From positions 6,621,646-6,685,645 of the forward strand of contig NZ_KB217478.1 in the NCBI RefSeq assembly GCF_000331305.1: a stretch of 64,000 nt of DNA. Reading direction: 5' to 3'. The position numbers and the translations under genes are program-made. Position 1 is the stretch's first letter; each line of letters starts with the position of its first letter. Below the pieces are notes generated by a model. It saw only the letters and a program-made list of their open reading frames with translations. It made no database searches and had not been told where the DNA came from. Below are positions 1 to 64,000 of this stretch, piece after piece. Source of the stretch: Calothrix sp. PCC 7103 (GTDB taxonomy: Bacteria; Cyanobacteriota; Cyanobacteriia; Cyanobacteriales; Nostocaceae).

Positions 1-541
1 CTATTGTTAACTGCCACGAAATTGAGAGTAATACACCAATAAATACTAAAATTGTAATAACTAGAATTGATACCCGAATGACAGTATTAACAGCACTCGC
101 TGCTTTTCCTAGCTCTGCACTCAAGCTATTAATAGCATCACCAACTTTGGTTTTGACGAAGTAATCTAAATCGACTTCTAACAAGTTTTTTAAACCTGCT
201 TCTCGCATGTCAGTAGTCAATGTTCGTGCAAGTGAACTTGATGTTAAAGTGCTTGCATAGCTAGCAATATTTTTTAATATAATAGTCAATATAATTGCTA
301 TTGCCATGACCAAAGTACGATAATCTTCTGGTACTCGGTCGAAAGGTCGCATTACGATTTTTAAAATATCAGGTGCGTTATTTAATTCAATATCTAGCCC
401 AATAATTTTTAAAACAACTGGTACAATTAGCGTAGTACCAACTCCATTAAATAAGGCGCCAGAAAATCCTAGTAAGAATGTCAGAAGCATCCAACCAGGA
501 TAAGGTTTAGCAAATCTAATTAAAAGTTTAACAGTGGACAT
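1..541 (-). CDS. ABC exporter transmembrane domain (partial, N-terminal part)
   Basis: The reverse strand reads open from an ATG at 541 to the window edge, giving about 180 residues. The first part (MSTVKLLIRFAKPYPGW) leads into a hydrophobic segment, a polar loop and further hydrophobic stretches (MAIAIILTILLKNIASYAS and, near the edge, VSILVITILVFIGVLLSI). This is the pattern of the membrane half of MsbA/HepA-type exporters. The nucleotide-binding half would lie outside the window, so no Walker motifs can be checked. It follows two glycosyltransferases on the same strand with a 41-bp gap, so export of a glycan or glycolipid is a reasonable inference, but the substrate is unknown. Confidence 0.7.
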   Translation of the reverse strand, partial: MSTVKLLIRFAKPYPGWMLLTFLLGFSGALFNGVGTTLIVPVVLKIIGLDIELNNAPDILKIVMRPFDRVPEDYRTLVMAIAIILTIILKNIASYASTLTSSSLARTLTTDMREAGLKNLLEVDLDYFVKTKVGDAINSLSAELGKAASAVNTVIRVSILVITILVFIGVLLSISWQLTI

Positions 542-582
542 TGGTAATAGTTAATAATTACTAGTTATAGAAACCGGGTTTC

Positions 583-1749
583 TTATAGTTTATTGATAAC
601 ACTTGCGAGCGTTTCAGCCATAGTGGAAGTACTATATTTTTCAATACAGCGAGTTCTGGCTTTACGTCCTTTAACGGTTGCAGTATCAAAATCATTGAAT
701 ATGACTTCGATTTGTGCAGCTATTTGTTCGGGTGCTGATGGTTCAACTAAATAACCTGTATCAGCTAATATCTCAGGTATATCACCCACACAGGTAGAAA
801 TCACAGGTTTACCCATTGCCATTCCGTCAGTTAACTTCAGAGGAAACTGCGCGCGTGCGACTACAGTATCGCGCTGTGGTACAACAACAACATGCGCTGC
901 TGCCACAATTTCTGGCATCGCTTCTACTGGCTTTTTTGGTAACTTAATAATCCAACGTCCCCATTTACTAATTAATTGGTCATCGTAATTATCATATGGA
1001 CTGCCACCGACAATTACTAAGCGCAAATCATCACGATTGAGCTTATCGAGTGCTATCAATACGTCTTCGACACCTTTATGCGGACGCGGGGCGCCAGGAA
1101 ACATCAAGATGCGATAATCTGAAAGTCCATACTTAGAGCGACTTGCTTCAGGGTCGTATTTATCTGGGTTAAACATCTCGGTATCTTTACCATTTGGTAC
1201 ATAAACACCGCCAAATCTATCCTGAAGAAACTGTGTATCAATAGTTACGCCATCTGCCCACTTGACCAAACTTTCGATCCAATTAATATAAACTGGATGG
1301 TCAGGGAATCTGAGGGCGCCGTTCGATTTGAGAATATCGCGGGCAAATTGTTTGATTCCTGGTTGGTACTTCCAATCAAAACCACCATGCCAACTTAATT
1401 CCCAGTCGTCCATATCAACCAACACTGGACGATGACGACTCAATTTATCAAGCAATGCCACACCAAAGCTAGTTGGTTTTGGCTTTACTGCATAAATCAC
1501 ATCACCCGATAGCTTTTGCCGTAATTGTCGCGCTGACCCAAAAAACTGTGGATAATTACTACCAGCAATAGAAATGACTGGAATTCCATCAGGGGGTATG
1601 GCATATAAATCTTTGCCAAAATTAAAACCGACAACTTCGACTTTATAGTTAAGTTGCTTAAGGACTTGAGCTAGTAAATAAGCTCTAACCGTCCCTCCTC
1701 CAGAGAGGTCGCTAACAACTAATGAAAATTTTAATTGATTATTTGCCAT
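583..1749 (-). CDS. Glycosyltransferase, GT4-like (GT-B fold)
   Basis: 388 residues from the ATG at 1749, chosen because GGGAG lies just upstream; a TTG nine bases earlier would add three residues. The N-terminus carries a glycine-rich loop (SDLSGGGTVRAYLL) and the C-terminal half the donor-binding features of group 1 enzymes: PGAPRPHKGVED near 219 and KLTDGMAMGKPVIS near 306, followed by DIPEIL. It should transfer a sugar from a nucleotide-sugar to a glycan acceptor in the cytoplasm or at the membrane face. It lies 25 bp downstream of a GT2 gene and 41 bp upstream of an ABC exporter, forming an apparent operon. Donor and acceptor cannot be read from the sequence. Confidence 0.88.
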   Translation of the reverse strand: MANNQLKFSLVVSDLSGGGTVRAYLLAQVLKQLNYKVEVVGFNFGKDLYAIPPDGIPVISIAGSNYPQFFGSARQLRQKLSGDVIYAVKPKPTSFGVALLDKLSRHRPVLVDMDDWELSWHGGFDWKYQPGIKQFARDILKSNGALRFPDHPVYINWIESLVKWADGVTIDTQFLQDRFGGVYVPNGKDTEMFNPDKYDPEASRSKYGLSDYRILMFPGAPRPHKGVEDVLIALDKLNRDDLRLVIVGGSPYDNYDDQLISKWGRWIIKLPKKPVEAMPEIVAAAHVVVVPQRDTVVARAQFPLKLTDGMAMGKPVISTCVGDIPEILADTGYLVEPSAPEQIAAQIEVIFNDFDTATVKGRKARTRCIEKYSTSTMAETLASVINKL

Positions 1750-1774
1750 TGCTCCCAACGTGCCTTACTGCGAT

Positions 1775-2800
1775 TTATGTGGACGCTTGTTTACCAAAGC
1801 GCAAAATTTTAGTAGAAATAAAGTCAATTATTTTTTGGCTTCGTGACCCACGTAAGTTTTCATACAGTAAAGACTTCGGTAAAACCATCCGTAGTAAATA
1901 AGCTATAAACAAACCAAACCTACTATTTACTTTAAACTTTCCATTAAATAGTGGAACCGGATAATTTACAATTTTTCCTAATTTAAAAAAGTTATTTATA
2001 TCTTTCTCAATTAAAGTTTGTTCAATAAAATACTTTATTCCTGGCTGAGAATATTTTTTTAACTCATCACTTTTACTGGCCTCAATTTCGTATAGCAAAA
2101 CATAGTAATTTTTCATGTATTCCCAATTGTTAGTTCTATTCGTTTCGTGTTTGGTATAAAAAGTACCAACAATCGGTGTATATATATAATCTATGCCCAA
2201 TGCTAATAAACTGAGCGCAAAATCTCTATCTTGTAAAGCTTTAAGACGGCTATCAAAACATGCAGCTTGCAAAACTTCTTTTTTAATCAACATGCACTGC
2301 TGCAACACAGGAAACGGTGAATCAGCGAGAAAATCAGGTAAAAGTAAACGCTGTTTTAACTCTTCACTACCCAACGAACCGATAATATTTTGTTCACGAC
2401 GGATAATATTTTGGTTGCTATCAAGGAATACGCGCTCATAGTCACAGTAAAGTACAACGTTTTGGTTTTCTAACCCTTCTAAACAACTCAACTGAAACCG
2501 TGTTTTATCTTCGTGAATCCAATCATCTGGGTCTAAACACTGAATCCATTCACCCAAAGCTTTTTCAATACCCAAATTACGCGCGGTAGATACACCACCA
2601 TTTTCTTTATAAAAATATTGCACCCGCTCGTCAGTAGCCATTAACCATTCTGCTACTTCGCGAGTATTATCTGTTGACCCATCATCAACTAAAATACATT
2701 CCAAATTAGTGTAAGTTTGTGCTAAAACACTTTTAACACATTTTTCCAAATAGCTAGCTCGGTTGTAGCATGGTAAAATAACTGAAACTAAAGGAGTCAT
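1775..2800 (-). CDS. Glycosyltransferase family 2
   Basis: 341 residues. The GT-A core is clear: VSVILPCYNRASYL at the N-terminus, VDDGSTDNT (D39-D40) and the metal-binding LDPDDW (D90 to D93). These are the usual GT2 nucleotide-sugar and cation-binding positions. The C-terminal third is not diagnostic. It is the first gene of the minus-strand run that continues with a GT4 enzyme and an ABC exporter, so it probably adds a sugar to a surface polysaccharide or glycolipid. About 280 bp without a gene lie upstream and should hold the promoter. The function within GT2 is not assignable. Confidence 0.9.
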   Translation of the reverse strand: MTPLVSVILPCYNRASYLEKCVKSVLAQTYTNLECILVDDGSTDNTREVAEWLMATDERVQYFYKENGGVSTARNLGIEKALGEWIQCLDPDDWIHEDKTRFQLSCLEGLENQNVVLYCDYERVFLDSNQNIIRREQNIIGSLGSEELKQRLLLPDFLADSPFPVLQQCMLIKKEVLQAACFDSRLKALQDRDFALSLLALGIDYIYTPIVGTFYTKHETNRTNNWEYMKNYYVLLYEIEASKSDELKKYSQPGIKYFIEQTLIEKDINNFFKLGKIVNYPVPLFNGKFKVNSRFGLFIAYLLRMVLPKSLLYENLRGSRSQKIIDFISTKILRFGKQAST

Positions 2801-3079
2801 GGCTAAACCAATCCTAAATCATTAATATTACAGTGGGACTCAGAATTAAATTCATACAAACACATAAAAAATGTAACCTATTTTACCCTGAACCCCTACC
2901 GAGAATGTACCGATAAATTTATCAATATCAGTACTACTAGCTCCTGTAACAAGTAATATCACAGATTGTAACCAGTATATTTGATTTATTTTTTGCTATC
3001 TACCGACTCACCGTCCAGTTATTCCCTGCCGCGTATACGACAGGGCGCCGAACCGTCACGCACTGGCTTATGATTGTGA

Positions 3080-3307
3080 TTACCAGCCAATAAGTCTTAA
3101 TTGACCTGTTTGAATATAGTCAAATATACGATAGATTTGGCGACGTTCTCCGTCACTAACATCGCTATTATTTAATATAATTTCTGTGAGTAAGCTGTGG
3201 TCATTACGACTATATACTCTAGAAAAAATAATTTTATCTACAATTTTTTTTACAGCTACTTCTGATTGATAATCATTTGATTTCATCATTGAAAGTTTGT
3301 GCAGCAT
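3080..3307 (-). CDS. Small conserved-looking hypothetical protein
   Basis: 75 residues. The ATG at 3307 has a strong ribosome-binding site (AGGAGAG five bases upstream), which argues for a real gene. The protein is hydrophilic and probably helical, with no transmembrane segment; the C-terminal half (SDVSDGERRQIYRIFDYI) is reminiscent of short cyanobacterial proteins of unknown function that I recall, but no family name can be given. It is isolated, with 280 and 436 bp of non-coding DNA on either side. A short inverted repeat, CCCTG/CAGGG at about 3024-3045, follows its stop and could be a weak terminator. Confidence 0.65.
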   Translation of the reverse strand: MLHKLSMMKSNDYQSEVAVKKIVDKIIFSRVYSRNDHSLLTEIILNNSDVSDGERRQIYRIFDYIQTGQLRLIGW

Positions 3308-3743
3308 AGCTCTCCTGATTATTAATTATTAAAAAAATAGCAAAATTTGCCCCGCTTATAGTTAAACAGCGTGCGTATAAAAATTTCTTAAATTTAAGTT
3401 AAGACGGTAAACAAATTTTATCGTTTATAAAGTTTATGTTTTGGAATGCCTTTGTGGTATCTTTACAACATAAACCAATAAAAACAATTTTGCTTTATCT
3501 TTACATCATCACCCAGAGAATTTTTACTGATATCTATATTTTTTTAACCGTCCATATAGTAAAAAACACGTATAAATACTATTGCTTTTACCAAAAACTT
3601 GTAAATTATCGGTAATTAGGTGAAGCCAATATAGATTTTTAGCAAACTCTCACAATTAATAGGCACCAGTAACAAAATATAAAAAGATACACCACAAGAC
3701 TCACGACTCACGGACATATTCATAACAAACAGGAGTAAACGAG
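3308..3743. other. Non-coding gap upstream of gloB and the 75-aa gene
   Basis: AT-rich divergent intergenic region. It should hold both promoters. No RNA gene, repeat or convincing ORF was seen; an overlapping open frame on the minus strand is interpreted as chance. Confidence 0.5.
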
Positions 3744-4520
3744 ATGCAGATAATTCGTATACCAGTACTTTCTGACAATTACATTTTTTTGCTTTGGGAT
3801 AGTGTGCGTAAAATAGCCGCAGTTGTTGACCCTGCGGTAGCAAAACCAGTTTTAAATAAACTTCATGAATTAGAAGGCGCCGAGTTGGTAGCTATTTTCA
3901 ACACACACCACCACAGCGACCATGTAGGAGGAAACCGTGAATTAATTACCCACTACCCCAACGTAACAGTTTACGGCGGAGAGTCAGACTCTGGACGTAT
4001 TCCGGGGCAAAAAGTCTTTCTTCGTGAAGGAGACTCTGTAGAATTTGGCGATCGAACTGGCGCCGTGTTTTTTGTTCCTGGACATACACGCGCTCACATC
4101 GCTTATTATTTCCCACCTGTCACCCCAGACGAAACAGGCGAATTATTCTGTGGTGACACACTATTTGCAGGTGGATGCGGGCGCCTGTTTGAGGGAACAC
4201 CAGCGCAAATGGTAGATTCTCTCAGCAAAATACGGACACTACCCGATAACACTCGTGTGTGGTGTGCCCATGAATACACTCTTAAAAATCTTCAGTTTGC
4301 CCTTAGTGTCGATGGTAACAACCAAGATTTACAACAGAGGTATACAAAAGTACAAGCTTCCCGCAATCAAGGGGAAGCCACAGTACCTTCACTATTAGGT
4401 ATAGAAAAACTTACTAACCCATTTTTAAGATGGGATATACCCGCATTACAAACAGCCGTAAAAACTCGCGAGCCAGTACAAGCATTCGCACGTCTACGCG
4501 GAATGAAAGACACATGGTAA
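3744..4520 (+). CDS. gloB: Hydroxyacylglutathione hydrolase (glyoxalase II)
   Basis: 258 residues, the usual length for glyoxalase II. The metallo-beta-lactamase metal site is present as T54-H55-H56-H57-S58-D59-H60 (THxHxDH), with further ligands in [11 protein letters not shown] and LFCGDTLF, and [11 protein letters not shown] in the C-terminal substrate domain. It hydrolyses S-lactoylglutathione to lactate and glutathione in methylglyoxal detoxification, in the cytoplasm. The ATG has AGGAG upstream. It is monocistronic and convergent with a GT8 gene, separated by a long perfect inverted repeat that probably terminates both transcripts. Confidence 0.94.
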
Positions 4521-4583
4521 TAAGCACTTTAGTGCTTTCTTAGTGCTTTCTTAGTGCTTGTCAAGAAAGCACTAAAGTGCTTA
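4521..4583. terminator. 21-bp perfect inverted repeat between convergent genes
   Basis: The arms at 4521-4541 and 4563-4583 are exact reverse complements, built from the unit AGCACTTTAGTGCTT, with extra copies of TTAGTGCTTTC in the loop. It lies between the stops of gloB and the GT8 gene, so a bidirectional terminator is likely. The same AAGCACTTTAGTGCTTA core recurs after bgtB (35209-35226). Confidence 0.65.
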
Positions 4584-4594
4584 GTACGAAACCC

Positions 4595-5548
4595 CTAAGA
4601 AGCCTTAATCAAAGACTTAACTTGCTTTTTAAACGAGCCATAAATATTTTGAAACACAGCCATTTGTTTCTGCCGACGCTTTTTAGCAGCTTGCTGTACA
4701 GACCAGTTAGACCATATAGAGTTGTCGAGATATTCGTAAAATAATTCCTTCTGCGGGTGGTTACAGTTATCGTTCCAAGGTTTTTCGCGCGTTGAGTAAT
4801 GGATAATATATGGATGGTTGAGCAGGTTATTATATTCTTCTTCACTGAATGGGCTTTCTTGCCATGAACCAAAACGGAACAAATAAGGCATTTGGTTCCA
4901 ACGCGCGTCAAGTTCTCCCCATTTCCCTGCTAAAATTGCGTTTAACCCATCTTGGTCGAACCAGCGCACGTACTGTTTATAATCGTTGAGATATTTAATA
5001 ACTTCCAAACTTGTATTATCTTGGCGCCATTTTTTCAAATTCAATACCAATACACCCGAATTGAGATATTTACAATCAGCAGGTATACCGAGTTCTTGAT
5101 AGTTTACTAAACCGCGTGGAGACGAAACTAATGGGGCGCCCATGTCTTGCACTGCTAGTAAATAATTGTCTTTTATATCCTGCTGCCACAGCGCTTCAAT
5201 GTCACTACGAACTATTACATCGCTATCTATATAAATTGCTTTTTCAATATTTGTAGGTAAAATTGCTGGAATCAAAAGCCGATAATAAGCAGCTATTGTT
5301 ACAGTCGAAGAAATTTGCATGTTCTTGAACTGCGACCTGCGCGCTTTTATCCAAGTGACTTTGACCTGCTCAGATTTAAGATTTTGAATTATCCGCTCTT
5401 TATTAACTTTGCTAATTCCACCGTCAATTATATATAAAGACAAATTCTGCGGATTTCGCATACTCGCAACAACCGAACGAGTAGTCGCTGCCAAAGGCAT
5501 TGAGTAGTTATCATCCGCAGCACATACTAAAACTATAGAGTTATCCAT
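4595..5548 (-). CDS. Glycosyltransferase family 8
   Basis: 317 residues with the GT8 layout: an N-terminal nucleotide-binding strand (IVLVCAADDNYSMPLAATTRS), the DxD metal site in KAIYIDSDVIV (D108-S-D110), then YLNSGVLVLNLKKWR, WFDQDGLNAIL and IIHYSTREKPWN, all standard for LgtC/galactosyltransferase-like retaining enzymes. The C-terminal 45 residues are basic (AAKKRRQKQ), which often mediates peripheral membrane association. It probably adds hexose to a lipopolysaccharide or exopolysaccharide. It is a single gene, convergent with gloB. The acceptor is unknown. Confidence 0.9.
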   Translation of the reverse strand: MDNSIVLVCAADDNYSMPLAATTRSVVASMRNPQNLSLYIIDGGISKVNKERIIQNLKSEQVKVTWIKARRSQFKNMQISSTVTIAAYYRLLIPAILPTNIEKAIYIDSDVIVRSDIEALWQQDIKDNYLLAVQDMGAPLVSSPRGLVNYQELGIPADCKYLNSGVLVLNLKKWRQDNTSLEVIKYLNDYKQYVRWFDQDGLNAILAGKWGELDARWNQMPYLFRFGSWQESPFSEEEYNNLLNHPYIIHYSTREKPWNDNCNHPQKELFYEYLDNSIWSNWSVQQAAKKRRQKQMAVFQNIYGSFKKQVKSLIKAS

Positions 5549-6038
5549 AGATGTTTAATCTTTTGAATTTTTGTAATTTAATTCATATACTGAACAAGAT
5601 AAGCGCAAAAATCGCACGACATCATGGGATAAATACTTAATTGGTTTTAAAATGTGATACTAAGAGGAATGTACACACTTTATACCTTTATTCAATGGTC
5701 TCTCAGCTTTTGTATTATTCTTGACATTATTTATTAACATATAGTTGTTTCTTAAGTGGGAGGAAAAGTGACTAATAATCAAAGTAACTTACTAATGAAT
5801 AAACTAATTAACACATTTTAAGGAATACGCCTCTAGATAGATGATTAAAGTATGTATATAAAAACAGTTTTCGTGTACATACTATTTACACGCTAACGTT
5901 ACTTATTTTCTAATGCTCAGTTGCTTATGGTTGCTTGACTGGTTTAGAAAATTTGAATCAAACCGAAGCGCAAAAATTAACTAAAATAATTAACAAACAA
6001 TAGCACAAAAATAATAAACGTTAAGAACGAAAATTCAA
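5549..6038. other. Non-coding gap between GT8 and PAS-Crp genes
   Basis: Divergent promoter region, AT-rich. Only very short chance ORFs were seen (for example 23 codons near 5670). No hairpin repeat of the families found elsewhere was recognised. Confidence 0.45.
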
Positions 6039-7235
6039 ATGGAAAATAAAATGGACACTAATCAGGTAGATATTGAAAAATTTGTTTATCGTACAGAGAG
6101 AATGTACCAGCGCTGGTCGGACTTGCTACATGGAAACGTTAGTCTGTCACCAAGCAAAGCAGAAGTTTTACCCCAAGCTTTAATGGAACTTGGTTCAGCT
6201 TCACAAACGTTACAAATAGCAACTGAGGAGTTATGCCAGCAAAATGAAGAACTCACAGAAACGCGCAATTTACTTGAGATAGAACGTCAACGCTACAAAG
6301 ACCTTTTTGATTTTGCACCCGATGGTTATTTAGTCACTGACTTAGATGGCAAAATTCAAGAAGCTAATCGTGCTTGTTCTCAACTTTTTGGTATTTCCCA
6401 GCAACATTTAACGGGTAAACTAATTGTTAACTTTGTTACATTAGACGATCGTCATAAACTACGGTGTCAAATTGCCAAATTATCCAAAATGCAAAAAGTA
6501 AGTGAAATTATTATATGTTGCCGGAAAAGAGATGGTGGTTTTTTTAATGCAGCTTTAACTGCTGCTAGTATTTGCAACTATCATGGTACAGTGACAGGGT
6601 TGCGCTGGCTAATACGTGATATCACAGAACAGCAAAGAGCAAAATCAACACAACAAAGTTGCGATCTCGATTTATCAAAGAATCGTCCTTTACATAAGTA
6701 CTGTAGACGCGAAGCACTACCTCTTGGAAATGATATAATTTGGTATGTTAATAGCGGTTTAGTCAAACTAAGTTCGCTTTGTGAAGCTGGAACAGAAATA
6801 TTACTAGGGTTAGTAGGGGAAGGAATGGTTTTTGGTGCCAGTCTCACATCTCAACAAATCTATCAAGTAACAGCGATTTCGGATGTTGAACTAGTGCCAG
6901 TTATGCAAACAGAAATAGCTGCTTCCCCAGCTTTGAGCCATGTGATTTTACCCAAAATTAAACAGCGACTACAACAAACCGAATACTTTTTAGCAATTGC
7001 AGGTAGACTCAAAGTAGAAGACCGATTGTGGAATTTATTACACTATTTGAAGCAAGATTTTGGACAACATACTCCAATCGGAACTCGAATTAATATTCGT
7101 TTTACCCATGAGGAACTTGCTAGTGCTTGTTCTACTACTCGCGTTACAATTACCAGGCTAGTTCAATGTTTCCAACAAAAGGGATTAATTAGCTTTGATA
7201 ACAGGCGCCATATCGTAATACACGATACAGTGTAA
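6039..7235 (+). CDS. PAS domain fused to a Crp/Fnr-type DNA-binding module
   Basis: 398 residues. Residues 60-88 are helical and probably coiled; 85-200 form a PAS domain (RYKDLFDFAPDGYLVTDLDG, then CRKRDGGFFNAALTA and WLIRDITEQQR, the S-box end). Residues 225-300 resemble a degenerate cyclic-nucleotide-binding barrel (IIWYVNSGLVKLSSL) that lacks the arginine-containing phosphate cassette. Residues 320-398 are a Crp-type winged helix (FTHEELASACSTTRVTITRLVQCF). It is probably a transcription factor that senses a signal through PAS rather than cAMP. There is no kinase or receiver domain. It is adjacent to an IS element. Ligand and targets are unknown. Confidence 0.85.
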   Translation: MENKMDTNQVDIEKFVYRTERMYQRWSDLLHGNVSLSPSKAEVLPQALMELGSASQTLQIATEELCQQNEELTETRNLLEIERQRYKDLFDFAPDGYLVTDLDGKIQEANRACSQLFGISQQHLTGKLIVNFVTLDDRHKLRCQIAKLSKMQKVSEIIICCRKRDGGFFNAALTAASICNYHGTVTGLRWLIRDITEQQRAKSTQQSCDLDLSKNRPLHKYCRREALPLGNDIIWYVNSGLVKLSSLCEAGTEILLGLVGEGMVFGASLTSQQIYQVTAISDVELVPVMQTEIAASPALSHVILPKIKQRLQQTEYFLAIAGRLKVEDRLWNLLHYLKQDFGQHTPIGTRINIRFTHEELASACSTTRVTITRLVQCFQQKGLISFDNRRHIVIHDTV

Positions 7236-7266
7236 GGTGGGCAGTGCCAGCCCTTTCAATGCGAAC
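7236..7266. repeat. Left copy of a 31-bp inverted repeat flanking the IS4 region
   Basis: Begins GGTGGGCAGTGCCAGC directly after the stop of the PAS-Crp gene. Its reverse complement recurs at 9114-9144 with one mismatch. A shortened relative (GGTGGACACTGCCCACC) is at 37064. Confidence 0.85.
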
Positions 7267-7275
7267 ATTAGCACT

Positions 7276-7306
7276 ACTAGAGCGGTGCCCAAAAGCCGCT
7301 TCTAGT
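7276..7306. other. Hairpin upstream of the transposase
   Basis: ACTAGAGCGG pairs with CCGCTTCTAGT (one bulged base) around a nine-base loop. It may be part of the IS 5' end or protect against read-through from the upstream gene. The role is inferred only. Confidence 0.4.
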
Positions 7307-7367
7307 ATAGATTATTCAGTGCCACATCAAGGTATTCTTGACAATATCAATGTTATGATGCGTCAAA

Positions 7368-8837
7368 ATGTTATCCACAGTGTTTGAGCAATTTGTAGAA
7401 GAAAGTCCCATAAGTGTGATGGCACGAGTTTTAATGGAACGTATTTTTATGCCAGAACGCTTAGATCAAATATTTGAAGCTCACGCGACTATTCAATATC
7501 AACAAGATTTATTGTTTTCAAGCCAAGTAGATTTAATGAGTTTGGTTGTATGTGGGATTCATAAGTCAGTTCATGCTGCTTATAGAGCAAAAGCAATAGA
7601 AAAAATCGTCAGTACAACAGCATTATATAACAAGCTATCTGGAATTGAATTGAGTGTAAGTCAAGCATTGTTAAGAGAAACAGCAAGCGATTTAATGTAT
7701 CTAGTTCAAGCAATGGGTGGAGAACAAGCAGATTTATTGCCAGGATATAAACTTAAATTTGTAGATGGAACTTGCCTTGCGGCAACAGATCACAGACTCG
7801 ATGCCATTCGTGCTTATGCAGCAAAAGCTCTACCAGGTAAGGCAATAGCAATATTAGACCAATCATCAAAATTAGTCACAGATATTTTTCTAGTTGAAGA
7901 TGGTCACGCTCAAGAGCGCGCGTCATTTGACCAAATACTATATGTAGTTAAACCAAAAGAAGTTTGGTGTGGAGACCGCAACTTTTGTACAGCAAATTTT
8001 TTGTATACAATAATATTGAAAGGAGCATTTTTTGTAATTCGTCAACATGGGTCACTAGGATTTAAGGAATTAAGTGAATTAGAGTATTCGGGAGAAACTG
8101 AAACAGGAAAAGTATTTGAGCAGAAAATAGAAATATCATATGAAAGAGAAATCATACAACTCAGACGGGTTGTGGTGAAGCTAAATGTAGCGACGCGAGA
8201 TAATGAATGGGAAATAGCCATTTTTACCAACTTACCAAGTAGCGATGCAAGTGCAGTCGAAGTTGCTGAATTATACCGTAATCGTTGGAAAATAGAAACA
8301 CTTTTTCAAACTGTAACTGAAAATTTTCACGGCGAAATTCAGACTTTAGCTTACCCCAAAGCTGCATTATTCTCTTTTTCAATGGCATTAGTTGCATACA
8401 ATATACTTGCGACTTTACGAGGCGCCTTGGGAAGTATACATGGAGTTAATAAAATAGAAGTTGGGTTGTCAGATTTTTACTTGGTTGATGAAATCCAGGG
8501 AATATATAGAGGGATGATGATTGCTATACCACCACCACAGTGGGAAGTGTTTAGTACATATTCTCTTGGTCAAATAGCAGAACTTTTACAACAGCTTGCG
8601 GCAGGGGTAAATTTGAAACGTTTTTTAAAAGCAACGAGAGGTAAGAAGAAAAAGCGAGAACCTTTAATTGTTGATAGAAACCACCGCCATGTTTCCACCG
8701 CGCGGCTTTTAGAAGCCCATCAAAAAATAAATCTCGAAGTTAGTTATAACAGAAAGCATATTTTTATTAACTGCTTGTTGCACATAACATCTCTGACAAG
8801 ATGGTTATTTTCCATGTCAACTATTTATCAAATATGA
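7368..8837 (+). CDS. IS4-family DDE transposase with a C-terminal extension
   Basis: 489 residues. The catalytic triad is visible: D133 (KFVDGTCLAA), D203 (WCGDRNFCT) and E310 in the Y-(2)-R-(3)-E signature (LYRNRWKIETLFQ). The K that would follow E310 by seven residues is T317. The core appears intact, so the enzyme may be active. In relatives that I recall, the protein ends soon after the HVSTARLL motif (441-448 here), but this frame runs about 40 residues further (to SMSTIYQI) into sequence that looks like flanking AT-rich DNA, suggesting loss of the original stop. The start is uncertain: ATG at 7368 has no clear ribosome-binding site. Confidence 0.9.
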   Translation: MLSTVFEQFVEESPISVMARVLMERIFMPERLDQIFEAHATIQYQQDLLFSSQVDLMSLVVCGIHKSVHAAYRAKAIEKIVSTTALYNKLSGIELSVSQALLRETASDLMYLVQAMGGEQADLLPGYKLKFVDGTCLAATDHRLDAIRAYAAKALPGKAIAILDQSSKLVTDIFLVEDGHAQERASFDQILYVVKPKEVWCGDRNFCTANFLYTIILKGAFFVIRQHGSLGFKELSELEYSGETETGKVFEQKIEISYEREIIQLRRVVVKLNVATRDNEWEIAIFTNLPSSDASAVEVAELYRNRWKIETLFQTVTENFHGEIQTLAYPKAALFSFSMALVAYNILATLRGALGSIHGVNKIEVGLSDFYLVDEIQGIYRGMMIAIPPPQWEVFSTYSLGQIAELLQQLAAGVNLKRFLKATRGKKKKREPLIVDRNHRHVSTARLLEAHQKINLEVSYNRKHIFINCLLHITSLTRWLFSMSTIYQI

Positions 8838-9068
8838 TGTTTTTATCTAAGCAAAAGTTATGAATAAAATTGTATTCTATAAGATGTGTAAATAAGAAAA
8901 CGCATTTACCACTTTGAGAGTTATTGTATTTAATATTCTATAAAAATACCTTATTCAAAAGCAGCTAATGACTTGAGTTTTTAATACATATGCTCATAGT
9001 GCAGCTTGACTAAAGTAGTAGCCTGGTTGAAACAGCAAAAAAGCGTAAATTTAATAAGACTTTCCCTT

Positions 9069-9094
9069 CTGCCATCTGCCATCTGCCATCTGCC
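9069..9094. repeat. Tandem heptanucleotide repeat (CTGCCAT)
   Basis: Three full units plus a partial fourth, of the short-tandem type common between cyanobacterial genes. Confidence 0.8.
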
Positions 9095-9113
9095 TTGCTG
9101 CACTAGTTCGCTA

Positions 9114-9144
9114 GTTCGCGTTGAAAGGGCTGGCACTGCCCACC
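9114..9144. repeat. Right copy of the 31-bp inverted repeat
   Basis: GTTCGCGTTGAAAGGGC onward; reverse complement of 7236-7266 with one mismatch. It lies six bases from the stop of the GH65 gene. Confidence 0.85.
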
Positions 9145-9149
9145 CTACG

Positions 9150-12047
9150 TTACGAAGGTTGTAAAATTAAATTGGTTAACTTAACTTGCAAGTCCTGCCA
9201 GTGAACATTTTCGAGACTGGGTAAAACAATATCAGCTTCTCCTACCCTTTCAGAAGGCCCCAAACCAACAGCTATCATTCCCCCTGCTTTTGCTGCTTCA
9301 ATACCTGCTGCTGCATCTTCAACTACGATACATTCTCTTGGCGCCAACCCAAGTTCTTTTGCAGCAAATAAAAATAAATCAGGTGCCGGTTTTGGTTGTT
9401 GAACACTATAACCATCAGCAATAACATCTATATGTTTGGCTATTCCCAATTTTTCAACTACCGGACGCGCGTTTTTACTGGCAGAACCAAGCGCTATTTT
9501 AATACCCGCAGTACGTAATTCTTCGAGCAAATCTAGCGCTCCCGGTAATAAATCTTTGGGTGAAATATTTTCGATAAATTCTACGTAGTAACGGTTTTTA
9601 CGCTCCATCATTTCTAGAATTTGCTCTTCAGAATAATGCTTATTACCAATAATTTTAAGCAATGATTCACGACGAGATACTCCCCGCAGTTCTTCGTTCG
9701 CTTCGCGGTTAAATGGTAATCCTTCTTCATCAGCGAGTCTTTGCCAACCTAAATAATGGTATTCAGCAGTATCTGTTAATACACCATCTAAGTCAAAAAT
9801 CACGCCTTTAATATTCGAGTTGGAATTATGTAGTGTTTCCATATTTGTTCCTTCTGCTTTCAAGTCAAATTCGTGCCAGTCACCACGCCAATTAATTTTG
9901 AACTGTAAGCGTTTCCAACCGTGAGGTAAATGTGCTGTTGCAACGGGGCCGTTTTCGGTGAGTTTAATACCACCAAAACCAAAAACTACAGCTTGCCATA
10001 TTCCACCCGCACTGGCGCCATGTATACCTTCATGCGCGTTACCACGTACATCTTCGATATCAACCATTGCCGCTTGCATGAAGTTATGATACGCTTCATC
10101 AGTTTTTCTTAAGTCGGATGCTAATATCGCGTGAATTGCTGGGCCAAGTGAGGAACCGTAGGTAATATCAGTACGAGGTGCGTAGTAGTCCCAGTTTTTC
10201 TCTAATATTTCTAATGTGTAAGGAAACTCTTGTGATTCGCGCATTAAGTAAAGTAGCATCAAGACATCGGGTTGTTTTAATACCTGACGTTTATTGGCGC
10301 CTTCGATAGTCAAAATCGTTTGCATCGACTTAGTACGCGGTTCGTAATCAGCCAGATTGATATCTTCGAGTTTAAAAAATCCATCTTGCTGTTCGATGAG
10401 TTTGGTATTGGGGTCGTAAGGAATTACTAAATTCGCGATAATATCTTGCCAACGTAGGCGCCGACTTAGTGTAAGCTGTAGTCTCGTTTCGAGTTCTTGA
10501 GCTTTATCAGGATATTTTTCGCGTAACCAGTCTTGAGTCGCGATAGCTTTTTCTAAATGCCACTGCACCATCCGGTTAGTAAAGGCATTATTATTTGCTA
10601 ACTCGTGATACTCATCGGCGCCTATTACACCGCGAATTTCGTATTGTTCGTACTTGGTGCTATACTCAACGCGACTTCCCCAAAATACTGCTGTGTCCAG
10701 AATAATCTCGGCGCCGTAATCGCGCATCCAATCATCATCACCCGAAACCAACCAATAAGACCATACAGCGTAAACAACATCAGCGCTAATATGGATTTCT
10801 CGGTCACGGCACCATATACGAATATCTTCTCCATATGGGTCATTCGGTGGCAACCAACGCGGTGTTACTTCGTCTCCTGTATCCGCACTTTCCCACGAAT
10901 ACATTGCTCCTTTATATCCGTAGTGAACTGCTTTTCGTCGGGCGCCACCAATTGTATGGTAACGATACGATAGCAAGTTACGGGCTAATTCAGGTTGTGT
11001 GTATATAAAGAACGGCAGGATAAATATTTCCGTATCCCAAAACACATGTCCGCGATATCCAAACCCCGATAAAGTTTTAGCAGCAATGCTTACACGGTCA
11101 TCGTTTGTAGGCGCCGCAATTAACAACTGAAACAAATTGTAGCGAACTGCGAGCGCAGCGCGAACATCTCCTTCAATCGCAATATCGCTTTTATCCCATG
11201 CTTGCTCCCATGCCAAAGAATGTTCCTTTAACAAGGTAGAGTATTGAGGTAAATCAGCTAACTCCTGCTGTGCCGCTTGAACAGGGTTTTCTACATCCCT
11301 CGACGTAAAAAATGTTACTAATTTATCAACAGTAACAGCTTGCCCAGAAGTCGCTTGAAACGAAGTGATGACAGTGGGGTATCCGGGTGGATTGGTCACA
11401 ATAACCGATGCTTCGGCGCCTGAGACATTCATTTCTAGCCCCATACCCAGAGTAATACGCGAGTTACGAGTTCTAAGATTCAACCAGGCAGCTTTAGAAA
11501 TACTTCCCTGGTCGATTAATTCCCAATGGTTAAATCCTTGATTTTCTGGGTATCCGCTGATACTCGCTTGCACTTCAACTAACCCATCAAAATCAACAGG
11601 TTTAATTTGACAGCGTAACGCGGTTACATGCTCAGAAGCTAAACTAGCAAACCGTTCAAATTGTAAATCTACAGTTTTTCCACCAGTAGAACGCCATCGT
11701 ATAAACCGACTTAAAATACCGCGTCGCAAATCAAGCTTTCGTTCATAGCTAATTATCTCACCCCTATCCATCCGAAACCGTTCCCCATCAATTGTGATTG
11801 ATAGCGGCAACCAGTCAGGACAGTTAGCAAGTTCAGTGTAAACAATTGGCACATCATCAAACACACCGTGAAGTAAAGTTGCAGGTGTCGCGCGCGAATA
11901 ACCTTCTTCAAATGTGCCGCGCGTACCTAGATAACCATTACCAATTGTAAATACAGTTTCACGGTGGTGAATTTTATCTGGGTCAAATCGAGTTTCGATT
12001 AATGACCAGTCAGTATAAATAAAATCAAGATTAGTATTTAAATCCAT
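9150..12047 (-). CDS. GH65 disaccharide phosphorylase fused to beta-phosphoglucomutase
   Basis: 965 residues in two enzymes. Residues 1 to about 735 are a GH65 phosphorylase: the N-terminal beta-sandwich (FTIGNGYLGTRGTFEEGY), an (alpha/alpha)6 barrel with FWDTEIF (D338), and the general acid E479 in GADEYHELANNNAFTN. Residues 747-965 are a HAD-family beta-phosphoglucomutase with D752-L-D754 in the VIFDLDG motif, the GSASK loop and VVEDAAAG. GH65 enzymes split maltose, trehalose or kojibiose with phosphate to give beta-glucose-1-phosphate, which beta-PGM turns into glucose-6-phosphate, so the fusion channels its own product. It is downstream of sucrose synthase. The disaccharide specificity cannot be decided from sequence alone. 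Confidence 0.92.
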   Translation of the reverse strand: MDLNTNLDFIYTDWSLIETRFDPDKIHHRETVFTIGNGYLGTRGTFEEGYSRATPATLLHGVFDDVPIVYTELANCPDWLPLSITIDGERFRMDRGEIISYERKLDLRRGILSRFIRWRSTGGKTVDLQFERFASLASEHVTALRCQIKPVDFDGLVEVQASISGYPENQGFNHWELIDQGSISKAAWLNLRTRNSRITLGMGLEMNVSGAEASVIVTNPPGYPTVITSFQATSGQAVTVDKLVTFFTSRDVENPVQAAQQELADLPQYSTLLKEHSLAWEQAWDKSDIAIEGDVRAALAVRYNLFQLLIAAPTNDDRVSIAAKTLSGFGYRGHVFWDTEIFILPFFIYTQPELARNLLSYRYHTIGGARRKAVHYGYKGAMYSWESADTGDEVTPRWLPPNDPYGEDIRIWCRDREIHISADVVYAVWSYWLVSGDDDWMRDYGAEIILDTAVFWGSRVEYSTKYEQYEIRGVIGADEYHELANNNAFTNRMVQWHLEKAIATQDWLREKYPDKAQELETRLQLTLSRRLRWQDIIANLVIPYDPNTKLIEQQDGFFKLEDINLADYEPRTKSMQTILTIEGANKRQVLKQPDVLMLLYLMRESQEFPYTLEILEKNWDYYAPRTDITYGSSLGPAIHAILASDLRKTDEAYHNFMQAAMVDIEDVRGNAHEGIHGASAGGIWQAVVFGFGGIKLTENGPVATAHLPHGWKRLQFKINWRGDWHEFDLKAEGTNMETLHNSNSNIKGVIFDLDGVLTDTAEYHYLGWQRLADEEGLPFNREANEELRGVSRRESLLKIIGNKHYSEEQILEMMERKNRYYVEFIENISPKDLLPGALDLLEELRTAGIKIALGSASKNARPVVEKLGIAKHIDVIADGYSVQQPKPAPDLFLFAAKELGLAPRECIVVEDAAAGIEAAKAGGMIAVGLGPSERVGEADIVLPSLENVHWQDLQVKLTNLILQPS

Positions 12048-12080
12048 CGGCAGTGCTTTCCTTATATCAATAGAGTTAAA

Positions 12081-12191
12081 AGTGCGCTCGTGCTGAGTTA
12101 AGAGTGCGCTCGTGCTGAGTTAATAGTTAGAAGTTAATAGTTAGGAGTTAGGAGTTAATAGTTTAACCTCCCTACTCAGCACGAGCGCACT
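12081..12191. terminator. Duplicated inverted repeat between susA and the GH65 gene
   Basis: AGTGCGCTCGTGCTGAGT occurs at 12081 and 12103, and its reverse complement at 12174-12191, with repeats of GTTAGGAGTTA between. It can form a strong 18-bp stem and probably ends susA transcription or processes a joint message. Confidence 0.6.
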
Positions 12192-12207
12192 CACTACTCT
12201 TTAGTCT

Positions 12208-14616
12208 TTACCTTTGCATGTGCTGTTCCAGAATTTTTTCGGCTCTGGGTTTGAAGACTAGGTAGTATAAAGTTTCGAGGTAGCGTGCCCTGGCTTCACG
12301 GTTTTCTGGGGTGACATAATCCCAGAAACGGTATATTTTCGAGATTAGAAGTAATTGCTTTGAGTGTAGACTCCAGTTATATTTGTTACGCACCCTGTCG
12401 ATTGCCCGCGTAGAAATTTCATGCCAGTATTGGGGATTTGCATCACATTCGTCAAGAAAATGTAATACTTTCTTCGCAGTTCCTTCGTAGTCGGTTGGGT
12501 TAATTTGGAACTTATCTACATCTTCGATTATTTCAGAGGCGCCGCCGAATTGCGTGGCGAAGGTGGGTAGTCCTGAAATCATCGCTTCAAGTAAAGTTCG
12601 TCCGAAGGCCTCAAAGCGGGCAAAGTGTATAAAAATTCCTCGATTATCTGCCACTGCTCGATATGCTTCGCCTAATTCCATATTAGAAAGGCGAATACCT
12701 ACCCAGCGAATATGACTATGCAATTCGTACTGGTTAATGATGGAATGCAGTTTCTCAATTTCTGCTGCTTCTTCGGGATGGGTTGCTTGCTCTGGGCTAA
12801 ATTTGCTCGTGAGCAATACTAAGTTACAGCGTTCTTGCAGTTCTTTACTTTTTCCAAAGCACTCTGCTAACCCTGTCAGATTTTTAGTTGAGTTGATGGG
12901 GGCAACTGCTAGTATAGGTGTCTTTTTGGGGTTTTCCAAATTACCTATTATGCTAGGGTCTTCGCGCAAAAACATTAGTTCGTAAATTTTTGAGCGCGCT
13001 TCTTTATCCCGGTCTTCGCTTTGGTTGTAAGGAAAGAAGATGTTCTCGTTTACCCCTGGTGGCACCATGTTAAATTTGGGGTTAAATAAATCTATCCCAT
13101 CTACAACGTGGTACAAATTAGGCATTGTAAAACATTTGTACGATTCATACTGTCCCATGTTATCGGGAGTACCGACGATTTCTTGGTATGAGGAACTAAC
13201 AATAAAGTCCGCTGCGTTCATACTAATTAAGTCGGCAGTAAACTGAGCGCTGAAATGATATCTATCTTCTAAATCTTGCCAGTACAAGTTACTAAACAGG
13301 TATTTAGGCTTTTCTAGCGAGTGGGCAATATTGCAATGTGCTGCTTTTAGGCGCCGTGACAGCAGAAACGCGACTAAATTACCATCACTGTAGTTACCAA
13401 TTATTAAGTTAGGGTTGCCCCTAAATTCTGCCACTAATTCCCGTTCAGCTTCAAGAGCAAACGATTCTAAGTATGGCCAAATTTCAAACTTAGAAATCCA
13501 GTTTTGTGTAACGTTAGGATTGAAATCAGCAAATGGAACTCGTAATATCCATGCATTTTCTGTTCCTTGCAGTTTTTCTAATCTCAAATTACAAGCGGTT
13601 CCTTCGCAGTTAGGAATCAACCGAGTTAGAATTATTACCTTGGGCTGAATTCCAAGTACCTCAAGTCCAGCAAGCTTTATATCTTCGCGTAACTTCGCTT
13701 CTAAACTGCGCGCCTGTTCCAAAACATACATGACTTGACCAGCAGTTTCTGGGCGCCCAACCACACCTTCTTGACCAACCCATCCGTGAATAGATACTAA
13801 AACTACACGGAATATAGCTGGAACGCGCGTCACAAAAGCTTCTAATATTGCTGGCTCTGGGTCGCTAACCAAACGGTTAAATAGTTCGAGGGTTTCTCTG
13901 ACTCGACCTGCTGTATTACCCCAACCGGGTTCAAAGCCAAGCGATTGTAAATCAAAGCGGAACTTCTCAAACGGTTCTACAGGAGAAAGTTCGCTCACAA
14001 ATTGCAATGCTTTTTTTACTGCAAGAGCAAGTTCATCCCCAGAGTGGAGACGGTCGCTAATCATTAGTGGTGTACCACCATGCTGCAACTTATGCAAAGC
14101 TTGGAATAATTCTTCTAACCAACGTTTAGGGTCGTTTTCAAGTTGGTTACATAGGTAACGATTTAAAAAAGTTAACCCCTGCCCAATATTACGGGGGTCA
14201 TCTATTGTTGGAGAACCTTGATAGAAAGGTTTGAGGTCTATTTCTAAAATTTGAGGTTGGGAGCGGTTGACCAAACGGTCGCGCACATCCAACAACGCTT
14301 TTGGTGTCAGTTTTTCAAAGTGCGTCATATCCGCACCCAGGCGCCAAACTTCTTGGTTAGCTATCCAGGGACGTAACATAAACCAAGTGCTTTCCTCTTC
14401 CAAAATGATTTCGTGCGTTAGGCTGATTAATGTGCCTAAAGACGAGGAATGGTAGAAATAAGCAGGTTTGTGAGAGCGTTGGCAATAGTCGGCAAACACC
14501 TGTAAAATCTCATTTCGTAGTAGGTAGGGTTTACCGGCGGCGTTTAGAGCCGAGACAAACTGACGTAAAGCAGTTTTCTCATCGCTGTTTAAAACATTTT
14601 GAACCAGGTCATGCAT
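12208..14616 (-). CDS. susA: Sucrose synthase
   Basis: 802 residues, close to the roughly 806 of filamentous cyanobacterial SusA. The N-terminal half is the sucrose-synthase-specific region; the C-terminal half is a GT-B glycosyltransferase with the E-x7-E signature in FARFEAFGRTLLEAMISGLP and FGGASEII. It catalyses the reversible reaction of sucrose and UDP (or ADP) to fructose and UDP/ADP-glucose; in Anabaena the enzyme mainly cleaves sucrose and links it to glycogen and nitrogen-fixing metabolism. It is followed on the same strand, 160 bp on, by the GH65-PGM fusion, forming a sugar-mobilisation locus. A 770-bp upstream region without genes should hold its control elements. Confidence 0.95.
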   Translation of the reverse strand: MHDLVQNVLNSDEKTALRQFVSALNAAGKPYLLRNEILQVFADYCQRSHKPAYFYHSSSLGTLISLTHEIILEEESTWFMLRPWIANQEVWRLGADMTHFEKLTPKALLDVRDRLVNRSQPQILEIDLKPFYQGSPTIDDPRNIGQGLTFLNRYLCNQLENDPKRWLEELFQALHKLQHGGTPLMISDRLHSGDELALAVKKALQFVSELSPVEPFEKFRFDLQSLGFEPGWGNTAGRVRETLELFNRLVSDPEPAILEAFVTRVPAIFRVVLVSIHGWVGQEGVVGRPETAGQVMYVLEQARSLEAKLREDIKLAGLEVLGIQPKVIILTRLIPNCEGTACNLRLEKLQGTENAWILRVPFADFNPNVTQNWISKFEIWPYLESFALEAERELVAEFRGNPNLIIGNYSDGNLVAFLLSRRLKAAHCNIAHSLEKPKYLFSNLYWQDLEDRYHFSAQFTADLISMNAADFIVSSSYQEIVGTPDNMGQYESYKCFTMPNLYHVVDGIDLFNPKFNMVPPGVNENIFFPYNQSEDRDKEARSKIYELMFLREDPSIIGNLENPKKTPILAVAPINSTKNLTGLAECFGKSKELQERCNLVLLTSKFSPEQATHPEEAAEIEKLHSIINQYELHSHIRWVGIRLSNMELGEAYRAVADNRGIFIHFARFEAFGRTLLEAMISGLPTFATQFGGASEIIEDVDKFQINPTDYEGTAKKVLHFLDECDANPQYWHEISTRAIDRVRNKYNWSLHSKQLLLISKIYRFWDYVTPENREARARYLETLYYLVFKPRAEKILEQHMQR

Positions 14617-15388
14617 AGTAATATCCTGAACTCTAGTTCGACAATTTATCGCTCTTCATAGTCTATAACTATCATTTAAATACTATGTTGTAGCCTAAAT
14701 AGCCGAGCATTACAAAAGAATGTAAAAATTGAGTAGCTTCTAAGAACGCACCCGTTTTTTATTAACCATTTTTTACATTCATACTACTTACGTTAGCGTA
14801 AATATTCGTTAAATGATTGATTTTTCACACGACTTTACGAGGTTATACCTTAATAAGTACCCCGATATTTAGGTTGATTTTATACATTGCTTATCATAGT
14901 AAGCACTGTTAACTATAGTCCAAACTCAGCTAATTGAACAACCTAAAGTTTGAAGAAATTTTAATATCATAAGGTATTTGCTTTCTGAAGCTTTTGACAT
15001 AAACAAAAAACTTATCTCAGCTAAATATAATACTTTTGATAGATGTTAAAATTTCTATATTAAATTATAAAATACTTCTGTCATAGAAAAGTCCCATACC
15101 AAGACCACAATTTATCAAATTGTTTTGAACCGAAATTAGAGTTAATCTCTACATATCACACTATAACAGCCTTTACATGAGGTGTTTCATAATTGTATCA
15201 GTACAATTAATGTAACTATTGTTGCTATGTTGCCACTTAATTTTTATTAGCCTCATTGAAAATCAAAATTAAATGTAAAGTTTTGTTAAGTGAAGCAACA
15301 ATCTGCCTAAAAGGAAGCTCTTTACACAGAGTAATAAGGAAAAGTATCCGTCGATATCACCTTATCTAGCTGAATCAGGGTGTTGATT
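14617..15388. other. Long divergent intergenic region upstream of susA
   Basis: 772 bp, AT-rich, between susA and a small plus-strand gene. No tRNA-like structure, repeat-family member or ORF above a few dozen codons was recognised. The size suggests regulated promoters on both sides. Confidence 0.45.
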
Positions 15389-15640
15389 ATGTTATTAATT
15401 CGTGATGTAGTTGAACAAGCTCTAAATACTGGCTATTTAACACTAGCCCAAGAAAATCTTTTACGTGTTCTATTGAGAGATAAGTACGAAATAGAAGATT
15501 TAAATGCTTTTATGAGTTTGCAGGAAGCAGCAATGGATGGTTTGGTTAAACAGGAGTCGCGGGAATTATGTATGTTTGAGACAGGTCGAGATATCCATCA
15601 TGGTATTTCAACTGAGCTTGCGGTTCATGCTTGTGTTTAA
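15389..15640 (+). CDS. Small conserved-looking cyanobacterial protein
   Basis: 83 residues from the ATG at 15389; a GTG at 15380 would add MLI. The protein is acidic and helical (IRDVVEQALNTGYLTLAQENLLRVLL, then DLNAFMSLQEAAMDGLVKQESREL), with no membrane segment. I recall similar short proteins as frequent in filamentous cyanobacteria, without an assigned function. A hairpin terminator follows at 15698. No operon partner is evident. Confidence 0.7.
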   Translation: MLLIRDVVEQALNTGYLTLAQENLLRVLLRDKYEIEDLNAFMSLQEAAMDGLVKQESRELCMFETGRDIHHGISTELAVHACV

Positions 15641-15697
15641 TAATTCCAACCACGGTATATTTCTCAAACCATTATGGCGCCATTCGTCCGTAAATAA

Positions 15698-15723
15698 CCC
15701 CCCTTATTAAAGGAGGGCTTTTT
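15698..15723 (+). terminator. Rho-independent-type terminator
   Basis: CCCCCCTT and AAGGAGGG pair with one mismatch around a short loop, followed by CTTTTT. It is placed to end the 83-aa gene transcript. Confidence 0.65.
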
Positions 15724-15865
15724 GATCTAAGTTAATTTGTACTAAATTGCTTACGGATGGTTGTTGCCCAATTCAAATACAGGAATAGTTTCTTGCTCGT
15801 TTTTCGCAGCTTCGAGCCATTGTTGCATAGCAGGAAGCTCCATGCGGACGCATTCTTAAGGATAT

Positions 15866-16330
15866 ATGTTGAAACCAAATCTTGAAGAGATATATAATTA
15901 TTTACAAATATCTGATGAAATCGCAACTTCTGGACAACCTACAGTCGAACAGTTTGGCGCCATTAAACAAGCTGGGTATGAAGTCGTGGTTAATTTAGCA
16001 TTAGTAGATTCTCCTAATGCTTTACCTAACGAAAAAGAAATCATTGAAGTGCGCGGTATGGAGTATATACATATTCCTGTTATATGGGATAACCCAACAT
16101 TAGAGGACTTACATTCTTTTTTTGAAACAATGAATGTAAATCAAGGTAAAAAGATTTTTGTTCATTGCGCTATGAATAAGAGGGTATCTGTTTTTGTTTA
16201 CCTTTATAGAAGAATTTGTTTAGGCGCCAGTCAAGAAGAGGCTAAATTAGATTTAAATAAGCTTTGGGTGCCTAACGAGGTTTGGCAAAGGTTGATTAGT
16301 CAGGCTTTTGATGATGTTGGGTTACGCTGA
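15866..16330 (+). CDS. Protein-tyrosine-phosphatase-like protein (DSP/DUF442 type)
   Basis: 154 residues with AAGGA upstream of the ATG. The fold signature is that of small dual-specificity phosphatase-like proteins: an N-terminal ATSGQPTVEQFGAIKQAGYEVVVNL, the segment EYIHIPVIWDNPTLEDLHSFFETM, and the active-site-like KKIFVHCAMNKRVSVFVYLYRR. The cysteine is C101, but the arginine is at +5 (C-x4-R, R106) rather than the canonical C-x5-R. As I recall, relatives share an HCAANxRVSAF form, so this is a subfamily trait and not a lesion. Substrate and activity are unknown. It stands alone, 115 bp before rnhA. Confidence 0.75.
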   Translation: MLKPNLEEIYNYLQISDEIATSGQPTVEQFGAIKQAGYEVVVNLALVDSPNALPNEKEIIEVRGMEYIHIPVIWDNPTLEDLHSFFETMNVNQGKKIFVHCAMNKRVSVFVYLYRRICLGASQEEAKLDLNKLWVPNEVWQRLISQAFDDVGLR

Positions 16331-16445
16331 CCGCTCCACCCAACCTACAATGTAAAGAAATATGTGTTTAGTCAATAGCTTTGAATTGGAAGGCTAATAT
16401 TTTTTCCTGTTGCCCCTTTGGGAAAGTAACTATTTTATTTAACTT

Positions 16446-17351
16446 ATGGCTTCACTAACAATTGAGAGTATATACACAGACGGCGCCTGTACAGGGAACC
16501 CAGGACCAGGAGGTTGGGGTGTGGTGGTTTATTTTGATGATGGTTCGGTTCATGAACTTGGAGATGGTTGTCGTCAAACAACGAATAACAGGATGGAAAT
16601 GCAAGCTGCCATCGCAGCACTTCAATATTTGGAAGCGTCAGGGCAAAGTTACCCTATTACTTTGTACACAGATAGTGAGTATTTGATCAATTGCGTTACC
16701 AAGTGGGTTAAAAGCTGGAAAAAGAAGGGTTGGAAGAAAGCTGATGGTAAGCCAGTTCAGAATCAGGATTTACTCGAAATTCTTGACGGACTTAACAGTC
16801 GTAAGGTTAGATGGGAACATGTTCGAGGTCATGCTGGTAATATAGGTAACGAAAGATGCGATACCATTGCGCGGGCTTATGCGGCTGGAAAAGTGCCAGT
16901 ATTAAAGCAAAGCCAAGACGCAGAAACTATTGCTTTCGATGTAAAAACAAAAGTTTATGTAGCAAATGCATCTGAAATAATGGCAAACTCGACCATAATT
17001 AACGAAGTGACCAGTGACGTCGATATTGCCCCCGATAACACCATGATAGATGCTTCTATCTCCTATGCGAGCAACAATACTAATGAAGAGATACCACGCG
17101 AAATGCGGGTAACGCAACTTCGCAACCTCGTTGATACCCTCCGTATCGCCGATGAAATTGCTGATAAAGGTTATTTAATAACCAGTTCTGAACTAGCTGA
17201 TTTAATGGATGTTCATGCCAGCGCTGTTACCAGTCGTGGAGATCAGTGGCGCTGGCGAAATTGGGTTGTCTCTCGCGTTCGTAGAGAAGGTAATCAAATA
17301 CTTTGGGAACTCGAACGTGGAGATAAAATTCAGGAAGAGAGCAATGAGTAA
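16446..17351 (+). CDS. rnhA: Ribonuclease HI with C-terminal extension
   Basis: 301 residues. Residues 1-150 are a full RNase HI domain with the four acidic ligands D12, E51, D76 and D139 and catalytic-loop H129 (VRGHAGN); the basic handle KSWKKKGWKKADGK is present. It removes RNA from RNA:DNA hybrids. Residues 151-215 are a polar linker and 215-301 a compact helical segment (LRIADEIADKGYLITSSELADLMDVHASAVTSRG, then WRWRNWVVSRVRRE) that looks like a winged-helix nucleic-acid-binding domain. The extension resembles what I recall for RNase H of other filamentous cyanobacteria. It is convergent with cruG. Confidence 0.93.
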   Translation: MASLTIESIYTDGACTGNPGPGGWGVVVYFDDGSVHELGDGCRQTTNNRMEMQAAIAALQYLEASGQSYPITLYTDSEYLINCVTKWVKSWKKKGWKKADGKPVQNQDLLEILDGLNSRKVRWEHVRGHAGNIGNERCDTIARAYAAGKVPVLKQSQDAETIAFDVKTKVYVANASEIMANSTIINEVTSDVDIAPDNTMIDASISYASNNTNEEIPREMRVTQLRNLVDTLRIADEIADKGYLITSSELADLMDVHASAVTSRGDQWRWRNWVVSRVRREGNQILWELERGDKIQEESNE

Positions 17352-17352
17352 T

Positions 17353-17380
17353 AAGTGCTGAGTGCTGAGTGTTCAGCACT
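17353..17380. repeat. TGCTGAG-type repeat with hairpin between rnhA and cruG
   Basis: AGTGCTGAGTGCTGAG followed by TTCAGCACT; it can fold and lies between convergent genes. Confidence 0.55.
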
Positions 17381-17381
17381 A

Positions 17382-18614
17382 TTAATTTTCATAACTTCTT
17401 CCACGCCATTTTTTTGGTTTTTGTAAGGCTGATAGAATTATGCGTAAGACTGCTAAAGGGTCAGCTAGGGGTGATAACCAAAATAACCAATTTCCTTTTG
17501 CTTGACTGCGGTCGTATGAAGGTGCTATCGCAAACAGCATTCCAAATCTAATTACTATCAACAATAAATTCAACAACAGCAAAAGTGTAATTGGATAATT
17601 TTCAACTAAGTTATTTTGGATGTAACTGCTTAGGGAGGCACCTTTACCAAATAATGTACCATTAGCGAGAAATACAGGAAGAATCAAAATTGGTAAACCT
17701 TGTACGGAAGCAAGTAACCAAATATCACCCCAAGTTTGTGCGCGGTTTGAAGCATCTTTAAGGTCAAGACTACGACCCCATTCATTCCATGTTTCAACGG
17801 CGCCTTCGTACATTCGCACCTTCAAAACTTTGGCGCCATCCATAAAACCAACTTTAAAACCAGAAGCAGCAATATGACGTGCTAAAGTCACATCGTCACA
17901 AAAAGAACTTTGTGAGCTAGTATAACCATCGACAGCTTCTAACACTGCCCGACGACACAAAAAACACTGCCCATTTGCCATCACTCGCTCTGGCTGGTCT
18001 GTTGTGATTCCAGCAGGGTCAAAGCGATAAAGTAATGTCATTAATAATGCTGGTTGTAACCAACATTCACCAGGATACTTAAGAATAAATTGCGGTGAAA
18101 GTGATATTAAGTCATATTCACTCTTCACAGCAGTGTGAACTAAACTAGCAATTAAACCAGGATGGGGTTGTGTATCAGCGTCCATACCCAGAAACCAAGT
18201 ACTAGAATTAGATGTTTGCTCCCAACCGCTATGTAATGCCCAAGGACGACCAACCCAACCAGTAGGTAAAGGGTCATCTGTCATCACGCGAAACCTAGGG
18301 TCTAGTTTTTGCGCTGCTTTAACTAGCTCAGGAGTTCCGTCTTTTGAATTACTATCAACTACAATAACTTCTCTAAGTTCATAACTTTGCCGACTTAAAC
18401 CAGCAAGTAGTGGACTAATACGTTCAGCTTCATTAAGTGTAGGGACTACCACGCTAACGCTACCCAAAATATCAAGCGTGGGTTTTTGTGGCGCCAAAGG
18501 AGGGGTACGACGGGGACCTTTAAGTAAACGCGATAGTAGAATAGCAAACGCTGGTAATTGAATAAACAGCAATAAAAGCGCAACAGCACTTACTATTGGT
18601 AAAAAATTGGGCAT
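17382..18614 (-). CDS. cruG: Carotenoid 2'-O-glycosyltransferase (CruG type)
   Basis: 410 residues: an N-terminal membrane segment, a GT2 domain (VVVPTLNEAERISPL, VVDSNSKDGTPEL, LGMDADTQPHPG, and a CDDVTLARHI segment carrying the acidic catalytic position) and two or three C-terminal membrane segments. CruG glycosylates the 2'-hydroxyl of myxol to make myxoxanthophyll. The assignment rests mainly on adjacency to cruF: the two are known as a gene pair in cyanobacteria, and CruG is a membrane GT2 of this kind. Some relatives are annotated generically as hopene-associated or family 2 glycosyltransferases, which remains the fallback. Confidence 0.82.
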   Translation of the reverse strand: MPNFLPIVSAVALLLLFIQLPAFAILLSRLLKGPRRTPPLAPQKPTLDILGSVSVVVPTLNEAERISPLLAGLSRQSYELREVIVVDSNSKDGTPELVKAAQKLDPRFRVMTDDPLPTGWVGRPWALHSGWEQTSNSSTWFLGMDADTQPHPGLIASLVHTAVKSEYDLISLSPQFILKYPGECWLQPALLMTLLYRFDPAGITTDQPERVMANGQCFLCRRAVLEAVDGYTSSQSSFCDDVTLARHIAASGFKVGFMDGAKVLKVRMYEGAVETWNEWGRSLDLKDASNRAQTWGDIWLLASVQGLPILILPVFLANGTLFGKGASLSSYIQNNLVENYPITLLLLLNLLLIVIRFGMLFAIAPSYDRSQAKGNWLFWLSPLADPLAVLRIILSALQKPKKWRGRSYEN

Positions 18615-18647
18615 TGATAAGGAAGTTAGGAGTTAGGAATTATGAAT

Positions 18648-18675
18648 GTAGAGACGCGATATATCGCGTCTGTAC
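18648..18675. repeat. GTAGAGACGCGAT hairpin repeat (between cruF and cruG)
   Basis: GTAGAGACGCGATAT followed by ATCGCGTCTGTAC. Member of the dispersed palindrome family, here inside the probable cruF-cruG transcript. Confidence 0.8.
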
Positions 18676-18700
18676 AAGTGGAGTTATGAGTTCGCTATTT

Positions 18701-19603
18701 CTATTTGGCGCCGACAGCGGTAGCAACTTTAGTGACTTCGGTTGCAGCAGATGGTGTTTCGTCTTGTGTAACAGCTTTCCACCACAGTAATACTGCTGGT
18801 ATAACTCCTGTAATAAAACCTAACGAGACAGGAACAACAAATCCTGCACCTAAGCTAAGTCCAGCCGCAAAAGCATAGTTACTCAAGTAAACTATCATTG
18901 GAACATTGAGTTGCTTAGGCTCTAATTTTACAGGATTATTACGCCATAACAGTGCTGCGACTGTCATAAAGACTGTGCTAGTACCAAACCAACCTGCATA
19001 ATTTTGGTAGGGAGTTCCATAAAATGCTCCCGCTTGGTCCCAAAACCAAAACGGTAGTGATGTTTGACTCATAGCTGGTTCCAGTGCGAAGTCCCAGCTT
19101 GTAAATAGCACTGCTCCTAATAATACGGCGCCAACTTGGCGTAGAATAGTTGGATTTTTGGCAACTCCTAACCCTGCACGGGCAACAAGATACGCTGATA
19201 ATCCCACATAGAACCACGACAAAGGAATTGTAAAGGGCACAAGTTCAGCAATTTTGTAGCCCAAGCCATTCAAATAATGATAGTCACCGAAAGGAAACCC
19301 AGTTCCCGTTCCCAGTAACTCACTGCTGACTGATATCAATACTGCTGGCACCATGAATGAAAGCCAAGTTTGCCATCCCAAAGTCCTAAATGCAAAAATC
19401 GAGACAGCTACAGTACCAAAAATAATATCAACTACGCCGCCATTCGCCATGCTCAGTTGCATAGCTGTTTGACCAACGTCGCCAAAATTCAAAATCTTCT
19501 CGGCGTTTGGTATAACTAGCAAAATGCCTGCTAGCCCAAAAGCTTTAGACAGTATATGACCCGTTAAACATACGCGCTCGGCGATAACAAGCTGTTTCAT
19601 CAT
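18701..19603 (-). CDS. cruF: Gamma-carotene 1'-hydroxylase (CruF)
   Basis: 300 residues, an integral membrane protein with about seven or eight hydrophobic segments. Motifs typical of the CruF/CrtC-like hydratase family (DUF422) include SSELLGTGTGFPFGDYHYLNGLG, VPFTIPLSWFYVGLSAY, FTSWDFALEPAMS and FYGTPYQNYAGWF. CruF adds water at the 1',2' double bond of gamma-carotene on the way to myxol and its glycosides. The start is one of two adjacent ATGs with AAGGG upstream. It precedes cruG on the same strand with an 86-bp gap containing a palindromic repeat. Confidence 0.9.
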   Translation of the reverse strand: MMKQLVIAERVCLTGHILSKAFGLAGILLVIPNAEKILNFGDVGQTAMQLSMANGGVVDIIFGTVAVSIFAFRTLGWQTWLSFMVPAVLISVSSELLGTGTGFPFGDYHYLNGLGYKIAELVPFTIPLSWFYVGLSAYLVARAGLGVAKNPTILRQVGAVLLGAVLFTSWDFALEPAMSQTSLPFWFWDQAGAFYGTPYQNYAGWFGTSTVFMTVAALLWRNNPVKLEPKQLNVPMIVYLSNYAFAAGLSLGAGFVVPVSLGFITGVIPAVLLWWKAVTQDETPSAATEVTKVATAVGAK

Positions 19604-19779
19604 ATCCCTTAAAAGATGTAACTCGCGTTACTTAGCTGCTAACAGTTTACAAATGTTTAAGAAAATATTTAACTACTTTATAATAAAATTTTTGCTATTT
19701 TACCGAATAGTGTATATTCTGGACGCGAATTAGGGTCGATAATTGAAGAGTAGTAGCCCTAACCGGTTGGATAATTAGT

Positions 19780-20211
19780 ATGATGTCAGTCATCAAAAGA
19801 ATTCCGTGGCTTTCCCTGACGTTAGCGTTACTTACCTACTGTTCTCTAGGTTGGGTAATGTCACAAGAGCGTCTACCCCCCGTTGCTTGGTTTGCAATTA
19901 TACCTATAATCACTTTAGTCATCTGCGCCCTAGCGACTCCTTGGACACAGATTAATTTTTACTCTAATTTTATATTTAAATCGAACACCCGTACTTTTGG
20001 CATTTCAGTTTTGGGTGCATTTGCGCTATTTTTGATGATTTCCTGGTTTAGATTATTTCTCGATTCCTTACTTGTCGCATCTGCTACCATTTTGGTGCGA
20101 ATAGACTTTCAAATGGCTGGGTTTCGTTATATAGAGACGTTTGCAGCCTTATTCTTTATTGCTATGACGGGTTTAGCGATGGGTGTATTTATTAATCGGT
20201 TTATATTGTAG
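19780..20211 (+). CDS. Conserved-looking membrane protein, function unknown
   Basis: 143 residues with four probable transmembrane helices (about 8-28, 36-53, 70-95, 118-140) and few polar loops. No enzymatic motif is visible. The stop codon TAG lies inside the GTAGAGACG palindrome at 20208, so the end of this frame is set by a repeat. It is convergent with rpmA. No function is proposed. Confidence 0.65.
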   Translation: MMSVIKRIPWLSLTLALLTYCSLGWVMSQERLPPVAWFAIIPIITLVICALATPWTQINFYSNFIFKSNTRTFGISVLGAFALFLMISWFRLFLDSLLVASATILVRIDFQMAGFRYIETFAALFFIAMTGLAMGVFINRFIL

Positions 20212-20237
20212 AGACGCGATGTTCCTCGCATCTCTAC
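20208..20237. repeat. GTAGAGACGCGAT hairpin repeat supplying a stop codon
   Basis: GTAGAGACGCGATG followed by CGCATCTCTAC. It provides the TAG of the membrane-protein gene and may terminate both convergent transcripts. Confidence 0.8.
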
Positions 20238-20256
20238 ACGTGTGCGTCTTTTTGAA

Positions 20257-20526
20257 TTAACAGCCTACTGCTTCTGCTGGGTAAATGCTGACTTTCTTGC
20301 GGGTTTTGCCTTTTCTCTCGAATGCGACAATGCCATCAATTAAGGCAAACAAAGTATCATCACTACCGATACCAACGTTGTTACCAGGGTGAAATTTTGT
20401 ACCACGCTGACGAACTAAAATATTGCCTGCGCGCACAGTTTGACCACCGTAACGTTTCACACCTAGTCGCTGTGCATTAGAGTCGCGTCCGTTCCGAGTA
20501 CTACCAGTACCTTTCTTACTAGCCAT
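20257..20526 (-). CDS. rpmA: 50S ribosomal protein L27
   Basis: 89 residues matching bacterial L27 throughout: [42 protein letters not shown], then [15 protein letters not shown]. The N-terminal tail reaches the peptidyl-transferase centre in known ribosomes. Cotranscribed with rplU, 33 bp upstream, as in most bacteria. Confidence 0.98.
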
Positions 20527-20559
20527 GATGTCCTCTTTTTCTGTATTATCTCTCTTTAA

Positions 20560-20970
20560 TTATTCTGCAACAGGCGCCTCGGTTTCGGCAGGAGCATCAG
20601 TTGAAGCTTCTTCTGCGGGAGCAGCTTGTACTTGTGCAGCTGCTAATACCGACCCATTCATACTAATCGAATCAATCATCAGACGAGTAACTTCCTGACG
20701 GTGACCGCGTTTTTTACGGGTTTTCTTCTTAGGCTTCATTTTATAAACAAGCACTTTGCGGTCACGAAAATGCCGCATCACAGTGCCTTCGACAACGGCG
20801 CCTTCAACAGTAGGCTGTCCTACAGTAACATTACCATCGTGTTGTACTAATAAAACCGCATCAATACTAACTTTGTCATCAGGTTGAGCAGTAAGCAGTT
20901 CGATATCGTAGAAACGACCTGGTTCAACACGCACTTGCTTGCCACCAGTTTCAATAATTGCGTAAGTCAT
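20560..20970 (-). CDS. rplU: 50S ribosomal protein L21
   Basis: 136 residues. [22 protein letters not shown] and the basic segment [21 protein letters not shown] are diagnostic. The core is about 105 residues as usual, with an added acidic Ala/Glu/Pro-rich tail from about 115. L21 binds 23S rRNA. It is the first gene of rplU-rpmA; the leader holds a long-range stem that may serve autoregulation. Confidence 0.97.
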
Positions 20971-20994
20971 GAAATTGTCCTATGTGTTGCCGTA

Positions 20995-21055
20995 CAGGTA
21001 GCTGGCGCCGTCATCTTTTGGACTTCAACAAACCAGCCTTTATCATGTCTACCTG
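20995..21055 (-). promoter_or_regulatory. Possible rplU leader structure
   Basis: CAGGTAG (20995-21001) and CTACCTG (21049-21055) are complementary across about 47 bases, directly upstream of the L21 start. Ribosomal-protein leaders often fold this way; function here is inference. Confidence 0.35.
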
Positions 21056-21218
21056 TTCCGAGCGTGAGTTAGACAGACAATCTCTCATAATATTTCGGAC
21101 TCAAAGCAATGTCAATAAACATTCTCTAAAATTATTTTAAATTTTTTTTGAACAGTTGGCGTAATTGTTGTAATTAGACCTGTATTTATATATGACACAG
21201 AACAGCACCAAACCGTCT

Positions 21219-21249
21219 GAGCAGCTTTTAGGGTTGCTCGGATTTTTTT
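21219..21249 (+). terminator. Terminator-like hairpin with T-run upstream of the RlaP-type gene
   Basis: GAGCA and TGCTC flank a short loop, followed by GGATTTTTTT. No plus-strand gene ends here, so it may be an attenuator of the next gene or the end of an unannotated RNA. Confidence 0.4.
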
Positions 21250-21286
21250 GTATAATTGTAATGTGGTGTAATGTATTATATGTAGC

Positions 21287-22381
21287 ATGAAGCGTATCGA
21301 AGTAGAAAAGCGCAGTATATTTATTGGTTTGGCTGGGAGTCATGGTTATGGATTAAACCGTCCTGACTCAGATTTGGATTACCGAGGTGTATTTATTGCA
21401 CCAAAAGAATATTATCTGGGATTTAGTACTGTTGAGCAAAAAGAAAACGGTTGGGACACAGAACCGGGAATATTTCCGTTTTTAGATGGAAACAATGATA
21501 CTGTTATTTACGAGTTGCGGAAAATTATTCAGTTACTATCAGGCGCAAATCCTAATGTATTAGAGTTATTATGGCTCAAGCAATACCCATATATAACAGA
21601 AGTAGGGCAACACTTAATCAAACACAGAAAGCTATTTTTGAGTAAAAAAGTCAAACATACTTACTCAGGATACGCATTTGCCCAAATAAAAAAAATGGAA
21701 AGTCACCGCAAATGGTTATTGAACCCACCCAAAAACAAACCACTTCCTAGCGACTTCAAAATAGAAAGTGAAGAACCATTATCAAAAGAAGAACTTAACG
21801 CATTTTTAGAGTACTTGTATTTAATAATACGCGGCAAAATAGAATTTTTAGAAGAATCAGAGCAACTATATAAACTTTTAACAGCCGATATAGACTTTAA
21901 AGGCGTTTTGAAACAATATACTTTACCCGATGATACATTAGAAACAACTCAAAAATTCACAAACAGCCGCAAAGACTTTATTAGACTATTACAAAGAAGT
22001 CAAAGTTATCAAGTTGCCTTACGTGAATGGAAAGCTTACTTATCGTGGCAAGAAAATCGTAACCCAGACCGTGCCGAAATGGAGCGCAAATCAGGTTTTG
22101 ACCTTAAACATGGAATGCACTGTATACGTTTATTACGTAGTGGCCTAGAAATATTACGGTCAGAAGAAATTACTGTAGATAGAAGAGACGCAGGAGATAG
22201 TGAAGATTTAAGAGCAATATTACAAGGTAAATATAGCTATGAAGAAGTAATGAAAATGGCAGAAGATTTAGTAGCAGAAATGGATAAAGTCTATCAAGTC
22301 TCAACTTTACCACACCGACCAGATGTAGAACAAATCAATAAATTATGTATTGAATTAGTAGAAATGCAGGGCTGGAATTAA
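21287..22381 (+). CDS. RlaP-type nucleotidyltransferase (DNA polymerase beta superfamily)
   Basis: 364 residues. The nucleotidyltransferase site is at the N-terminus: GLAGSHGYGLNRPDSDLDYRG (GS...D-x-D), followed by FLDGNNDTVIYELRKIIQLLSGANPNVLELLWL, which is typical of the PF10127 family (YcgL/RlaP). The rest is helical. RlaP stands for RNA-ligase-associated polymerase beta, but no ligase gene is present nearby, so this is a stand-alone member. The reaction is not established. It is followed by a repeat-rich gap. A TATAAT lies about 30 bp upstream of the ATG. Confidence 0.82.
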   Translation: MKRIEVEKRSIFIGLAGSHGYGLNRPDSDLDYRGVFIAPKEYYLGFSTVEQKENGWDTEPGIFPFLDGNNDTVIYELRKIIQLLSGANPNVLELLWLKQYPYITEVGQHLIKHRKLFLSKKVKHTYSGYAFAQIKKMESHRKWLLNPPKNKPLPSDFKIESEEPLSKEELNAFLEYLYLIIRGKIEFLEESEQLYKLLTADIDFKGVLKQYTLPDDTLETTQKFTNSRKDFIRLLQRSQSYQVALREWKAYLSWQENRNPDRAEMERKSGFDLKHGMHCIRLLRSGLEILRSEEITVDRRDAGDSEDLRAILQGKYSYEEVMKMAEDLVAEMDKVYQVSTLPHRPDVEQINKLCIELVEMQGWN

Positions 22382-22408
22382 TATCTAATTGTCATGCATC
22401 TCCAATCT

Positions 22409-22464
22409 GTCATGCTGAGGAACGAAGCATCTCTAATAATGTCATGCTGAGGAACGAAGCATCT
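22409..22464. repeat. Two direct copies of a 24-bp palindromic element
   Basis: GTCATGCTGAGGAACGAAGC followed by ATCT at 22409-22432 and again at 22441-22464. Similar elements are dispersed in many bacterial genomes. Confidence 0.8.
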
Positions 22465-22494
22465 TTAACATGTCATAAATTTCAAGAGAATATT

Positions 22495-22566
22495 ACCACA
22501 GAGACACAGAGTTCACAGAGAAAATATTAAGAGGAATGAACCACAAAGACACAAAGGACACAAAGG
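22495..22566. repeat. ACCACAGAGACACAGAG-type short tandem repeats
   Basis: ACCACAGAGACACAGAG at 22495 and the variant ACCACAAAGACACAAAGG at 22540. The same family occurs at 35249. Confidence 0.75.
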
Positions 22567-22633
22567 AAGAGGAAAGAGAGAAGAACTCCCAATGGTTATT
22601 AGTGGGGGAAGCTAAAAATTTATGAAATTACTT

Positions 22634-25600
22634 TTAACTCGGACAAGTAGATACGGCGCCATTCGCTCTTGGTGTAACTGTCGGCGCCATCGCAACAAGT
22701 TCTATACTACCATCAGCGTTTTTCAATAATCCTTGTGCCTCAGTAATTTCTACTTTATTTTTATCTAACTCACTTTTTGATACTTGTCTCTGTTGGTTTA
22801 CACTTATCTCATTTGCATCTAAAGTTGCTAGCGTAGTAAGACTGTGTGTACCTGGGAGTACTTGAAGCGGGTTAGGTGGTAAACTTCCGAGTCCAGTAAC
22901 TATAAATTTACCCTCTTGACGTTTTGCATAGGCGCCGCGCGGGCAAATTTGACCTATTTGATTACTCGCATCAACGACTTGGGTAGGTAGTTTGTTAATT
23001 GCTTGAGTGGCATTAATATCAGGTTGTGTAATGGAGATTTGTCCTTGTACACCAAGTCGCGAGCTTGCAGTGATATCGCTTTGATTTGTAGATTGAGATT
23101 GCGTTTCAATACCAAAAATACTTCGAGCTGTTATGTTTATATTACCACCTCTTCCCGTGTAAGCATCTGTGGAAATATTGCTATCTTCATTTTTCTTGGC
23201 GATAATAAAGGGGGTATTTATATTAATATTTCCACCATCACCACCAGATTGATTATCAAAGCCACCACTTGTAGAGATATTGCTGTTATTTCGTAACAAT
23301 AAAAAATCTGCCGCAGTTAAGTCAATATCGCCACCATTACCTGAATTTGTAATTGCTGCAATTATACTTTTGTTATCGAGACGAACTGTACCAGAGTTAA
23401 TATTAATATTTCCTGCGGCACCCGATGCCAAACTGCTGGAGGATAAAGCAGCACTGTTTAGAGATAAATTACGTGCCGTGACATTAATGTTACCACCTTT
23501 TCCTTTACCAATAAATTCGCCATCTTTTTCTACTGTAGTAAAGATGCCACTATTGAACATTTGACCATCATAAGTTAATCCACTAACGGATAATGTATTA
23601 CCAGCATTAACTGTGATATTACCTCCATCTCCTTCTCCTATAGTAGAAGCATTGATTTGAGAAGCATTTTTGATAGTGATATTACCAGTTGTATCGATGC
23701 GAATATTCCCAGCGTTACTTTCATCAAAGGTAGTAGCATATAAATTGGCGCCGTTTGCAAGTAATAAATTACTAGCACTAATTTCTATATCTCCACCATA
23801 CCCAATGGCAAATGATCCCACTAGACTAACGATATTGCTTTTATCAATAATAGAGACATCTCCTCCCGCACGAATTACAACTTTGCCTGCATCTCCTTGA
23901 CCACTTGTACTGCTGTTTATAAAGGCGCCATTATTAATTACTACATTACCATTAGCCTTGATGGAGACATCACCAGCTCTACCTTTGCCACTTATCGAAG
24001 TATTGAGAATAGTATTATCAGTTAAGGTCAGCGTACCTGTAAAAATATCAATTCTGCCACCATTACCAATACCTTCTTTATCGAGGCTACTGCTAACAAA
24101 AGCATTCTGCAAAAATACTGAATCAGAGACTTTGATAGAGATACTGCCACCGTTTCCTTGTCCGAAGCTGGCTGCAAAAAAATCAGAGTCATTATCTAAA
24201 AACAGTCTTTTTGCCTGAACGTCAATATTACCACCATTACCTATTGCATTTGGCTCAACACTAGTCGAAAAGCTGCCGTTATTAGTCAGTGATACCAAAT
24301 CATTCGTTTTAATAGAGATATTGCCTGCGTTGCCTTTTCCCGAAGTGTAAGTAAACAAAGTGGCATTATTTAATGATAGGTTATCAGCTTCGATATTAAT
24401 AGTGCCACCATTTCCGGTTGCTTTATCACTAACAAAGCTGCTAATTTGCGTAAAGTCAATATTTTTGTCGTTGCTGAGGGAAACATTTTCTGATGCTTTA
24501 ATAGAGATATTACCTGCATTGCCTAGCCCATAAGTATCAGCACTTATATCACCAGTGTTTTTGAGGAATACTGCCCGCGCGTTAATATTAATATCCCCAC
24601 CTTGACCAATACCCTCAAAAACAACATCGCTACCAATGCTACTAGATAAGTTGACTTCTCCATACTGCTGAGTAAATGTCTTCCCGAAGCCATCAAGAGT
24701 TACGGTATCGCGCGCATTAACTGTAATATTTCCGGCATTTCCTCGTCCATTGGTATTGCTACTGATTGTGGCGCCATTAGTTAGCTGTAATGAACCTGTA
24801 GTTATTTGGATATTTCCAGCATTGCCGATACCCTTTGTAATTACATCACTTAGAATGTTGCTACGTGCGTAAATCGAAACACCGTCCATCTCATAAGGTA
24901 CGATACCGTCTAACTTGATACTGTCGCGCGCATTAATTATAATATTGCCTGCATCACCTTTACCAGAAGTAGTTGTGGATAGCTTAGAACCACCGCGCAA
25001 TGAAACTGTTTCGGTATTAACTTGGATATTTCCAGCTTTTCCTTCACCTAGGTCATATAGCGAACTGGCTACAAAACTTCCACTATCTAAGGTAATATTA
25101 CGAGCATCAATAGTAATATTACCTGCGTTACCTTTCCCCGCACTACTGTTGCCAATAAAAGCATTATTGGTTAATTTCAGAGTATTTGCTGTAAGTTCAA
25201 TACTACCACTGTTACCTATAGCTTCTTGGTTTACACCGCTAAGAATACGGCTTAATATTTTTTCACCTTTTCCATCCAAAGTAATTGCATCACGAGTATT
25301 GATTGTAATGCTACCCGCCGAACCCTGTCCATAAGTCCTGTTATTGATTTCCGCACCTTCAAATAATGAAAGCGAACCAGTTTGAATCTGGATGTTACCT
25401 CCGTTACCTACGGCGCCTGTTTCAACTGAACTATAAATACTACTATTGCTTAAGTTGATATTATCTTTAGCTTGAATAAAAGCGTTGCCTGCATTGCCAT
25501 TGCCAAATGTGCTGACATCTACATTACTGTTCTTTTTTAAATTTAAAGAGCCTGTGGAAATATTAATATTACCAGATTGACCAAAAGCATTTTTTTGTAA

Positions 25601-26599
25601 CACGTTGGAAATAATACTGTTATCACTCAAGGTAATTGTCCCTGTAGCATTAACAACTATATTTCCACCTTGACTATTCGGTGTTCCTAACCCTGTATCT
25701 ATCCCAGCACGGATTTTACTTCCTTCTGTTACATCTAGATTCCGGGCATTAATATTGATGTTACCGCCATTATTGCCTCGTACATTCACCTCGGCGCCAT
25801 TTAAAAGCGATACATCCGCTCTTTCTACATCAGGCATTACTAAGCTGAGATTATCACCTGCAATATTTAATTCTACATTTCCCGGCGCCGCTAAACCAGC
25901 TAACTCAATATTCCCACCATATGCTCTAACTGCACTACCATCAATATTTATATTCCCACCGACAAGCAACAAACTCTTACCATCAGGTACTCGTAACCCC
26001 GTAACGTTTTCACCTACACCGTTAACACCTGCTGCTGCTTGGGATTTATTTATTATGCTTGCTTGCGGATTAATTTGATTAAATAATAAAGCTGAAGGTT
26101 GAATAGTTAACAAAGGCGCCGTTTCGGGGTTTGTCGCGCTAAATATACCTTGGTTTCCAAACTTTACCGCGTTTGCAGTTGTGCCTACAAAGCTTCCTTG
26201 TATATCTAAACTGGCATTTTGACCGAATAAAATCCCGTTAGGGTTAATTATAAATAAATTTGCGGCGCCATTTACACCCAAAGTCCCCAATATATTTGAA
26301 GCATTTCCACCTGTGACGCGGGTTAATATGTTTTGTACTCCAGACGGGTTTGCGAAATAAACTCGTTGTCCATTATTTATACTAAATTCTGTAAAGCTAT
26401 GAAATAAATTAGTGCCACGCTGGGCGCCTCCATTAACTAAATCAGCATTTCCACCTTTGATTAAAGTACTATTGTTAACGGTTGATGCTTCTTGACCCAA
26501 AGTGTTATCTGGTATGAGTTGTGCAGATGCTGGAGTCGTAGCGAGTACTAAAAAGCTAGATATTAGAAGCTTTTTTAATAGATTATGCCTTTTTTTCAT
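22634..26599 (-). CDS. Filamentous haemagglutinin-like exoprotein (two-partner secretion, TpsA)
   Basis: 1321 residues. Signal peptide 1-26 (cleavage after TTPASA). The TPS secretion domain covers about 27-270, with NSTLIKGG, GTNLFHSFTEFSINNGQRVYF and LFIINPNGILFGQNASLDIQGSF. Then a long beta-helix follows of roughly 50-residue repeats that each end in GNAGNI or GNGGNI. The C-terminal region (QIGQICPRGAYAKRQEGKF, GLGSLPPNPLQVLPG) is a conserved ending of cyanobacterial members. It should be exported by a TpsB/Omp85 pore and act at the cell surface, perhaps in adhesion. No TpsB partner gene is in the window. Plus-strand frames over it are shadows. Confidence 0.92.
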   Translation of the reverse strand: MKKRHNLLKKLLISSFLVLATTPASAQLIPDNTLGQEASTVNNSTLIKGGNADLVNGGAQRGTNLFHSFTEFSINNGQRVYFANPSGVQNILTRVTGGNASNILGTLGVNGAANLFIINPNGILFGQNASLDIQGSFVGTTANAVKFGNQGIFSATNPETAPLLTIQPSALLFNQINPQASIINKSQAAAGVNGVGENVTGLRVPDGKSLLLVGGNINIDGSAVRAYGGNIELAGLAAPGNVELNIAGDNLSLVMPDVERADVSLLNGAEVNVRGNNGGNININARNLDVTEGSKIRAGIDTGLGTPNSQGGNIVVNATGTITLSDNSIISNVLQKNAFGQSGNINISTGSLNLKKNSNVDVSTFGNGNAGNAFIQAKDNINLSNSSIYSSVETGAVGNGGNIQIQTGSLSLFEGAEINNRTYGQGSAGSITINTRDAITLDGKGEKILSRILSGVNQEAIGNSGSIELTANTLKLTNNAFIGNSSAGKGNAGNITIDARNITLDSGSFVASSLYDLGEGKAGNIQVNTETVSLRGGSKLSTTTSGKGDAGNIIINARDSIKLDGIVPYEMDGVSIYARSNILSDVITKGIGNAGNIQITTGSLQLTNGATISSNTNGRGNAGNITVNARDTVTLDGFGKTFTQQYGEVNLSSSIGSDVVFEGIGQGGDININARAVFLKNTGDISADTYGLGNAGNISIKASENVSLSNDKNIDFTQISSFVSDKATGNGGTINIEADNLSLNNATLFTYTSGKGNAGNISIKTNDLVSLTNNGSFSTSVEPNAIGNGGNIDVQAKRLFLDNDSDFFAASFGQGNGGSISIKVSDSVFLQNAFVSSSLDKEGIGNGGRIDIFTGTLTLTDNTILNTSISGKGRAGDVSIKANGNVVINNGAFINSSTSGQGDAGKVVIRAGGDVSIIDKSNIVSLVGSFAIGYGGDIEISASNLLLANGANLYATTFDESNAGNIRIDTTGNITIKNASQINASTIGEGDGGNITVNAGNTLSVSGLTYDGQMFNSGIFTTVEKDGEFIGKGKGGNINVTARNLSLNSAALSSSSLASGAAGNININSGTVRLDNKSIIAAITNSGNGGDIDLTAADFLLLRNNSNISTSGGFDNQSGGDGGNININTPFIIAKKNEDSNISTDAYTGRGGNINITARSIFGIETQSQSTNQSDITASSRLGVQGQISITQPDINATQAINKLPTQVVDASNQIGQICPRGAYAKRQEGKFIVTGLGSLPPNPLQVLPGTHSLTTLATLDANEISVNQQRQVSKSELDKNKVEITEAQGLLKNADGSIELVAMAPTVTPRANGAVSTCPS

Positions 26600-26729
26600 C
26601 GCTAGTTACCCTTAATTTATGCCAAATACTGAACTTATACTTATCAGTATTTCTGCTTAGGTACAACTTATGCAGTAATTTTAGGCAATTTTTAAGAGTT
26701 TTTTGTAAATTCTGAGAATATTGGTGAAT

Positions 26730-26750
26730 GTTGGGTTACACCCAACCTAC
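26730..26750. repeat. GTTGGGTT/AACCCAAC palindrome supplying a stop codon
   Basis: GTTGGGTTACACCCAACC then TAC. On the minus strand it gives the TAG that ends the 99-aa membrane protein. Relatives occur at 30252-30325 and 44791-44812. Confidence 0.75.
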
Positions 26751-27046
26751 GTTTTATGTATTACATCAAGAAAAGCATATAGGCTGATGATAAGAATTAA
26801 GATGGCGCCGATTTTGATGAAGCGTGTTTGACGTGAAGGTGTAGTTGCTTGGCGTACTAAAATTGACATTGCGGAACCTATTGCAAAACTTAAACCTAAT
26901 GCTATGTATGGCTTTTGGGCTGGAAATATGATTGATACGATTATCATTATCGCTGCGAGCGCTAACATTAAATTCTCAATAAGTTCATAAGGGTTATATT
27001 GACTTATTAACAGAATAGTGCTGAACCAATACCTTAAGGTTTGCAT
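26747..27046 (-). CDS. Small membrane protein, function unknown
   Basis: 99 residues with three probable transmembrane helices (about 27-43, 47-62 and 76-93) separated by basic loops (ATTPSRQTRFIKIG). No motif identifies it. The stop codon falls in a dispersed palindromic repeat, so the natural C-terminus may have been altered. Start at 27046 (MQTLRYWF); M27 is an alternative. A repeat of the AACGGATGT family lies just upstream. Confidence 0.55.
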   Translation of the reverse strand: MQTLRYWFSTILLISQYNPYELIENLMLALAAIMIIVSIIFPAQKPYIALGLSFAIGSAMSILVRQATTPSRQTRFIKIGAILILIISLYAFLDVIHKT

Positions 27047-27052
27047 ATAATT

Positions 27053-27080
27053 GGCAACGGATATAACGGATGTAACGGAT
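27053..27080. repeat. AACGGATGT tandem repeat
   Basis: GGCAACGGATATAACGGATG followed by TAACGGAT; three 9-bp units. Confidence 0.8.
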
Positions 27081-27169
27081 TGTTTTTGCGATTTGTTTAG
27101 GGCGCCGGATTATGGATGTATAGGAGAAACGGGTTGGGATTTTACTTTTAAAGGAAGTGAAAATCTTGA

Positions 27170-27274
27170 AGATGCTAAGAAAGCGGGAAAACTGCGTTAA
27201 CGTTCACGACTCATGACAGTTGGGAGATGCTAAGAAAGCGGGAAAACTGCGTTAACGTTCACGACTCATGACAG
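27170..27274. repeat. 50-bp tandem direct duplication
   Basis: The segment starting AGATGCTAAGAAAGCGGG at 27170-27219 is repeated exactly at 27225-27274 (period 55). The first copy contains the last codons and stop of a short open frame. Confidence 0.85.
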
Positions 27275-27314
27275 GAGTCAAGGTTTTGCCCGTTTGCAGT
27301 GTATATGTAATAGA

Positions 27315-27342
27315 CATCCGTTACATCCGTTTTATCCGTTGC
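27315..27342. repeat. AACGGATGT tandem repeat, inverted copy
   Basis: ATCCGTTACATCCGTTTTAT followed by CCGTTGC; reverse orientation of 27053-27080. Confidence 0.8.
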
Positions 27343-27347
27343 TAATA

Positions 27348-28466
27348 TTACCTAACTCCTGTTTTAATACCAGTACCGTTTTTAGATGCAGTATCTTCTG
27401 GTATCTCGACGCCAAAAATGCGACCGAATACTTTTTCGACTTTGTAGCCAGAGTCGATAGATTCGAGTGGGTCTTTGCGTAAGCGATGACGTAGACATAG
27501 TGTAATTACGCGACGAATATCATCAATTGTTACTTCGGTGCGTCCTTCAAAGGCAGTAATTGCTTTTGCTGCACGGTTGCTAACGATATCACCCCGTAAA
27601 CCATCTACATCAAGTTCAGCACAAACTTCAGAAATTTTTACCCGCAGGTCATAATCCATATTCACAGAGGGTAATAAATTTTGAGCGTTGATGATGCGTT
27701 GCTGCAATTCTTCTTGCTGTGGTTGGTACTTTTCTAAGAAAGGATTGGGGTTTTGGTCGAATTCTGAACGTTGTTCGACAATTTGGACTCGCAGTGCTGG
27801 TTCTTTAACGGTGCGTATTTCAGCGTGCATTCCAAAACGGTCGAGTAGTTGCGGACGTAGTTCACCTTCTTCTGGGTTGCCGGAACCAACTAGTACGAAG
27901 CGTGCAGGGTGACGAATTGAAATACCTTCACGTTCGACGGTGTTCCAACCGCTTGCTGCTGAGTCAAGGAGTACGTCAACTAAGTGGTCATCTAATAAGT
28001 TGACTTCATCAACATATAATATACCCCTGTTTGCTTTGGCGAGTAATCCTGGTTCAAAGGCTTTTACACCTTCTGAGAGTGCCTTTTCAATATCAATTGT
28101 GCCGCAAACCCGGTCTTCGGTGGCGCCTAAAGGTAAATCGACCATCAGCACTTTACGCTGCACAACCGAAACATTATTTCCTTGCTGTATATGCGCGCGA
28201 ACATCATCACCCATTAATTCGGGGTCACTAGGGTGACTATTAAACGGGTCATTTTCAACAACGGGAATTTCTGGAAGCAAGTCAGCCAACGCGCGGATGG
28301 TTGTTGACTTACCCGTTCCTCTATCTCCCATAATCATTACACCACCAATTTTGGGGTCAATGACGTTCAACAGCAAAGCCAGCTTCATCTCTTCCTGACC
28401 GACAATTGCTGTAAATGGAAAAACTACACGACGAGTGTTTGCTGTAGCTTGAGCAGTTGAACTCAC
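27348..28466 (-). CDS. chlI: Magnesium chelatase subunit I
   Basis: 372 residues, an AAA+ ATPase: Walker A G47-DRGTGKST, Walker [17 protein letters not shown], sensor 1 [23 protein letters not shown], and the C-terminal helical part ([20 protein letters not shown]). ChlI with ChlD and ChlH inserts magnesium into protoporphyrin IX, the first committed chlorophyll step. It is monocistronic here. The sequence is complete and typical of cyanobacteria; no deviation was noticed. Confidence 0.97.
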
Positions 28467-28635
28467 GCCTATTACCTTTTACTATATTTCTCTTATTACC
28501 GCTTTATATTGTGCCATAACCAGGGGAGCGGGGAAAGACATAAGCGACCATAAGTTAATTTATTCAACATCAAGGTGCGTATAAACTAGAGAAGTGGTTT
28601 ATAATATAGCTTTAAGAAAGTAGAAAGTTGAAATC

Positions 28636-28860
28636 ATGCACACAACTTATCGTTTAAATGCTAGCGAACTAGACCAAGGCTTTCTTGATGCATTAAAGGC
28701 TACTTTTAAGGGCAAAGAAATTGAGATTGTCGTTTATGAGGTCGATGAAACAGCATACTTGATGGCTTCCGAAGCTAATCGCAAGAGGTTACTCAAGGCA
28801 ATGGAGAATATTAAAAATCGGTCTAATTTTATTGAGGTCGATATAGAGAACCTTGAATGA
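28636..28860 (+). CDS. Antitoxin of the YoeB-type pair
   Basis: 74 residues. The N-terminal part (YRLNASELDQGFLDALKATFKGKEIEIVVYE) is unlike the YefM/Phd DNA-binding fold, while the C-terminal part (ANRKRLLKAMENIKNR) resembles the toxin-wrapping tail of YoeB antitoxins. It overlaps the toxin gene by four bases (ATGA), the usual coupling of toxin-antitoxin operons. It should neutralise the toxin below and probably represses its own promoter. Identification rests mostly on context. Confidence 0.8.
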   Translation: MHTTYRLNASELDQGFLDALKATFKGKEIEIVVYEVDETAYLMASEANRKRLLKAMENIKNRSNFIEVDIENLE

Positions 28861-29123
28861 ATAAAAGAATCATATTTGAACCGGACGCATTTGAAGATTT
28901 TAACGAATGGTCTGGGTTAAACAAAAAAATTTATAAAAAAATTGTTGAATTGATTAAAGATATCAACCGTTCTCCCTTTGCTGGAATAGGTAAGCCAGAA
29001 CCTCTTAAATATGAATTTAGTGGCTTATGGTCGAGACGAATAAATGAGGAACATCGATTAATTTATACCGTTACTGATACGGAGATTATCATTGCTTCAT
29101 GTAAGTATCATTATGAAGATTAA
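28857..29123 (+). CDS. yoeB: YoeB-family mRNA interferase toxin
   Basis: 88 residues, matching YoeB/Txe across its length: FEDFNEWSGLNKKIYKKI, LIKDINRSPFAGIGKPEPLK, GLWSRRINEEHRLIYTV and the C-terminal CKYHYED. In YoeB the equivalents of E46, R65, H83 and Y84 form the RNase site; the corresponding residues (E in KPEPL, R in WSRRI, and the terminal H-Y) are retained. It cleaves translated mRNA at the ribosome. It is the second gene of a two-gene operon with its antitoxin. Confidence 0.94.
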   Translation: MNKRIIFEPDAFEDFNEWSGLNKKIYKKIVELIKDINRSPFAGIGKPEPLKYEFSGLWSRRINEEHRLIYTVTDTEIIIASCKYHYED

Positions 29124-29248
29124 ACGGGTTAACTACAATTTAATACAGCAGTGCTAAATCATTCGTATAATCGCACGTCTCTACGCAATTTTCGGGGATA
29201 TGTAATACAAAAATTTTTTGGCACCATTGTACAAAAGCTTTCTTGAAA

Positions 29249-30163
29249 TTATTTTACCAGTAATACTGATTTAACAGGACGCATAGGACTTTCCCCTTTT
29301 TTATCTATTTTTCCGTTGTAAGTTGTGCCATTATAGTAAAGCGAAGACGAACTGCCACCATCTAAATTCATTGCTGAGTTGGCGCCTAAACTTTTCATTA
29401 AATCAGCTAATCTAGGTAAAGATATACCTGATGGTAATTCTGGTTTTTGCGCTACCATTACTAAAATAATACTTCTATCCTCAGTAATTCCTACAGCACT
29501 GCGAGCATTAAGTTGAGTGCTACCAATTGCATCTCGGTTATTCGTGTTATCTACAAAACCTTCTTGAACCAAAGTAAGTTCGGGTAATAATTTAGAGCCG
29601 GCGCCAATTGCATCGACAATTTGACAATTAGGCGCCGTTTTTTCTGTATGTAGTGCAATTTCGTATGTTATTTTAGAATTACATGATATTTTTCTAAATT
29701 CGCTGCGGTTTAAAATTTTAGGTAAATAAGATTGTAGATTAGGATTATTTACAAGTCTCTCATTTAAATTTGCGTCAGCGACCTTGTTTCCTTGTATAGT
29801 AATGTGAGACGTTGTTTTTTGATTAACTGGGTCAAAATATCCAGCATTGATAGCTGCAATAGCTTTGTACTTCTGGGCAAATTCTTTAACTGTAATTAAT
29901 TTATCTGATACTGCGGGGGTTATCAAGTACTTGCTGTTTGCTGGAATTTTAACAATATGAGCTACACCCGAAGCTAAAACACGCGATTCATACTCAATTT
30001 TTTTAGATGATGTTACTGCATCTTTTTGCGTAATTATAGTCGAAGTTACAGGCACACTAAAAGAACGCCAGGTAAATAGAAGCGTTCCTATAGTGACTAC
30101 TAATAAACTATACAACCAGGTTTTTTTCACTTTAGCTAGTAAAATGTTGTGGTAAAACGACAA
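29249..30163 (-). CDS. NAGPA-domain (phosphodiester glycosidase family) protein
   Basis: 304 residues from a TTG at 30163; a GTG at 30130 gives a more typical signal-anchor start (VKKTWLYSLLVVTIGTLLF) and may be the true one. After the membrane anchor comes a PF09992 domain with AAINAGYFDP, ARSAVGITEDRSIILVMV and the conserved AMNLDGGSSSSLYYNG. Members include the mammalian GlcNAc-1-phosphodiester glycosidase and bacterial proteins linked to exopolysaccharide. It probably acts outside the cytoplasmic membrane on a glycosyl phosphodiester; the substrate is unknown. It stands alone on this strand. Confidence 0.82.
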   Translation of the reverse strand: MSFYHNILLAKVKKTWLYSLLVVTIGTLLFTWRSFSVPVTSTIITQKDAVTSSKKIEYESRVLASGVAHIVKIPANSKYLITPAVSDKLITVKEFAQKYKAIAAINAGYFDPVNQKTTSHITIQGNKVADANLNERLVNNPNLQSYLPKILNRSEFRKISCNSKITYEIALHTEKTAPNCQIVDAIGAGSKLLPELTLVQEGFVDNTNNRDAIGSTQLNARSAVGITEDRSIILVMVAQKPELPSGISLPRLADLMKSLGANSAMNLDGGSSSSLYYNGTTYNGKIDKKGESPMRPVKSVLLVK

Positions 30164-30251
30164 ATTCGTAAAAAGAGTAGCGCATGGATTGCAGCCAACC
30201 CACCCTGAGCAACAACTCCTTAAAATTAATTACACAAACCAGTCGCATAAT

Positions 30252-30325
30252 GTTGGGTTCCGTTCCTCCAACGGCACTCGCTTCAACCAGGGGAACCCCG
30301 GCAACGCGGTGCCTCCCCAACCTAC
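30252..30325. repeat. Expanded GTTGGGTT...AACCTAC repeat
   Basis: GTTGGGTTCCGTTCCTCCAA opens and CCCCAACCTAC closes the element, with an internal insertion. Member of the family seen at 26730 and 44791. Confidence 0.6.
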
Positions 30326-30335
30326 AAAGCATTTT

Positions 30336-30359
30336 AGCCCGCGAAGGCGGGCTTTGTTT
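30336..30359 (+). terminator. GC-rich hairpin with T-rich tail
   Basis: AGCCCGC-GAAG-GCGGGCT followed by TTGTTTG. It is oriented for plus-strand transcription, although no plus-strand gene ends here; it may act on read-through or on a short RNA. Confidence 0.5.
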
Positions 30360-30389
30360 GTGTCGCGACACTCTTGAGGGTGTTGTAAG

Positions 30390-31061
30390 TTATCGGTTTA
30401 CATGGGGTTTTTCAGGCATCACAACGCTAGAGTGATTTGCTTTACCGTTTTTGCTATGACCGTTGGTGTGTCCGTTTCCATTACCGTTATTATTTTTGCG
30501 GGGTTGGATAATGCCATATCCACCGTGGTTGCGCTCGTAAATAACGTTAATTTCGTCAGTTTCCACGTTATGGAACATATAAAAATCGTGACCCACCATT
30601 TGCAGTTGCTCTAAAGCTTCTGTCATTGTCATTGGTGGCATGGCAAAATATTTAGTTCGGACAACCTCTTTGGGTAGTTCAGGAGTACGATTACCTATTA
30701 AGTCATCAACAACTGTTGCTGTTTCAACGGCGGTTTCTTCAATTGGATTGGGAGCTTTCTTATTTTGAATGCGTTCTTTATATTTTCTTAATTGACGCGC
30801 GATTTTATCCGCTACTAAATCAATACTTGCGTATAGGTTTTCGCTGCTTTCCTCGGCACGGATGACGTTTTTATTTGCATAAATCGTCACTTCCGCAGCT
30901 TGTCTGGTATTAATTCGGGGATTTTTAGCAACGCTTAAATGGACATCCACTTCGTTGGTGATATTTTGAAAGTGACTTACTGCCTTTTCAATCTTTTGAT
31001 GCACATATTCACGGATAGCATCGGTGATTTCTATATTTTTGCCGTGGATGACAAGCTTCAT
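30390..31061 (-). CDS. lrtA: Ribosome hibernation factor, long form (LrtA/HPF)
   Basis: 223 residues. The N-terminal HPF/YfiA domain spans about 1-105 ([31 protein letters not shown]) and the C-terminal dimerisation domain about 150-200 ([38 protein letters not shown]). An Asn/Gly/His-rich tail ends the protein. The long form pairs 70S ribosomes into inactive 100S dimers; in cyanobacteria lrtA is the light-repressed transcript that accumulates in the dark. The start has GGGAGAG upstream. The long 5' region is consistent with the known post-transcriptional control. Confidence 0.95.
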
Positions 31062-31653
31062 GTGTAAACTCTCCCGCTCAAACTTTTTCTTGAGTTGAAT
31101 TACGCTTTAGAATGCGGTAAGGTCTATCTGCCGCCAAAATTAAGGTACAAATCAAAATTACAATTCCCCTATTGCCTAATTGCTGCCACATGAATTTCAT
31201 TTTTAAGCTCGCGTTCCCAAATCGTCAAAATATATATGTCCTAGACACTCAGATGTACAGTACATCTCCTAAGACTCTGCTCCTCCTGAAGTAACTCGCT
31301 TTTGAAATAATAAAATAATCGGGCTTTTGGTCGCGAAAGTTCAACATGGCTTTTGCATTTTTAAATTAGGCGCCGGAGAAGAGTGCATTTGTTCTTTCTT
31401 CTTGGCGTGACGTATGTGGCAGAGAATTCCCTCCAGCACCATTACCATTGAGGTTATATATTCAAATTAGCACTTTGTAATTAATAAAACCGCTTATCTT
31501 GACTTTCCTTTACAATCTTTTGCACAGCTTGACATTTGTTTCGTTCCTTAACAGGGAAAAGGGGAAAATAGCCTTACGATTGTTAATTCTTTCTGTTTTT
31601 CCACGCCTGTATCTCGCAATACTCCCTTTTTTGTTTGATAGTTGAATTTCACC
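31062..31653. other. Divergent gap between lrtA and lipB
   Basis: 592 bp. It should contain the lrtA leader and both promoters. No repeat-family member or RNA gene was recognised; one GGCGCC is present near 31369. Confidence 0.45.
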
Positions 31654-32364
31654 ATGATTTTTAACAATATTTCTACTCCTTATTCTTGTTCGTTATATAA
31701 CCAAGGTTTGATGCCATATTTAGAAGCACTCGCATGGCAACGTGTGTTGTTGCAAGAACGCATCAATAACCCAAATTTAGAAGATGTGTTAATATTGGCC
31801 GAGCATCCGCCTGTTTATACTTTAGGACAAGGCGCCAATCCTGAATTTCTCAAGTTTGACCCGTCGGACAGCGAATACGAAGTACATCGTATCGAACGTG
31901 GGGGTGAAGTGACGTATCATTGCCCAGGTCAAATAGTCGGGTATCCAATTTTAAACTTACATCGCTATCAACCTGATTTACACTGGTATCTACGCCAATT
32001 AGAGGAAGTGTTAATTATAGTACTTCAAGAATATGGACTTGTAGGCGCCCGTATTCCTGGGTTAACAGGAGTATGGGTAGAAGGTCGCAAAGTTGCCGCT
32101 ATTGGCATAAAAGTCAAACGGTGGATAACCATGCACGGATTTTCACTCAACGTTAACCCCGACATGACGGGATTTACCAACATAGTCCCATGCGGCATAG
32201 TTGACAAACCCGTAGCTTCTTTAGCAGAATGGATACCGAATATAAACTGCGATGAAGTCCGTTTTAAGGTCGCGCGCTGCTTTGGTGAAGTTTTTGGAGT
32301 TAACATACAACCCCAAGAAACCTATTTCTTCTCCACCGAACATAACAATCCTCAGCCTCAATAA
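31654..32364 (+). CDS. lipB: Octanoyltransferase
   Basis: 236 residues from the ATG at 31654; an upstream TTG at 31642 would add four. Family motifs are complete: [33 protein letters not shown], the lysine in [16 protein letters not shown], and the acyl-cysteine in [15 protein letters not shown]. LipB moves octanoyl from acyl carrier protein to lipoyl domains of 2-oxo-acid dehydrogenases and the glycine cleavage H protein. It is monocistronic and divergent from lrtA. Confidence 0.95.
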
Positions 32365-32604
32365 AAGAAACCAGGTTTCTCACTGAACAGAAATACTCAG
32401 TATATTTTATTAACATTATCTTTTATTAAACTTTTAATGTAAGTAGTTCTACAACTGTTAGTCGCGGGACTTGTCCGTTTTATTTGTTGATTTCAATCGC
32501 GCGGTTAAGTAATTTCTCTGATAGGATAATTGTCCGGTTATTGGCATATAATTTTAGTATTAATGTAATAGATACTACGTTAGAATATTTGTTTTTTATA
32601 TGCC

Positions 32605-32847
32605 GTGAATAATTATCATCCGCACAAGTCAGGTCAATCACATGATAACTTCTTAGCACAAGAAGCAAATGCTCATGCTGCTCCACTTACACCTCTTAAA
32701 GAACGTGACTGGAAGGAGCTTATGTTACTATTTGATAGGCATGATAGTGATGATATTGAAGCGGATGTTATTAGTAAGTTGAATATGCTTTGCCCTGAAC
32801 CTTCTTGGGATGAAGACCCATACGAATTTTTAAGCGAATATTTATAA
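32605..32847 (+). CDS. Small hypothetical protein
   Basis: 80 residues from a GTG; there is no strong ribosome-binding site. The protein is polar and acidic toward the end ([17 protein letters not shown]), with a His-rich start. The final six bases overlap the end of bgtA on the other strand. No family is recognised. Amino-acid composition looks protein-like rather than random, but the gene could be spurious. Confidence 0.45.
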
Positions 32848-33591
32848 TTTATTCAACCTGCTCATAAAATTACGTAATCTCTCGTGTTTGGGGTTTTGAA
32901 TTACTTGCTGTGGTGTTCCTTGTTCTAGAATTATTCCGGAGTCCATGAAAAATACACGACTTGCAACTTCACGCGCGAATTGCATTTCGTGAGTGACGAC
33001 TACCATTGTCATTCCTTCGGTTGCTAGTTGTTGCATTACTTGTAGTACTTCTCCTACTAGTTCTGGGTCTAGTGCGCTTGTTGGTTCGTCGAATAGGATT
33101 ATTTGCGGGTTCATGCACAAGCTGCGTGCGATGGCTACACGCTGTTTTTGCCCTCCTGATAGTTGTTCGGGGTATGATTCGGCTTTCTCGAATAACCCTA
33201 CTTTATCTAAATATTGTTTTGCTAGTTGTTTACTTTCTGAGGGTGTTTTGCCTAGTACTTGCTGTTGTGCAAGTGTTAAGTTTTGTAAAACTGTTAGATG
33301 GGGAAATAAGTTAAATTGCTGGAATACCATTCCTACTTGAGTGCGTAGTTGGCGTAGTATGTTTCGATGGAGTTTGGGGTGAGATAAGTCTATTCCGTTT
33401 ACGGTTAGGTTGCCTGTGTTAATGGTTTCTAGGCGGTTGAAGCAACGTAGTAGGGTGCTTTTGCCACATCCTGATGTACCTATTATTGCTATGACTTCGC
33501 CTCTGTGTATATTACCACTAATGCCTTTGAGGACTTTGAGGGCGCCGAAGTTTTTTTCTACGTTTTCAAATGTTATTACTGTGTTGCTCAT
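32842..33591 (-). CDS. bgtA: Polar/basic amino-acid ABC transporter ATPase (BgtA/GlnQ type)
   Basis: 249 residues: Walker [11 protein letters not shown]-loop [13 protein letters not shown], signature [15 protein letters not shown], Walker [15 protein letters not shown] and switch [10 protein letters not shown]. This is the polar amino-acid importer ATPase subfamily. Next to it, in divergent orientation, is a fused binding-protein/permease, so the two should form one importer. In cyanobacteria the equivalent Bgt system takes up basic amino acids and glutamine. The symbol is assigned by subfamily and context, not by alignment. Confidence 0.88.
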
Positions 33592-33626
33592 AATTAGGTT
33601 TTATATACATTGTATTAATTCTTCTT

Positions 33627-33651
33627 GTGGGATGGGCATCCTTGCCCGTCC
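33627..33651. repeat. GATGGGCATCCTTGCCCGTCC repeat
   Basis: GTGGGATGGGCATCCTTGCC opens the element. It causes a spurious upstream extension of the bgtB frame. Other copies are at 54010-54064 and a degenerate one is at 51510. Confidence 0.75.
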
Positions 33652-33696
33652 TGTCTATTAATATTAACGAACCGCAAAGAACGCAAAGGTAAGAGA

Positions 33697-35181
33697 ATGA
33701 GGAGAGGAATTTTTAGTTGGGTATTGGCAGGGTTGTGTTGTTTTTTACTGATTATAAATGGGTGTGGGTCGAATGATGGGGGTGGCGCCAAGAGTTTACG
33801 GGTTGGTACAGAACCTGCTTATCCTCCTATGGAGTTTCAAGGACAAAAGGGTGAGTTACAGGGTTTTTCAATTGATTTAATGAATGCTATTGGTAGTGCT
33901 GCTGGTTTTAAGGTTGAGTTTCAATCTACTCCTTTTGATGGATTGATTTCTGCTTTACAGGCTAGGACAATCGATGCTGCTATTAGTTCGATGACTATTA
34001 CTAAGCAACGCGCACAAGCTGTTTCTTTTTCTCGTCCTTATTTTAAATCGGGTTTGGCGATTGCAATTAAAAATAATAATCAAGATATTACTGGTTTTGA
34101 TAAATTACAAAATAAACGAGTTGCGGTTCAAATTGGTACTACAGGCGCCGCAAAAGCTAAAGAAGCTCCTGGTGCCGAACTTCGCACTTTTGATTCTACA
34201 CCTTTAGCGTTACAAGAGTTGGCGAATGGTAATGTTGATGCGATGGTCGGTGATGCACCTGTTATTGCTTATGCTATTAATTCAGGGAATTTACCAGGTA
34301 TTAAGATTATAGACCAGTTATTAACAGAAGAGTATTTTGGTATTCCCACACCTTTAAAATCACCAAATTTAGAATTGATTAATAAAGGATTAGGGGAAAT
34401 ATTGGAGAATGGGGCTTATAATAAGATTTATCAAAAATGGTTTAAAACCGCACCACCAAATTTACCAGAAAAATTAGCCTTTGCTACCCAAACTGATAGT
34501 AGTCCCAACTCTATTAATATTCTATTGCAAGCATTTCCTTTACTTTTACAAGGCGCCTTAATCACGCTGCAACTAACTCTATTTTCAGTATTCCTAGGAT
34601 TAATTGCTGGTTCTTTAATTGGTATTGCTCGAATTTCACATATTACACCATTACGTTGGTCTACCAGAGCATATATTGATTTCTTTCGTGGTACACCTTT
34701 ATTAGTCCAGCTTTTGCTAATTTACTATGGTATTCCTGCCGTAGTGCAAAATTTAGGTTTAGATTTTAGTTTTAACCGCTTTGCTGCTGCTGTCGTTGCG
34801 TTAAGTCTAAATAGTGCTGCTTATATTGCTGAAATTGTACGTGCGGGTATTCAATCTATCGAAACAGGACAATCTGAAGCCGCAGAATCACTAGGATTAG
34901 ACGCAGTACAAACAATGCGCTATGTCATATTTCCTCAAGCGTTTCGCCGGATGTTACCACCTTTAGGTAACGAATTTATCAGTATGCTTAAAGATACCAG
35001 CTTAGTCGCATTTATCAGCCTCGACGAATTAGTTCGCAGAGGACAATTAATAGTAGCGCAAAACTACCGTCCATTTGAAATTTATGCAGGCGTCGCAATA
35101 ATCTATCTATGTCTTACTTTACTATCCTCCCAAGCATTTAGCCGTCTCGAAACCTGGATGAATCCTGTTAAACGTAAATAA
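33697..35181 (+). CDS. bgtB: Fused periplasmic binding protein and permease of an amino-acid ABC importer (BgtB type)
   Basis: 494 residues from ATG at 33697; the open frame upstream runs through a repeat and is not coding. Residues 1-23 are a lipoprotein-type signal (FLLIINGC, C23). Residues about 31-260 form a family 3 solute-binding domain (LRVGTEPAYPPMEFQ, AAISSMTITKQRA, GTTGAAKA). About 275-490 is a HisM-like permease with ALITLQLTLFSVFLG, FFRGTPLLVQLLLIYYG and the EAA loop EAAESLGLDAVQTMRYVIFPQAF. Fusion of the two is known for cyanobacterial BgtB. The ATPase gene is divergent, 105 bp away. Confidence 0.92.
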   Translation: MRRGIFSWVLAGLCCFLLIINGCGSNDGGGAKSLRVGTEPAYPPMEFQGQKGELQGFSIDLMNAIGSAAGFKVEFQSTPFDGLISALQARTIDAAISSMTITKQRAQAVSFSRPYFKSGLAIAIKNNNQDITGFDKLQNKRVAVQIGTTGAAKAKEAPGAELRTFDSTPLALQELANGNVDAMVGDAPVIAYAINSGNLPGIKIIDQLLTEEYFGIPTPLKSPNLELINKGLGEILENGAYNKIYQKWFKTAPPNLPEKLAFATQTDSSPNSINILLQAFPLLLQGALITLQLTLFSVFLGLIAGSLIGIARISHITPLRWSTRAYIDFFRGTPLLVQLLLIYYGIPAVVQNLGLDFSFNRFAAAVVALSLNSAAYIAEIVRAGIQSIETGQSEAAESLGLDAVQTMRYVIFPQAFRRMLPPLGNEFISMLKDTSLVAFISLDELVRRGQLIVAQNYRPFEIYAGVAIIYLCLTLLSSQAFSRLETWMNPVKRK

Positions 35182-35208
35182 GTGTATGCTCGTTGTAAGC
35201 ACTCGTTG

Positions 35209-35226
35209 TAAGCACTTTAGTGCTTA
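35209..35226. terminator. Perfect 18-bp palindrome after bgtB
   Basis: TAAGCACTTTAGTGCTTA; same core as the gloB/GT8 inverted repeat. It probably ends bgtB transcription. Confidence 0.55.
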
Positions 35227-35248
35227 AAATATTATAGTATATATATTT

Positions 35249-35274
35249 ACCACAGAGACACAGAGGGCACAGAG
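35249..35274. repeat. ACCACAGAGACACAGAG-type repeat
   Basis: ACCACAGAGACACAGAGGGC followed by ACAGAG; same family as 22495. Confidence 0.75.
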
Positions 35275-35343
35275 AAGGGAGTTTATTAAGTTTACTTCAA
35301 GGCACAAATCATAAATATACATGAGGTTAAATGCTGGCGCCAC

Positions 35344-35398
35344 CTATTATTAAGTTAAACCTATAATTTCATCAAAATGTGAACCAATGGTTCACAAA
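35344..35398. repeat. Left direct repeat flanking a PIN toxin-antitoxin cassette
   Basis: About 55 bp from CTATTATTAAGTTAA to the palindrome GTGAACCAATGGTTCAC (35379-35395). It aligns with 36392-36444 in the same orientation, with a few differences. Confidence 0.8.
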
Positions 35399-35401
35399 CA
35401 G

Positions 35402-35863
35402 TTATGTCCAATTTTCCAACACTAAACCAGGAATCTGAGAAAAATCTTTAAAATTGCGAGTTACCATTATTGCATTAACAGAGAGTGCAATTGCTCCTAT
35501 CCGTAAATCTTTATGTAACCGTTTTTTATTAAGTTGCGGATTTTCTCTCAGTAATCGTTTATAACAACTATATGCCGCATCATCAAAATTAAGTATTGTA
35601 ACTCCCTTAAAAAATTCCTGAGTCGCCCACAATTTTGTATAAAGTTTTACTATGTTATCAGATTCAGAACGATTATTAATTTTAACGACCCAACCGTTGA
35701 ATACTTCCTGAACTGTAATAATAGCTATAGCAACATCACTTGCAACAGCATCAATTCTGGAGGCAACAGCTTGGTTGCCTTCCAGTAATAGGGAAATATG
35801 GTCTGTATCAATTATGTAGAGGCTCATTTGTTTTTGTATCAAAATCCCCGATTCTTTAATCAT
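35402..35863 (-). CDS. VapC-type PIN-domain toxin
   Basis: 153 residues from the ATG at 35863, which overlaps the antitoxin end; ATG at 35827 (MSLYIIDTDH) is the alternative and gives a more typical PIN start. PIN acidic residues: D in YIIDTDHISLL, E in ITVQEVFNGW, D in HKDLRIGAIALS, and N/D in VTRNFKDFSQI. It is probably a magnesium-dependent RNase, toxic when free. Together with the overlapping upstream antitoxin it lies between two 55-bp direct repeats. Confidence 0.88.
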   Translation of the reverse strand: MIKESGILIQKQMSLYIIDTDHISLLLEGNQAVASRIDAVASDVAIAIITVQEVFNGWVVKINNRSESDNIVKLYTKLWATQEFFKGVTILNFDDAAYSCYKRLLRENPQLNKKRLHKDLRIGAIALSVNAIMVTRNFKDFSQIPGLVLENWT

Positions 35864-36188
35864 CTATATTACGTTCAGCACGGAGACTTTCAGCAATTTC
35901 AGCAAAATCTGGGTCATCACGAAATATACCAGCAAACTTCTTCCAATGATTTCTTGCCTTATTCTGAGGCAATTCAATTTCTATCGGAATAACTTTTATA
36001 TTTTCGAGGCGAGTCGAAATTATTTTTTTTAACTCTTCTAAAGCTTGCTCCTCGCTCTTAGCTTCAACTTTTAGACTAGGTAACTCTAATACAGAAGCCG
36101 TTACATCTTGATTATTCCGTTCAAGCAAAATATGCAGTTTAAGATTCTCTGACTGAGCTATAGTGACTGTTGAGATATTTGTAACCAT
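35856..36188 (-). CDS. Antitoxin partner of the PIN toxin
   Basis: 110 residues. The N-terminal half is beta-strand-like (LKLHILLERNNQDVTASVLELPSLKVEA), followed by a helix (SEEQALEELKKIISTRLEN) and a hydrophilic tail (HWKKFAGIFRDDPDFAEIAESLRAER) that fits toxin binding. The HicB-like N-terminus plus a tail recalls antitoxins that I have seen paired with VapC in cyanobacteria; the family name is not certain. Its stop overlaps the possible toxin start by eight bases. Confidence 0.75.
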   Translation of the reverse strand: MVTNISTVTIAQSENLKLHILLERNNQDVTASVLELPSLKVEAKSEEQALEELKKIISTRLENIKVIPIEIELPQNKARNHWKKFAGIFRDDPDFAEIAESLRAERNIDD

Positions 36189-36618
36189 AATTTTTTATTC
36201 AAAAATACTTATTTATATTATAATACGCTATAACAATCTTGCTGTAGAAATTAATATTCTCACGATTGGTTTAAGTATTTCGGACAAGAAGTAATTATGT
36301 AAACATCAGCTAAAATAATATATATATAAGGACATATTTTTGGAAATAATGCTTATTCATAAGCATTTGTGTTATTTAGTTTTGGTACTGTCTATTATAA
36401 GTTAAGCCTATAAGTGGATAAAATGTGAACCATTGGTTCACAAAGTAGTATTTTGCCAGATGTCAACAGTCGATTAAAAAATGAATGTAATAATTGTTAC
36501 GCATTTCGGACAAGCTTGATTCCCAAAGTCGCTTTTGATTAAGATTCGTGATTATAAAACTTTGGAAAGTTTATCAATAAGTGTGTAATATAAAGATGTT
36601 TTCTAATTTCAAGCGGAT
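36189..36618. other. Gap between the antitoxin and nuiA
   Basis: Holds the right direct repeat (36392-36444). Otherwise AT-rich; it should hold promoters for both divergent genes. Confidence 0.5.
36392..36444. repeat. Right direct repeat flanking the PIN cassette
   Basis: From CTATTATAAGTTAAGCC to the palindrome GTGAACCATTGGTTCAC (36425-36441), which is the reverse complement of the palindrome in the left copy. Confidence 0.8.
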
Positions 36619-37056
36619 GTGTCAGATAACAACGTAAACGCAAACGGCGCCTCAAGTAATGACGAGTTGCTTGATAAACTAAAACTTGCTTCAAATGACT
36701 TGCTATTTATGAGCGAGTCTGAATACCCTTTTGAAGTGTTTCTTTGGCAGTTAAAAGAAAAGCAGCAAGTAGACACTGAGTTTATTCTCTCCAAATTAAA
36801 CAAACCATCTGATACTAAAGTTGAGTTTGTAGACTTAGACTCGTTTTTTGAAGTTGCAACTACTGAAGAAGATTGGCACTCAGAAGAAGACAAAAAAATA
36901 GTAAACAAATACCAGAATTTAGTTAAAGTAATCAAAGAAAATCTTAGTCATATAAAAGTTGCAAGATTAGGTGAAATTCAAATTGACGTTTATATAATTG
37001 GTAAAGTTACACCAGGTAATTTAGCAGGACTTTCCACAAAACTCATTGAAACCTAA
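36619..37056 (+). CDS. nuiA: Nuclease A inhibitor-like protein
   Basis: 145 residues from a GTG (VSDNNVNANG). The sequence SNDELLDKLKLASNDLLFMSESEYPFEVFLW and the C-terminal IQIDVYIIGKVTPGNLAGLSTKLIET match the NuiA family of Anabaena. NuiA forms a tight complex with NucA and blocks the nuclease inside the cell. The placement directly beside, and convergent with, a nucA gene supports the call strongly. A short hairpin separates the two stops. Confidence 0.9.
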   Translation: MSDNNVNANGASSNDELLDKLKLASNDLLFMSESEYPFEVFLWQLKEKQQVDTEFILSKLNKPSDTKVEFVDLDSFFEVATTEEDWHSEEDKKIVNKYQNLVKVIKENLSHIKVARLGEIQIDVYIIGKVTPGNLAGLSTKLIET

Positions 37057-37063
37057 GTTGTAC

Positions 37064-37080
37064 GGTGGACACTGCCCACC
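37064..37080. terminator. Hairpin between nuiA and nucA
   Basis: GGTGGACACTGCCCACC; a short relative of the 7236/9114 repeat, between convergent genes. Confidence 0.5.
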
Positions 37081-37086
37081 TTACTA

Positions 37087-37911
37087 TTATCTTCTCTGTT
37101 TAATTCCTGGCGCCACTCCTACATCAACTTTTGTTTCTATTGCCTGTTGAACTGATTGGTTGGCACTTGTAATAAAATCATAACCCGTTTTCTTCTCTAA
37201 TGCCTCAACAGTAGTTAAATATTTTGTCCAGCTACTTTCCTTATTACCGTTCACGTTAGGAGTATCTACCGCAATTACTCTTGTTAAAGAATTTACTTCC
37301 TTTCCTGGTTCGGTGACAACGATTATTTTAAATACTCTTTCTGGTACTGCTACTTTTCCTTGGGCTATCGTCTCTTTCTGACCATAACCACCTGATATTA
37401 TATATAGTTCCTTTCCTTCTGCTGCTAATTTTCTACCATAATTTTCTAAGTCAGCCCAATAACCCTGGTTATTATCCGGCGCCTGTGGAATAATATTGGT
37501 CATCAAAAAAGTTGCGGCATTATCTTCTGGGTTATTACTACGGTCTGCCGAAGGAGCCATATGTCCTTTATCGTAACCACTGCGCGTATAATCATTTGGT
37601 GTAACACGATACCATCCTTCTGGTAGTGTATCATCTGGTCGAAATTTGTTTGACCGAGGCGCCTCACCTAACCAAGATTTATTCAATTCCCAACTTACCC
37701 AATTTGGTATACCCTTATCACGGTTGTAAGAAAGTGCATATTGTTTCTTAATAATTAAGTAGTTATTCGGGTCAGATGTACTCGCATTGCTAGGATTACC
37801 TAATGTCAAATGTACACTTACAGGTTTAGAGGGTAAAAGTAATGCACATCCTGTAATAAAAATAATTAACACGACAATAATGGTAATCAAAAACCCTTTA
37901 GGTTTGAACAT
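37087..37911 (-). CDS. nucA: Sugar-nonspecific DNA/RNA endonuclease, probable lipoprotein
   Basis: 274 residues. The N-terminal signal ends in a lipobox (IFITGC, C22), suggesting membrane anchoring rather than free secretion. The betabetaalpha-metal nuclease domain shows YALSYNRDKGIPNWVSWEL, the active-site motif as D-K-G-H in YDKGHMAPSADRS (canonical DRGH), FLMTNIIPQAPDNNQGYWADLE and ELYIISGGYG. The general-base histidine and the metal-binding asparagine are kept; the R-to-K change in the motif is unusual. It degrades DNA and RNA outside the cytoplasm. Inhibitor gene nuiA is convergent with it. Confidence 0.93.
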   Translation of the reverse strand: MFKPKGFLITIIVVLIIFITGCALLLPSKPVSVHLTLGNPSNASTSDPNNYLIIKKQYALSYNRDKGIPNWVSWELNKSWLGEAPRSNKFRPDDTLPEGWYRVTPNDYTRSGYDKGHMAPSADRSNNPEDNAATFLMTNIIPQAPDNNQGYWADLENYGRKLAAEGKELYIISGGYGQKETIAQGKVAVPERVFKIIVVTEPGKEVNSLTRVIAVDTPNVNGNKESSWTKYLTTVEALEKKTGYDFITSANQSVQQAIETKVDVGVAPGIKQRR

Positions 37912-38212
37912 AGATATAAATTTTTATATTTTCTCCTAATAAAATACCTCGAATCACGAGCATATGATTCGAGGCTATAGCATTGTTTTAGTTAAATTTA
38001 AAGGGCAGATGCACGCTATAGTGATTCTTGGAAGGTAAGTCTTTTGCAAATAGTTAAGGAATGTTAAGTTGTATTAACAGGTCTCAACAATTACCTAATA
38101 TAGTCACAGTACAAAAGTTTTTCAAGCAAATTTACGGTTACAGTCCATTGGAAAAATTAACAGTTAGGATAGTAAAAGTGTTTGTTTATAAAATAAAAGC
38201 GCGTTTACAGAG
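37912..38212. other. Divergent gap between nucA and the diiron-protein gene
   Basis: Contains the hairpin at 37947-37974 close to nucA. Nothing else was recognised. Confidence 0.45.
37947..37974. promoter_or_regulatory. Perfect 10-bp stem upstream of nucA
   Basis: CCTCGAATCA and TGATTCGAGG around an 8-base loop, 36 bp before the nucA start. It could be an operator or leader hairpin. Confidence 0.4.
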
Positions 38213-38974
38213 ATGAATTTCCTCACATATCTCATGCATTTAGCGGGTTCAGGCGCCGTTGCGTACTATTCAGCGTTGCAGATTCGCGATATTAAGACTC
38301 GTCCCAATGTACTGGCAGGGTTTCAGCTTGCTGAGTCAGGGTCAGTCCCATTTTTGACAAAGTTATCAGAACGCGCAGCCGCAGAGGGCGATACATGGTT
38401 GGCAGAAAGATTAGTAAAACATGCTACTGACGAAACTCGGCACGGTCAAATCTTTGCTCATGCTCTTAAGCAACTCGATAAACAAGTAATTGATTTTAAG
38501 AATCAACCAAAAGCTGTTGAAAAGGAAGAGAGCGACAAGAAAGCATCGCAAGAAAAACGCAGTCCTTTCTTCGGCGCCTTTTTTACAGGATATTCCCAAG
38601 AACAACTCAAACCAGAGGTAATAGACTGGGATGTGTTTATGGGTAGCACTTATATTCTGGAATTAGATGCGAGTAAAGACTTTGCGCGCATGGCAAAAGT
38701 TTTACCCGAAGACGATGCGATAGCACGCAACCTCAAACTAGGGATGTTAAGCATCGCGCAAGATGAAACTGGACATGCTGCATATCTTTATGAAGCCATG
38801 ACTCGAAGAATGTCTCCCATCCAAGTTCAACAACTAGTTGATGAATGGAGACAGCGCAAAATTAATGCGATGCTAGCTTTCGCAGGCAATATTCTACAAG
38901 GTAAAGGTGAAAACCGTTCTCTTGTTCAAGATGGGGCGCCTGTTGAGAAAGAATCAGAATTAGTCGCCGCATAA
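38213..38974 (+). CDS. Ferritin-like diiron protein, function unknown
   Basis: 253 residues, mostly helical. Two E-x-x-H metal motifs sit in related helices, DETRHGQIF (near 72-75) and DETGHAAYLYEAM (near 184-187), with further acidic residues in FQLAESGSVPF and YILELDASKDFA, the four-helix ferritin-like layout. MiaE and other diiron monooxygenases share this plan. A charged insert (about 98-122, KEEESDKKASQEKR region) separates the halves. No reaction can be assigned. It is monocistronic, with a palindromic repeat after the stop. Confidence 0.75.
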   Translation: MNFLTYLMHLAGSGAVAYYSALQIRDIKTRPNVLAGFQLAESGSVPFLTKLSERAAAEGDTWLAERLVKHATDETRHGQIFAHALKQLDKQVIDFKNQPKAVEKEESDKKASQEKRSPFFGAFFTGYSQEQLKPEVIDWDVFMGSTYILELDASKDFARMAKVLPEDDAIARNLKLGMLSIAQDETGHAAYLYEAMTRRMSPIQVQQLVDEWRQRKINAMLAFAGNILQGKGENRSLVQDGAPVEKESELVAA

Positions 38975-38986
38975 CAGAATATATTT

Positions 38987-39016
38987 GTAGAGACGCGAGG
39001 AACATCGCGTCTCTAC
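38987..39016. repeat. GTAGAGACGCGAG hairpin repeat
   Basis: GTAGAGACGCGAGGAACATC followed by GCGTCTCTAC; 3' of the diiron gene. Confidence 0.8.
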
Positions 39017-39025
39017 GACCGTGTA

Positions 39026-39157
39026 TTAACTAGAAAAACTGACGATAATCGAAACTAGTACAATTAATCCACCAATCCAAAGCGCTAAAGACCCCCAGCT
39101 TACGGAATCTTTTTGTATTGACTGCCGCACGTTACTAACTAAATTGTTGCGAGCCAT
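39026..39157 (-). CDS. 43-residue single-span membrane protein
   Basis: Found by reading the gap: ATG at 39157 preceded by GAGGGG at good spacing, ending at TAA 39026. The protein has a polar N-terminus (MARNNLVSNVRQSIQKDSV) and one hydrophobic helix (LALWIGGLIVLVSIIVSF). This is the architecture of small thylakoid or plasma-membrane proteins, but it is not a photosystem or cytochrome b6f subunit that I recognise. It is convergent with the diiron gene. Confidence 0.55.
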   Translation of the reverse strand: MARNNLVSNVRQSIQKDSVSWGSLALWIGGLIVLVSIIVSFSS

Positions 39158-39474
39158 GATATTCCCCTCAAATCTGTTTATTTTTTAAATTGATTTTTCT
39201 TGCAATCAAAATTTGACATTACTTGCGCGCGAGTAATATCAAGGTAAAACAACCAATAGGCACGAATAAGGTTTAGAAGATATAATTGTATAGTTTAGAA
39301 ACCGTAGAAACGCGGTTTCTTTGTAAATTACACAAGTACATTTTCTTAACTATTTTTGAACTATTTTTTGAACTGTATTCATATTTTCGCTAATTTGAGT
39401 TAGATATATGTTGAAACTCTTATTTTTGACATCAATCTTAACTTAATCTTAATATTACTTCATCAAGGAATGGT
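39158..39474. other. Divergent gap upstream of the 81-aa gene
   Basis: AT-rich, nothing recognised beyond probable promoters. Confidence 0.4.
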
Positions 39475-39720
39475 ATGGTACAACAAATTAGACAAAACGA
39501 ACCGCAATACATTTGTGTAGTTCCAGTTGAAAGTATCACAGGAAATTTAGATGAAGAAATTATGAGCTTTGGTATATCTGTAGATGCAGCAAAAAGTGAA
39601 GCCGAAAAGCTACTTGCATCTACCTATGGATGTACTTTGACACAAATAGTTGAATTGATGCAAAAAGCTAGCATTCAACCAATTGCTCAATCTTGCGCTC
39701 CTACACGTGATATCGAATAA
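39475..39720 (+). CDS. 81-aa protein translationally coupled to a lysozyme
   Basis: 81 residues, soluble, mixed helical (SVDAAKSEAEKLLASTYGCTLTQIVELMQKA). AAGGA lies upstream of the ATG. Its stop overlaps the next start as TAATG, so the two proteins are probably made together. No signal peptide, membrane span or known family was seen. A role as partner, inhibitor or regulator of the lysozyme is an inference from coupling only. Confidence 0.6.
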   Translation: MVQQIRQNEPQYICVVPVESITGNLDEEIMSFGISVDAAKSEAEKLLASTYGCTLTQIVELMQKASIQPIAQSCAPTRDIE

Positions 39721-40361
39721 TGAATAATTCTTACAAAATTCAAGCAGGTGATACGCTGAGTGCTATTGCGCTGCGTGAGTTGGGAAATGCTAACCGCTGG
39801 CAAGAAATTACCAATGAAAATGGACAATTCTTTACTGAGGCAGAAGCGCGTAAGTTGAGAATTGGGCAAATTATATATTTACCAGTTAAAGAAGGCGCCT
39901 ATAAAATAAGCGACCGTGGTTTGGAGTTAATAATTCAATTTGAAGGGATATTTTTAAATTTATACAACTGCCCAGCTAACCACACCACAATCGGAGTAGG
40001 ACACCTCGTACATTACGGTCCCATCAATGGTAGTGAGCCAGAAGAATTTAAGTGTGGAATTACACGTCAACGCGCGATGGAAATTCTACGCACGGATGTT
40101 AACGGCGCCGAAGTTGTGGTAAACAAGCTTGTAAAAGTACCTCTAAATCAAAATCAGTTTGACGCACTCGTAAGCTTTGTGTTTAATTTGGGTGAAACTA
40201 ACTTCGCTAACTCTACATTACTAAGAAAGCTAAATGCTTCTGATTATGATGCTGTACCTTCGGAATTAAATAGATGGGTATATGCTAAAGGAAAAATTCT
40301 GCCTGGTTTGGTCAAAAGGCGCCTTTCTGAAGGTAAATTGTTTCAAGGCAATTCATTTTGA
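39720..40361 (+). CDS. LysM domain fused to a GH24 lysozyme
   Basis: 213 residues. A LysM peptidoglycan/chitin-binding domain spans about 5-56 (YKIQAGDTLSAIALRELGNANRWQEI...IGQIIYLP). Residues 62-213 are a T4-lysozyme-like GH24 domain with the E-x8-C/D-x5-T triad as E75 (QFEG), C84 and T90 (TIGVGHLVH), then FDALVSFVFNLG and GLVKRRLSEGKLF. Cysteine in the second position also occurs in many phage endolysins. No signal peptide is visible. No phage genes surround it. It should cleave murein glycan strands. Confidence 0.88.
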   Translation: MNNSYKIQAGDTLSAIALRELGNANRWQEITNENGQFFTEAEARKLRIGQIIYLPVKEGAYKISDRGLELIIQFEGIFLNLYNCPANHTTIGVGHLVHYGPINGSEPEEFKCGITRQRAMEILRTDVNGAEVVVNKLVKVPLNQNQFDALVSFVFNLGETNFANSTLLRKLNASDYDAVPSELNRWVYAKGKILPGLVKRRLSEGKLFQGNSF

Positions 40362-40431
40362 TGCGATAGGTCGAAATTAAAGCATTTGAATTAAGATTGA
40401 TATCAAACCTTTATAAACATGCACGTATCTT

Positions 40432-40749
40432 ATGTCTACAAAAAAGCAATTCAATAGCTTTGAGGAAATGCTTTCTAGTTCTGATGTACCTGTGCTAGTA
40501 GATTTTTATGCAGATTGGTGTGGTCCATGCAAGCTAATGAGTCAGATTTTGGAACAAGTTAATGCTCAACTCCAAGGTCGGATGCGTGTGGCGAAAATTG
40601 ACACCGAAAAGTACACACAACTCGCTACTCAGTACCAAATTCAAGCTTTACCAACACTTATTTTGTTCAAACAGGGAAAACCTGTAGACAAAATCGAGGG
40701 TGTTTTACAAGCACAAGACTTGGTACGACGCCTCGAAACAATGATATAA
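40432..40749 (+). CDS. Thioredoxin
   Basis: 105 residues with the redox motif W29-C30-G-P-C33-K and the cis-proline segment QALPTLILF. The N-terminal KKQFNSFEEMLSSSDVPVLVDFYADWCGPCK resembles the cyanobacterial y-type (TrxQ-like) thioredoxins rather than the m-type. It reduces protein disulfides using ferredoxin- or NADPH-thioredoxin reductase. It is 70 bp after the lysozyme gene but probably independent. Subtype is by recollection, so no symbol is given. Confidence 0.93.
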   Translation: MSTKKQFNSFEEMLSSSDVPVLVDFYADWCGPCKLMSQILEQVNAQLQGRMRVAKIDTEKYTQLATQYQIQALPTLILFKQGKPVDKIEGVLQAQDLVRRLETMI

Positions 40750-40751
40750 CT

Positions 40752-40827
40752 GGCAACGGATGTAACGGATGTAACGGATGGTTTTTTATAATTGCTCATC
40801 AGCTACATCCGTTCATTATTCGTTGCC
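40752..40827. repeat. AACGGATGT repeats in inverted arrangement
   Basis: GGCAACGGATGTAACGGATG and onward at 40752-40779 and the reverse complement at 40804-40827, capable of a long hairpin after the thioredoxin gene. Confidence 0.75.
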
Positions 40828-40916
40828 AAGGGTATCAGATGTAACTAGTAATTAACCAAGAAACATTGTAAAAAAAGAACTAAGTGTCTACTTGGTTAAA
40901 CTAGGTCTTACTCGTC

Positions 40917-41471
40917 ATGCGTGAAAGCTCAATAGGAATTGTCATAGCTCTGTTAGTTACATTTGGTTTAGGTGCTGGTAGTATTTGGTGGGCATATCAA
41001 TTTGGTTTTGGTACTAATTCCAACAGTCTACAATCTTTAACAGATTCTACACCTATTACAACGGCGCCATCTGAAGCTCAGTCACCTGTAGAACAAACAC
41101 CAACACCGACTTTAACCCCAACATCTCAAACAGTTAAAAAAGTTGAAAATATACAAAAGTTACCTATTCAAGAAGAGGTAAAGTTTGTAATTAATACAAT
41201 TTTACTTACACCCGAAAGTCGAGAAGCTCTTGAGCAACTGGCGGATACAGCAGTTAAATATAATTCACAGGATGTGGTTATACGTATAAATGTAGGTGTA
41301 GGGGAATCAGAATTTAGTCAGACTCTTGCTGAAAATAGAGGAGAAGAGATTGCTGGTATTTTGAGAGATAAGGGATTTGCTAAAAAAATTATCATTTCTA
41401 AAAGAAATAGCGTTAACTATACCAAAGCGACGCAGAACAAACCTATAGAAGTGAGCTTAATGAATAATTAA
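40917..41471 (+). CDS. Single-span protein with a degenerate OmpA-like C-terminal domain
   Basis: 184 residues: membrane anchor about 6-28 (IGIVIALLVTFGLGAGSIWWAYQFG), a Pro/Thr-rich periplasmic linker (about 45-75), and a C-terminal domain whose pattern (ILLTPESREALEQLADTAVKY, VIRINVGVGESEFSQTLAENRGEEIAGILRDKGF) resembles OmpA/MotB peptidoglycan-binding domains, without all the canonical residues. It may bind the cell wall. No operon partner is evident. Confidence 0.6.
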   Translation: MRESSIGIVIALLVTFGLGAGSIWWAYQFGFGTNSNSLQSLTDSTPITTAPSEAQSPVEQTPTPTLTPTSQTVKKVENIQKLPIQEEVKFVINTILLTPESREALEQLADTAVKYNSQDVVIRINVGVGESEFSQTLAENRGEEIAGILRDKGFAKKIIISKRNSVNYTKATQNKPIEVSLMNN

Positions 41472-41531
41472 ATAAATCTATTCATGTCCCGTAAACGTAG
41501 TTTTCCCGTAGGGTAGAAAAAATTTAATGTT

Positions 41532-42452
41532 TTAACATCGTCGCACATTCAAACAGCACCATTCTTTGCGCTTCCATAGTGCAGCAACTATCCAGCCATG
41601 CTTTTCCAAAACATCAGCTACGGCTTTTGATTGTTCTACAAGAATACCGCTAAAAATACCCCAAGTTGTAGGTTTTGTTATAGCGGTTATTTGTGGTACA
41701 AGCTTAATAATAACGTCAGCTAATATATTACAAACTATCCCGTCAACAGGTTGCTCAAGTATTTTTGCCAGAGTTTCCGTACTACCTTCTGCCGAAAATA
41801 AACGGTCTGCCTCAATACCATTTAGAATTCTGTTTTCCATTGTTGCTTTTACTGCCAATGGGTCGGTATCAACTCCATAAGCTTTTTTGGCACCGAGTAA
41901 AATTGCGCCGACACAAAGTATACCAGAACCGCATCCTATATCAGCAATTACCACATCATCAAGTTTAGTGTTCTCACCTGTAAAAGATGTGCCATAGTCA
42001 CTAAATCGCATTTCTAAGGCTTCTAAACAAAGCTGAGTGGTGGCATGATTTCCTGTACCAAAAGCGACACCTGGGTCAAGTTTTATAACTAGTCGGTCGG
42101 AGTCTGTAGGCATGGGTAGCCATGCTGGGTTAATCAGGAATCTATCACCAATTTCTTGAGGATGCCAGTATTGCTTCCAACTACTTGCCCAGTCTTGCTC
42201 ATCAATTAAATGCCACTGTAAAGTGGGGGGTGGTAATTCAATGCATAATGCATCTTGGCGCAGTAATAATGATAATGCCGCCAAATCGATTAGATGTACT
42301 TTTACTTGCGGCAAATATGCCCGAACTAAATTCACGTGTCCTTTTCGTTCGCTTGCAGTTCCACGACACCCAAAATTTTCTAGGCGCCAAAAAATCGAAT
42401 CTTCAAGTTCAGGTTCGCAAGTTATTTGTATTTCCCACCAAGTGTTAGCCAT
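41532..42452 (-). CDS. prmA: Ribosomal protein L11 methyltransferase
   Basis: 306 residues. The SAM-binding motif [18 protein letters not shown] and [23 protein letters not shown] are diagnostic of PrmA, with [19 protein letters not shown] near the end. It trimethylates L11. It lies downstream of serA on the same strand, separated by a repeat-filled gap of 170 bp, so co-transcription is uncertain. Confidence 0.94.
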
Positions 42453-42454
42453 AA

Positions 42455-42522
42455 GAGTGCTGAGTAATGAGTGCTGAGTGCTGAGTAATGAGTGCTGAGT
42501 AATGAGTGCTGAGTGCTGAGTT
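42455..42522. repeat. Tandem GAGTGCTGAGTAAT repeats
   Basis: Several 7- and 14-bp units built on AGTGCTG. The reverse-complement family lies at 42569-42623, so the pair can form long hairpins between serA and prmA. Confidence 0.85.
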
Positions 42523-42568
42523 TTAATAGAAAGTTTAGAATTTATAACTTTGTACCCAACGCTTTATT

Positions 42569-42623
42569 TACTCAGCACTCAGCACTTTCTACTACTTTCT
42601 CCACTCAGCACTTTCTACTACTT
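42569..42623. repeat. Inverted CTCAGCACT repeats after serA
   Basis: ACTCAGCACTCAGCACTTTC and further units; inverse of 42455-42522. Confidence 0.8.
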
Positions 42624-44203
42624 TATAAATTTACTGTATACGCATCGCGGATTCCAGGTACTTTGGTAATCTCGCTTAAGATGCCATCGGGTAGAGGGTC
42701 ATCAAGACTGAGTGCCATTACCGCATCACCACGAACGATTTTGCGACCTACCTGCATACTGGCAATATTGACATTAAAGCTACCCAAAAGGGAACCTAAT
42801 TTACCAATAATTCCTGGCATGTCACGGTGGAGGGTAAACAGCATGTGCTGACTTGGAGGAACGTTTATTGGAAAACCATCCATGTTGGTGAGACGAATTT
42901 CTCCATCACCTAATAAGGCACCTGTCACGGAGTGGGTACCCAAGTTACCTGTGGCTTCGAGGTGAAGTGAGCCTGCATAATCACGAACAGCAGCATCACG
43001 AGTTTCAATTACTCGTATTCCTCTTTCTTTGGCTTCAATGCTGGCGTTGACGTAGTTAACTCGTTCGCGCAAAGCTTGATGCAGTAACCCTTTCAACGCT
43101 GCAACTACTAAAGGCTGACTCTTATTTGTTGCTATTTCCCCTTGCAATCGAATGTTGAGTAATTCAACTCTTCCACCCGCTAGCTGACTAACTAGTCTAC
43201 CAAGTGTTTCTGCTAGTTGCATATAGGGTTTTAGTTCCTCTAGCACATCGGGTCCCAGTCCTGGTATATTTACTGCCGACCGTGCAGGTAATCCAAGCAA
43301 TACGTCGCGTATTTGTTCGGCAACGTCTATTGCTACGTTGACTTGTGCTTCGGTTGTGGAGGCGCCTAAGTGCGGTGTCAAAATTATATCTTTACCGACT
43401 TCACGCAAAGTTGATTCAGCTAACGGCTCCGACTCGAATACATCTAACGCGGCGCCTGCTATTTTACCTTCTTTAACTGCACTTGCTAGCGCTGCTTCAT
43501 CAATGATGCCACCACGCGCGCAATTTATTATCCGAGTGGTTGGCTTCATTTTCGCCAATAATTCGGCATTAATTAAATGCGTGGTTTCGGGGGTTTTGGG
43601 AATATGTAGAGTAATATAATCGGCTTGTTGTGCGAGTACATCCATATCTACTAGCTGACAGCCAATTTGCTCCGCACGTTCGGTGGAAATAAATGGGTCA
43701 TAAGCGAGCAACTTCATTCCCATAGCTCTAGCTACAGCAGCAACGTGAGAACCTATTTTGCCCAAACCCACAATACCCAAAGTTTTTTTATAAACTTCGG
43801 CACCAACAAAAGTTTTGCGGTCCCACTCACCACGTTTAACCGACGCATTGGCATCTGGAATGTGACGTGACAAGGAAAGCATCATTGCTAGTGCATGTTC
43901 CGCAGCCGCAATCGTATTGCCTTCAGGGGAATTAACTACTACAATACCTTGGCGTGTCGCGGCTGGAACATCGACATTATCTACACCAACACCCGCACGA
44001 CCGATGATTTTCAAGTTTGTACCAGCTTCAATAATTTCTTTTGTAACACGGGTACCTGAACGAATCATCAACGCATCGTATTCACCGATGATGTTTACTA
44101 GTTCATCTGGTTTTAATGTTGTTTTGACATCGACGGTAGCGACTTGAGATAGTATATCTATCCCAGCTTGGTCAATTGGATCGGAAACGAGAACTTTAGA
44201 CAT
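42623..44203 (-). CDS. serA: D-3-phosphoglycerate dehydrogenase
   Basis: 526 residues, the long form. NAD-binding loop [13 protein letters not shown], catalytic segments [14 protein letters not shown] and [13 protein letters not shown], an intervening domain, and a C-terminal ACT domain ([32 protein letters not shown]) that usually binds serine. It makes 3-phosphohydroxypyruvate, the first step of serine synthesis. Complete and typical. Confidence 0.96.
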
Positions 44204-44468
44204 GATGGCTGAATTCTTGCATTTGAGGTAATTCTGGGCAGGATTTTAAAGTTTTGACTTAAATGCTTCCACTTAATCAACTTACAATATTCAAGCAGTT
44301 GGCACCCATACACCCACTCGGTAAATATAAACCATTGGGTGGGCTAATCGCTTATTATTTATCAAAAATTCTTACATTGTCACTAGCCATAGCATATAAC
44401 CTCTATATATAGGTATCTAATTTTACCTGATTTAATGTATAATTTTTTCTAGTAAAAATGCGGCTTTG

Positions 44469-44496
44469 GTAGAGACCGTATTAATTCGGTCTCTAC
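44469..44496. repeat. GTAGAGACCGTA hairpin repeat
   Basis: GTAGAGACCGTATTAATTCG followed by GTCTCTAC; both arms carry the variant ACCG/CGGT, keeping the stem. Confidence 0.8.
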
Positions 44497-44711
44497 AATT
44501 ATCAATTTCACAAATAATTTAAAACCACCACATTTACACTAATATTAGTAATGATATTTCAGTTACCTTACTTTCAAATTATACCTATGATAACTTAATA
44601 TATCTGTTGATTTAAATGACTATACCGAACGAGAAAACAGGATACTTCAAGCGTATAGTTGAAGAAAAGAAAAAAGCAAAGTCTGAAAACTAGAATTAAA
44701 AACATACAGAT

Positions 44712-44739
44712 GTAGAGACACGATTAATCGTGTCTCTAC
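44712..44739. repeat. GTAGAGACACGAT hairpin repeat
   Basis: GTAGAGACACGATTAATCGT followed by GTCTCTAC; matched changes in both arms. Confidence 0.8.
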
Positions 44740-44790
44740 ATGCGTGAATTTCAATCTTCTCTGTGTGGTAAAAATATTCTAATTATAAAT

Positions 44791-44812
44791 GTTAGGTTAG
44801 CACCCAACCTAC
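44791..44812. repeat. AACCTAC palindrome supplying the panB stop codon
   Basis: GTTAGGTTAGCACCCAACCT then AC; its CTA gives the TAG of panB on the minus strand. Confidence 0.7.
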
Positions 44813-45582
44813 ATGGGAAATTTACGTTCTTTGACTTCTGTGCTGTATTTTAAGATGGCGCCACTAATTATTTCACGTAGGTTAGTGTAAACTTTGGCGA
44901 ATGGTGGCTGTTTTTCGGAGAGTCCTAATATGTCGGAAGTTACTAGTACTTGACCATCACAGTGAACGCTGGCGCCGATTCCGATTGTAGGAATACTGAG
45001 TTTATGTGTAATTTGTGATGCTAGGTTACTGGGGATATGTTCTAAGACTATTGAAAAGGCGCCTGCTTGTTCGAGGGCTATTGCTTCATTTAATATATGT
45101 TGAGCAGAGTCTTCGGTTTTGCCTTGTTGTTTTAAACCAAGTTGATGTACTGACTGTGGTGTTAAGCCAACATGTGCCATGACAGGTATACCAGCTTGTA
45201 CTAATCGCTCTACAGTTTCTATCATGGCTGGATACCCACCCTCAACTTTAACTGCCTGGGCGCCTGTTTCTTTCAAAACTCTTCCAGCAGAGTGTATAGC
45301 TTGTTGAATACTTTCTTGGTAAGTCAAAAATGGTAAATCTACAACCATGAGCGCACGCTTAACTCCACGACGCACAGCTTTGGCATGGTATATCATTTCG
45401 TCTAATGTAATTGGCAGTGTTGTTTCGTACCCAAGCATTACTGCCATTGAATCACCAACTAATACTATATCTATACCAGCAGCATCAATCAGCTGTGCCG
45501 TAATATAATCCCAAGCCGTTAACGCCACAATTGTACGACCTAGTTGTTTCCACTGAATAATTTGTTGAATAGTAACGGGCAT
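44809..45582 (-). CDS. panB: 3-Methyl-2-oxobutanoate hydroxymethyltransferase
   Basis: 257 residues. Family motifs: [94 protein letters not shown]. PanB makes ketopantoate from alpha-ketoisovalerate for pantothenate and coenzyme A. The last codon and stop abut a dispersed palindrome. It precedes no panC in this window. Confidence 0.96.
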
Positions 45583-45656
45583 TTTGGTAGGGTGCGTGAC
45601 GCCATCACAATTTTACAACGGAGCCAACAATCTGGTAGCGTCACGCACCTGATAAA

Positions 45657-46721
45657 TCATTTTACTTGTCTACCAAAAGCTAGGTGTTCTTTTGCCTTTG
45701 GCATATTGGGCATTAACCACGCTAAACCTTCGTTAGTTCCTATCCATAGTTTATTACCTGTGTCAGGCGCCAATGCCAAAACGCGACTCGATGGCAACCC
45801 GGCAACTTGGTCTAATAATTTTCCCGTGTTTGGGTTGAGTCGCATTAACCCGTTGTTAGTGCCAACCCAGACGCTACCATCTTTGGCAAAACGAACTGAT
45901 GTAACGTTTTTGCCACGTAGAGGTGTTACTGAACGCAACACCATTCCATTTTTGGGGTTAATTACAAGTAGATTATTCGGCATACCTGCCCATATTAATC
46001 CTTGTGGACTAATTGCTAATGCTTGTACTGTTCCCCCTGGCAAGTTGTTTATTGTCTTTAAAATAAAAGCATTTTTTGTGTTGACTCGCACCAAACCGTC
46101 AAGTGTTCCCACCCAAAGTTGACCATCTGCATCTAAGGTCATGGCATTTGCGCTTACACCTGGTAAGTTTTTCAGGGTGGTCATAATTAAACCTTGGTCT
46201 GGACTAACCAGTGCCAACCCGTTATCGGTACCTGCCCATATATAACCACGCTTATCTGTTAATAATGATAAAACTCGCTTGGATGGTAAAAATAAGTTTT
46301 GCGCTGTAATTTCACTTGTACGTAAGTCTACTCGCTTTAATCCTTCGTATGTTCCTACCCACAGGCGCCCGACTTTATCTTGTGTTAAGGCGCCAATGGC
46401 AATGTTGGGTAAACTGACGCGCGCCAATATTTTACCAGTATTCGGGTCAATTCGCGATAAACCTCGCCATGAACCCACCCAAAGATTACCTGTAAAATCA
46501 GGCTGTAGTGCCTGAACTCGATAGTCTACTTCTTCTATTCTTCCATCTGGTGACTCGGATGTACCAGTGGGAGGCGCCGCAGCAGGATAAGCTGGTGTTA
46601 ACTCGGATGGGTTAATTTGTAAAGTTTCTTGAGCTACTGCGACTTTCACCCAAGGTAGAGCTACTATCCCAGTCATGATCGAAATAATTAAAAAACTAGC
46701 GCTTTTCTTCAACAATACCAC
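45657..46721 (-). CDS. Secreted beta-propeller protein
   Basis: 354 residues with a signal peptide (about 1-30, VKVAVAQ) and a short Pro/Ala-rich linker, followed by about seven repeats of roughly 40 residues with the core LWVGTxxGLxRxxPxTG (for example LWVGSWRGLSRIDPNTG, IWAGTDNGLALVSPDQG, VWVGTNNGLMRLNPNTG). This is the two-component-regulator propeller type, but no kinase domain is attached, so it is a free periplasmic or extracellular propeller of unknown ligand. It lies 74 bp upstream of panB on the same strand. Confidence 0.82.
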   Translation of the reverse strand: MVLLKKSASFLIISIMTGIVALPWVKVAVAQETLQINPSELTPAYPAAAPPTGTSESPDGRIEEVDYRVQALQPDFTGNLWVGSWRGLSRIDPNTGKILARVSLPNIAIGALTQDKVGRLWVGTYEGLKRVDLRTSEITAQNLFLPSKRVLSLLTDKRGYIWAGTDNGLALVSPDQGLIMTTLKNLPGVSANAMTLDADGQLWVGTLDGLVRVNTKNAFILKTINNLPGGTVQALAISPQGLIWAGMPNNLLVINPKNGMVLRSVTPLRGKNVTSVRFAKDGSVWVGTNNGLMRLNPNTGKLLDQVAGLPSSRVLALAPDTGNKLWIGTNEGLAWLMPNMPKAKEHLAFGRQVK

Positions 46722-47560
46722 TGTCAGTTTCCTTGTTTAGACACTCCCCTGGAGCCGTTTATGTTATAGAAGCTTAGGGTTATTCTCAGTATTCCCAAAA
46801 TTTTATGTTTTCTATACAGTAACTTGAACTAGAAACTGGGCTTCTTAACAAAGATTTTGTTATAAAAGCCAAATTTATCGAGAAGCTCGGTTTCTTTGAC
46901 ACATACATAATGCACTTTGTAAAGCGTTTGTAACGGAAAATTTACAAAAAACTTAAATCTTTATTTAATAAAAAAATTAAATATAAAAGTTAAGAATATT
47001 CAAAGGATAACTTATTAATTTCTTGGTATATTTGTGTAACAGGTAGCAATTCACGCTCCGGTGTGATTTTTATCTCTTACTTGTCACTCCCCTAAATCTC
47101 CGTATATTGGAATATTTGTTTGTGTCTGAATTAAATGAGCGAATCGGGTTGAGTCGCGCCCTCGGTCTTATAGGCTTTTGGCGAGGTGGTAATCTGGAGT
47201 CATTCAGTGCGTTGCAAGTCGCGAGGATTTAGCGCGAGGATAAGGAAAAGATAAAAAGCTTTTTTTCTGGCACGAAGAAGAGAGACATTATCTGCTTAAA
47301 TAGATGGTTATAGTGTTAACGAGTAAACAAGCCTTTAGTAACTAAAGGAAGCATTGAAGGATAATGAGTCTTGATAGTCTTTATCAAGACAGTTTTCACC
47401 TGAATGCTGAGTTAAAACGCTAAAACTAGCGATTTATAACGGGTAAGCCCTGAATGCAACCAAAAACATGCTTTAACGCAAAAGCATGTGTTTAGGTGCG
47501 TGGGAAATTGCATCGTGCGTGAATTGTAGATAACAAAGAGTGACTTCTTGGAAGGGAAAT
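46722..47560. other. Long upstream region of rbcL
   Basis: 839 bp without a gene. The last 230 bp hold four hairpins (see 47332-47489). It should hold the rbcL promoter and a long 5' leader; no NtcA-type GTA-N8-TAC site was confirmed by eye. Confidence 0.55.
47332..47489 (+). promoter_or_regulatory. Four hairpins in the probable rbcL leader
   Basis: CCTTTAG/CTAAAGG (47332-47348), GTCTTGATA/TATCAAGAC (47368-47390), CGCTA/TAGCG (47418-47431) and ACATGCTTT/AAAGCATGT (47466-47489), all with perfect stems. A long structured leader would suit control of RNA stability or translation. Confidence 0.5.
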
Positions 47561-48991
47561 ATGTCTTACGCTCAAACGAGAACCCAGAGCAAATCAGGGT
47601 ATCAGGCAGGGGTTAAAGATTACAGATTAACTTATTACACCCCAGACTACACACCTAAAGATACAGATATTCTTGCTGCATTCCGGATGACTCCACAACC
47701 TGGAGTTCCCCCCGAAGAAGCAGGTGCGGCAGTTGCTGCTGAGTCATCAACAGGTACTTGGACAACAGTTTGGACTGACTTGCTCACCGACCTAGACCGC
47801 TACAAAGGTCGTTGCTACGACATCGAAGCAGTTCCTGGCGAAGACAATCAATATATTGCTTACGTTGCTTATCCTTTAGACTTGTTCGAGGAAGGTTCCG
47901 TAACAAACATGTTGACTTCTATTGTAGGTAACGTGTTTGGTTTCAAAGCATTACGCGCATTGCGTTTGGAAGACTTACGAATTCCTGTTGCTTACCTCAA
48001 GACTTTCCAAGGTCCTCCACACGGTATTCAAGTAGAACGCGACAAGTTAAACAAGTATGGTCGTCCTTTGTTGGGTTGTACCATTAAACCAAAACTTGGT
48101 TTATCTGCTAAAAACTACGGTCGTGCGGTTTATGAGTGTCTACGTGGTGGTTTGGACTTCACCAAAGACGACGAAAACATCAACTCACAACCTTTCCAAC
48201 GTTGGAGAGACCGTTTCTTGTTCGTAGCTGATGCTATTCACAAGTCTCAAGCAGAAACCGGTGAAATTAAAGGTCACTACCTGAACGTTACCGCTCCTAC
48301 TTGCGAAGAAATGATGAAGCGTGCTGAGTTTGCGAAAGAACTCAAAATGCCCATCATTATGCATGACTATTTAACCGCAGGTTTTACTGCTAACACCACT
48401 TTGGCTAAATGGTGTCGCGATAACGGTCTATTGCTCCACATCCACCGCGCAATGCACGCGGTTATTGACCGTCAAAAGAACCACGGTATTCACTTCCGCG
48501 TTTTAGCTAAAACTCTCCGGATGTCTGGTGGTGACCACATTCATACTGGTACCGTTGTAGGTAAGCTCGAAGGTGAACGTGGTATTACAATGGGCTTCGT
48601 TGACTTATTACGTGAAAACTACGTAGAACAAGACAAGTCTCGTGGTATTTACTTTACACAAGACTGGGCTTCTATGCCTGGAGTAATGGCTGTTGCTTCT
48701 GGTGGTATCCACGTATGGCACATGCCCGCACTCGTTGAAATCTTCGGCGACGACTCAGTATTACAATTCGGTGGTGGTACTCTAGGACACCCTTGGGGTA
48801 ACGCACCTGGCGCCACAGCGAACCGTGTTGCACTTGAAGCTTGTATTCAAGCACGTAACGAAGGTCGCAACTTGGCTCGCGAAGGTAACGACGTTATTCG
48901 TGAAGCTTGTAAGTGGTCTCCTGAATTGGCTGCTGCTTGTGAACTTTGGAAAGAAATCAAGTTCGAGTTCGAGGCAATGGATACCGTTTAG
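47561..48991 (+). CDS. rbcL: Rubisco large subunit (form IB)
   Basis: 476 residues from the ATG at 47561 ([21 protein letters not shown]); an upstream GTG at 47540 is not used, since GGAAGGGAAAT precedes the ATG. Catalytic motifs are intact: [22 protein letters not shown], the carbamylated lysine in [39 protein letters not shown] and [16 protein letters not shown]. It fixes CO2 onto RuBP and assembles as L8S8 in carboxysomes. First gene of rbcLXS. Confidence 0.99.
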
Positions 48992-49002
48992 TAGTTATGA
49001 GT

Positions 49003-49067
49003 GTAGAGATGCGATTAATCGCGTCTGTACTGAGTGCTAAGTGTAGAGACGTAACATGTTACGTCTC
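49003..49067. repeat. Two GTAGAGA hairpin repeats between rbcL and rbcX
   Basis: GTAGAGATGCGATTAATCGC then GTCTGTAC (49003-49030), and GTAGAGACGTAACATGTTAC then GTCTC (49043-49067). They lie inside the rbcLXS transcript and could uncouple rbcL levels from rbcXS. Confidence 0.8.
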
Positions 49068-49195
49068 CCATTAAGTATTTTGGGCTAAGTAATATGCTAG
49101 ACAGAAATTTTGCTCAAAATCTAAGACCCTTAGTTAGCTGTTCACTCAGCACTCAGAACTTTATACTCATCACTCCTTATGGGCTGGGGTCAGGC

Positions 49196-49591
49196 ATGAA
49201 CATAAAACAAATTGCGAAAGACACGGCTAAAACGTTACAAAGTTATTTGACGTATCAGGCATTGCGAACGGTGTTGTTACAACTTGATGAGACAAATCCT
49301 CCTTTGGCTTATTGGCTGCATAACTTTTCGGCCGACAAAGTGCAAAATGGGGAAAAGTTTTTGGAAAGTTTGTTTAGCGAAAAGCCTGAGTTGGCATTGC
49401 GAATAATGACTGTTCGTGAACACATTGCTGAGGAAGTTAGCGAATTTCTTCCAGAAATGGTTCGTACAGGAATTCAGCAAGCTAATATGGAACATCGCAA
49501 GCTGCATCTTGAACGCATTACGCAAATTAGTTTATCTACCCCAGGCGCCACTGACTTAAAACCCGAACAGCAATCAAATGATGATGGGTAA
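49196..49591 (+). CDS. rbcX: Rubisco assembly chaperone
   Basis: 131 residues from the ATG at 49196; the open frame extends upstream through a repeat and is not coding there. RbcX signature: MNIKQIAKDTAKTLQSYLTYQALRTVLLQLDETNPPLAYWLHNFS, then EKFLESLFSEKPELALRIMTVREHIAEEV. It binds the C-terminal peptide of RbcL and stabilises dimers before assembly. Located between rbcL and rbcS as in many filamentous cyanobacteria. Confidence 0.97.
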   Translation: MNIKQIAKDTAKTLQSYLTYQALRTVLLQLDETNPPLAYWLHNFSADKVQNGEKFLESLFSEKPELALRIMTVREHIAEEVSEFLPEMVRTGIQQANMEHRKLHLERITQISLSTPGATDLKPEQQSNDDG

Positions 49592-49657
49592 TTATACCAC
49601 CCAATTATCAATTTGCGCCCCAATTAAAGTATTTATACCCATTCGTATCAAAGAAAT

Positions 49658-50008
49658 ATGCAAACTTTACCAAAAGAGCGTCGTTTCGAGACTCTTTCTT
49701 ACCTTCCCCCTTTGACTGACGTGCAAATTACCAAGCAAGTTCAGTACATTCTTAACCAAGGTTACATTCCAGCAGTTGAGTTTAATGAACAGTCAGAGCC
49801 AACTGAATTTTACTGGACACTCTGGAAGTTACCTTTGTTCAACGCACGTAGCACCCAAGAAGTATTAGGTGAAGTACAACAGTGTCGTTCACAGTACAGC
49901 AACTGCTACATTCGTGTAGTTGGTTTTGACAACATTAAGCAGTGCCAAGTACTTAGCTTCATCGTTCACAAACCTAACCAACAAAGTGGTGGTGGTTACA
50001 GATACTAA
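49658..50008 (+). CDS. rbcS: Rubisco small subunit
   Basis: 116 residues. [50 protein letters not shown], and [23 protein letters not shown] are typical. A Gly-rich end (QQSGGGYRY) is noted. Caps the L8 core. A hairpin terminator follows at 50055. Confidence 0.98.
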
Positions 50009-50054
50009 GAAAGGGTCTGGTTAAGCAATCGGCAATTTGATAACTGAAAATGTG

Positions 50055-50075
50055 GCACAGGCAACTCGCCTGTGC
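50055..50075 (+). terminator. Hairpin after rbcS
   Basis: GCACAGGC-AACTC-GCCTGTGC, perfect 8-bp stem followed by an AT-rich stretch. It probably ends the rbc operon. Confidence 0.65.
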
Positions 50076-50097
50076 TACAAATTTTAATATAAAGATT

Positions 50098-50127
50098 GGC
50101 AACGGATAATAACGGATGTAACGGATA
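50098..50127. repeat. AACGGATGT tandem repeat
   Basis: GGCAACGGATAATAACGGAT followed by GTAACGGAT; same family as 27053, 40752 and 56602. Confidence 0.8.
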
Positions 50128-50281
50128 GGTTTTTTATATTCATAAAATAGACAATTTAAATAGACAATTTACAAATTGTCCCAAGGTAGAAAAATAAAAA
50201 TACTTTAAGTAAGATAATTAATTTATTAGTTTTACACATTTTGTATAGTAAATTAATACTAAAAAAATCTATAATATAAAA

Positions 50282-50902
50282 GTGAAATCAGAACATCTAC
50301 CCGAAGTTAGAATTTGCTTTGTTGGTGAGTCATTTGTTAACGGAACCGGAGACCCAGAGTGTTTGGGTTGGACTGGTCGAGTTTGTGTAGGCGCCAATCA
50401 AAAAGGTTACGATATTACTTACTACAACTTGGGAGTGCGACGCGAAACAAGCGAAGAGTTAAAACAACGATGGCTACCAGAAGTTACTTACCGTTTGCAA
50501 CCAGAATATAACGGTAGAGTTGTATTTTCGTTTGGTGTCAACGATACAGTGCTTCAAGGTGGAAAAACACGAGTTTCTTTTTTGAATTCTATTTTAAATG
50601 CTCGACAAATTTTGAGCGAAGCTAAACAGCTATATCCAGTATTGATGGTCGGACCCCCACCAATGTTAGATAATGAGCAAAATGTTCGCATCGCGGAATT
50701 ATCTGAGTATTATGCACGCACTTGCAACTCACTCGATATACCTTATCTAAATATATTCCCCTTGCTCAAACAATCTACAGTATGGTTTGATGAAGTAGGC
50801 GCCTATGACAAAGCACATCCACGTGCGAAGGGATACCAAGTTTTAGCTGACCTTGTACAAAATTGGGATGCATGGTCAAAGTGGTTTCCAGCAATTCGTT
50901 AA
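50282..50902 (+). CDS. SGNH/GDSL hydrolase
   Basis: 206 residues from a GTG. The four SGNH blocks are visible: block I FVGESFVNGTGDPE (nucleophile Ser in GES), block II glycine in YYNLGVRRETSEEL, block III N in FSFGVNDTV, and block V D-x-x-H in YDKAHPRAKGYQVLADL. It should be an esterase, lipase or carbohydrate deacetylase. There is no signal peptide, so it acts in the cytoplasm or by a non-classical route. It is not evidently in an operon, though polysaccharide genes follow 900 bp on. Confidence 0.86.
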   Translation: MKSEHLPEVRICFVGESFVNGTGDPECLGWTGRVCVGANQKGYDITYYNLGVRRETSEELKQRWLPEVTYRLQPEYNGRVVFSFGVNDTVLQGGKTRVSFLNSILNARQILSEAKQLYPVLMVGPPPMLDNEQNVRIAELSEYYARTCNSLDIPYLNIFPLLKQSTVWFDEVGAYDKAHPRAKGYQVLADLVQNWDAWSKWFPAIR

Positions 50903-50923
50903 AATGAAGTATCTGATAAAAAT

Positions 50924-50956
50924 CTCCCGTCCTTGTCGAAACTACCATGACGGGAG
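50924..50956 (+). terminator. Hairpin after the SGNH hydrolase gene
   Basis: CTCCCGTC and GACGGGAG form a perfect 8-bp stem with a 17-base loop. Confidence 0.6.
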
Positions 50957-51019
50957 AATTCTGATTAACATCTACCATTTTTAATAAAGATACAGCAAAA
51001 AGTGAAAACTGACTATGTG

Positions 51020-51124
51020 ATATCATGTCCGGTTGCTTGCCCATAATTCCCGACAATGTAGAGACGCGATGTTCCTCGCGTCTCTACGATGGTTTTATTA
51101 TGGTTATGTACCCGGACATGATAT
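51020..51124. repeat. Nested palindromic element, copy A
   Basis: Outer arms ATATCATGTCCGG (51020) and CCGGACATGATAT (to 51124); inner GTAGAGACGCGAT hairpin at 51058-51087; middle segments CCCATAAT and ATTATGGTTATG also pair partly. Copy B is at 56276-56377. Confidence 0.85.
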
Positions 51125-51509
51125 GACTTGATATTTACCGCAGTTTTTGCTTCTGCTTGCTTGAGCTACAGATGTAGTATTCAGGTACTAACATCGTCGT
51201 CAAATTAAATTGCGATGCCACCTATTGTGATTTTGAAAACATTTAATTTCCTTTTAACTTAAATATAATTAGAAACAAGATAATAAAAAATGTATAAATT
51301 ACGGGAACTTACAACAGTTTTTATTAAACAAAAACGCAACAAAATTATGTAATTTAAAAAACATTAGGGTAATCAAAAAGATTAAATAATGTTGCATTTA
51401 AATTAAACATGATGTAATTTAATAAATTATCTACCAGATTTGAATATATGTGTAATCAAAACTACTTAGTTAAAAAGTATTAGCGGTTGATTTATGTCTT
51501 TGTAAATAA

Positions 51510-51535
51510 GGATGGGGCAAGAGACAGCCCATCCC
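51510..51535. repeat. Degenerate GATGGGC-type repeat
   Basis: GGATGGGGCAAGAGACAGCC followed by CATCCC. Confidence 0.6.
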
Positions 51536-51785
51536 ACAAGAAATATTAATATCTTTATTCACAATTTTAAGGAATAATTAACAGTAGTTTAACCGTGTCT
51601 AATGTAACGAATATAACTTTTAAAATAAAATATTTAGTCTATATTTTAGAAGAGTTAATAATATAATGTTCTATTTATATAAAAAGGTATTTTTAAATTA
51701 AAATACAAATATGTGTAAGACTTATGTGAGTTTAAAGGAGCGGCTGCACGTTTTTTATTTTTTTGTAGTTTGAGTGAATATAATT

Positions 51786-53993
51786 ATGCCTTCCAATCAA
51801 GAAGATCAAAACGAAGTTGACTTCCATCAGTATTTACGAATATTAAAAAGACGTTGGCTTGTTACCACAGGCGTAATGGGTTCAGTGTTTGGATTAACTG
51901 CGCTTGTTACTTTTTCACAAAAACCTGTTTATGAGTCGCAAGGTAAGCTGTTAATTAAGAATAACGGCGCCTCTTCGTTGACTGGGTTAAGTGAGAAAGT
52001 AGGCGCCATAAGCGCGCTGACGAATACTAGTAGTCCTTTGGATACCGAGGCAGAGGTTATTCGCTCAAACCCGCTTGTTAAGAAAACTATTAGCGAGTTA
52101 GATCTCAAGGATGAAAAGGGTAAACCTTTAAAAGTTGAAGCATTTCTTAAGCTTCTCAAAGTTAAAAGTGTTAAAGGTACTGATGTATTAGAGATAACTT
52201 ACCGCGATACTGATCCAAAAATCGCGGCAGATGTTATTAATACTTTAGTAAATTATTATGTAGAGAATAATATACGAGTTAACCGTTTGGACGCCACCAG
52301 TGCGCGCGAGTTTTTGAGTAAGCAATTGCCGAGTATTGAACAACGAGTGGTAGCGGCAGAAGCTGGGTTACGTAGATTTAAAGATGAGAATAAAGTAGTT
52401 TCGTTACCAGAGGAAGCAAAATATGGAGTAGAAGCGCTTAAAGATTTGTCGGGTGATATTACCAAGGCACAAGCGCTGCTATCAGATGCATCGAGTCGCT
52501 CTGTTGCTTTGCAAAAAGAATTAGAATTAACTACGCAGCAGGCTGTCGAGCTTTCAAATTTAAATCAATCGACTGGTGTGCAGCAGGTGTTAGCTGAATA
52601 CCAAAAGGCACAAGATGAGTTGGCAGTGTTGCAAACTCGCTTTACTAGAGAACATCCAAAAGTTAGGGATTTAGAAGCTAAAGTACAAGCGCTTCGGGAG
52701 CAATTAGAAAAGCGGGTTGGTACAATTGTTGATACTAAACAGCCTGTGTCAGAGAAAAACTTGCAGATTGGACAACTCAAGCAAACTTTGACTTTGGATT
52801 TGGTGAAATCTGAAGTAGATAGGTTAGCAGTGAATAATCAAGTGCAGGTTTTACAAACAGCATATTTGAATTACCAAGGGCGCCTAGCAGCTATACCTCG
52901 TTTAGAACAACAGCAGCGCGCGTTAGAGCGTAAGTTGCAGGTGGCGCAATCAACTTATCAACAAGTATTAAAGCAGTTACAAGAAGTTGAAGTCGTAGAG
53001 CAGCAAAAGGTGGGTAACGCGCGCGTAGTTTCTGCGGCTGAAGTTCCTGAAAAGCCTGTATCTCCAAAAATTCCTCTTAATTTGGCATTAGGTGGATTTT
53101 TAGGAATTATACTTGGTGTCGGCGCCGCCTTGCTTCTAGAAGCTATGGACAAATCGCTCAAGAGTGTGGAACAAGCCAAGCGATTACTCGGTTATCCTTT
53201 GCTGGGCACAATTCTGCAGCTTGGTGGTAGTAAGGGGAATGGCGACGACTTGCCAGTGCTGAATGATCCTTATTCACCTGCAACATCAGCTTTTGAAATG
53301 CTTGTGACAAACCTGAATTTTACGCTTTCTGATCAACAACTGCGAGTTATTGCTGTAACTAGCTCTGTTGCTGGCGAAGGTAAGTCTTTTGTTGCTGCTA
53401 ACTTAGCAGTAGCAAAAGTACAAATGGGGTATCGAGTGCTGTTAATAGATGCAGATATGCGGCGCCCGCGACAGCATAAAGTTTGGGAAAAAGCTAACTT
53501 TATGGGGTTAAGTGAAGTCTTAGTTGGACAAGCTGAGTACGTAGCAATTGCACAAGAAGCAATACACAACTTAGATATACTAACCGCTGGCACAATTCCT
53601 CCGAACCCAGCTGCACTTTTGGATTCGCAGCGAATGCGCGCGTTAATTGAAGAGGCAAGCAAAGATTATGACTTTGTGATTGTTGATACTCCACCCGTAA
53701 CTGCGGTAACAGATGCGCTACTTGTGAGTAAGCAGACAAATGGAATATTATTAGTCGCGCGTCCTGGTGTAGTTCAGACAGATGCTGCAAATGCTGCGAA
53801 AATGCAGTTAGAGCAGTCGGGACAGCCCGTTTTAGGAATGGTTGCGAATGGTGTGAATGCAAGTAATGTGTATGGAGGCTACTATCATTCTAAGGGATAT
53901 TATGGAATAAAAGCGAGTGAGAAAGCAGAACAAAATGGTAAAGTAGAGGCGCCTCTGCTTCGCATTGGTGAACGTAAAAGTAACAATAAATAA
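51786..53993 (+). CDS. Wzc-type polysaccharide co-polymerase and tyrosine autokinase
   Basis: 735 residues from the ATG at 51786; an ATG-like start at 51774 would add four. Residues about 10-110 form the Wzz domain with a first membrane helix (LVTTGVMGSVFGLTALVTF). A long coiled-coil region follows (180-430), then a second helix near 440-460. The BY-kinase domain has Walker A SSVAGEGKS near 527, Walker A' LLIDADMRRPRQ near 553 and Walker B FVIVDTPPVTA near 630. The C-terminus carries clustered tyrosines (NVYGGYYHSKGYYG) for autophosphorylation. It controls export and chain length of exopolysaccharide. Confidence 0.93.
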   Translation: MPSNQEDQNEVDFHQYLRILKRRWLVTTGVMGSVFGLTALVTFSQKPVYESQGKLLIKNNGASSLTGLSEKVGAISALTNTSSPLDTEAEVIRSNPLVKKTISELDLKDEKGKPLKVEAFLKLLKVKSVKGTDVLEITYRDTDPKIAADVINTLVNYYVENNIRVNRLDATSAREFLSKQLPSIEQRVVAAEAGLRRFKDENKVVSLPEEAKYGVEALKDLSGDITKAQALLSDASSRSVALQKELELTTQQAVELSNLNQSTGVQQVLAEYQKAQDELAVLQTRFTREHPKVRDLEAKVQALREQLEKRVGTIVDTKQPVSEKNLQIGQLKQTLTLDLVKSEVDRLAVNNQVQVLQTAYLNYQGRLAAIPRLEQQQRALERKLQVAQSTYQQVLKQLQEVEVVEQQKVGNARVVSAAEVPEKPVSPKIPLNLALGGFLGIILGVGAALLLEAMDKSLKSVEQAKRLLGYPLLGTILQLGGSKGNGDDLPVLNDPYSPATSAFEMLVTNLNFTLSDQQLRVIAVTSSVAGEGKSFVAANLAVAKVQMGYRVLLIDADMRRPRQHKVWEKANFMGLSEVLVGQAEYVAIAQEAIHNLDILTAGTIPPNPAALLDSQRMRALIEEASKDYDFVIVDTPPVTAVTDALLVSKQTNGILLVARPGVVQTDAANAAKMQLEQSGQPVLGMVANGVNASNVYGGYYHSKGYYGIKASEKAEQNGKVEAPLLRIGERKSNNK

Positions 53994-54009
53994 TGTCATA
54001 AATGAGAGT

Positions 54010-54064
54010 GGAATGGGCAAGGATGCCCATTCCAAATATAAGGACGGGCAAGGATGCCCATCCC
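54010..54064. repeat. Two GATGGGCAAGGATGCCCATCC palindromes
   Basis: GGAATGGGCAAGGATGCCCA then TTCC (54010-54033) and GGACGGGCAAGGATGCCCAT then CCC (54042-54064), just after the kinase stop. Confidence 0.8.
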
Positions 54065-54112
54065 ACAAGATCAATTATGAGCGCGGTGTTCTCTATAGGC
54101 AAATAGCAGAAG

Positions 54113-54544
54113 TTATTTTAAAGGATTAATAATTGTGATTTTTCCTTCAATGAGTAAGCTATCTTGCATGTCTTCTGAATAAATAATGTCAGCATTCACG
54201 GATAATGCACTAGCAACAATTAAACCGTCCCAAAATGAAAAACCGTATCGAGTCCGTAATTGGGTTCCATGTATAAGTATTTGACGATCTAGCTCTACTA
54301 CTGCAACCCGGTTATAGAAAGATTCGATGACTTGTTTAATTTGTAACTCTGTAAATGCAGCTTTTCTTTTTAAAACAGAGCAAACTTCATTAATGACTTG
54401 AGTGCTAACAATCCCATTAACATCATTAATTAAGTTGATTGCTAAAGTCCGCTTTCTAGTTTCTAATGCAGAACTAGCAGTAGAGTCTATCATTAGGTGA
54501 TAAAGCCAAACATTAGAGTCAATAAAACACAATGGCTCGCTCAT
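54113..54544 (-). CDS. VapC-type PIN-domain toxin
   Basis: 143 residues with PIN residues D9 (CFIDSNVWLY), E in VSTQVINEVCSVL, D in FWDGLIVASAL and D in IYSEDMQD. The Y-G-F-S-F-W-D-G segment is typical of VapC. It starts three bases after the antitoxin stop, so the two form an operon. Predicted site-specific RNase. Confidence 0.92.
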   Translation of the reverse strand: MSEPLCFIDSNVWLYHLMIDSTASSALETRKRTLAINLINDVNGIVSTQVINEVCSVLKRKAAFTELQIKQVIESFYNRVAVVELDRQILIHGTQLRTRYGFSFWDGLIVASALSVNADIIYSEDMQDSLLIEGKITIINPLK

Positions 54545-54547
54545 TGT

Positions 54548-54769
54548 TTACCGCTCGTGCATTTCTTCACGGGTTATTGAGCGTATTCCTGCAACTGAGA
54601 CAGGATTTTGTGCTAATTCATCCATAATATCAAATTGCTTCGTTTCTTGTTGAGGTTGCTTTAATAAAACGATTTTTACAGCAATAACGGATGTTAACTC
54701 TTGTTTATATTCTTCTGGTATAATAATATTTCCTTTTTCAACAGTGGCTTGAAATTCTACAATAGACAT
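54548..54769 (-). CDS. VapB-type antitoxin
   Basis: 73 residues. The N-terminal MSIVEFQATVEKGNIIIPEEYKQEL is an AbrB/SpoVT-like swapped-hairpin DNA-binding strand set; the C-terminal part (DIMDELAQNPVSVAG) binds toxin. AAGGA lies upstream of the ATG. Directly precedes the PIN toxin. Confidence 0.86.
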   Translation of the reverse strand: MSIVEFQATVEKGNIIIPEEYKQELTSVIAVKIVLLKQPQQETKQFDIMDELAQNPVSVAGIRSITREEMHER

Positions 54770-54781
54770 ATAAGCATTCCT

Positions 54782-55249
54782 TTATCGTATAGCTTTATTA
54801 TAATTGGATAATTCAGTTAATGGACGTTGAATCTCTTCAGAAGAAAGAATTACTTTATCTTCTGGGTCAACAGCGATATCTTCTAGCACCAGAGGTGGGA
54901 AACTCGATATCGTTGGCAAAACGGTGGACATAGTTCCCAACATTGCCACTGTTTCCGCTAATAAAGCTAAAGTTTCTGAATCCTGGGGATGATTTTGCAC
55001 TACCCGCACCGCTCTTGTTACCACATTCAAACCCTGTTGGAGACGTTCCGCATCGGTAGCTATACCTAAAAGATGTTGGAAATCTTCTTCTGTGAGGATG
55101 CGATACTGACCGCTTTTAGTGTGGAGTGTACCCACTGTTCCTGATGTAATATTGGTGAGAGCATTAGCACCTGATGTCCGAAACTGCTCGAAGGAATTCC
55201 AGTGAGCAGTAGGGGTAAGTTTAATTGGAGGTAGCGTTCGTGCAAGCAT
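54782..55249 (-). CDS. Hypothetical protein beside toxin-antitoxin genes
   Basis: 155 residues, soluble, mostly helical in the middle (DFQHLLGIATDAERLQQGLNVVTRAVRVVQNH), with proline-rich ends. The phrase SGQYRILTEEDFQHLLGIATDAERL looks protein-like and is conserved-looking, but no family is recognised. It lies 12 bp upstream of the antitoxin on the same strand, so it may be the first gene of a three-gene operon. Its start is divergent from the DUF433 gene, with palindromes between. Confidence 0.6.
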   Translation of the reverse strand: MLARTLPPIKLTPTAHWNSFEQFRTSGANALTNITSGTVGTLHTKSGQYRILTEEDFQHLLGIATDAERLQQGLNVVTRAVRVVQNHPQDSETLALLAETVAMLGTMSTVLPTISSFPPLVLEDIAVDPEDKVILSSEEIQRPLTELSNYNKAIR

Positions 55250-55287
55250 TTGGACTTTCTTAAGTAAAAGCTAGTTTTTAGTTTAAC

Positions 55288-55317
55288 CGATAATCAACGA
55301 TTTAACAATGATTATCG
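55288..55317. promoter_or_regulatory. Inverted repeat CGATAATCA/TGATTATCG
   Basis: Nine-bp perfect arms 12 bases apart, upstream of the 155-aa gene and about 100 bp from the DUF433 gene. Possible operator. Confidence 0.4.
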
Positions 55318-55379
55318 TTGGTTTAAATTTTGTCGTTTTCGATGTAATGCGATATAAGGTGCCTATTAACGATATATGA

Positions 55380-55409
55380 TAAACTATTCCTTATATAGGG
55401 AATAGTTTA
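55380..55409. promoter_or_regulatory. Operator-like palindrome before the DUF433 antitoxin
   Basis: TAAACTATTCC and GGAATAGTTTA are perfect 11-bp arms, ending nine bases before the ATG. Fits autoregulation by a toxin-antitoxin pair. Confidence 0.55.
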
Positions 55410-55417
55410 TTAAAACC

Positions 55418-55966
55418 ATGAATTTTATCTTTACTCCAACCGAAGCGGCTGCACTTGTCCAAGTTCCAGCAAAGAGAGTCTACAAGGAGATAGAGTACGC
55501 AGTTATTACTTCCAACGCCAACCCACCACGACTCACTTTTGCAGCTCTGGTATACCTGAAAGCGCTGCGGGAAGTGGATTTTACTTTTTCTGTTGATTTT
55601 CGGACTCATTTATATAGCCGCTTAGTAGATGCGATGACTAATAGAACTACGCAGCTAGAAATCGCGCGCTATTTTGTGCTGCAACTAGATTCTATATCAA
55701 ATGATCTGTCGGAATTGATAGCTCGTTTTAATCGGTGGAAAAATAGTTTGGGAATTAATCCTGCGATTATGGGTGGTGAAACAGTATTTCCTGGCTCTCG
55801 TCTCACTGTTCGACATATTGGTATGATGCTTGAACGCGGCGAATCGAAAGAAGTAATTAAAGAGGATTATCCCTACCTATCTGACGAAGATTTAGAGTTT
55901 GCCCTACTTTATGTAAGAGCTTATCCAGTTATTGGTAGACCTAAAAATAATAAAATTCTTAATTGA
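55418..55966 (+). CDS. DUF433-type antitoxin
   Basis: 182 residues. The N-terminal part is a MerR/helix-turn-helix-like segment (FTPTEAAALVQVPAKRVYKEIEY). The C-terminal part is DUF433 (GINPAIMGGETVFPGSRLTVRHIGMMLERGESKEVIKEDYPYLSDEDLEFALLY). Such proteins are antitoxins (VapB45-like) of DUF5615 PIN-like toxins. The toxin frame overlaps its 3' end by 35 bases. A strong palindrome precedes the start. Confidence 0.86.
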   Translation: MNFIFTPTEAAALVQVPAKRVYKEIEYAVITSNANPPRLTFAALVYLKALREVDFTFSVDFRTHLYSRLVDAMTNRTTQLEIARYFVLQLDSISNDLSELIARFNRWKNSLGINPAIMGGETVFPGSRLTVRHIGMMLERGESKEVIKEDYPYLSDEDLEFALLYVRAYPVIGRPKNNKILN

Positions 55967-56291
55967 TGAGGATTTATCATCATCAATTGCGCGTTACTTG
56001 TGTAAAGAGATGCTGCTTGATGCTGTAGCTGTACGAGACCGTAACCTACTTAATACACCAGACTATGAAATTTTAGAATATGCTTTTCAAGAAGATCGTA
56101 TTTTAGTAACTGCTAATGTTCGAGATTTTGAGAAATTCGCAAATGCTCGTGAAGTCCATGCTGGCATTGTTTTAATTTGTGATGGTACTTTACTGCGTGC
56201 CGAACAGATTGAAGTGGTAAGTCTTGCAGTAATTGCGATTATAGCCGAATATGAGCAAAGCAGGGATATGATTAATATAATGTCCGGTTAA
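55932..56291 (+). CDS. DUF5615 PIN-like toxin
   Basis: 119 residues from a TTG, overlapping the antitoxin by 35 bases. KFLIDEDLSSSIARYL, the acidic ERILVTANVRDFEKF-like segment (ILVTANVRDF) and VHAGIVLICDG are the Mut7-C/DUF5615 PIN-like pattern. The last residues (NIMSG) and the stop come from the nested palindromic element at 56276, so the natural C-terminus may be changed. No ATG start is available near the N-terminus. Predicted nuclease toxin. Confidence 0.84.
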   Translation: MVDLKIIKFLIDEDLSSSIARYLCKEMLLDAVAVRDRNLLNTPDYEILEYAFQEDRILVTANVRDFEKFANAREVHAGIVLICDGTLLRAEQIEVVSLAVIAIIAEYEQSRDMINIMSG

Positions 56292-56377
56292 TTACCCATA
56301 ATAACCACATACGTAGAGACGCGATTAATCGCGTCTCTAAAACGATTTTATTCTGGTTATGCTCCCGGACATGATAT
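56276..56377. repeat. Nested palindromic element, copy B
   Basis: Outer arms ATAATGTCCGG and CCGGACATGATAT; inner GTAGAGACGCGAT hairpin at 56313-56339; same internal layout as copy A (CCCATAATAACC, TTATTCTGGTTATG). Confidence 0.85.
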
Positions 56378-56642
56378 AATCGGGTTCTCTATGTAGAAAC
56401 TGATAGGAGTTTAAGGTTTCAAGACCTGCCAACGTCTAAGTAAGTAAAAAGCCAGGTAGGTTGGAGAGGTGCCAAATAATTTTATTGCTTAGTTACAGTA
56501 TATACTTGCAATAAAAGTCAAAAGGCGACTTTAAGCCAATATAAATACTTAAAATTAATTATTTTTGATACATAGGCAGACAAGATGCTAACGAACCAAC
56601 CATCCGTTACATCCGTTGCATCCGTTGTCAATTACTTCAATC
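56292..56642. other. Gap between DUF5615 toxin and galE
   Basis: Contains most of nested element B and an AACGGATGT-family repeat (56602-56627). No gene was seen. Confidence 0.6.
56602..56627. repeat. AACGGATGT tandem repeat, inverted orientation
   Basis: ATCCGTTACATCCGTTGCAT followed by CCGTTG, just after the galE stop. Confidence 0.8.
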
Positions 56643-57680
56643 CTATAGGTGAAGCGCCAATTTCTCAAGCTTTCTAAATTTTGGTTTTCGTCTGTAAAAC
56701 AAGTTCTTATACTTAATTTCCCAATCTAAGGTTGTACGTATAATTGTATCTAAGTCATTGTACTTGGGTTGCCAGTCTAGTACCTGACGTATTTTATTGC
56801 CACATGCGACAACGGATACTGGGTCGCCAGCACGTGGTGATGTTTCGATGACAGGAAAATCGACGCCAGAAATTGCTTTTACTCGTTCGATTACTTGCCG
56901 CACGCTGTAACCTTTGCCATAACCACAGTTCAAGATTTGGCTTTCATTTCCCTGTTCAAGATAGCGTAAAGCGTCTACATGTGCTGTTGCTAAATCTTCG
57001 ATATGAATATAATCGCGAATTGCGGTTCCATCTGGTGTGGGATAGTTTGTACCAAAAACTTTTAGTTCTGGTCTTTTACCTAATGCTGCATCGCAGGCTA
57101 CTTTGATTAAATGAGTTGCATTATCTGACATTTGTCCTAGTCTACCTTCTGGTTCGGCGCCTGCAACATTGAAATATCTGAGAATAACGTAGCGTAAATC
57201 AGAGGCGGCGCCATAATCCTGAATTATCCACTCGCTCATTAGTTTTGAGCGTCCGTAAGGGTTTATTGGGTTGGTGGGAGTTAATTCAGTAACTGGATTT
57301 TCTTTTGGTTCACCATAAACCGCCGCTGTGCTGGAAAAAACAATTTGGTTAACTCGCGCGTTTTTACAGCACTGGAGCAAGTTTAGAGTATTGCGGGTGT
57401 TATTTGTGTAGTAGTCTAAAGGGCGGGCAACTGATTCGGGTACGATTAAGCTGGCAGCAAAGTGAAGTACAGCACTGAATTTATGTTGACAGAATATTTT
57501 GTGAAGAATATCTGTATCTGATAAATCGCCGATAATTAATTCACCATGCAGTATAGCTTGGGGTAAGCCTGTAGAACAGTTATCGTATATCACTACGTCG
57601 TAGCCAGCTTCACCTAGTTGGCGGACGACATGTGAACCAATATAACCAGCGCCTCCTGTTACTAGTATTTTTTTACTCAT
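56643..57680 (-). CDS. galE: UDP-glucose 4-epimerase
   Basis: 345 residues, short-chain dehydrogenase fold: VTGGAGYIGSHVVRQL for NAD, the catalytic Ser-Thr in VFSSTAAVYGEP, and Y-x3-K in NPYGRSKLMSEW. The region GTAIRDYIHIEDLATAHVDAL is GalE-specific. It interconverts UDP-glucose and UDP-galactose for polysaccharide synthesis. It lies 57 bp downstream of a polyprenyl sugar transferase, probably one operon. Confidence 0.94.
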   Translation of the reverse strand: MSKKILVTGGAGYIGSHVVRQLGEAGYDVVIYDNCSTGLPQAILHGELIIGDLSDTDILHKIFCQHKFSAVLHFAASLIVPESVARPLDYYTNNTRNTLNLLQCCKNARVNQIVFSSTAAVYGEPKENPVTELTPTNPINPYGRSKLMSEWIIQDYGAASDLRYVILRYFNVAGAEPEGRLGQMSDNATHLIKVACDAALGKRPELKVFGTNYPTPDGTAIRDYIHIEDLATAHVDALRYLEQGNESQILNCGYGKGYSVRQVIERVKAISGVDFPVIETSPRAGDPVSVVACGNKIRQVLDWQPKYNDLDTIIRTTLDWEIKYKNLFYRRKPKFRKLEKLALHL

Positions 57681-57737
57681 TTAGTTGTTTATAGGGCTTT
57701 GAAATTTAGGTAAAATTTTTATCCTTGGGCATCAAAT

Positions 57738-59147
57738 TTATCTACCTTTTCCTAAAAGAACTACTCTAACGGTCTTGAGTGCGATTGCAATATCTAACAG
57801 TAGAGAATAATTCTTAATGTAGTAAAGGTCATAAGATAACTTTTCATAGGCATCCTCAATGGAGGCGCCGTAGGGATACATGACTTGTGCCCATCCGCTG
57901 ATTCCTGGCTTGACTAAATAACGTACTTCGTAGTAAGGAATTGCTTCTTTGAGTTTGATGTCAAATTCAGGTCTTTCTGGACGAGGACCGATTAAGCTCA
58001 TTTCTCCCCGGAGGACGTTCATAATTTGTGGCAGTTCATCAAGTCGCAGAATTCGCAGCCAATATCCGACGCGGGTAATTCTGGGGTCGCGTTCTTGTGC
58101 CCATTGTGCCCCACGCTTTTCTGCATCTTTATACATTGAGCGGAATTTATGAACTTTGAACGGCTTACCGTTGAGTCCTGTTCTGACTTGACTGTAAAAA
58201 ATGGAGCCGGGGCTATCGAGTTTAATTGCGATTGCTACAAGCAACATTACCGGAGATAAAACCACAAGCAGTATTGTCGCTGCAATAATATCAACGACCC
58301 GTTTAATTTTTGAATCTATTCGACCTTGTACTAAGTTGAAACCTACGCTATAGGCAAACCAGTTATCGTGTAATAAGGATGATGGCAGTTTATACCATAA
58401 AGATTCATAAAAGTCTGGCAGCTTATATACAGAAACTCCCTTTAGCCGCATTTGCATTAATTGCCGCACCTGGTCATCAGATAATTCTAGTTTGTTTTCT
58501 ACTAATACTCCTGACCAAGGTTGAGAAACCCAGCATGGCAAGTCTGAAATGCTGCCTACACAATGAACGTTTTTGTAGATGGGCGACTGGCACTTCTCCA
58601 AGTCGGTAAGTACAACTAAACGTCCCAAGGGGGTTCTAGCTTGGAAATCTCCAACAAATTCGTTACTATTCTCGCTCGCACCCAGAATTAACCAACGACT
58701 TTGTTGAACATTTGTACGTATCCAGCCTACTGCCATCATACGTGACCATATTGCTAAAGGTGTGAATAATGCCAAGCTTGGTACTAGAACGCTTCGCCAC
58801 GACAGCGGATTTTCTTTCCAGATACCAGATAAATAAATTAAGGCAGCACTAATTACACCAACTATGATGTTACACACCAAGATGCGCGCTGGCGCCCGTA
58901 AACCTGCGATTTGCGTATCTGGTTTGTAGGTATCTGCTAAATATAGTCCTGCTAGAGCAAATAGCACAAATCCATACACAGTAGGGTTAAGCCAATCAAT
59001 TGGTTCACCTAGTCGCAACCAAACAGCTAAGTTTAAACAGGTAATTAAGCCTAGGATATCACCGATTAAGAGCATTACAGGAATGCTGCGGAGGCTCCAT
59101 AGAGATTTGGTACTTACCGAGCCTTCAGACGAAACTTCTGTAAACAT
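57738..59147 (-). CDS. Polyprenyl-phosphate sugar-1-phosphate transferase (WcaJ-like)
   Basis: 469 residues with four N-terminal membrane helices, a central CoA-binding-like domain (about 140-260), and a C-terminal bacterial sugar transferase domain from about 280: KRVVDIIAATILLVVLSPVM, FKVHKFRSMYKDA, LRLDELPQIMNVLRGEMSLIGPRPERPEF and KPGISGWAQVMYPYG. It starts repeat-unit assembly by moving hexose-1-phosphate to undecaprenyl phosphate. Upstream of galE on the same strand. Confidence 0.94.
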   Translation of the reverse strand: MFTEVSSEGSVSTKSLWSLRSIPVMLLIGDILGLITCLNLAVWLRLGEPIDWLNPTVYGFVLFALAGLYLADTYKPDTQIAGLRAPARILVCNIIVGVISAALIYLSGIWKENPLSWRSVLVPSLALFTPLAIWSRMMAVGWIRTNVQQSRWLILGASENSNEFVGDFQARTPLGRLVVLTDLEKCQSPIYKNVHCVGSISDLPCWVSQPWSGVLVENKLELSDDQVRQLMQMRLKGVSVYKLPDFYESLWYKLPSSLLHDNWFAYSVGFNLVQGRIDSKIKRVVDIIAATILLVVLSPVMLLVAIAIKLDSPGSIFYSQVRTGLNGKPFKVHKFRSMYKDAEKRGAQWAQERDPRITRVGYWLRILRLDELPQIMNVLRGEMSLIGPRPERPEFDIKLKEAIPYYEVRYLVKPGISGWAQVMYPYGASIEDAYEKLSYDLYYIKNYSLLLDIAIALKTVRVVLLGKGR

Positions 59148-59806
59148 CTGTAATTATTATTTAATATTCAGTTCAGTGTTAAGTTGTTTTCAATCAGTCA
59201 GACTTTATCAGAACAGCAAGACTAAGCAGGTGAATATTACTTACACTCATAGAATAAAAGTAGTTGAGAAGCAACTGTTTTTCAATGGCTTGTAAGTACT
59301 AGCAACTGTATTTTTTCACATGAGTAAAAACTATGACTTTTAATATAACTCTGCTGTCAAAAAATAGATGTATAAATATAGACAAATCCTATATAAACTT
59401 AGTTAAGTTATCGTTTTAAACACGATAACAAAATTCTCTTCATTTTACCCTGAATTCTTCCTGAACCGAGCAATTTTATTTATACAAATTAAACATTATA
59501 GCGGTTCTTAATCAAGTAAGGTACTGATTAAATTAATAAAGCTTTTGCTCTTGTAATATGGGTATCCTTGCCGACTTTTATGTACTTCATCAGAACGGGA
59601 AGCGCTATATTTAAATCTGTCTAACTGGAATATAATTAGAAACGCGATCATCAATAAGTAACAATTGCCAGTAAACAAAAAATCTCGGTGACTTCATGTA
59701 CACCGAGATTGTAATATTTTTAATTTTTGTAAACTAAACATAATTGCTAACTAAAATCAAGTCAGCTTTTTTTTCAATAACTTACAAGTATTAAAGTAAA
59801 TTATAT
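59148..59806. other. Gap between the sugar transferase and the secreted protein gene
   Basis: AT-rich. The only clear feature is the terminator at 59681-59710. No ORF above about 20 codons looks real. Confidence 0.5.
59681..59710 (-). terminator. Terminator of the 234-aa gene
   Basis: AATCTCGGTG/CACCGAGATT, perfect 10-bp stem; the minus strand continues with TTTTGTTTAC. Confidence 0.75.
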
Positions 59807-60511
59807 TTAATTGTTGAGAGCACTTCTCAACTCTCTAAGAATCTTGCCAGTTGCAATAAATTCTTCATTCTTAGCAAGTTGCTGAAGAGTTTCAGGGCTA
59901 CTTTCTAGAATGATGTTGTTGTAAGCGTTGATAGCAGCATTCAACTGCGTGACATCCACTTTTGGTGTTTCCACTGTTTGAGCAATCTTAGAAACTGTTA
60001 GACCTTTACTGCTAGCTAGAAACTGTGGTGCCATTAATTGAGCTACGGGAACACCTGGTGTAGCTGCTGACCCTCCTCCGCCGAAAATAGCAGATAAAGC
60101 GCTGATTAAAGCTTGTACTGAACCAGCAGAAACTCCGGCGCTAGTGAAGGATACTTGTAAGGTATTTACTGCTGCACTACTAGAACCTCTACTAATAATC
60201 AGGACAATAACAACATTTGCAGGAGAATTAGCAGGAGTTGTAGAGACTATACTTTGAGCAGCACTGTTGACTCGAACTTGGACTGTCGCTGGAACACTAA
60301 CTTGACCATTTGCACCAACTGATACATTGCTGCCTCCACCGCCGCCTGATGCTGGTGCAGAAACTGTTGGAGGAGTTCCAATAAAACTTGAAGAACCTGT
60401 TCCAACTCCTATGGCAGGTCCTGAGCCTGCATTCGCGTTAGGCGCCGCTACAAAAGAAGTTAACATCACTAGTGCAAAACCAAAACCAAGGGTCTGCTTT
60501 TGTCTCTTCAT
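59807..60511 (-). CDS. Secreted glycine/serine-rich protein, function unknown
   Basis: 234 residues. Signal peptide about 1-28 (SFVAAPNANA). A low-complexity Gly/Ser/Ala region follows (PASGGGGGSNVSVGANGQ), then a beta-strand-like stretch (QVSVPATVQVRVNSAAQSIV), a helical Gly-rich part, and a C-terminal helical region (TQLNAAINAYNNIILES...LLRELRSALNN). AGAGG precedes the ATG. It lies 71 bp downstream of an outer-membrane-barrel-like gene, forming a pair with its own terminator. No family recognised. Confidence 0.72.
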   Translation of the reverse strand: MKRQKQTLGFGFALVMLTSFVAAPNANAGSGPAIGVGTGSSSFIGTPPTVSAPASGGGGGSNVSVGANGQVSVPATVQVRVNSAAQSIVSTTPANSPANVVIVLIISRGSSSAAVNTLQVSFTSAGVSAGSVQALISALSAIFGGGGSAATPGVPVAQLMAPQFLASSKGLTVSKIAQTVETPKVDVTQLNAAINAYNNIILESSPETLQQLAKNEEFIATGKILRELRSALNN

Positions 60512-60582
60512 TACTTTTACCTCTACAAAAATTTAGATATCACACAACTGGAAATTGTAAATAACTGAACAAAACTAGCAAC

Positions 60583-61590
60583 TTAGAACTGGAAACTATA
60601 ACCACCGCTTAAAGAAAAGCCGACACCACTGTCAAAGGTGTTGGTCAGGTTTGTGAAGACTGCGTTGATGACCACGGGAGCATCCTTAAAAGGAGCAAAA
60701 GAACCACCAGCATTGAGAGTATTTCCAGTCCAGCTAGCAACTACAGCTGCTTCAGGTATAACTCGCAAGCCTAAGCTACCGAAAACATTAACGCCTTGAT
60801 CGTTCTTTGTAACATCGCCTTCACTACGGAAAGTACCGCTACCAACACCTAAAGAAACAGTCAAAGGTAATTTGTTTTCTGAATTTGGTTGGAGGTCAAA
60901 AGCTTTGGTAACTACTCCATAGACAGTTTCTTTAGCATTTCTGTTGCTATCTCCCCATTTAACCGGATTAGACCAGCCAACAGCTACTGCTGTACCATCT
61001 GTAAAGAACTTATGCAGTTTTACACCTAATTGTCCGCTATCACCAAAATCTTGGGTGCCTATACTGTTAATATCCACACTAACTTCTACACCTACTGATT
61101 TAACTGGATCTCCAAAACCTGTACCAACAGATAGAGAACCATCAGTTTTACCTTTTTCTAAAGGTACGTACAATCCACCACCAATGTAAGCTTGACCAGA
61201 ACTTGCACCGTAGGCAGTGGGAGTACCAGCGCTAGAACCAGGAGCAGCAGCACCCTGAGATTTTTTTGCTCCTTCAACAATAGGCTCGATTAAAAGCTCT
61301 TGACGCAATTTATTAATATCACCAAAAGTGTCGCCTGTAGTACCAGAAGAACCGCCTTGTGCAATTAACTGAGGTTGTTCTTGTTCGACAACTGTGTTAT
61401 TCTCTTTAACTGTTGCTACTTCAATTTCCGAAGTATAAGAATTCTTCGCTGTTAAGGTCTCTGCTGCTGCTGAATTAACGAAAATAGAGGTTACAAGTAA
61501 CAAGCTAGCTGTTACGGTTGTTCCAAATATAAAGATAATGTTCTGCAAAATTTGGAATTGACTATTAGTCAGTTTTTTTTCTTCAAACAT
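60583..61590 (-). CDS. Predicted outer-membrane beta-barrel protein
   Basis: 335 residues with GAGGAAAA upstream of the ATG. A long N-terminal region precedes the hydrophobic core of the signal (IIFIFGTTVTASLLLVTSIFV, cleavage near NSAAAE). From about residue 130 the sequence alternates polar and hydrophobic residues in beta-strand pairs (AYIGGGLYVPLEK, VGVEVSVDINSIG, AAVVASWTGNTLNAGGSF) and ends in phenylalanine (GGYSFQF), as outer-membrane barrels do. First gene of a pair with the secreted 234-aa protein. Transport or surface role is inferred only. Confidence 0.72.
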   Translation of the reverse strand: MFEEKKLTNSQFQILQNIIFIFGTTVTASLLLVTSIFVNSAAAETLTAKNSYTSEIEVATVKENNTVVEQEQPQLIAQGGSSGTTGDTFGDINKLRQELLIEPIVEGAKKSQGAAAPGSSAGTPTAYGASSGQAYIGGGLYVPLEKGKTDGSLSVGTGFGDPVKSVGVEVSVDINSIGTQDFGDSGQLGVKLHKFFTDGTAVAVGWSNPVKWGDSNRNAKETVYGVVTKAFDLQPNSENKLPLTVSLGVGSGTFRSEGDVTKNDQGVNVFGSLGLRVIPEAAVVASWTGNTLNAGGSFAPFKDAPVVINAVFTNLTNTFDSGVGFSLSGGYSFQF

Positions 61591-62223
61591 AATATTTTCC
61601 TCACATCATACTTGCTTACTTCGCATGATATGATTGTTAGAATGATATTGTATGTATTCATCAATACCTCTAATTTAATTTTAATACCCATTTGAGTTTA
61701 GTTAACTAAAGGAGTGACAATGGCGCCTAAAAAGCTGATGATTGTAAGCTTCATAGCCCTTAGACCTGTTTTATAATACTTCAGATTATTACGATTTAGT
61801 TTCATTAATTATCTAAATAATTCGATACAAGTATCTTTCAAATTTATACATATAAACCTTTTTTTGCAAATAAAAAAGGTAACTGTTCACAGGATTTTTT
61901 TAGTTACCGCAAAAAATAGGTTCTGATTATCATATGCGACGGTCAAGGATTATTGCAACTGTAGTTTTTGGTAGTCGAGGGATTGTAGTAACTCCTATAG
62001 CTGTTCCTTAAACGGGTGTGGAGTCGGAATCTGGAGTGCGCGTATTGCGAGATTTTATGCAATCTGTTTTATGGGTTGTAAGTGGGAGAAGTGGCGCAAT
62101 TTTTAATCCTCGACTAAAATCCTAAAACTTGAAATAAATGAGCGAAGATATTTATAATTATCCCCGCAAGAAAGGAAGATATTAAATCTCCTTTACATCA
62201 CGAGGAGAATGAGGAAGGAGTTT
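61591..62223. other. Gap upstream of the barrel gene
   Basis: Holds one GGCGCC (61722), an A/T-rich inverted repeat at 61856-61880, and only tiny ORFs. The barrel-gene promoter should be here. Confidence 0.45.
61856..61880. repeat. A/T-rich inverted repeat
   Basis: ACCTTTTTTTG and AAAAAAGGT flank a short loop. Role unknown; it could be a terminator-like site. Confidence 0.35.
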
Positions 62224-63609
62224 TTAAACTAATACAGTACCCTTCATAAAATCTGGTTTAGAAACTTGAAAGATTTCTAAAATAGTTGGGGCTATGGAAA
62301 GCAGCGATACCTTATCTTGATGAATAGAGTGTTCACGACTTGGTTTGCGAATCCATAAAATACCATCTGGATGATGCATACCGCTCTTAATATCTTCTAT
62401 TTGGTAAAAAATATTAAAGAATGAAATTGAATGCTCTTTGGTTGCAATATAAAGTGTTGCATTATTCGGCAGTTGACCAAAAATTCCACATCCTGCAAAA
62501 ATTTCTGACCCTTTACGCTTTAATCGCATGACTGGTTGTTTATCCACTTCTAATGCTGCAAGATGCTGTTCTGCTTCAACAGCATCTTGCTCATTTTCAA
62601 ATCGAATGAAAAACTCTTCTGCCATGACGGGGGTACAAACGTAAGCACTCTTAATACCTGCAAAATTAAGCAAATTTTCAAACTTGCGAGGTCTATAGAG
62701 TCGTTTTCCTCCTGTAACCTCGTAGGTGAGGCAGGGCTGTTGACTTAATGCTGTGTTAAGAATTAAAGTTGTATTGTTATCAGCTAATTTCAAGAAATTA
62801 CCTATTAATTTGTCCATTTCCTTATAGCCGAGCAGGACAGCATCTTCGTATTCCATTTGCTCTTGTGCTGAGGGCTTGACATCAAACTTATCTGGCTCCA
62901 TGTTACGCCAGTACATATGCTGAAAGTGAGCTGTGCTATTTAGGAAAAAAGTAGAAAAGTGGGGTTTGAATTTTCGATAGTACCAACAGAATAAATCGAA
63001 CTGAAGCTTATCTGCAATAGTTGCGCGCTGCCAGCGATACTTACTAGTCTTTTTTTCCTGCACAAGTTGCTGAATAATTGCGCCAATAGTAGATATAGAA
63101 AGACCATGTGAAATCATAAAGCCAAGGAAATTCAGGTAATCTACTTGGCTAAAGGGAATAGAGTTATTGGTATGTTCTTGGACTTGCTTTTGTACGAAGT
63201 TAAAGTATGGCAGTAATTCATCAGAATTGGGAGCAATTTTAGTACTCCAGAAATCTGGCATTATATATCCATTTAAGGGCGAGTTATAAGTAACATTCAT
63301 GCTGCCACATACCCAGATCCGCAATCCTGCGTCAGAGAGAACATCCCAAATACACTTCGATTTAAGTTTATGTCCTTCATCAAGAAGAAACACTTGATGT
63401 TCGCTATAAGGAATGCCTGAATGTACTGTCACCCATTGAATCCAAGGTTCTAGTAATGGTGGTTTTTCTTCCGCATCAGTTACGTAAACTTCTGACTCTT
63501 CATAGAACCGCTTGAAGTTGGGTAGCTTTCCTTCTTGAATAAACTGTTGCATCAACGAGGGGGAAAGTTCGTTGAATTCTAAGAAGATAACAGATTTATT
63601 TGTTTCCAT
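62224..63609 (-). CDS. Alkaline-phosphatase-superfamily protein of the polysaccharide locus
   Basis: 461 residues. The start (VIFLEFNELSPSLMQQFIQEGKLPNFKRFYEES) matches the type I phosphodiesterase/nucleotide pyrophosphatase pattern, in which an acidic metal ligand and LPNF follow the first strand. Further markers are WVTVHSGIPYSEHQVFLLDEGHK and, near the end, GMHHPDGILWIRKPS. It lacks a signal peptide. Some members modify glycans with phospho-groups. The metal site cannot be completed by eye. It is followed upstream by a membrane protein, and the surroundings encode polysaccharide synthesis. Confidence 0.72.
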   Translation of the reverse strand: METNKSVIFLEFNELSPSLMQQFIQEGKLPNFKRFYEESEVYVTDAEEKPPLLEPWIQWVTVHSGIPYSEHQVFLLDEGHKLKSKCIWDVLSDAGLRIWVCGSMNVTYNSPLNGYIMPDFWSTKIAPNSDELLPYFNFVQKQVQEHTNNSIPFSQVDYLNFLGFMISHGLSISTIGAIIQQLVQEKKTSKYRWQRATIADKLQFDLFCWYYRKFKPHFSTFFLNSTAHFQHMYWRNMEPDKFDVKPSAQEQMEYEDAVLLGYKEMDKLIGNFLKLADNNTTLILNTALSQQPCLTYEVTGGKRLYRPRKFENLLNFAGIKSAYVCTPVMAEEFFIRFENEQDAVEAEQHLAALEVDKQPVMRLKRKGSEIFAGCGIFGQLPNNATLYIATKEHSISFFNIFYQIEDIKSGMHHPDGILWIRKPSREHSIHQDKVSLLSIAPTILEIFQVSKPDFMKGTVLV

Positions 63610-63650
63610 AGTTGAATATTTTAGTATTGTTAAGCTTTATAAGGTATCAA

Positions 63651-64000
63651 TTACCAGCTACATATTCGTAGTACTTTGTGTCGAAATAATTGATAAGCAT
63701 AGCCAGAAAAGTGAGCAGTGGGCATGGTTATTAAAGCTACTCCACAGAAAAACCAGCGGATCAGGAATGAGGGGTTCTCTTTTTCTTTACTTCTCCAAAT
63801 TTCTGTATTAAAGTTGTTATGAAACTTCAAATTTACCCGTATACTTTCTATGAAAGGCAGTAGCAGACCAAATGGAATAAGTTCTATTGCGGGTACTCTT
63901 AACTGCGGGAATAATAAATCTACAAATAGCATGAAAAGTGTGATAGACATCATTAAAAATGGTAATTGCCCCCTCAATTGCAATTTGTCGGAATGCTTAG
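63651..64000 (-). CDS. Membrane protein, cut by the window edge
   Basis: The minus-strand frame is open from the stop at 63651 to the edge (at least 116 residues; LQLRGQLPF preceded by KHSDK). Two or three hydrophobic segments (FLMMSITLFMLFVDLLF, PAIELIPFGLLLPFIE, FLIRWFFCGVALITM). No motif. It is 41 bp upstream of the AlkP-superfamily gene, likely the same operon. It may begin outside the window. Confidence 0.6.
   Translation of the reverse strand, partial: KHSDKLQLRGQLPFLMMSITLFMLFVDLLFPQLRVPAIELIPFGLLLPFIESIRVNLKFHNNFNTEIWRSKEKENPSFLIRWFFCGVALITMPTAHFSGYAYQLFRHKVLRICSW

Follow-up and report, generated by a model that had tools for sequence, protein, structure and literature searches.

The window analysed here, a 64,000-nt stretch of the Calothrix sp. 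PCC 7103 genome, contained exactly 100 copies of the hexamer GGCGCC between positions 455 and 61727, each of which, as a palindrome, reads on both strands (first bases 455, 1090, 1315, 3044, 3876, 4059, 4180, 5023, 5135, 7204, 8421, 9340, 10014, 10296, 10457, 10617, 10710, 10941, 11110, 11415, 12538, 13350, 13752, 14340, 15676, 15956, 16223, 16482, 17799, 17832, 18490, 18707, 19127, 20573, 20797, 21004, 22655, 22683, 22931, 23747, 23924, 24770, 25412, 25793, 25884, 26115, 26264, 26423, 26804, 27101, 28122, 29381, 29600, 29631, 31369, 31831, 32044, 33541, 33784, 34144, 34552, 35336, 36646, 37109, 37478, 37658, 38252, 38573, 38935, 39894, 40104, 40318, 41063, 42383, 43361, 43451, 44857, 44971, 45058, 45259, 45766, 46364, 46389, 46573, 48809, 49544, 50390, 50798, 51966, 52002, 52879, 53121, 53461, 53948, 57156, 57207, 57864, 58891, 60441 and 61722). 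Successive 8-kb segments held 10, 16, 15, 15, 14, 14, 10 and 6 sites, and 92 of the 100 lay inside ORFs of at least 120 amino acids as called by a crude gene finder. In 100 dinucleotide-preserving shuffles of the window the mean was 5.66 copies (sd 2.45, largest 14) and none reached 100, while base composition alone predicted about 3.5 at 39.0% G+C; a maximal-order Markov estimate gave 45, using sub-words that mostly belong to these same sites. The standard highly iterated palindrome HIP1 (GCGATCGC) had no copy in the window, and CGATCG, its core without the outer bases, occurred twice (4049..4054 and 6446..6451). A preliminary description of this DNA, made by hand, had reported about 100 GGCGCC sites spread over genes and gaps and two CGATCG sites near 4050 and 6445, and the exact counts agree with it.

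The same pattern held across the 11.58-Mb genome, which contained 17,704 GGCGCC (about 1,530/Mb, within the roughly 500–2,500/Mb, far above expectation, that marks a short G+C-rich palindrome as an alternate HIP) compared with 8 copies of the reversed control CCGCGG. HIP1 numbered 163 (14.1/Mb; reversed control, 58), and the density of CAGGCGCC was 158.3/Mb. The preliminary description had held HIP1 to be apparently absent, which is true of the window; genome-wide it is scarce rather than absent, and neither a near-expected GGCGCC count nor a normal HIP1 density elsewhere in the genome was found. GGCGCC was 29.9-fold above composition over 784 kb, and within a 404-kb region that contains the window the G+C-corrected observed/expected ratio was 26.0 in ORFs and 29.6 outside them. 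Plasmid stretches also carried the hexamer (1,120–3,200/Mb). Flanking preference was weak, with G directly before or C directly after the site at about half expectation and C before or G after at about 1.35, indicating that the unit is a hexamer and not an octamer. The other members of the degenerate family GRCGYC were depleted (GACGCC at 0.27 and GACGTC at 0.06 of expectation), which a simple GRCGYC methyltransferase leaves unaccounted for and which counts against the explanation proposed below. GGCGCC is thus the alternate HIP of this organism and, as described below, of its clade, in place of HIP1.

That GGCGCC is an alternate HIP in Calothrix PCC 7103 has been known since 2015 (Elhai 2015, PMC4390886). 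That paper gives densities of 14/Mb for HIP1 and 159/Mb for CAGGCGCC, which match ours, so that the genome is almost surely the same one; it also names the same hexamer and two GRCGYC-type methyltransferases. Whereas the paper deals with one genome and a 19-kb piece, our comparison covered seven clade genomes and included a search for the nuclease HindVP. What is new is that the replacement is shared and retained throughout a clade, together with the conservation, turnover and spacing of its sites; no report of a clade-wide GGCGCC trait was found in the open-licence literature searched. Like the HIP1 of most cyanobacteria, for which Table 2 of Elhai 2015 lists 300–2,700/Mb, GGCGCC is a short G+C-rich palindrome found hundreds to thousands of times per Mb in genes and gaps, but its sequence differs. 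The rCCGGy palindrome of Oscillatoria PCC 10802, as described in the same paper, is likewise a HIP1 replacement linked to a methyltransferase; there the site is degenerate, whereas here only the fully symmetric GGCGCC was enriched.

Clade genomes reached through named loci contained 19,393 (PCC 7102), 20,380 (PCC 7716), 15,449 (HK-06), 7,475 (C42_A2020_038) and 18,131 (NIES-4105) GGCGCC, and the two genomes drawn from the same genus besides PCC 7103 contained 14,889 and 15,449. Clade densities were about 1,150–1,710/Mb. HIP1 numbered 31–147 in the six clade genomes other than PCC 7103 and 31–163 in all seven. Each of 68 other genomes drawn from the same family contained at most 530 GGCGCC and at least 1,117 HIP1. 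Separately, genomes of the family designated f9 contained up to 3,403 GGCGCC, the highest count being in G170, where HIP1 numbers 15,293; one 20-kb stretch each from G170 and G037 contained 8 against 5.1 expected and 0 against 2.2, respectively, with HIP1 dominant, and composition may partly explain these counts as a possible second case.

The HindV family recognises GRCGYC. Two C5 methyltransferases of this family (PF00145), 59% identical to each other, are encoded outside the window, and the C10 copy shares 54.5% identity with a plasmid-encoded protein that bears the annotation "modification methylase HindV". In the enzyme tree, the L013-type copies from the seven clade genomes formed one group (support 100/98); the GGCGCC swap and one methyltransferase lineage are common to seven Calothrix/Dulcicalothrix genomes. 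HindV with its nuclease HindVP is a type II restriction-modification system, and in other cyanobacteria HindVP adjoined relatives of the enzyme in seven of eight loci scanned, whereas HindVP (PF09519) was found in none of the seven clade genomes, where GGCGCC is enriched rather than avoided. The preliminary description had expected a GGCGCC methyltransferase outside the window. This is borne out in part, as two HindV-type enzymes whose family target includes GGCGCC are encoded there; they may or may not be specific for GGCGCC alone. Elhai 2015 records no recognisable GGCGCC-specific enzyme in this strain and assigns GrCGyC specificity to two enzymes.

Carriage of the enzyme is not sufficient for the swap, since its family was also present in 103 of 385 other genomes drawn from the order, none of which showed the swap except possibly G059. 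Thirteen other cyanobacteria carrying a relative of the HindV-type enzyme contained 1–277 GGCGCC. Among same-family genomes, the median was 5 GGCGCC in 29 carriers and 25 in 39 non-carriers (p = 0.006; p = 0.13 when scaled to the CCGCGG control), a difference only suggestive of an association between carriage and lower GGCGCC. Four of five non-clade carriers searched (G303, G306, G059 and G136) also lacked HindVP, which was present only in G273; since its absence is not peculiar to the clade, our confidence in the explanation proposed below is slightly lowered. No clade-peculiar change in target recognition was seen: three residues were clade-only, none lay in the examined stretch around the recognition core, and the target-recognition stretch looked similar in clade and non-clade enzymes.

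Next, we examined how sites fared among relatives. GGCGCC was kept at 197 of 237 positions in PCC 7716 and 90 of 123 in NIES-4105, compared with 158 of 303 and 70 of 149 for other all-G/C hexamers. Of 530 coding sites, 290 lay in the Gly-Ala frame, the preferred one, and 52% of Gly-Ala pairs were written GGC GCC versus 2.3% expected from codon usage. Where Gly-Ala itself was conserved, GGC GCC was kept in 202 of 218 cases in PCC 7716 (other codon pairs, 102 of 152) and in 58 of 66 in NIES-4105 (17 of 41), showing that sites are kept beyond the need of the protein. The effect was not significant in C42 (14 of 20 versus 3 of 8), and in the Ala-Pro frame no extra synonymous conservation was found in G353, HK-06 or C42.

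Sites also turned over. At 15956..15961, GGCGCC is present here and in PCC 7716, with GATGCA in PCC 7102, G353 and HK-06 and GATGCG in NIES-4105 between near-identical flanks; at 37109..37114, GGCGCC is shared with PCC 7716, with GGTGCC in G353, GGTATT in HK-06 and GGTACT in NIES-4105; and at 36804..36809, ACCATC here, in PCC 7716 and in G353 corresponds to GGCGCC in HK-06 and GCCACC in NIES-4105. Forty columns had a site in the outgroup and a mixed ingroup and 36 the reverse, so that gains and losses look balanced. Birth by multi-base jumps, as GATGCA/GGCGCC might imply, was not clearly supported: with conserved flanks, differences of at least two bases (68 of 1,489) were not above those at other all-G/C hexamers (399 of 4,575), and differences of at least three were slightly higher (24 of 1,489 versus 47 of 4,575). 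Among single-base differences at clade sites, GGTGCC/GGCACC was the most frequent. No clear deamination mark of 5-methylcytosine was seen, as the inner C had become T at 29 of 238 GGCGCC (12.2%), compared with 10.6% for CG elsewhere and 15.2% for GCGC elsewhere, and GGTGCC stood at only 0.95–1.83 times expectation over the seven clade genomes (one value, 1.76). Pair correlation in these genomes was flat (0.99–1.09) from 100 to 4,000 bp, with repulsion below about 60 bp only, showing that sites are independent of each other beyond about 60–100 bp.

Taken as a whole, these observations are probably best explained by an alternate HIP associated with a solitary HindV-family methyltransferase, its density being held by maintenance at each site. 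The sites are most likely methylated by a solitary HindV-type (GRCGYC) C5 enzyme, which is present as one lineage in the seven clade genomes and whose restriction partner was found in none of them. New sites would arise continually, and old ones would be kept by a process favouring GGCGCC over its one-letter neighbours, acting on each site separately and holding the density at about 1,150–1,710/Mb. We infer the specificity of the enzyme, the in vivo methylation of the sites and what kind of process maintains them; as to the last, we favour methylation-coupled biased repair or conversion over selection for a bound signal.

Such selection, in which GGCGCC would be recognised independently of methylation in recombination, uptake or segregation, is possible although unlikely. 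It accords with the strong conservation at synonymous positions and with an inner CpG that is lost as fast as CpG in general between outer bases that are under constraint, but the similar enrichment in and out of ORFs and the presence of sites on plasmids do not suggest a signal of chromosome position, and placement was independent beyond 100 bp. We also doubt the ratchet published for the PCC 7103 genome in PMC4390886, in which methylated GC steers mismatch repair and mutations making GmeC near the methyltransferase target are kept until there is a site about every 1,000 bases. The two copies of a GRCGYC-type enzyme and the observed density, which is of the predicted order, fit it; however, it predicts that extra sites lose their advantage within about 1 kb, where pair correlation was flat, and the accompanying remark that exceptional HIPs are sporadic and only HIP1 persists was not borne out in the clade. 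It seems similarly improbable that the sites are in fact methylated by another C5 methyltransferase shared in the clade, with the HindV-type gene as a bystander. Three others (L011, L018 and L019 types) were common to all three clade genomes compared, with counterparts in C42 and NIES-4105, and L011 lies about 4–5 kb from the HindV-type gene; against this, L019-type enzymes at 77–78% identity on plasmids of other cyanobacteria and an L018-type enzyme at 63% on a Nostoc HK-01 plasmid show that these two types also occur outside the clade, whereas L011 stays a candidate.

Very-short-patch repair of the Vsr kind, restoring C at deaminated GGmCGCC and over-correcting GGTGCC to GGCGCC, would account for GGTGCC/GGCACC being the commonest variant, but it is very unlikely. 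Vsr (PF03852) was found in none of 99 same-family genomes, including this one, although it was detected in 5 of 14 control genomes, which led us to reject classical Vsr repair; tests of site birth from GGTGCC/GGCACC conflicted and were underpowered (3 of 7 with one polarisation, 0 of 5 with the other). An unrelated enzyme might still have the same effect. There is practically no chance that the count stems from composition, codon usage or a local repeat, since only the Gly-Ala frame favours such an origin, against the shuffles, the near-empty reversed control and the excess of GGC GCC over codon usage.

As to its history, we think it fairly likely that HIP1 gave way to GGCGCC just once, at the root of the Calothrix/Dulcicalothrix clade, and that the swap has held ever since, with the density kept steady by per-site maintenance and by a methyltransferase that is inherited vertically and lacks its nuclease. 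Both the enzyme tree and the close synteny are consistent with one origin. Retention across the clade is at odds with the published idea that alternate HIPs fail to persist, and the spacing is at odds with saturation at about 1 kb. If the swap was indeed single and stable, the solitary methyltransferase that a lineage retains would determine its HIP, and the clade would be a natural experiment on what HIPs do. To our knowledge, the purpose of HIP palindromes is an open question. In a clade that has a replaced palindrome, a candidate methyltransferase, several closely related genomes and sites still being gained and lost, the candidate explanations can be told apart, and the present data already make saturation over about 1 kb and classical Vsr repair less likely.

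The window contains exactly 100 GGCGCC sites, compared with a mean of 5.66 and a maximum of 14 in 100 dinucleotide-preserving shuffles. The preliminary description, which had put the number at about 100 and far above chance, was correct on this point and the feature is real. It had also seen CGATCG, the HIP1 core, about twice and HIP1 itself (GCGATCGC) not at all; exact counting gave 2 copies (at 4049 and 6446) and 0 copies in the window, respectively. Across the PCC 7103 genome (11,584,393 bases in 12 contigs, with the window at C7:6621646-6685645), GGCGCC occurred 17,704 times versus 8 for its reversed control CCGCGG, and GCGATCGC 163 times versus 58 for its own reversed control, so that neither a near-expected GGCGCC count nor a normal HIP1 density appeared on the genome scale. 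The suggested absence of HIP1 thus holds for the window, with no copy there, but not for the genome, in which 163 copies make it scarce rather than absent.

Elhai (2015; PMC4390886) names GGCGCC as the alternate HIP of Calothrix PCC 7103 and gives densities of 14 per Mb for HIP1 and 159 per Mb for the top 8-mer, CAGGCGCC. Our values agreed with these, at 14.1 (163/11.58 Mb) and 158.3 per Mb ((1,852 + 1,816)/2/11.58 Mb). The alternate HIP had been published before and, on these numbers, the genome described there is almost surely the one that holds the window. In the six other clade genomes, CAGGCGCC reached about 98–175 per Mb, calculated with rounded genome sizes.

We searched 388 genomes of the order, an even draw from a larger group, for GGCGCC and GCGATCGC. 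The swap was found in PCC 7103 and in both other genomes of its genus, G353 (14,889 GGCGCC, 31 HIP1) and G380 (15,449 and 88). Of the 68 other same-family genomes in the draw, none exceeded 530 GGCGCC or fell below 1,117 HIP1. In the rest of the draw, only G059 (9,489 GGCGCC, control 2,450, HIP1 74) and G116 (2,365, 1,104 and 1,980) exceeded 1,000 GGCGCC per Mb, and some genomes of family f9 carried a few hundred per Mb alongside abundant HIP1 (G170: 3,403 GGCGCC and 15,293 HIP1). Five genomes reached through named loci also showed high GGCGCC counts: Dulcicalothrix desertica PCC 7102 (19,393; HIP1 58), Calothrix PCC 7716 (20,380; HIP1 66), NIES-4105 (18,131; HIP1 125), C42_A2020_038, hereafter C42 (7,475; HIP1 147), and HK-06 (15,449), which we treated as one genome with G380 since their GGCGCC counts are equal and they are probably identical. 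Thirteen other cyanobacteria carrying a relative of the methyltransferase described below had 1–277 GGCGCC. The clade therefore comprises seven distinct genomes (PCC 7103, G353, PCC 7102, PCC 7716, HK-06/G380, C42 and NIES-4105); all six relatives are syntenic with positions 1–20000 of the window and 81–93% identical in the aligned parts of a larger region.

In 784 kb of the PCC 7103 genome, GGCGCC was the most over-represented hexamer (29.9 times its composition expectation), followed by words overlapping GGCGCC, and by CGCGCG. Its one-letter neighbours stood at 0.15–1.76 of expectation, with GGTGCC/GGCACC highest, and the other GRCGYC members were depleted (GACGCC/GGCGTC 0.27, GACGTC 0.06), which may be a relic of a lost nuclease or reflect rapid conversion to GGCGCC. 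A check of flanking bases, as the preliminary description had proposed, revealed weak preferences. The composition-corrected excess was similar within ORFs (26.0) and outside them (29.6). Among 530 sites in ORFs, 290 lay in the frame GGC GCC (Gly-Ala), accounting for 52% of the 562 Gly-Ala codon pairs, where the Gly and Ala codon usage of these ORFs would predict 2.3%. Other words also deviated: CGCGCG stood at 6.7–16.7 times expectation in samples of all seven clade genomes, and GCGCGC at 10.7 times in NIES-4105. TGCGCA was at 0.00 of expectation in the 784 kb; within the window, GATC (26 versus 145 by a Markov model) and GGCC (9 versus 73) were strongly avoided and CCGCGG and GTGCAC did not occur. 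Avoidance of these five words probably reflects several restriction-modification systems, past or present. The window also holds short tandem repeats at 42455–42521 and 12073–12163, in part built from 7-base units (GAGTGCT, for example), and 17 copies of the 8-mer TGCTGAGT.

We then aligned PCC 7103 sequence with the six relatives wherever it matched (204 kb for the comparison with other all-G/C hexamers, 404 kb for the other tests). GGCGCC was kept at 134/152 sites in PCC 7102, compared with 103/200 for other all-G/C hexamers; the corresponding values were 197/237 and 158/303 in PCC 7716, 90/123 and 70/149 in NIES-4105, 130/153 and 99/177 in G353, 144/182 and 113/223 in HK-06, and 26/48 and 12/70 in C42. 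With Gly-Ala held constant at the protein level, GGC GCC was kept more often than other Gly-Ala codon pairs in PCC 7102 (94/101 versus 47/67), PCC 7716 (202/218 versus 102/152), NIES-4105 (58/66 versus 17/41), G353 (77/87 versus 29/48) and HK-06 (119/142 versus 56/85), with p values from 0.003 to 3.5e-10; the C42 comparison gave 14/20 versus 3/8 (p = 0.2). Sites read as Ala-Pro showed excess retention in PCC 7102, PCC 7716 and NIES-4105 but not in G353, HK-06 or C42. Using NIES-4105, or else C42, as the outgroup, we found 40 columns with the site in the outgroup and a mixed ingroup and 36 with the reverse, suggesting that gain and loss are about equal. A few of the 36 lay in stretches throughout which one genome is divergent, as if recombined; 11 further columns had the site only in the outgroup and 20 only in the whole ingroup, neither set being polarisable. 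Single-step losses at palindromic positions 1/6, 2/5 and 3/4 numbered 11, 2 and 23, mostly affecting the inner CpG, which was lost at the same rate as other CpGs; what stands out is how little the outer bases change.

The preliminary description had placed a GGCGCC methyltransferase outside the window. Two of the 15 PF00145 matches in the genome, C7:8004502-8005404 and C10:143269-144174, share 59% identity across some 300 amino acids, and the C10 copy is 54.5% identical to plasmid protein H7, annotated in plasmid records as "modification methylase HindV". HindV recognises GRCGYC. The prediction was borne out in part, by two candidate genes outside the window. For PCC 7103, Elhai (2015; PMC4390886) reports a pair of GRCGYC-type methyltransferases but could recognise none specific for GGCGCC. 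The C7 gene is flanked by a RuBisCO-like and a GHL10 gene; the ORF arrangement looks similar in PCC 7102, PCC 7716, C42 and NIES-4105 (with small extra ORFs in the last) and differs in HK-06. In a tree of 24 enzymes, the seven clade copies of this lineage (L013 type) grouped together with support of 100/98; further copies occur on contig C10, two NIES-4105 plasmids and a PCC 7716 plasmid fragment and in G353 and HK-06 (in tandem). PCC 7103, C42 and NIES-4105 have four C5 enzymes in common, the HindV type and three others. At non-clade loci of the enzyme (ORFs mapped at 10, neighbours scanned at 8), RE_HindVP lay beside the methyltransferase in 7 of 8, full-length only at L036 and L046 and partial at the others. 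HindVP was found in none of the seven clade genomes. It was also missing from four of the five non-clade carriers searched (G303, G306, G059 and G136; present only in G273), indicating that a solitary enzyme is not clade-specific. Since the family occurs in 106 of the 388 genomes (with two matches only in G000, G353, G380 and G273), carrying it is not enough to produce a HIP. At L010:1462-3459, in a part of PCC 7103 beyond the window, a gene for a TdeIII-type restriction endonuclease (PF09520) comes directly after one for a C5 methyltransferase; the L009 methyltransferase, encoded at another place, is 76% identical to that of L010.

We favour a mechanism in which a solitary GRCGYC-family methyltransferase would act at GGCGCC sites and a per-site, methylation-coupled bias would create and keep them. 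Selection for GGCGCC as a bound signal could also maintain the sites and the data fit both, but we regard it as the less favoured reading. Maintenance by a classical Vsr is unlikely because Vsr was found in none of 99 same-family genomes. Elhai (2015; PMC4390886) proposes a GmeC-directed mismatch-repair ratchet in which sites are no longer favoured within about 1 kb of another; such saturation should, we infer, leave a dip in pair correlation at that distance. Over 2,944 sites in the seven clade genomes, pair correlation was 0.36 at 6–30 bp, 0.74 at 30–60 bp and 0.94 at 60–100 bp, and 0.99–1.09 from 100 to 4,000 bp; the positions of sites are therefore independent of one another at the 0.1–4 kb scale. 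Controls gave medians of 1.45 (6–30 bp) and 1.33 (30–60 bp) for 40 hexamers of similar abundance, GGCGCC included, and 1.22 and 1.17 for GGNGCN/NGCNCC words. Palindromes lying close together may be unstable, which could account for the repulsion at short range.

Sampled clade sequence outside the window contained 26 residual HIP1 copies, 16 of them in two clusters, one in PCC 7103 (L138:4394-7900, 8 copies in 3.5 kb) and one in HK-06 (L254:9857-18024, 8 copies in 8.2 kb). In all sampled clade sequence, GGCGCC density was 725 per Mb (49 sites) within 2.5 kb of HIP1 and 1,588 per Mb (3,430 sites) elsewhere. The DNA around these HIP1 copies was probably imported from HIP1-type cyanobacterial relatives and then converted incompletely. 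Plasmid stretches carried 3,200 and 1,120 GGCGCC per Mb in NIES-4105 and 1,280 in PCC 7716; the highest value, about twice the chromosomal one, belongs to a 50-kb stretch of NIES-4105 plasmid2 (AP018292, L309) and is even along it.

Other iterated sequences were observed in further genomes. In G059 (L266, L267 and L306; 46 kb), which has 74 HIP1 genome-wide, CGGCGCCG reached 1,059 per Mb (33-fold) and CGGCGCTG and CAGCGCCG together about 1,190 per Mb, with CAGCGCTG at chance; the pattern resembles RGCGCY carrying G/C in one or both outer positions, and would be a further alternate HIP with a motif that seems to differ from GGCGCC. In G136 (HIP1 81), ACCGGC/GCCGGT was 14.7-fold enriched in 12 kb (L307) and the commonest 8-mer was CACCGGCA, the pattern reported for Oscillatoria PCC 10802 by Elhai (2015). 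G007 has 134 HIP1 genome-wide and 0 in a 20-kb locus (L313), where GGCCCTGG- and GGCCTGG-like words were about 19- to 26-fold enriched. G159 has 59 HIP1, compared with 2,053, 1,989 and 2,064 in G013, G172 and G195 of the same genus. In the first 20 kb of one of its contigs (L314), an octamer that is not a palindrome, GGGCGCTG/CAGCGCCC, is dispersed in 21 copies divided between the strands (10 and 11) and reaches about 336-fold its composition expectation. If true, this iterated sequence, seen in one stretch, would represent an alternate HIP of a new type.

To the published account, this analysis adds that the swap is clade-wide and conserved, with gain and loss roughly balanced, that the nuclease partner of the enzyme was found in none of the seven genomes, and that site spacing argues against one element of the published ratchet. 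Exceptional HIPs are said to be sporadic and not in clades by Elhai (2015; PMC4390886), a view that fails for the Calothrix/Dulcicalothrix group.
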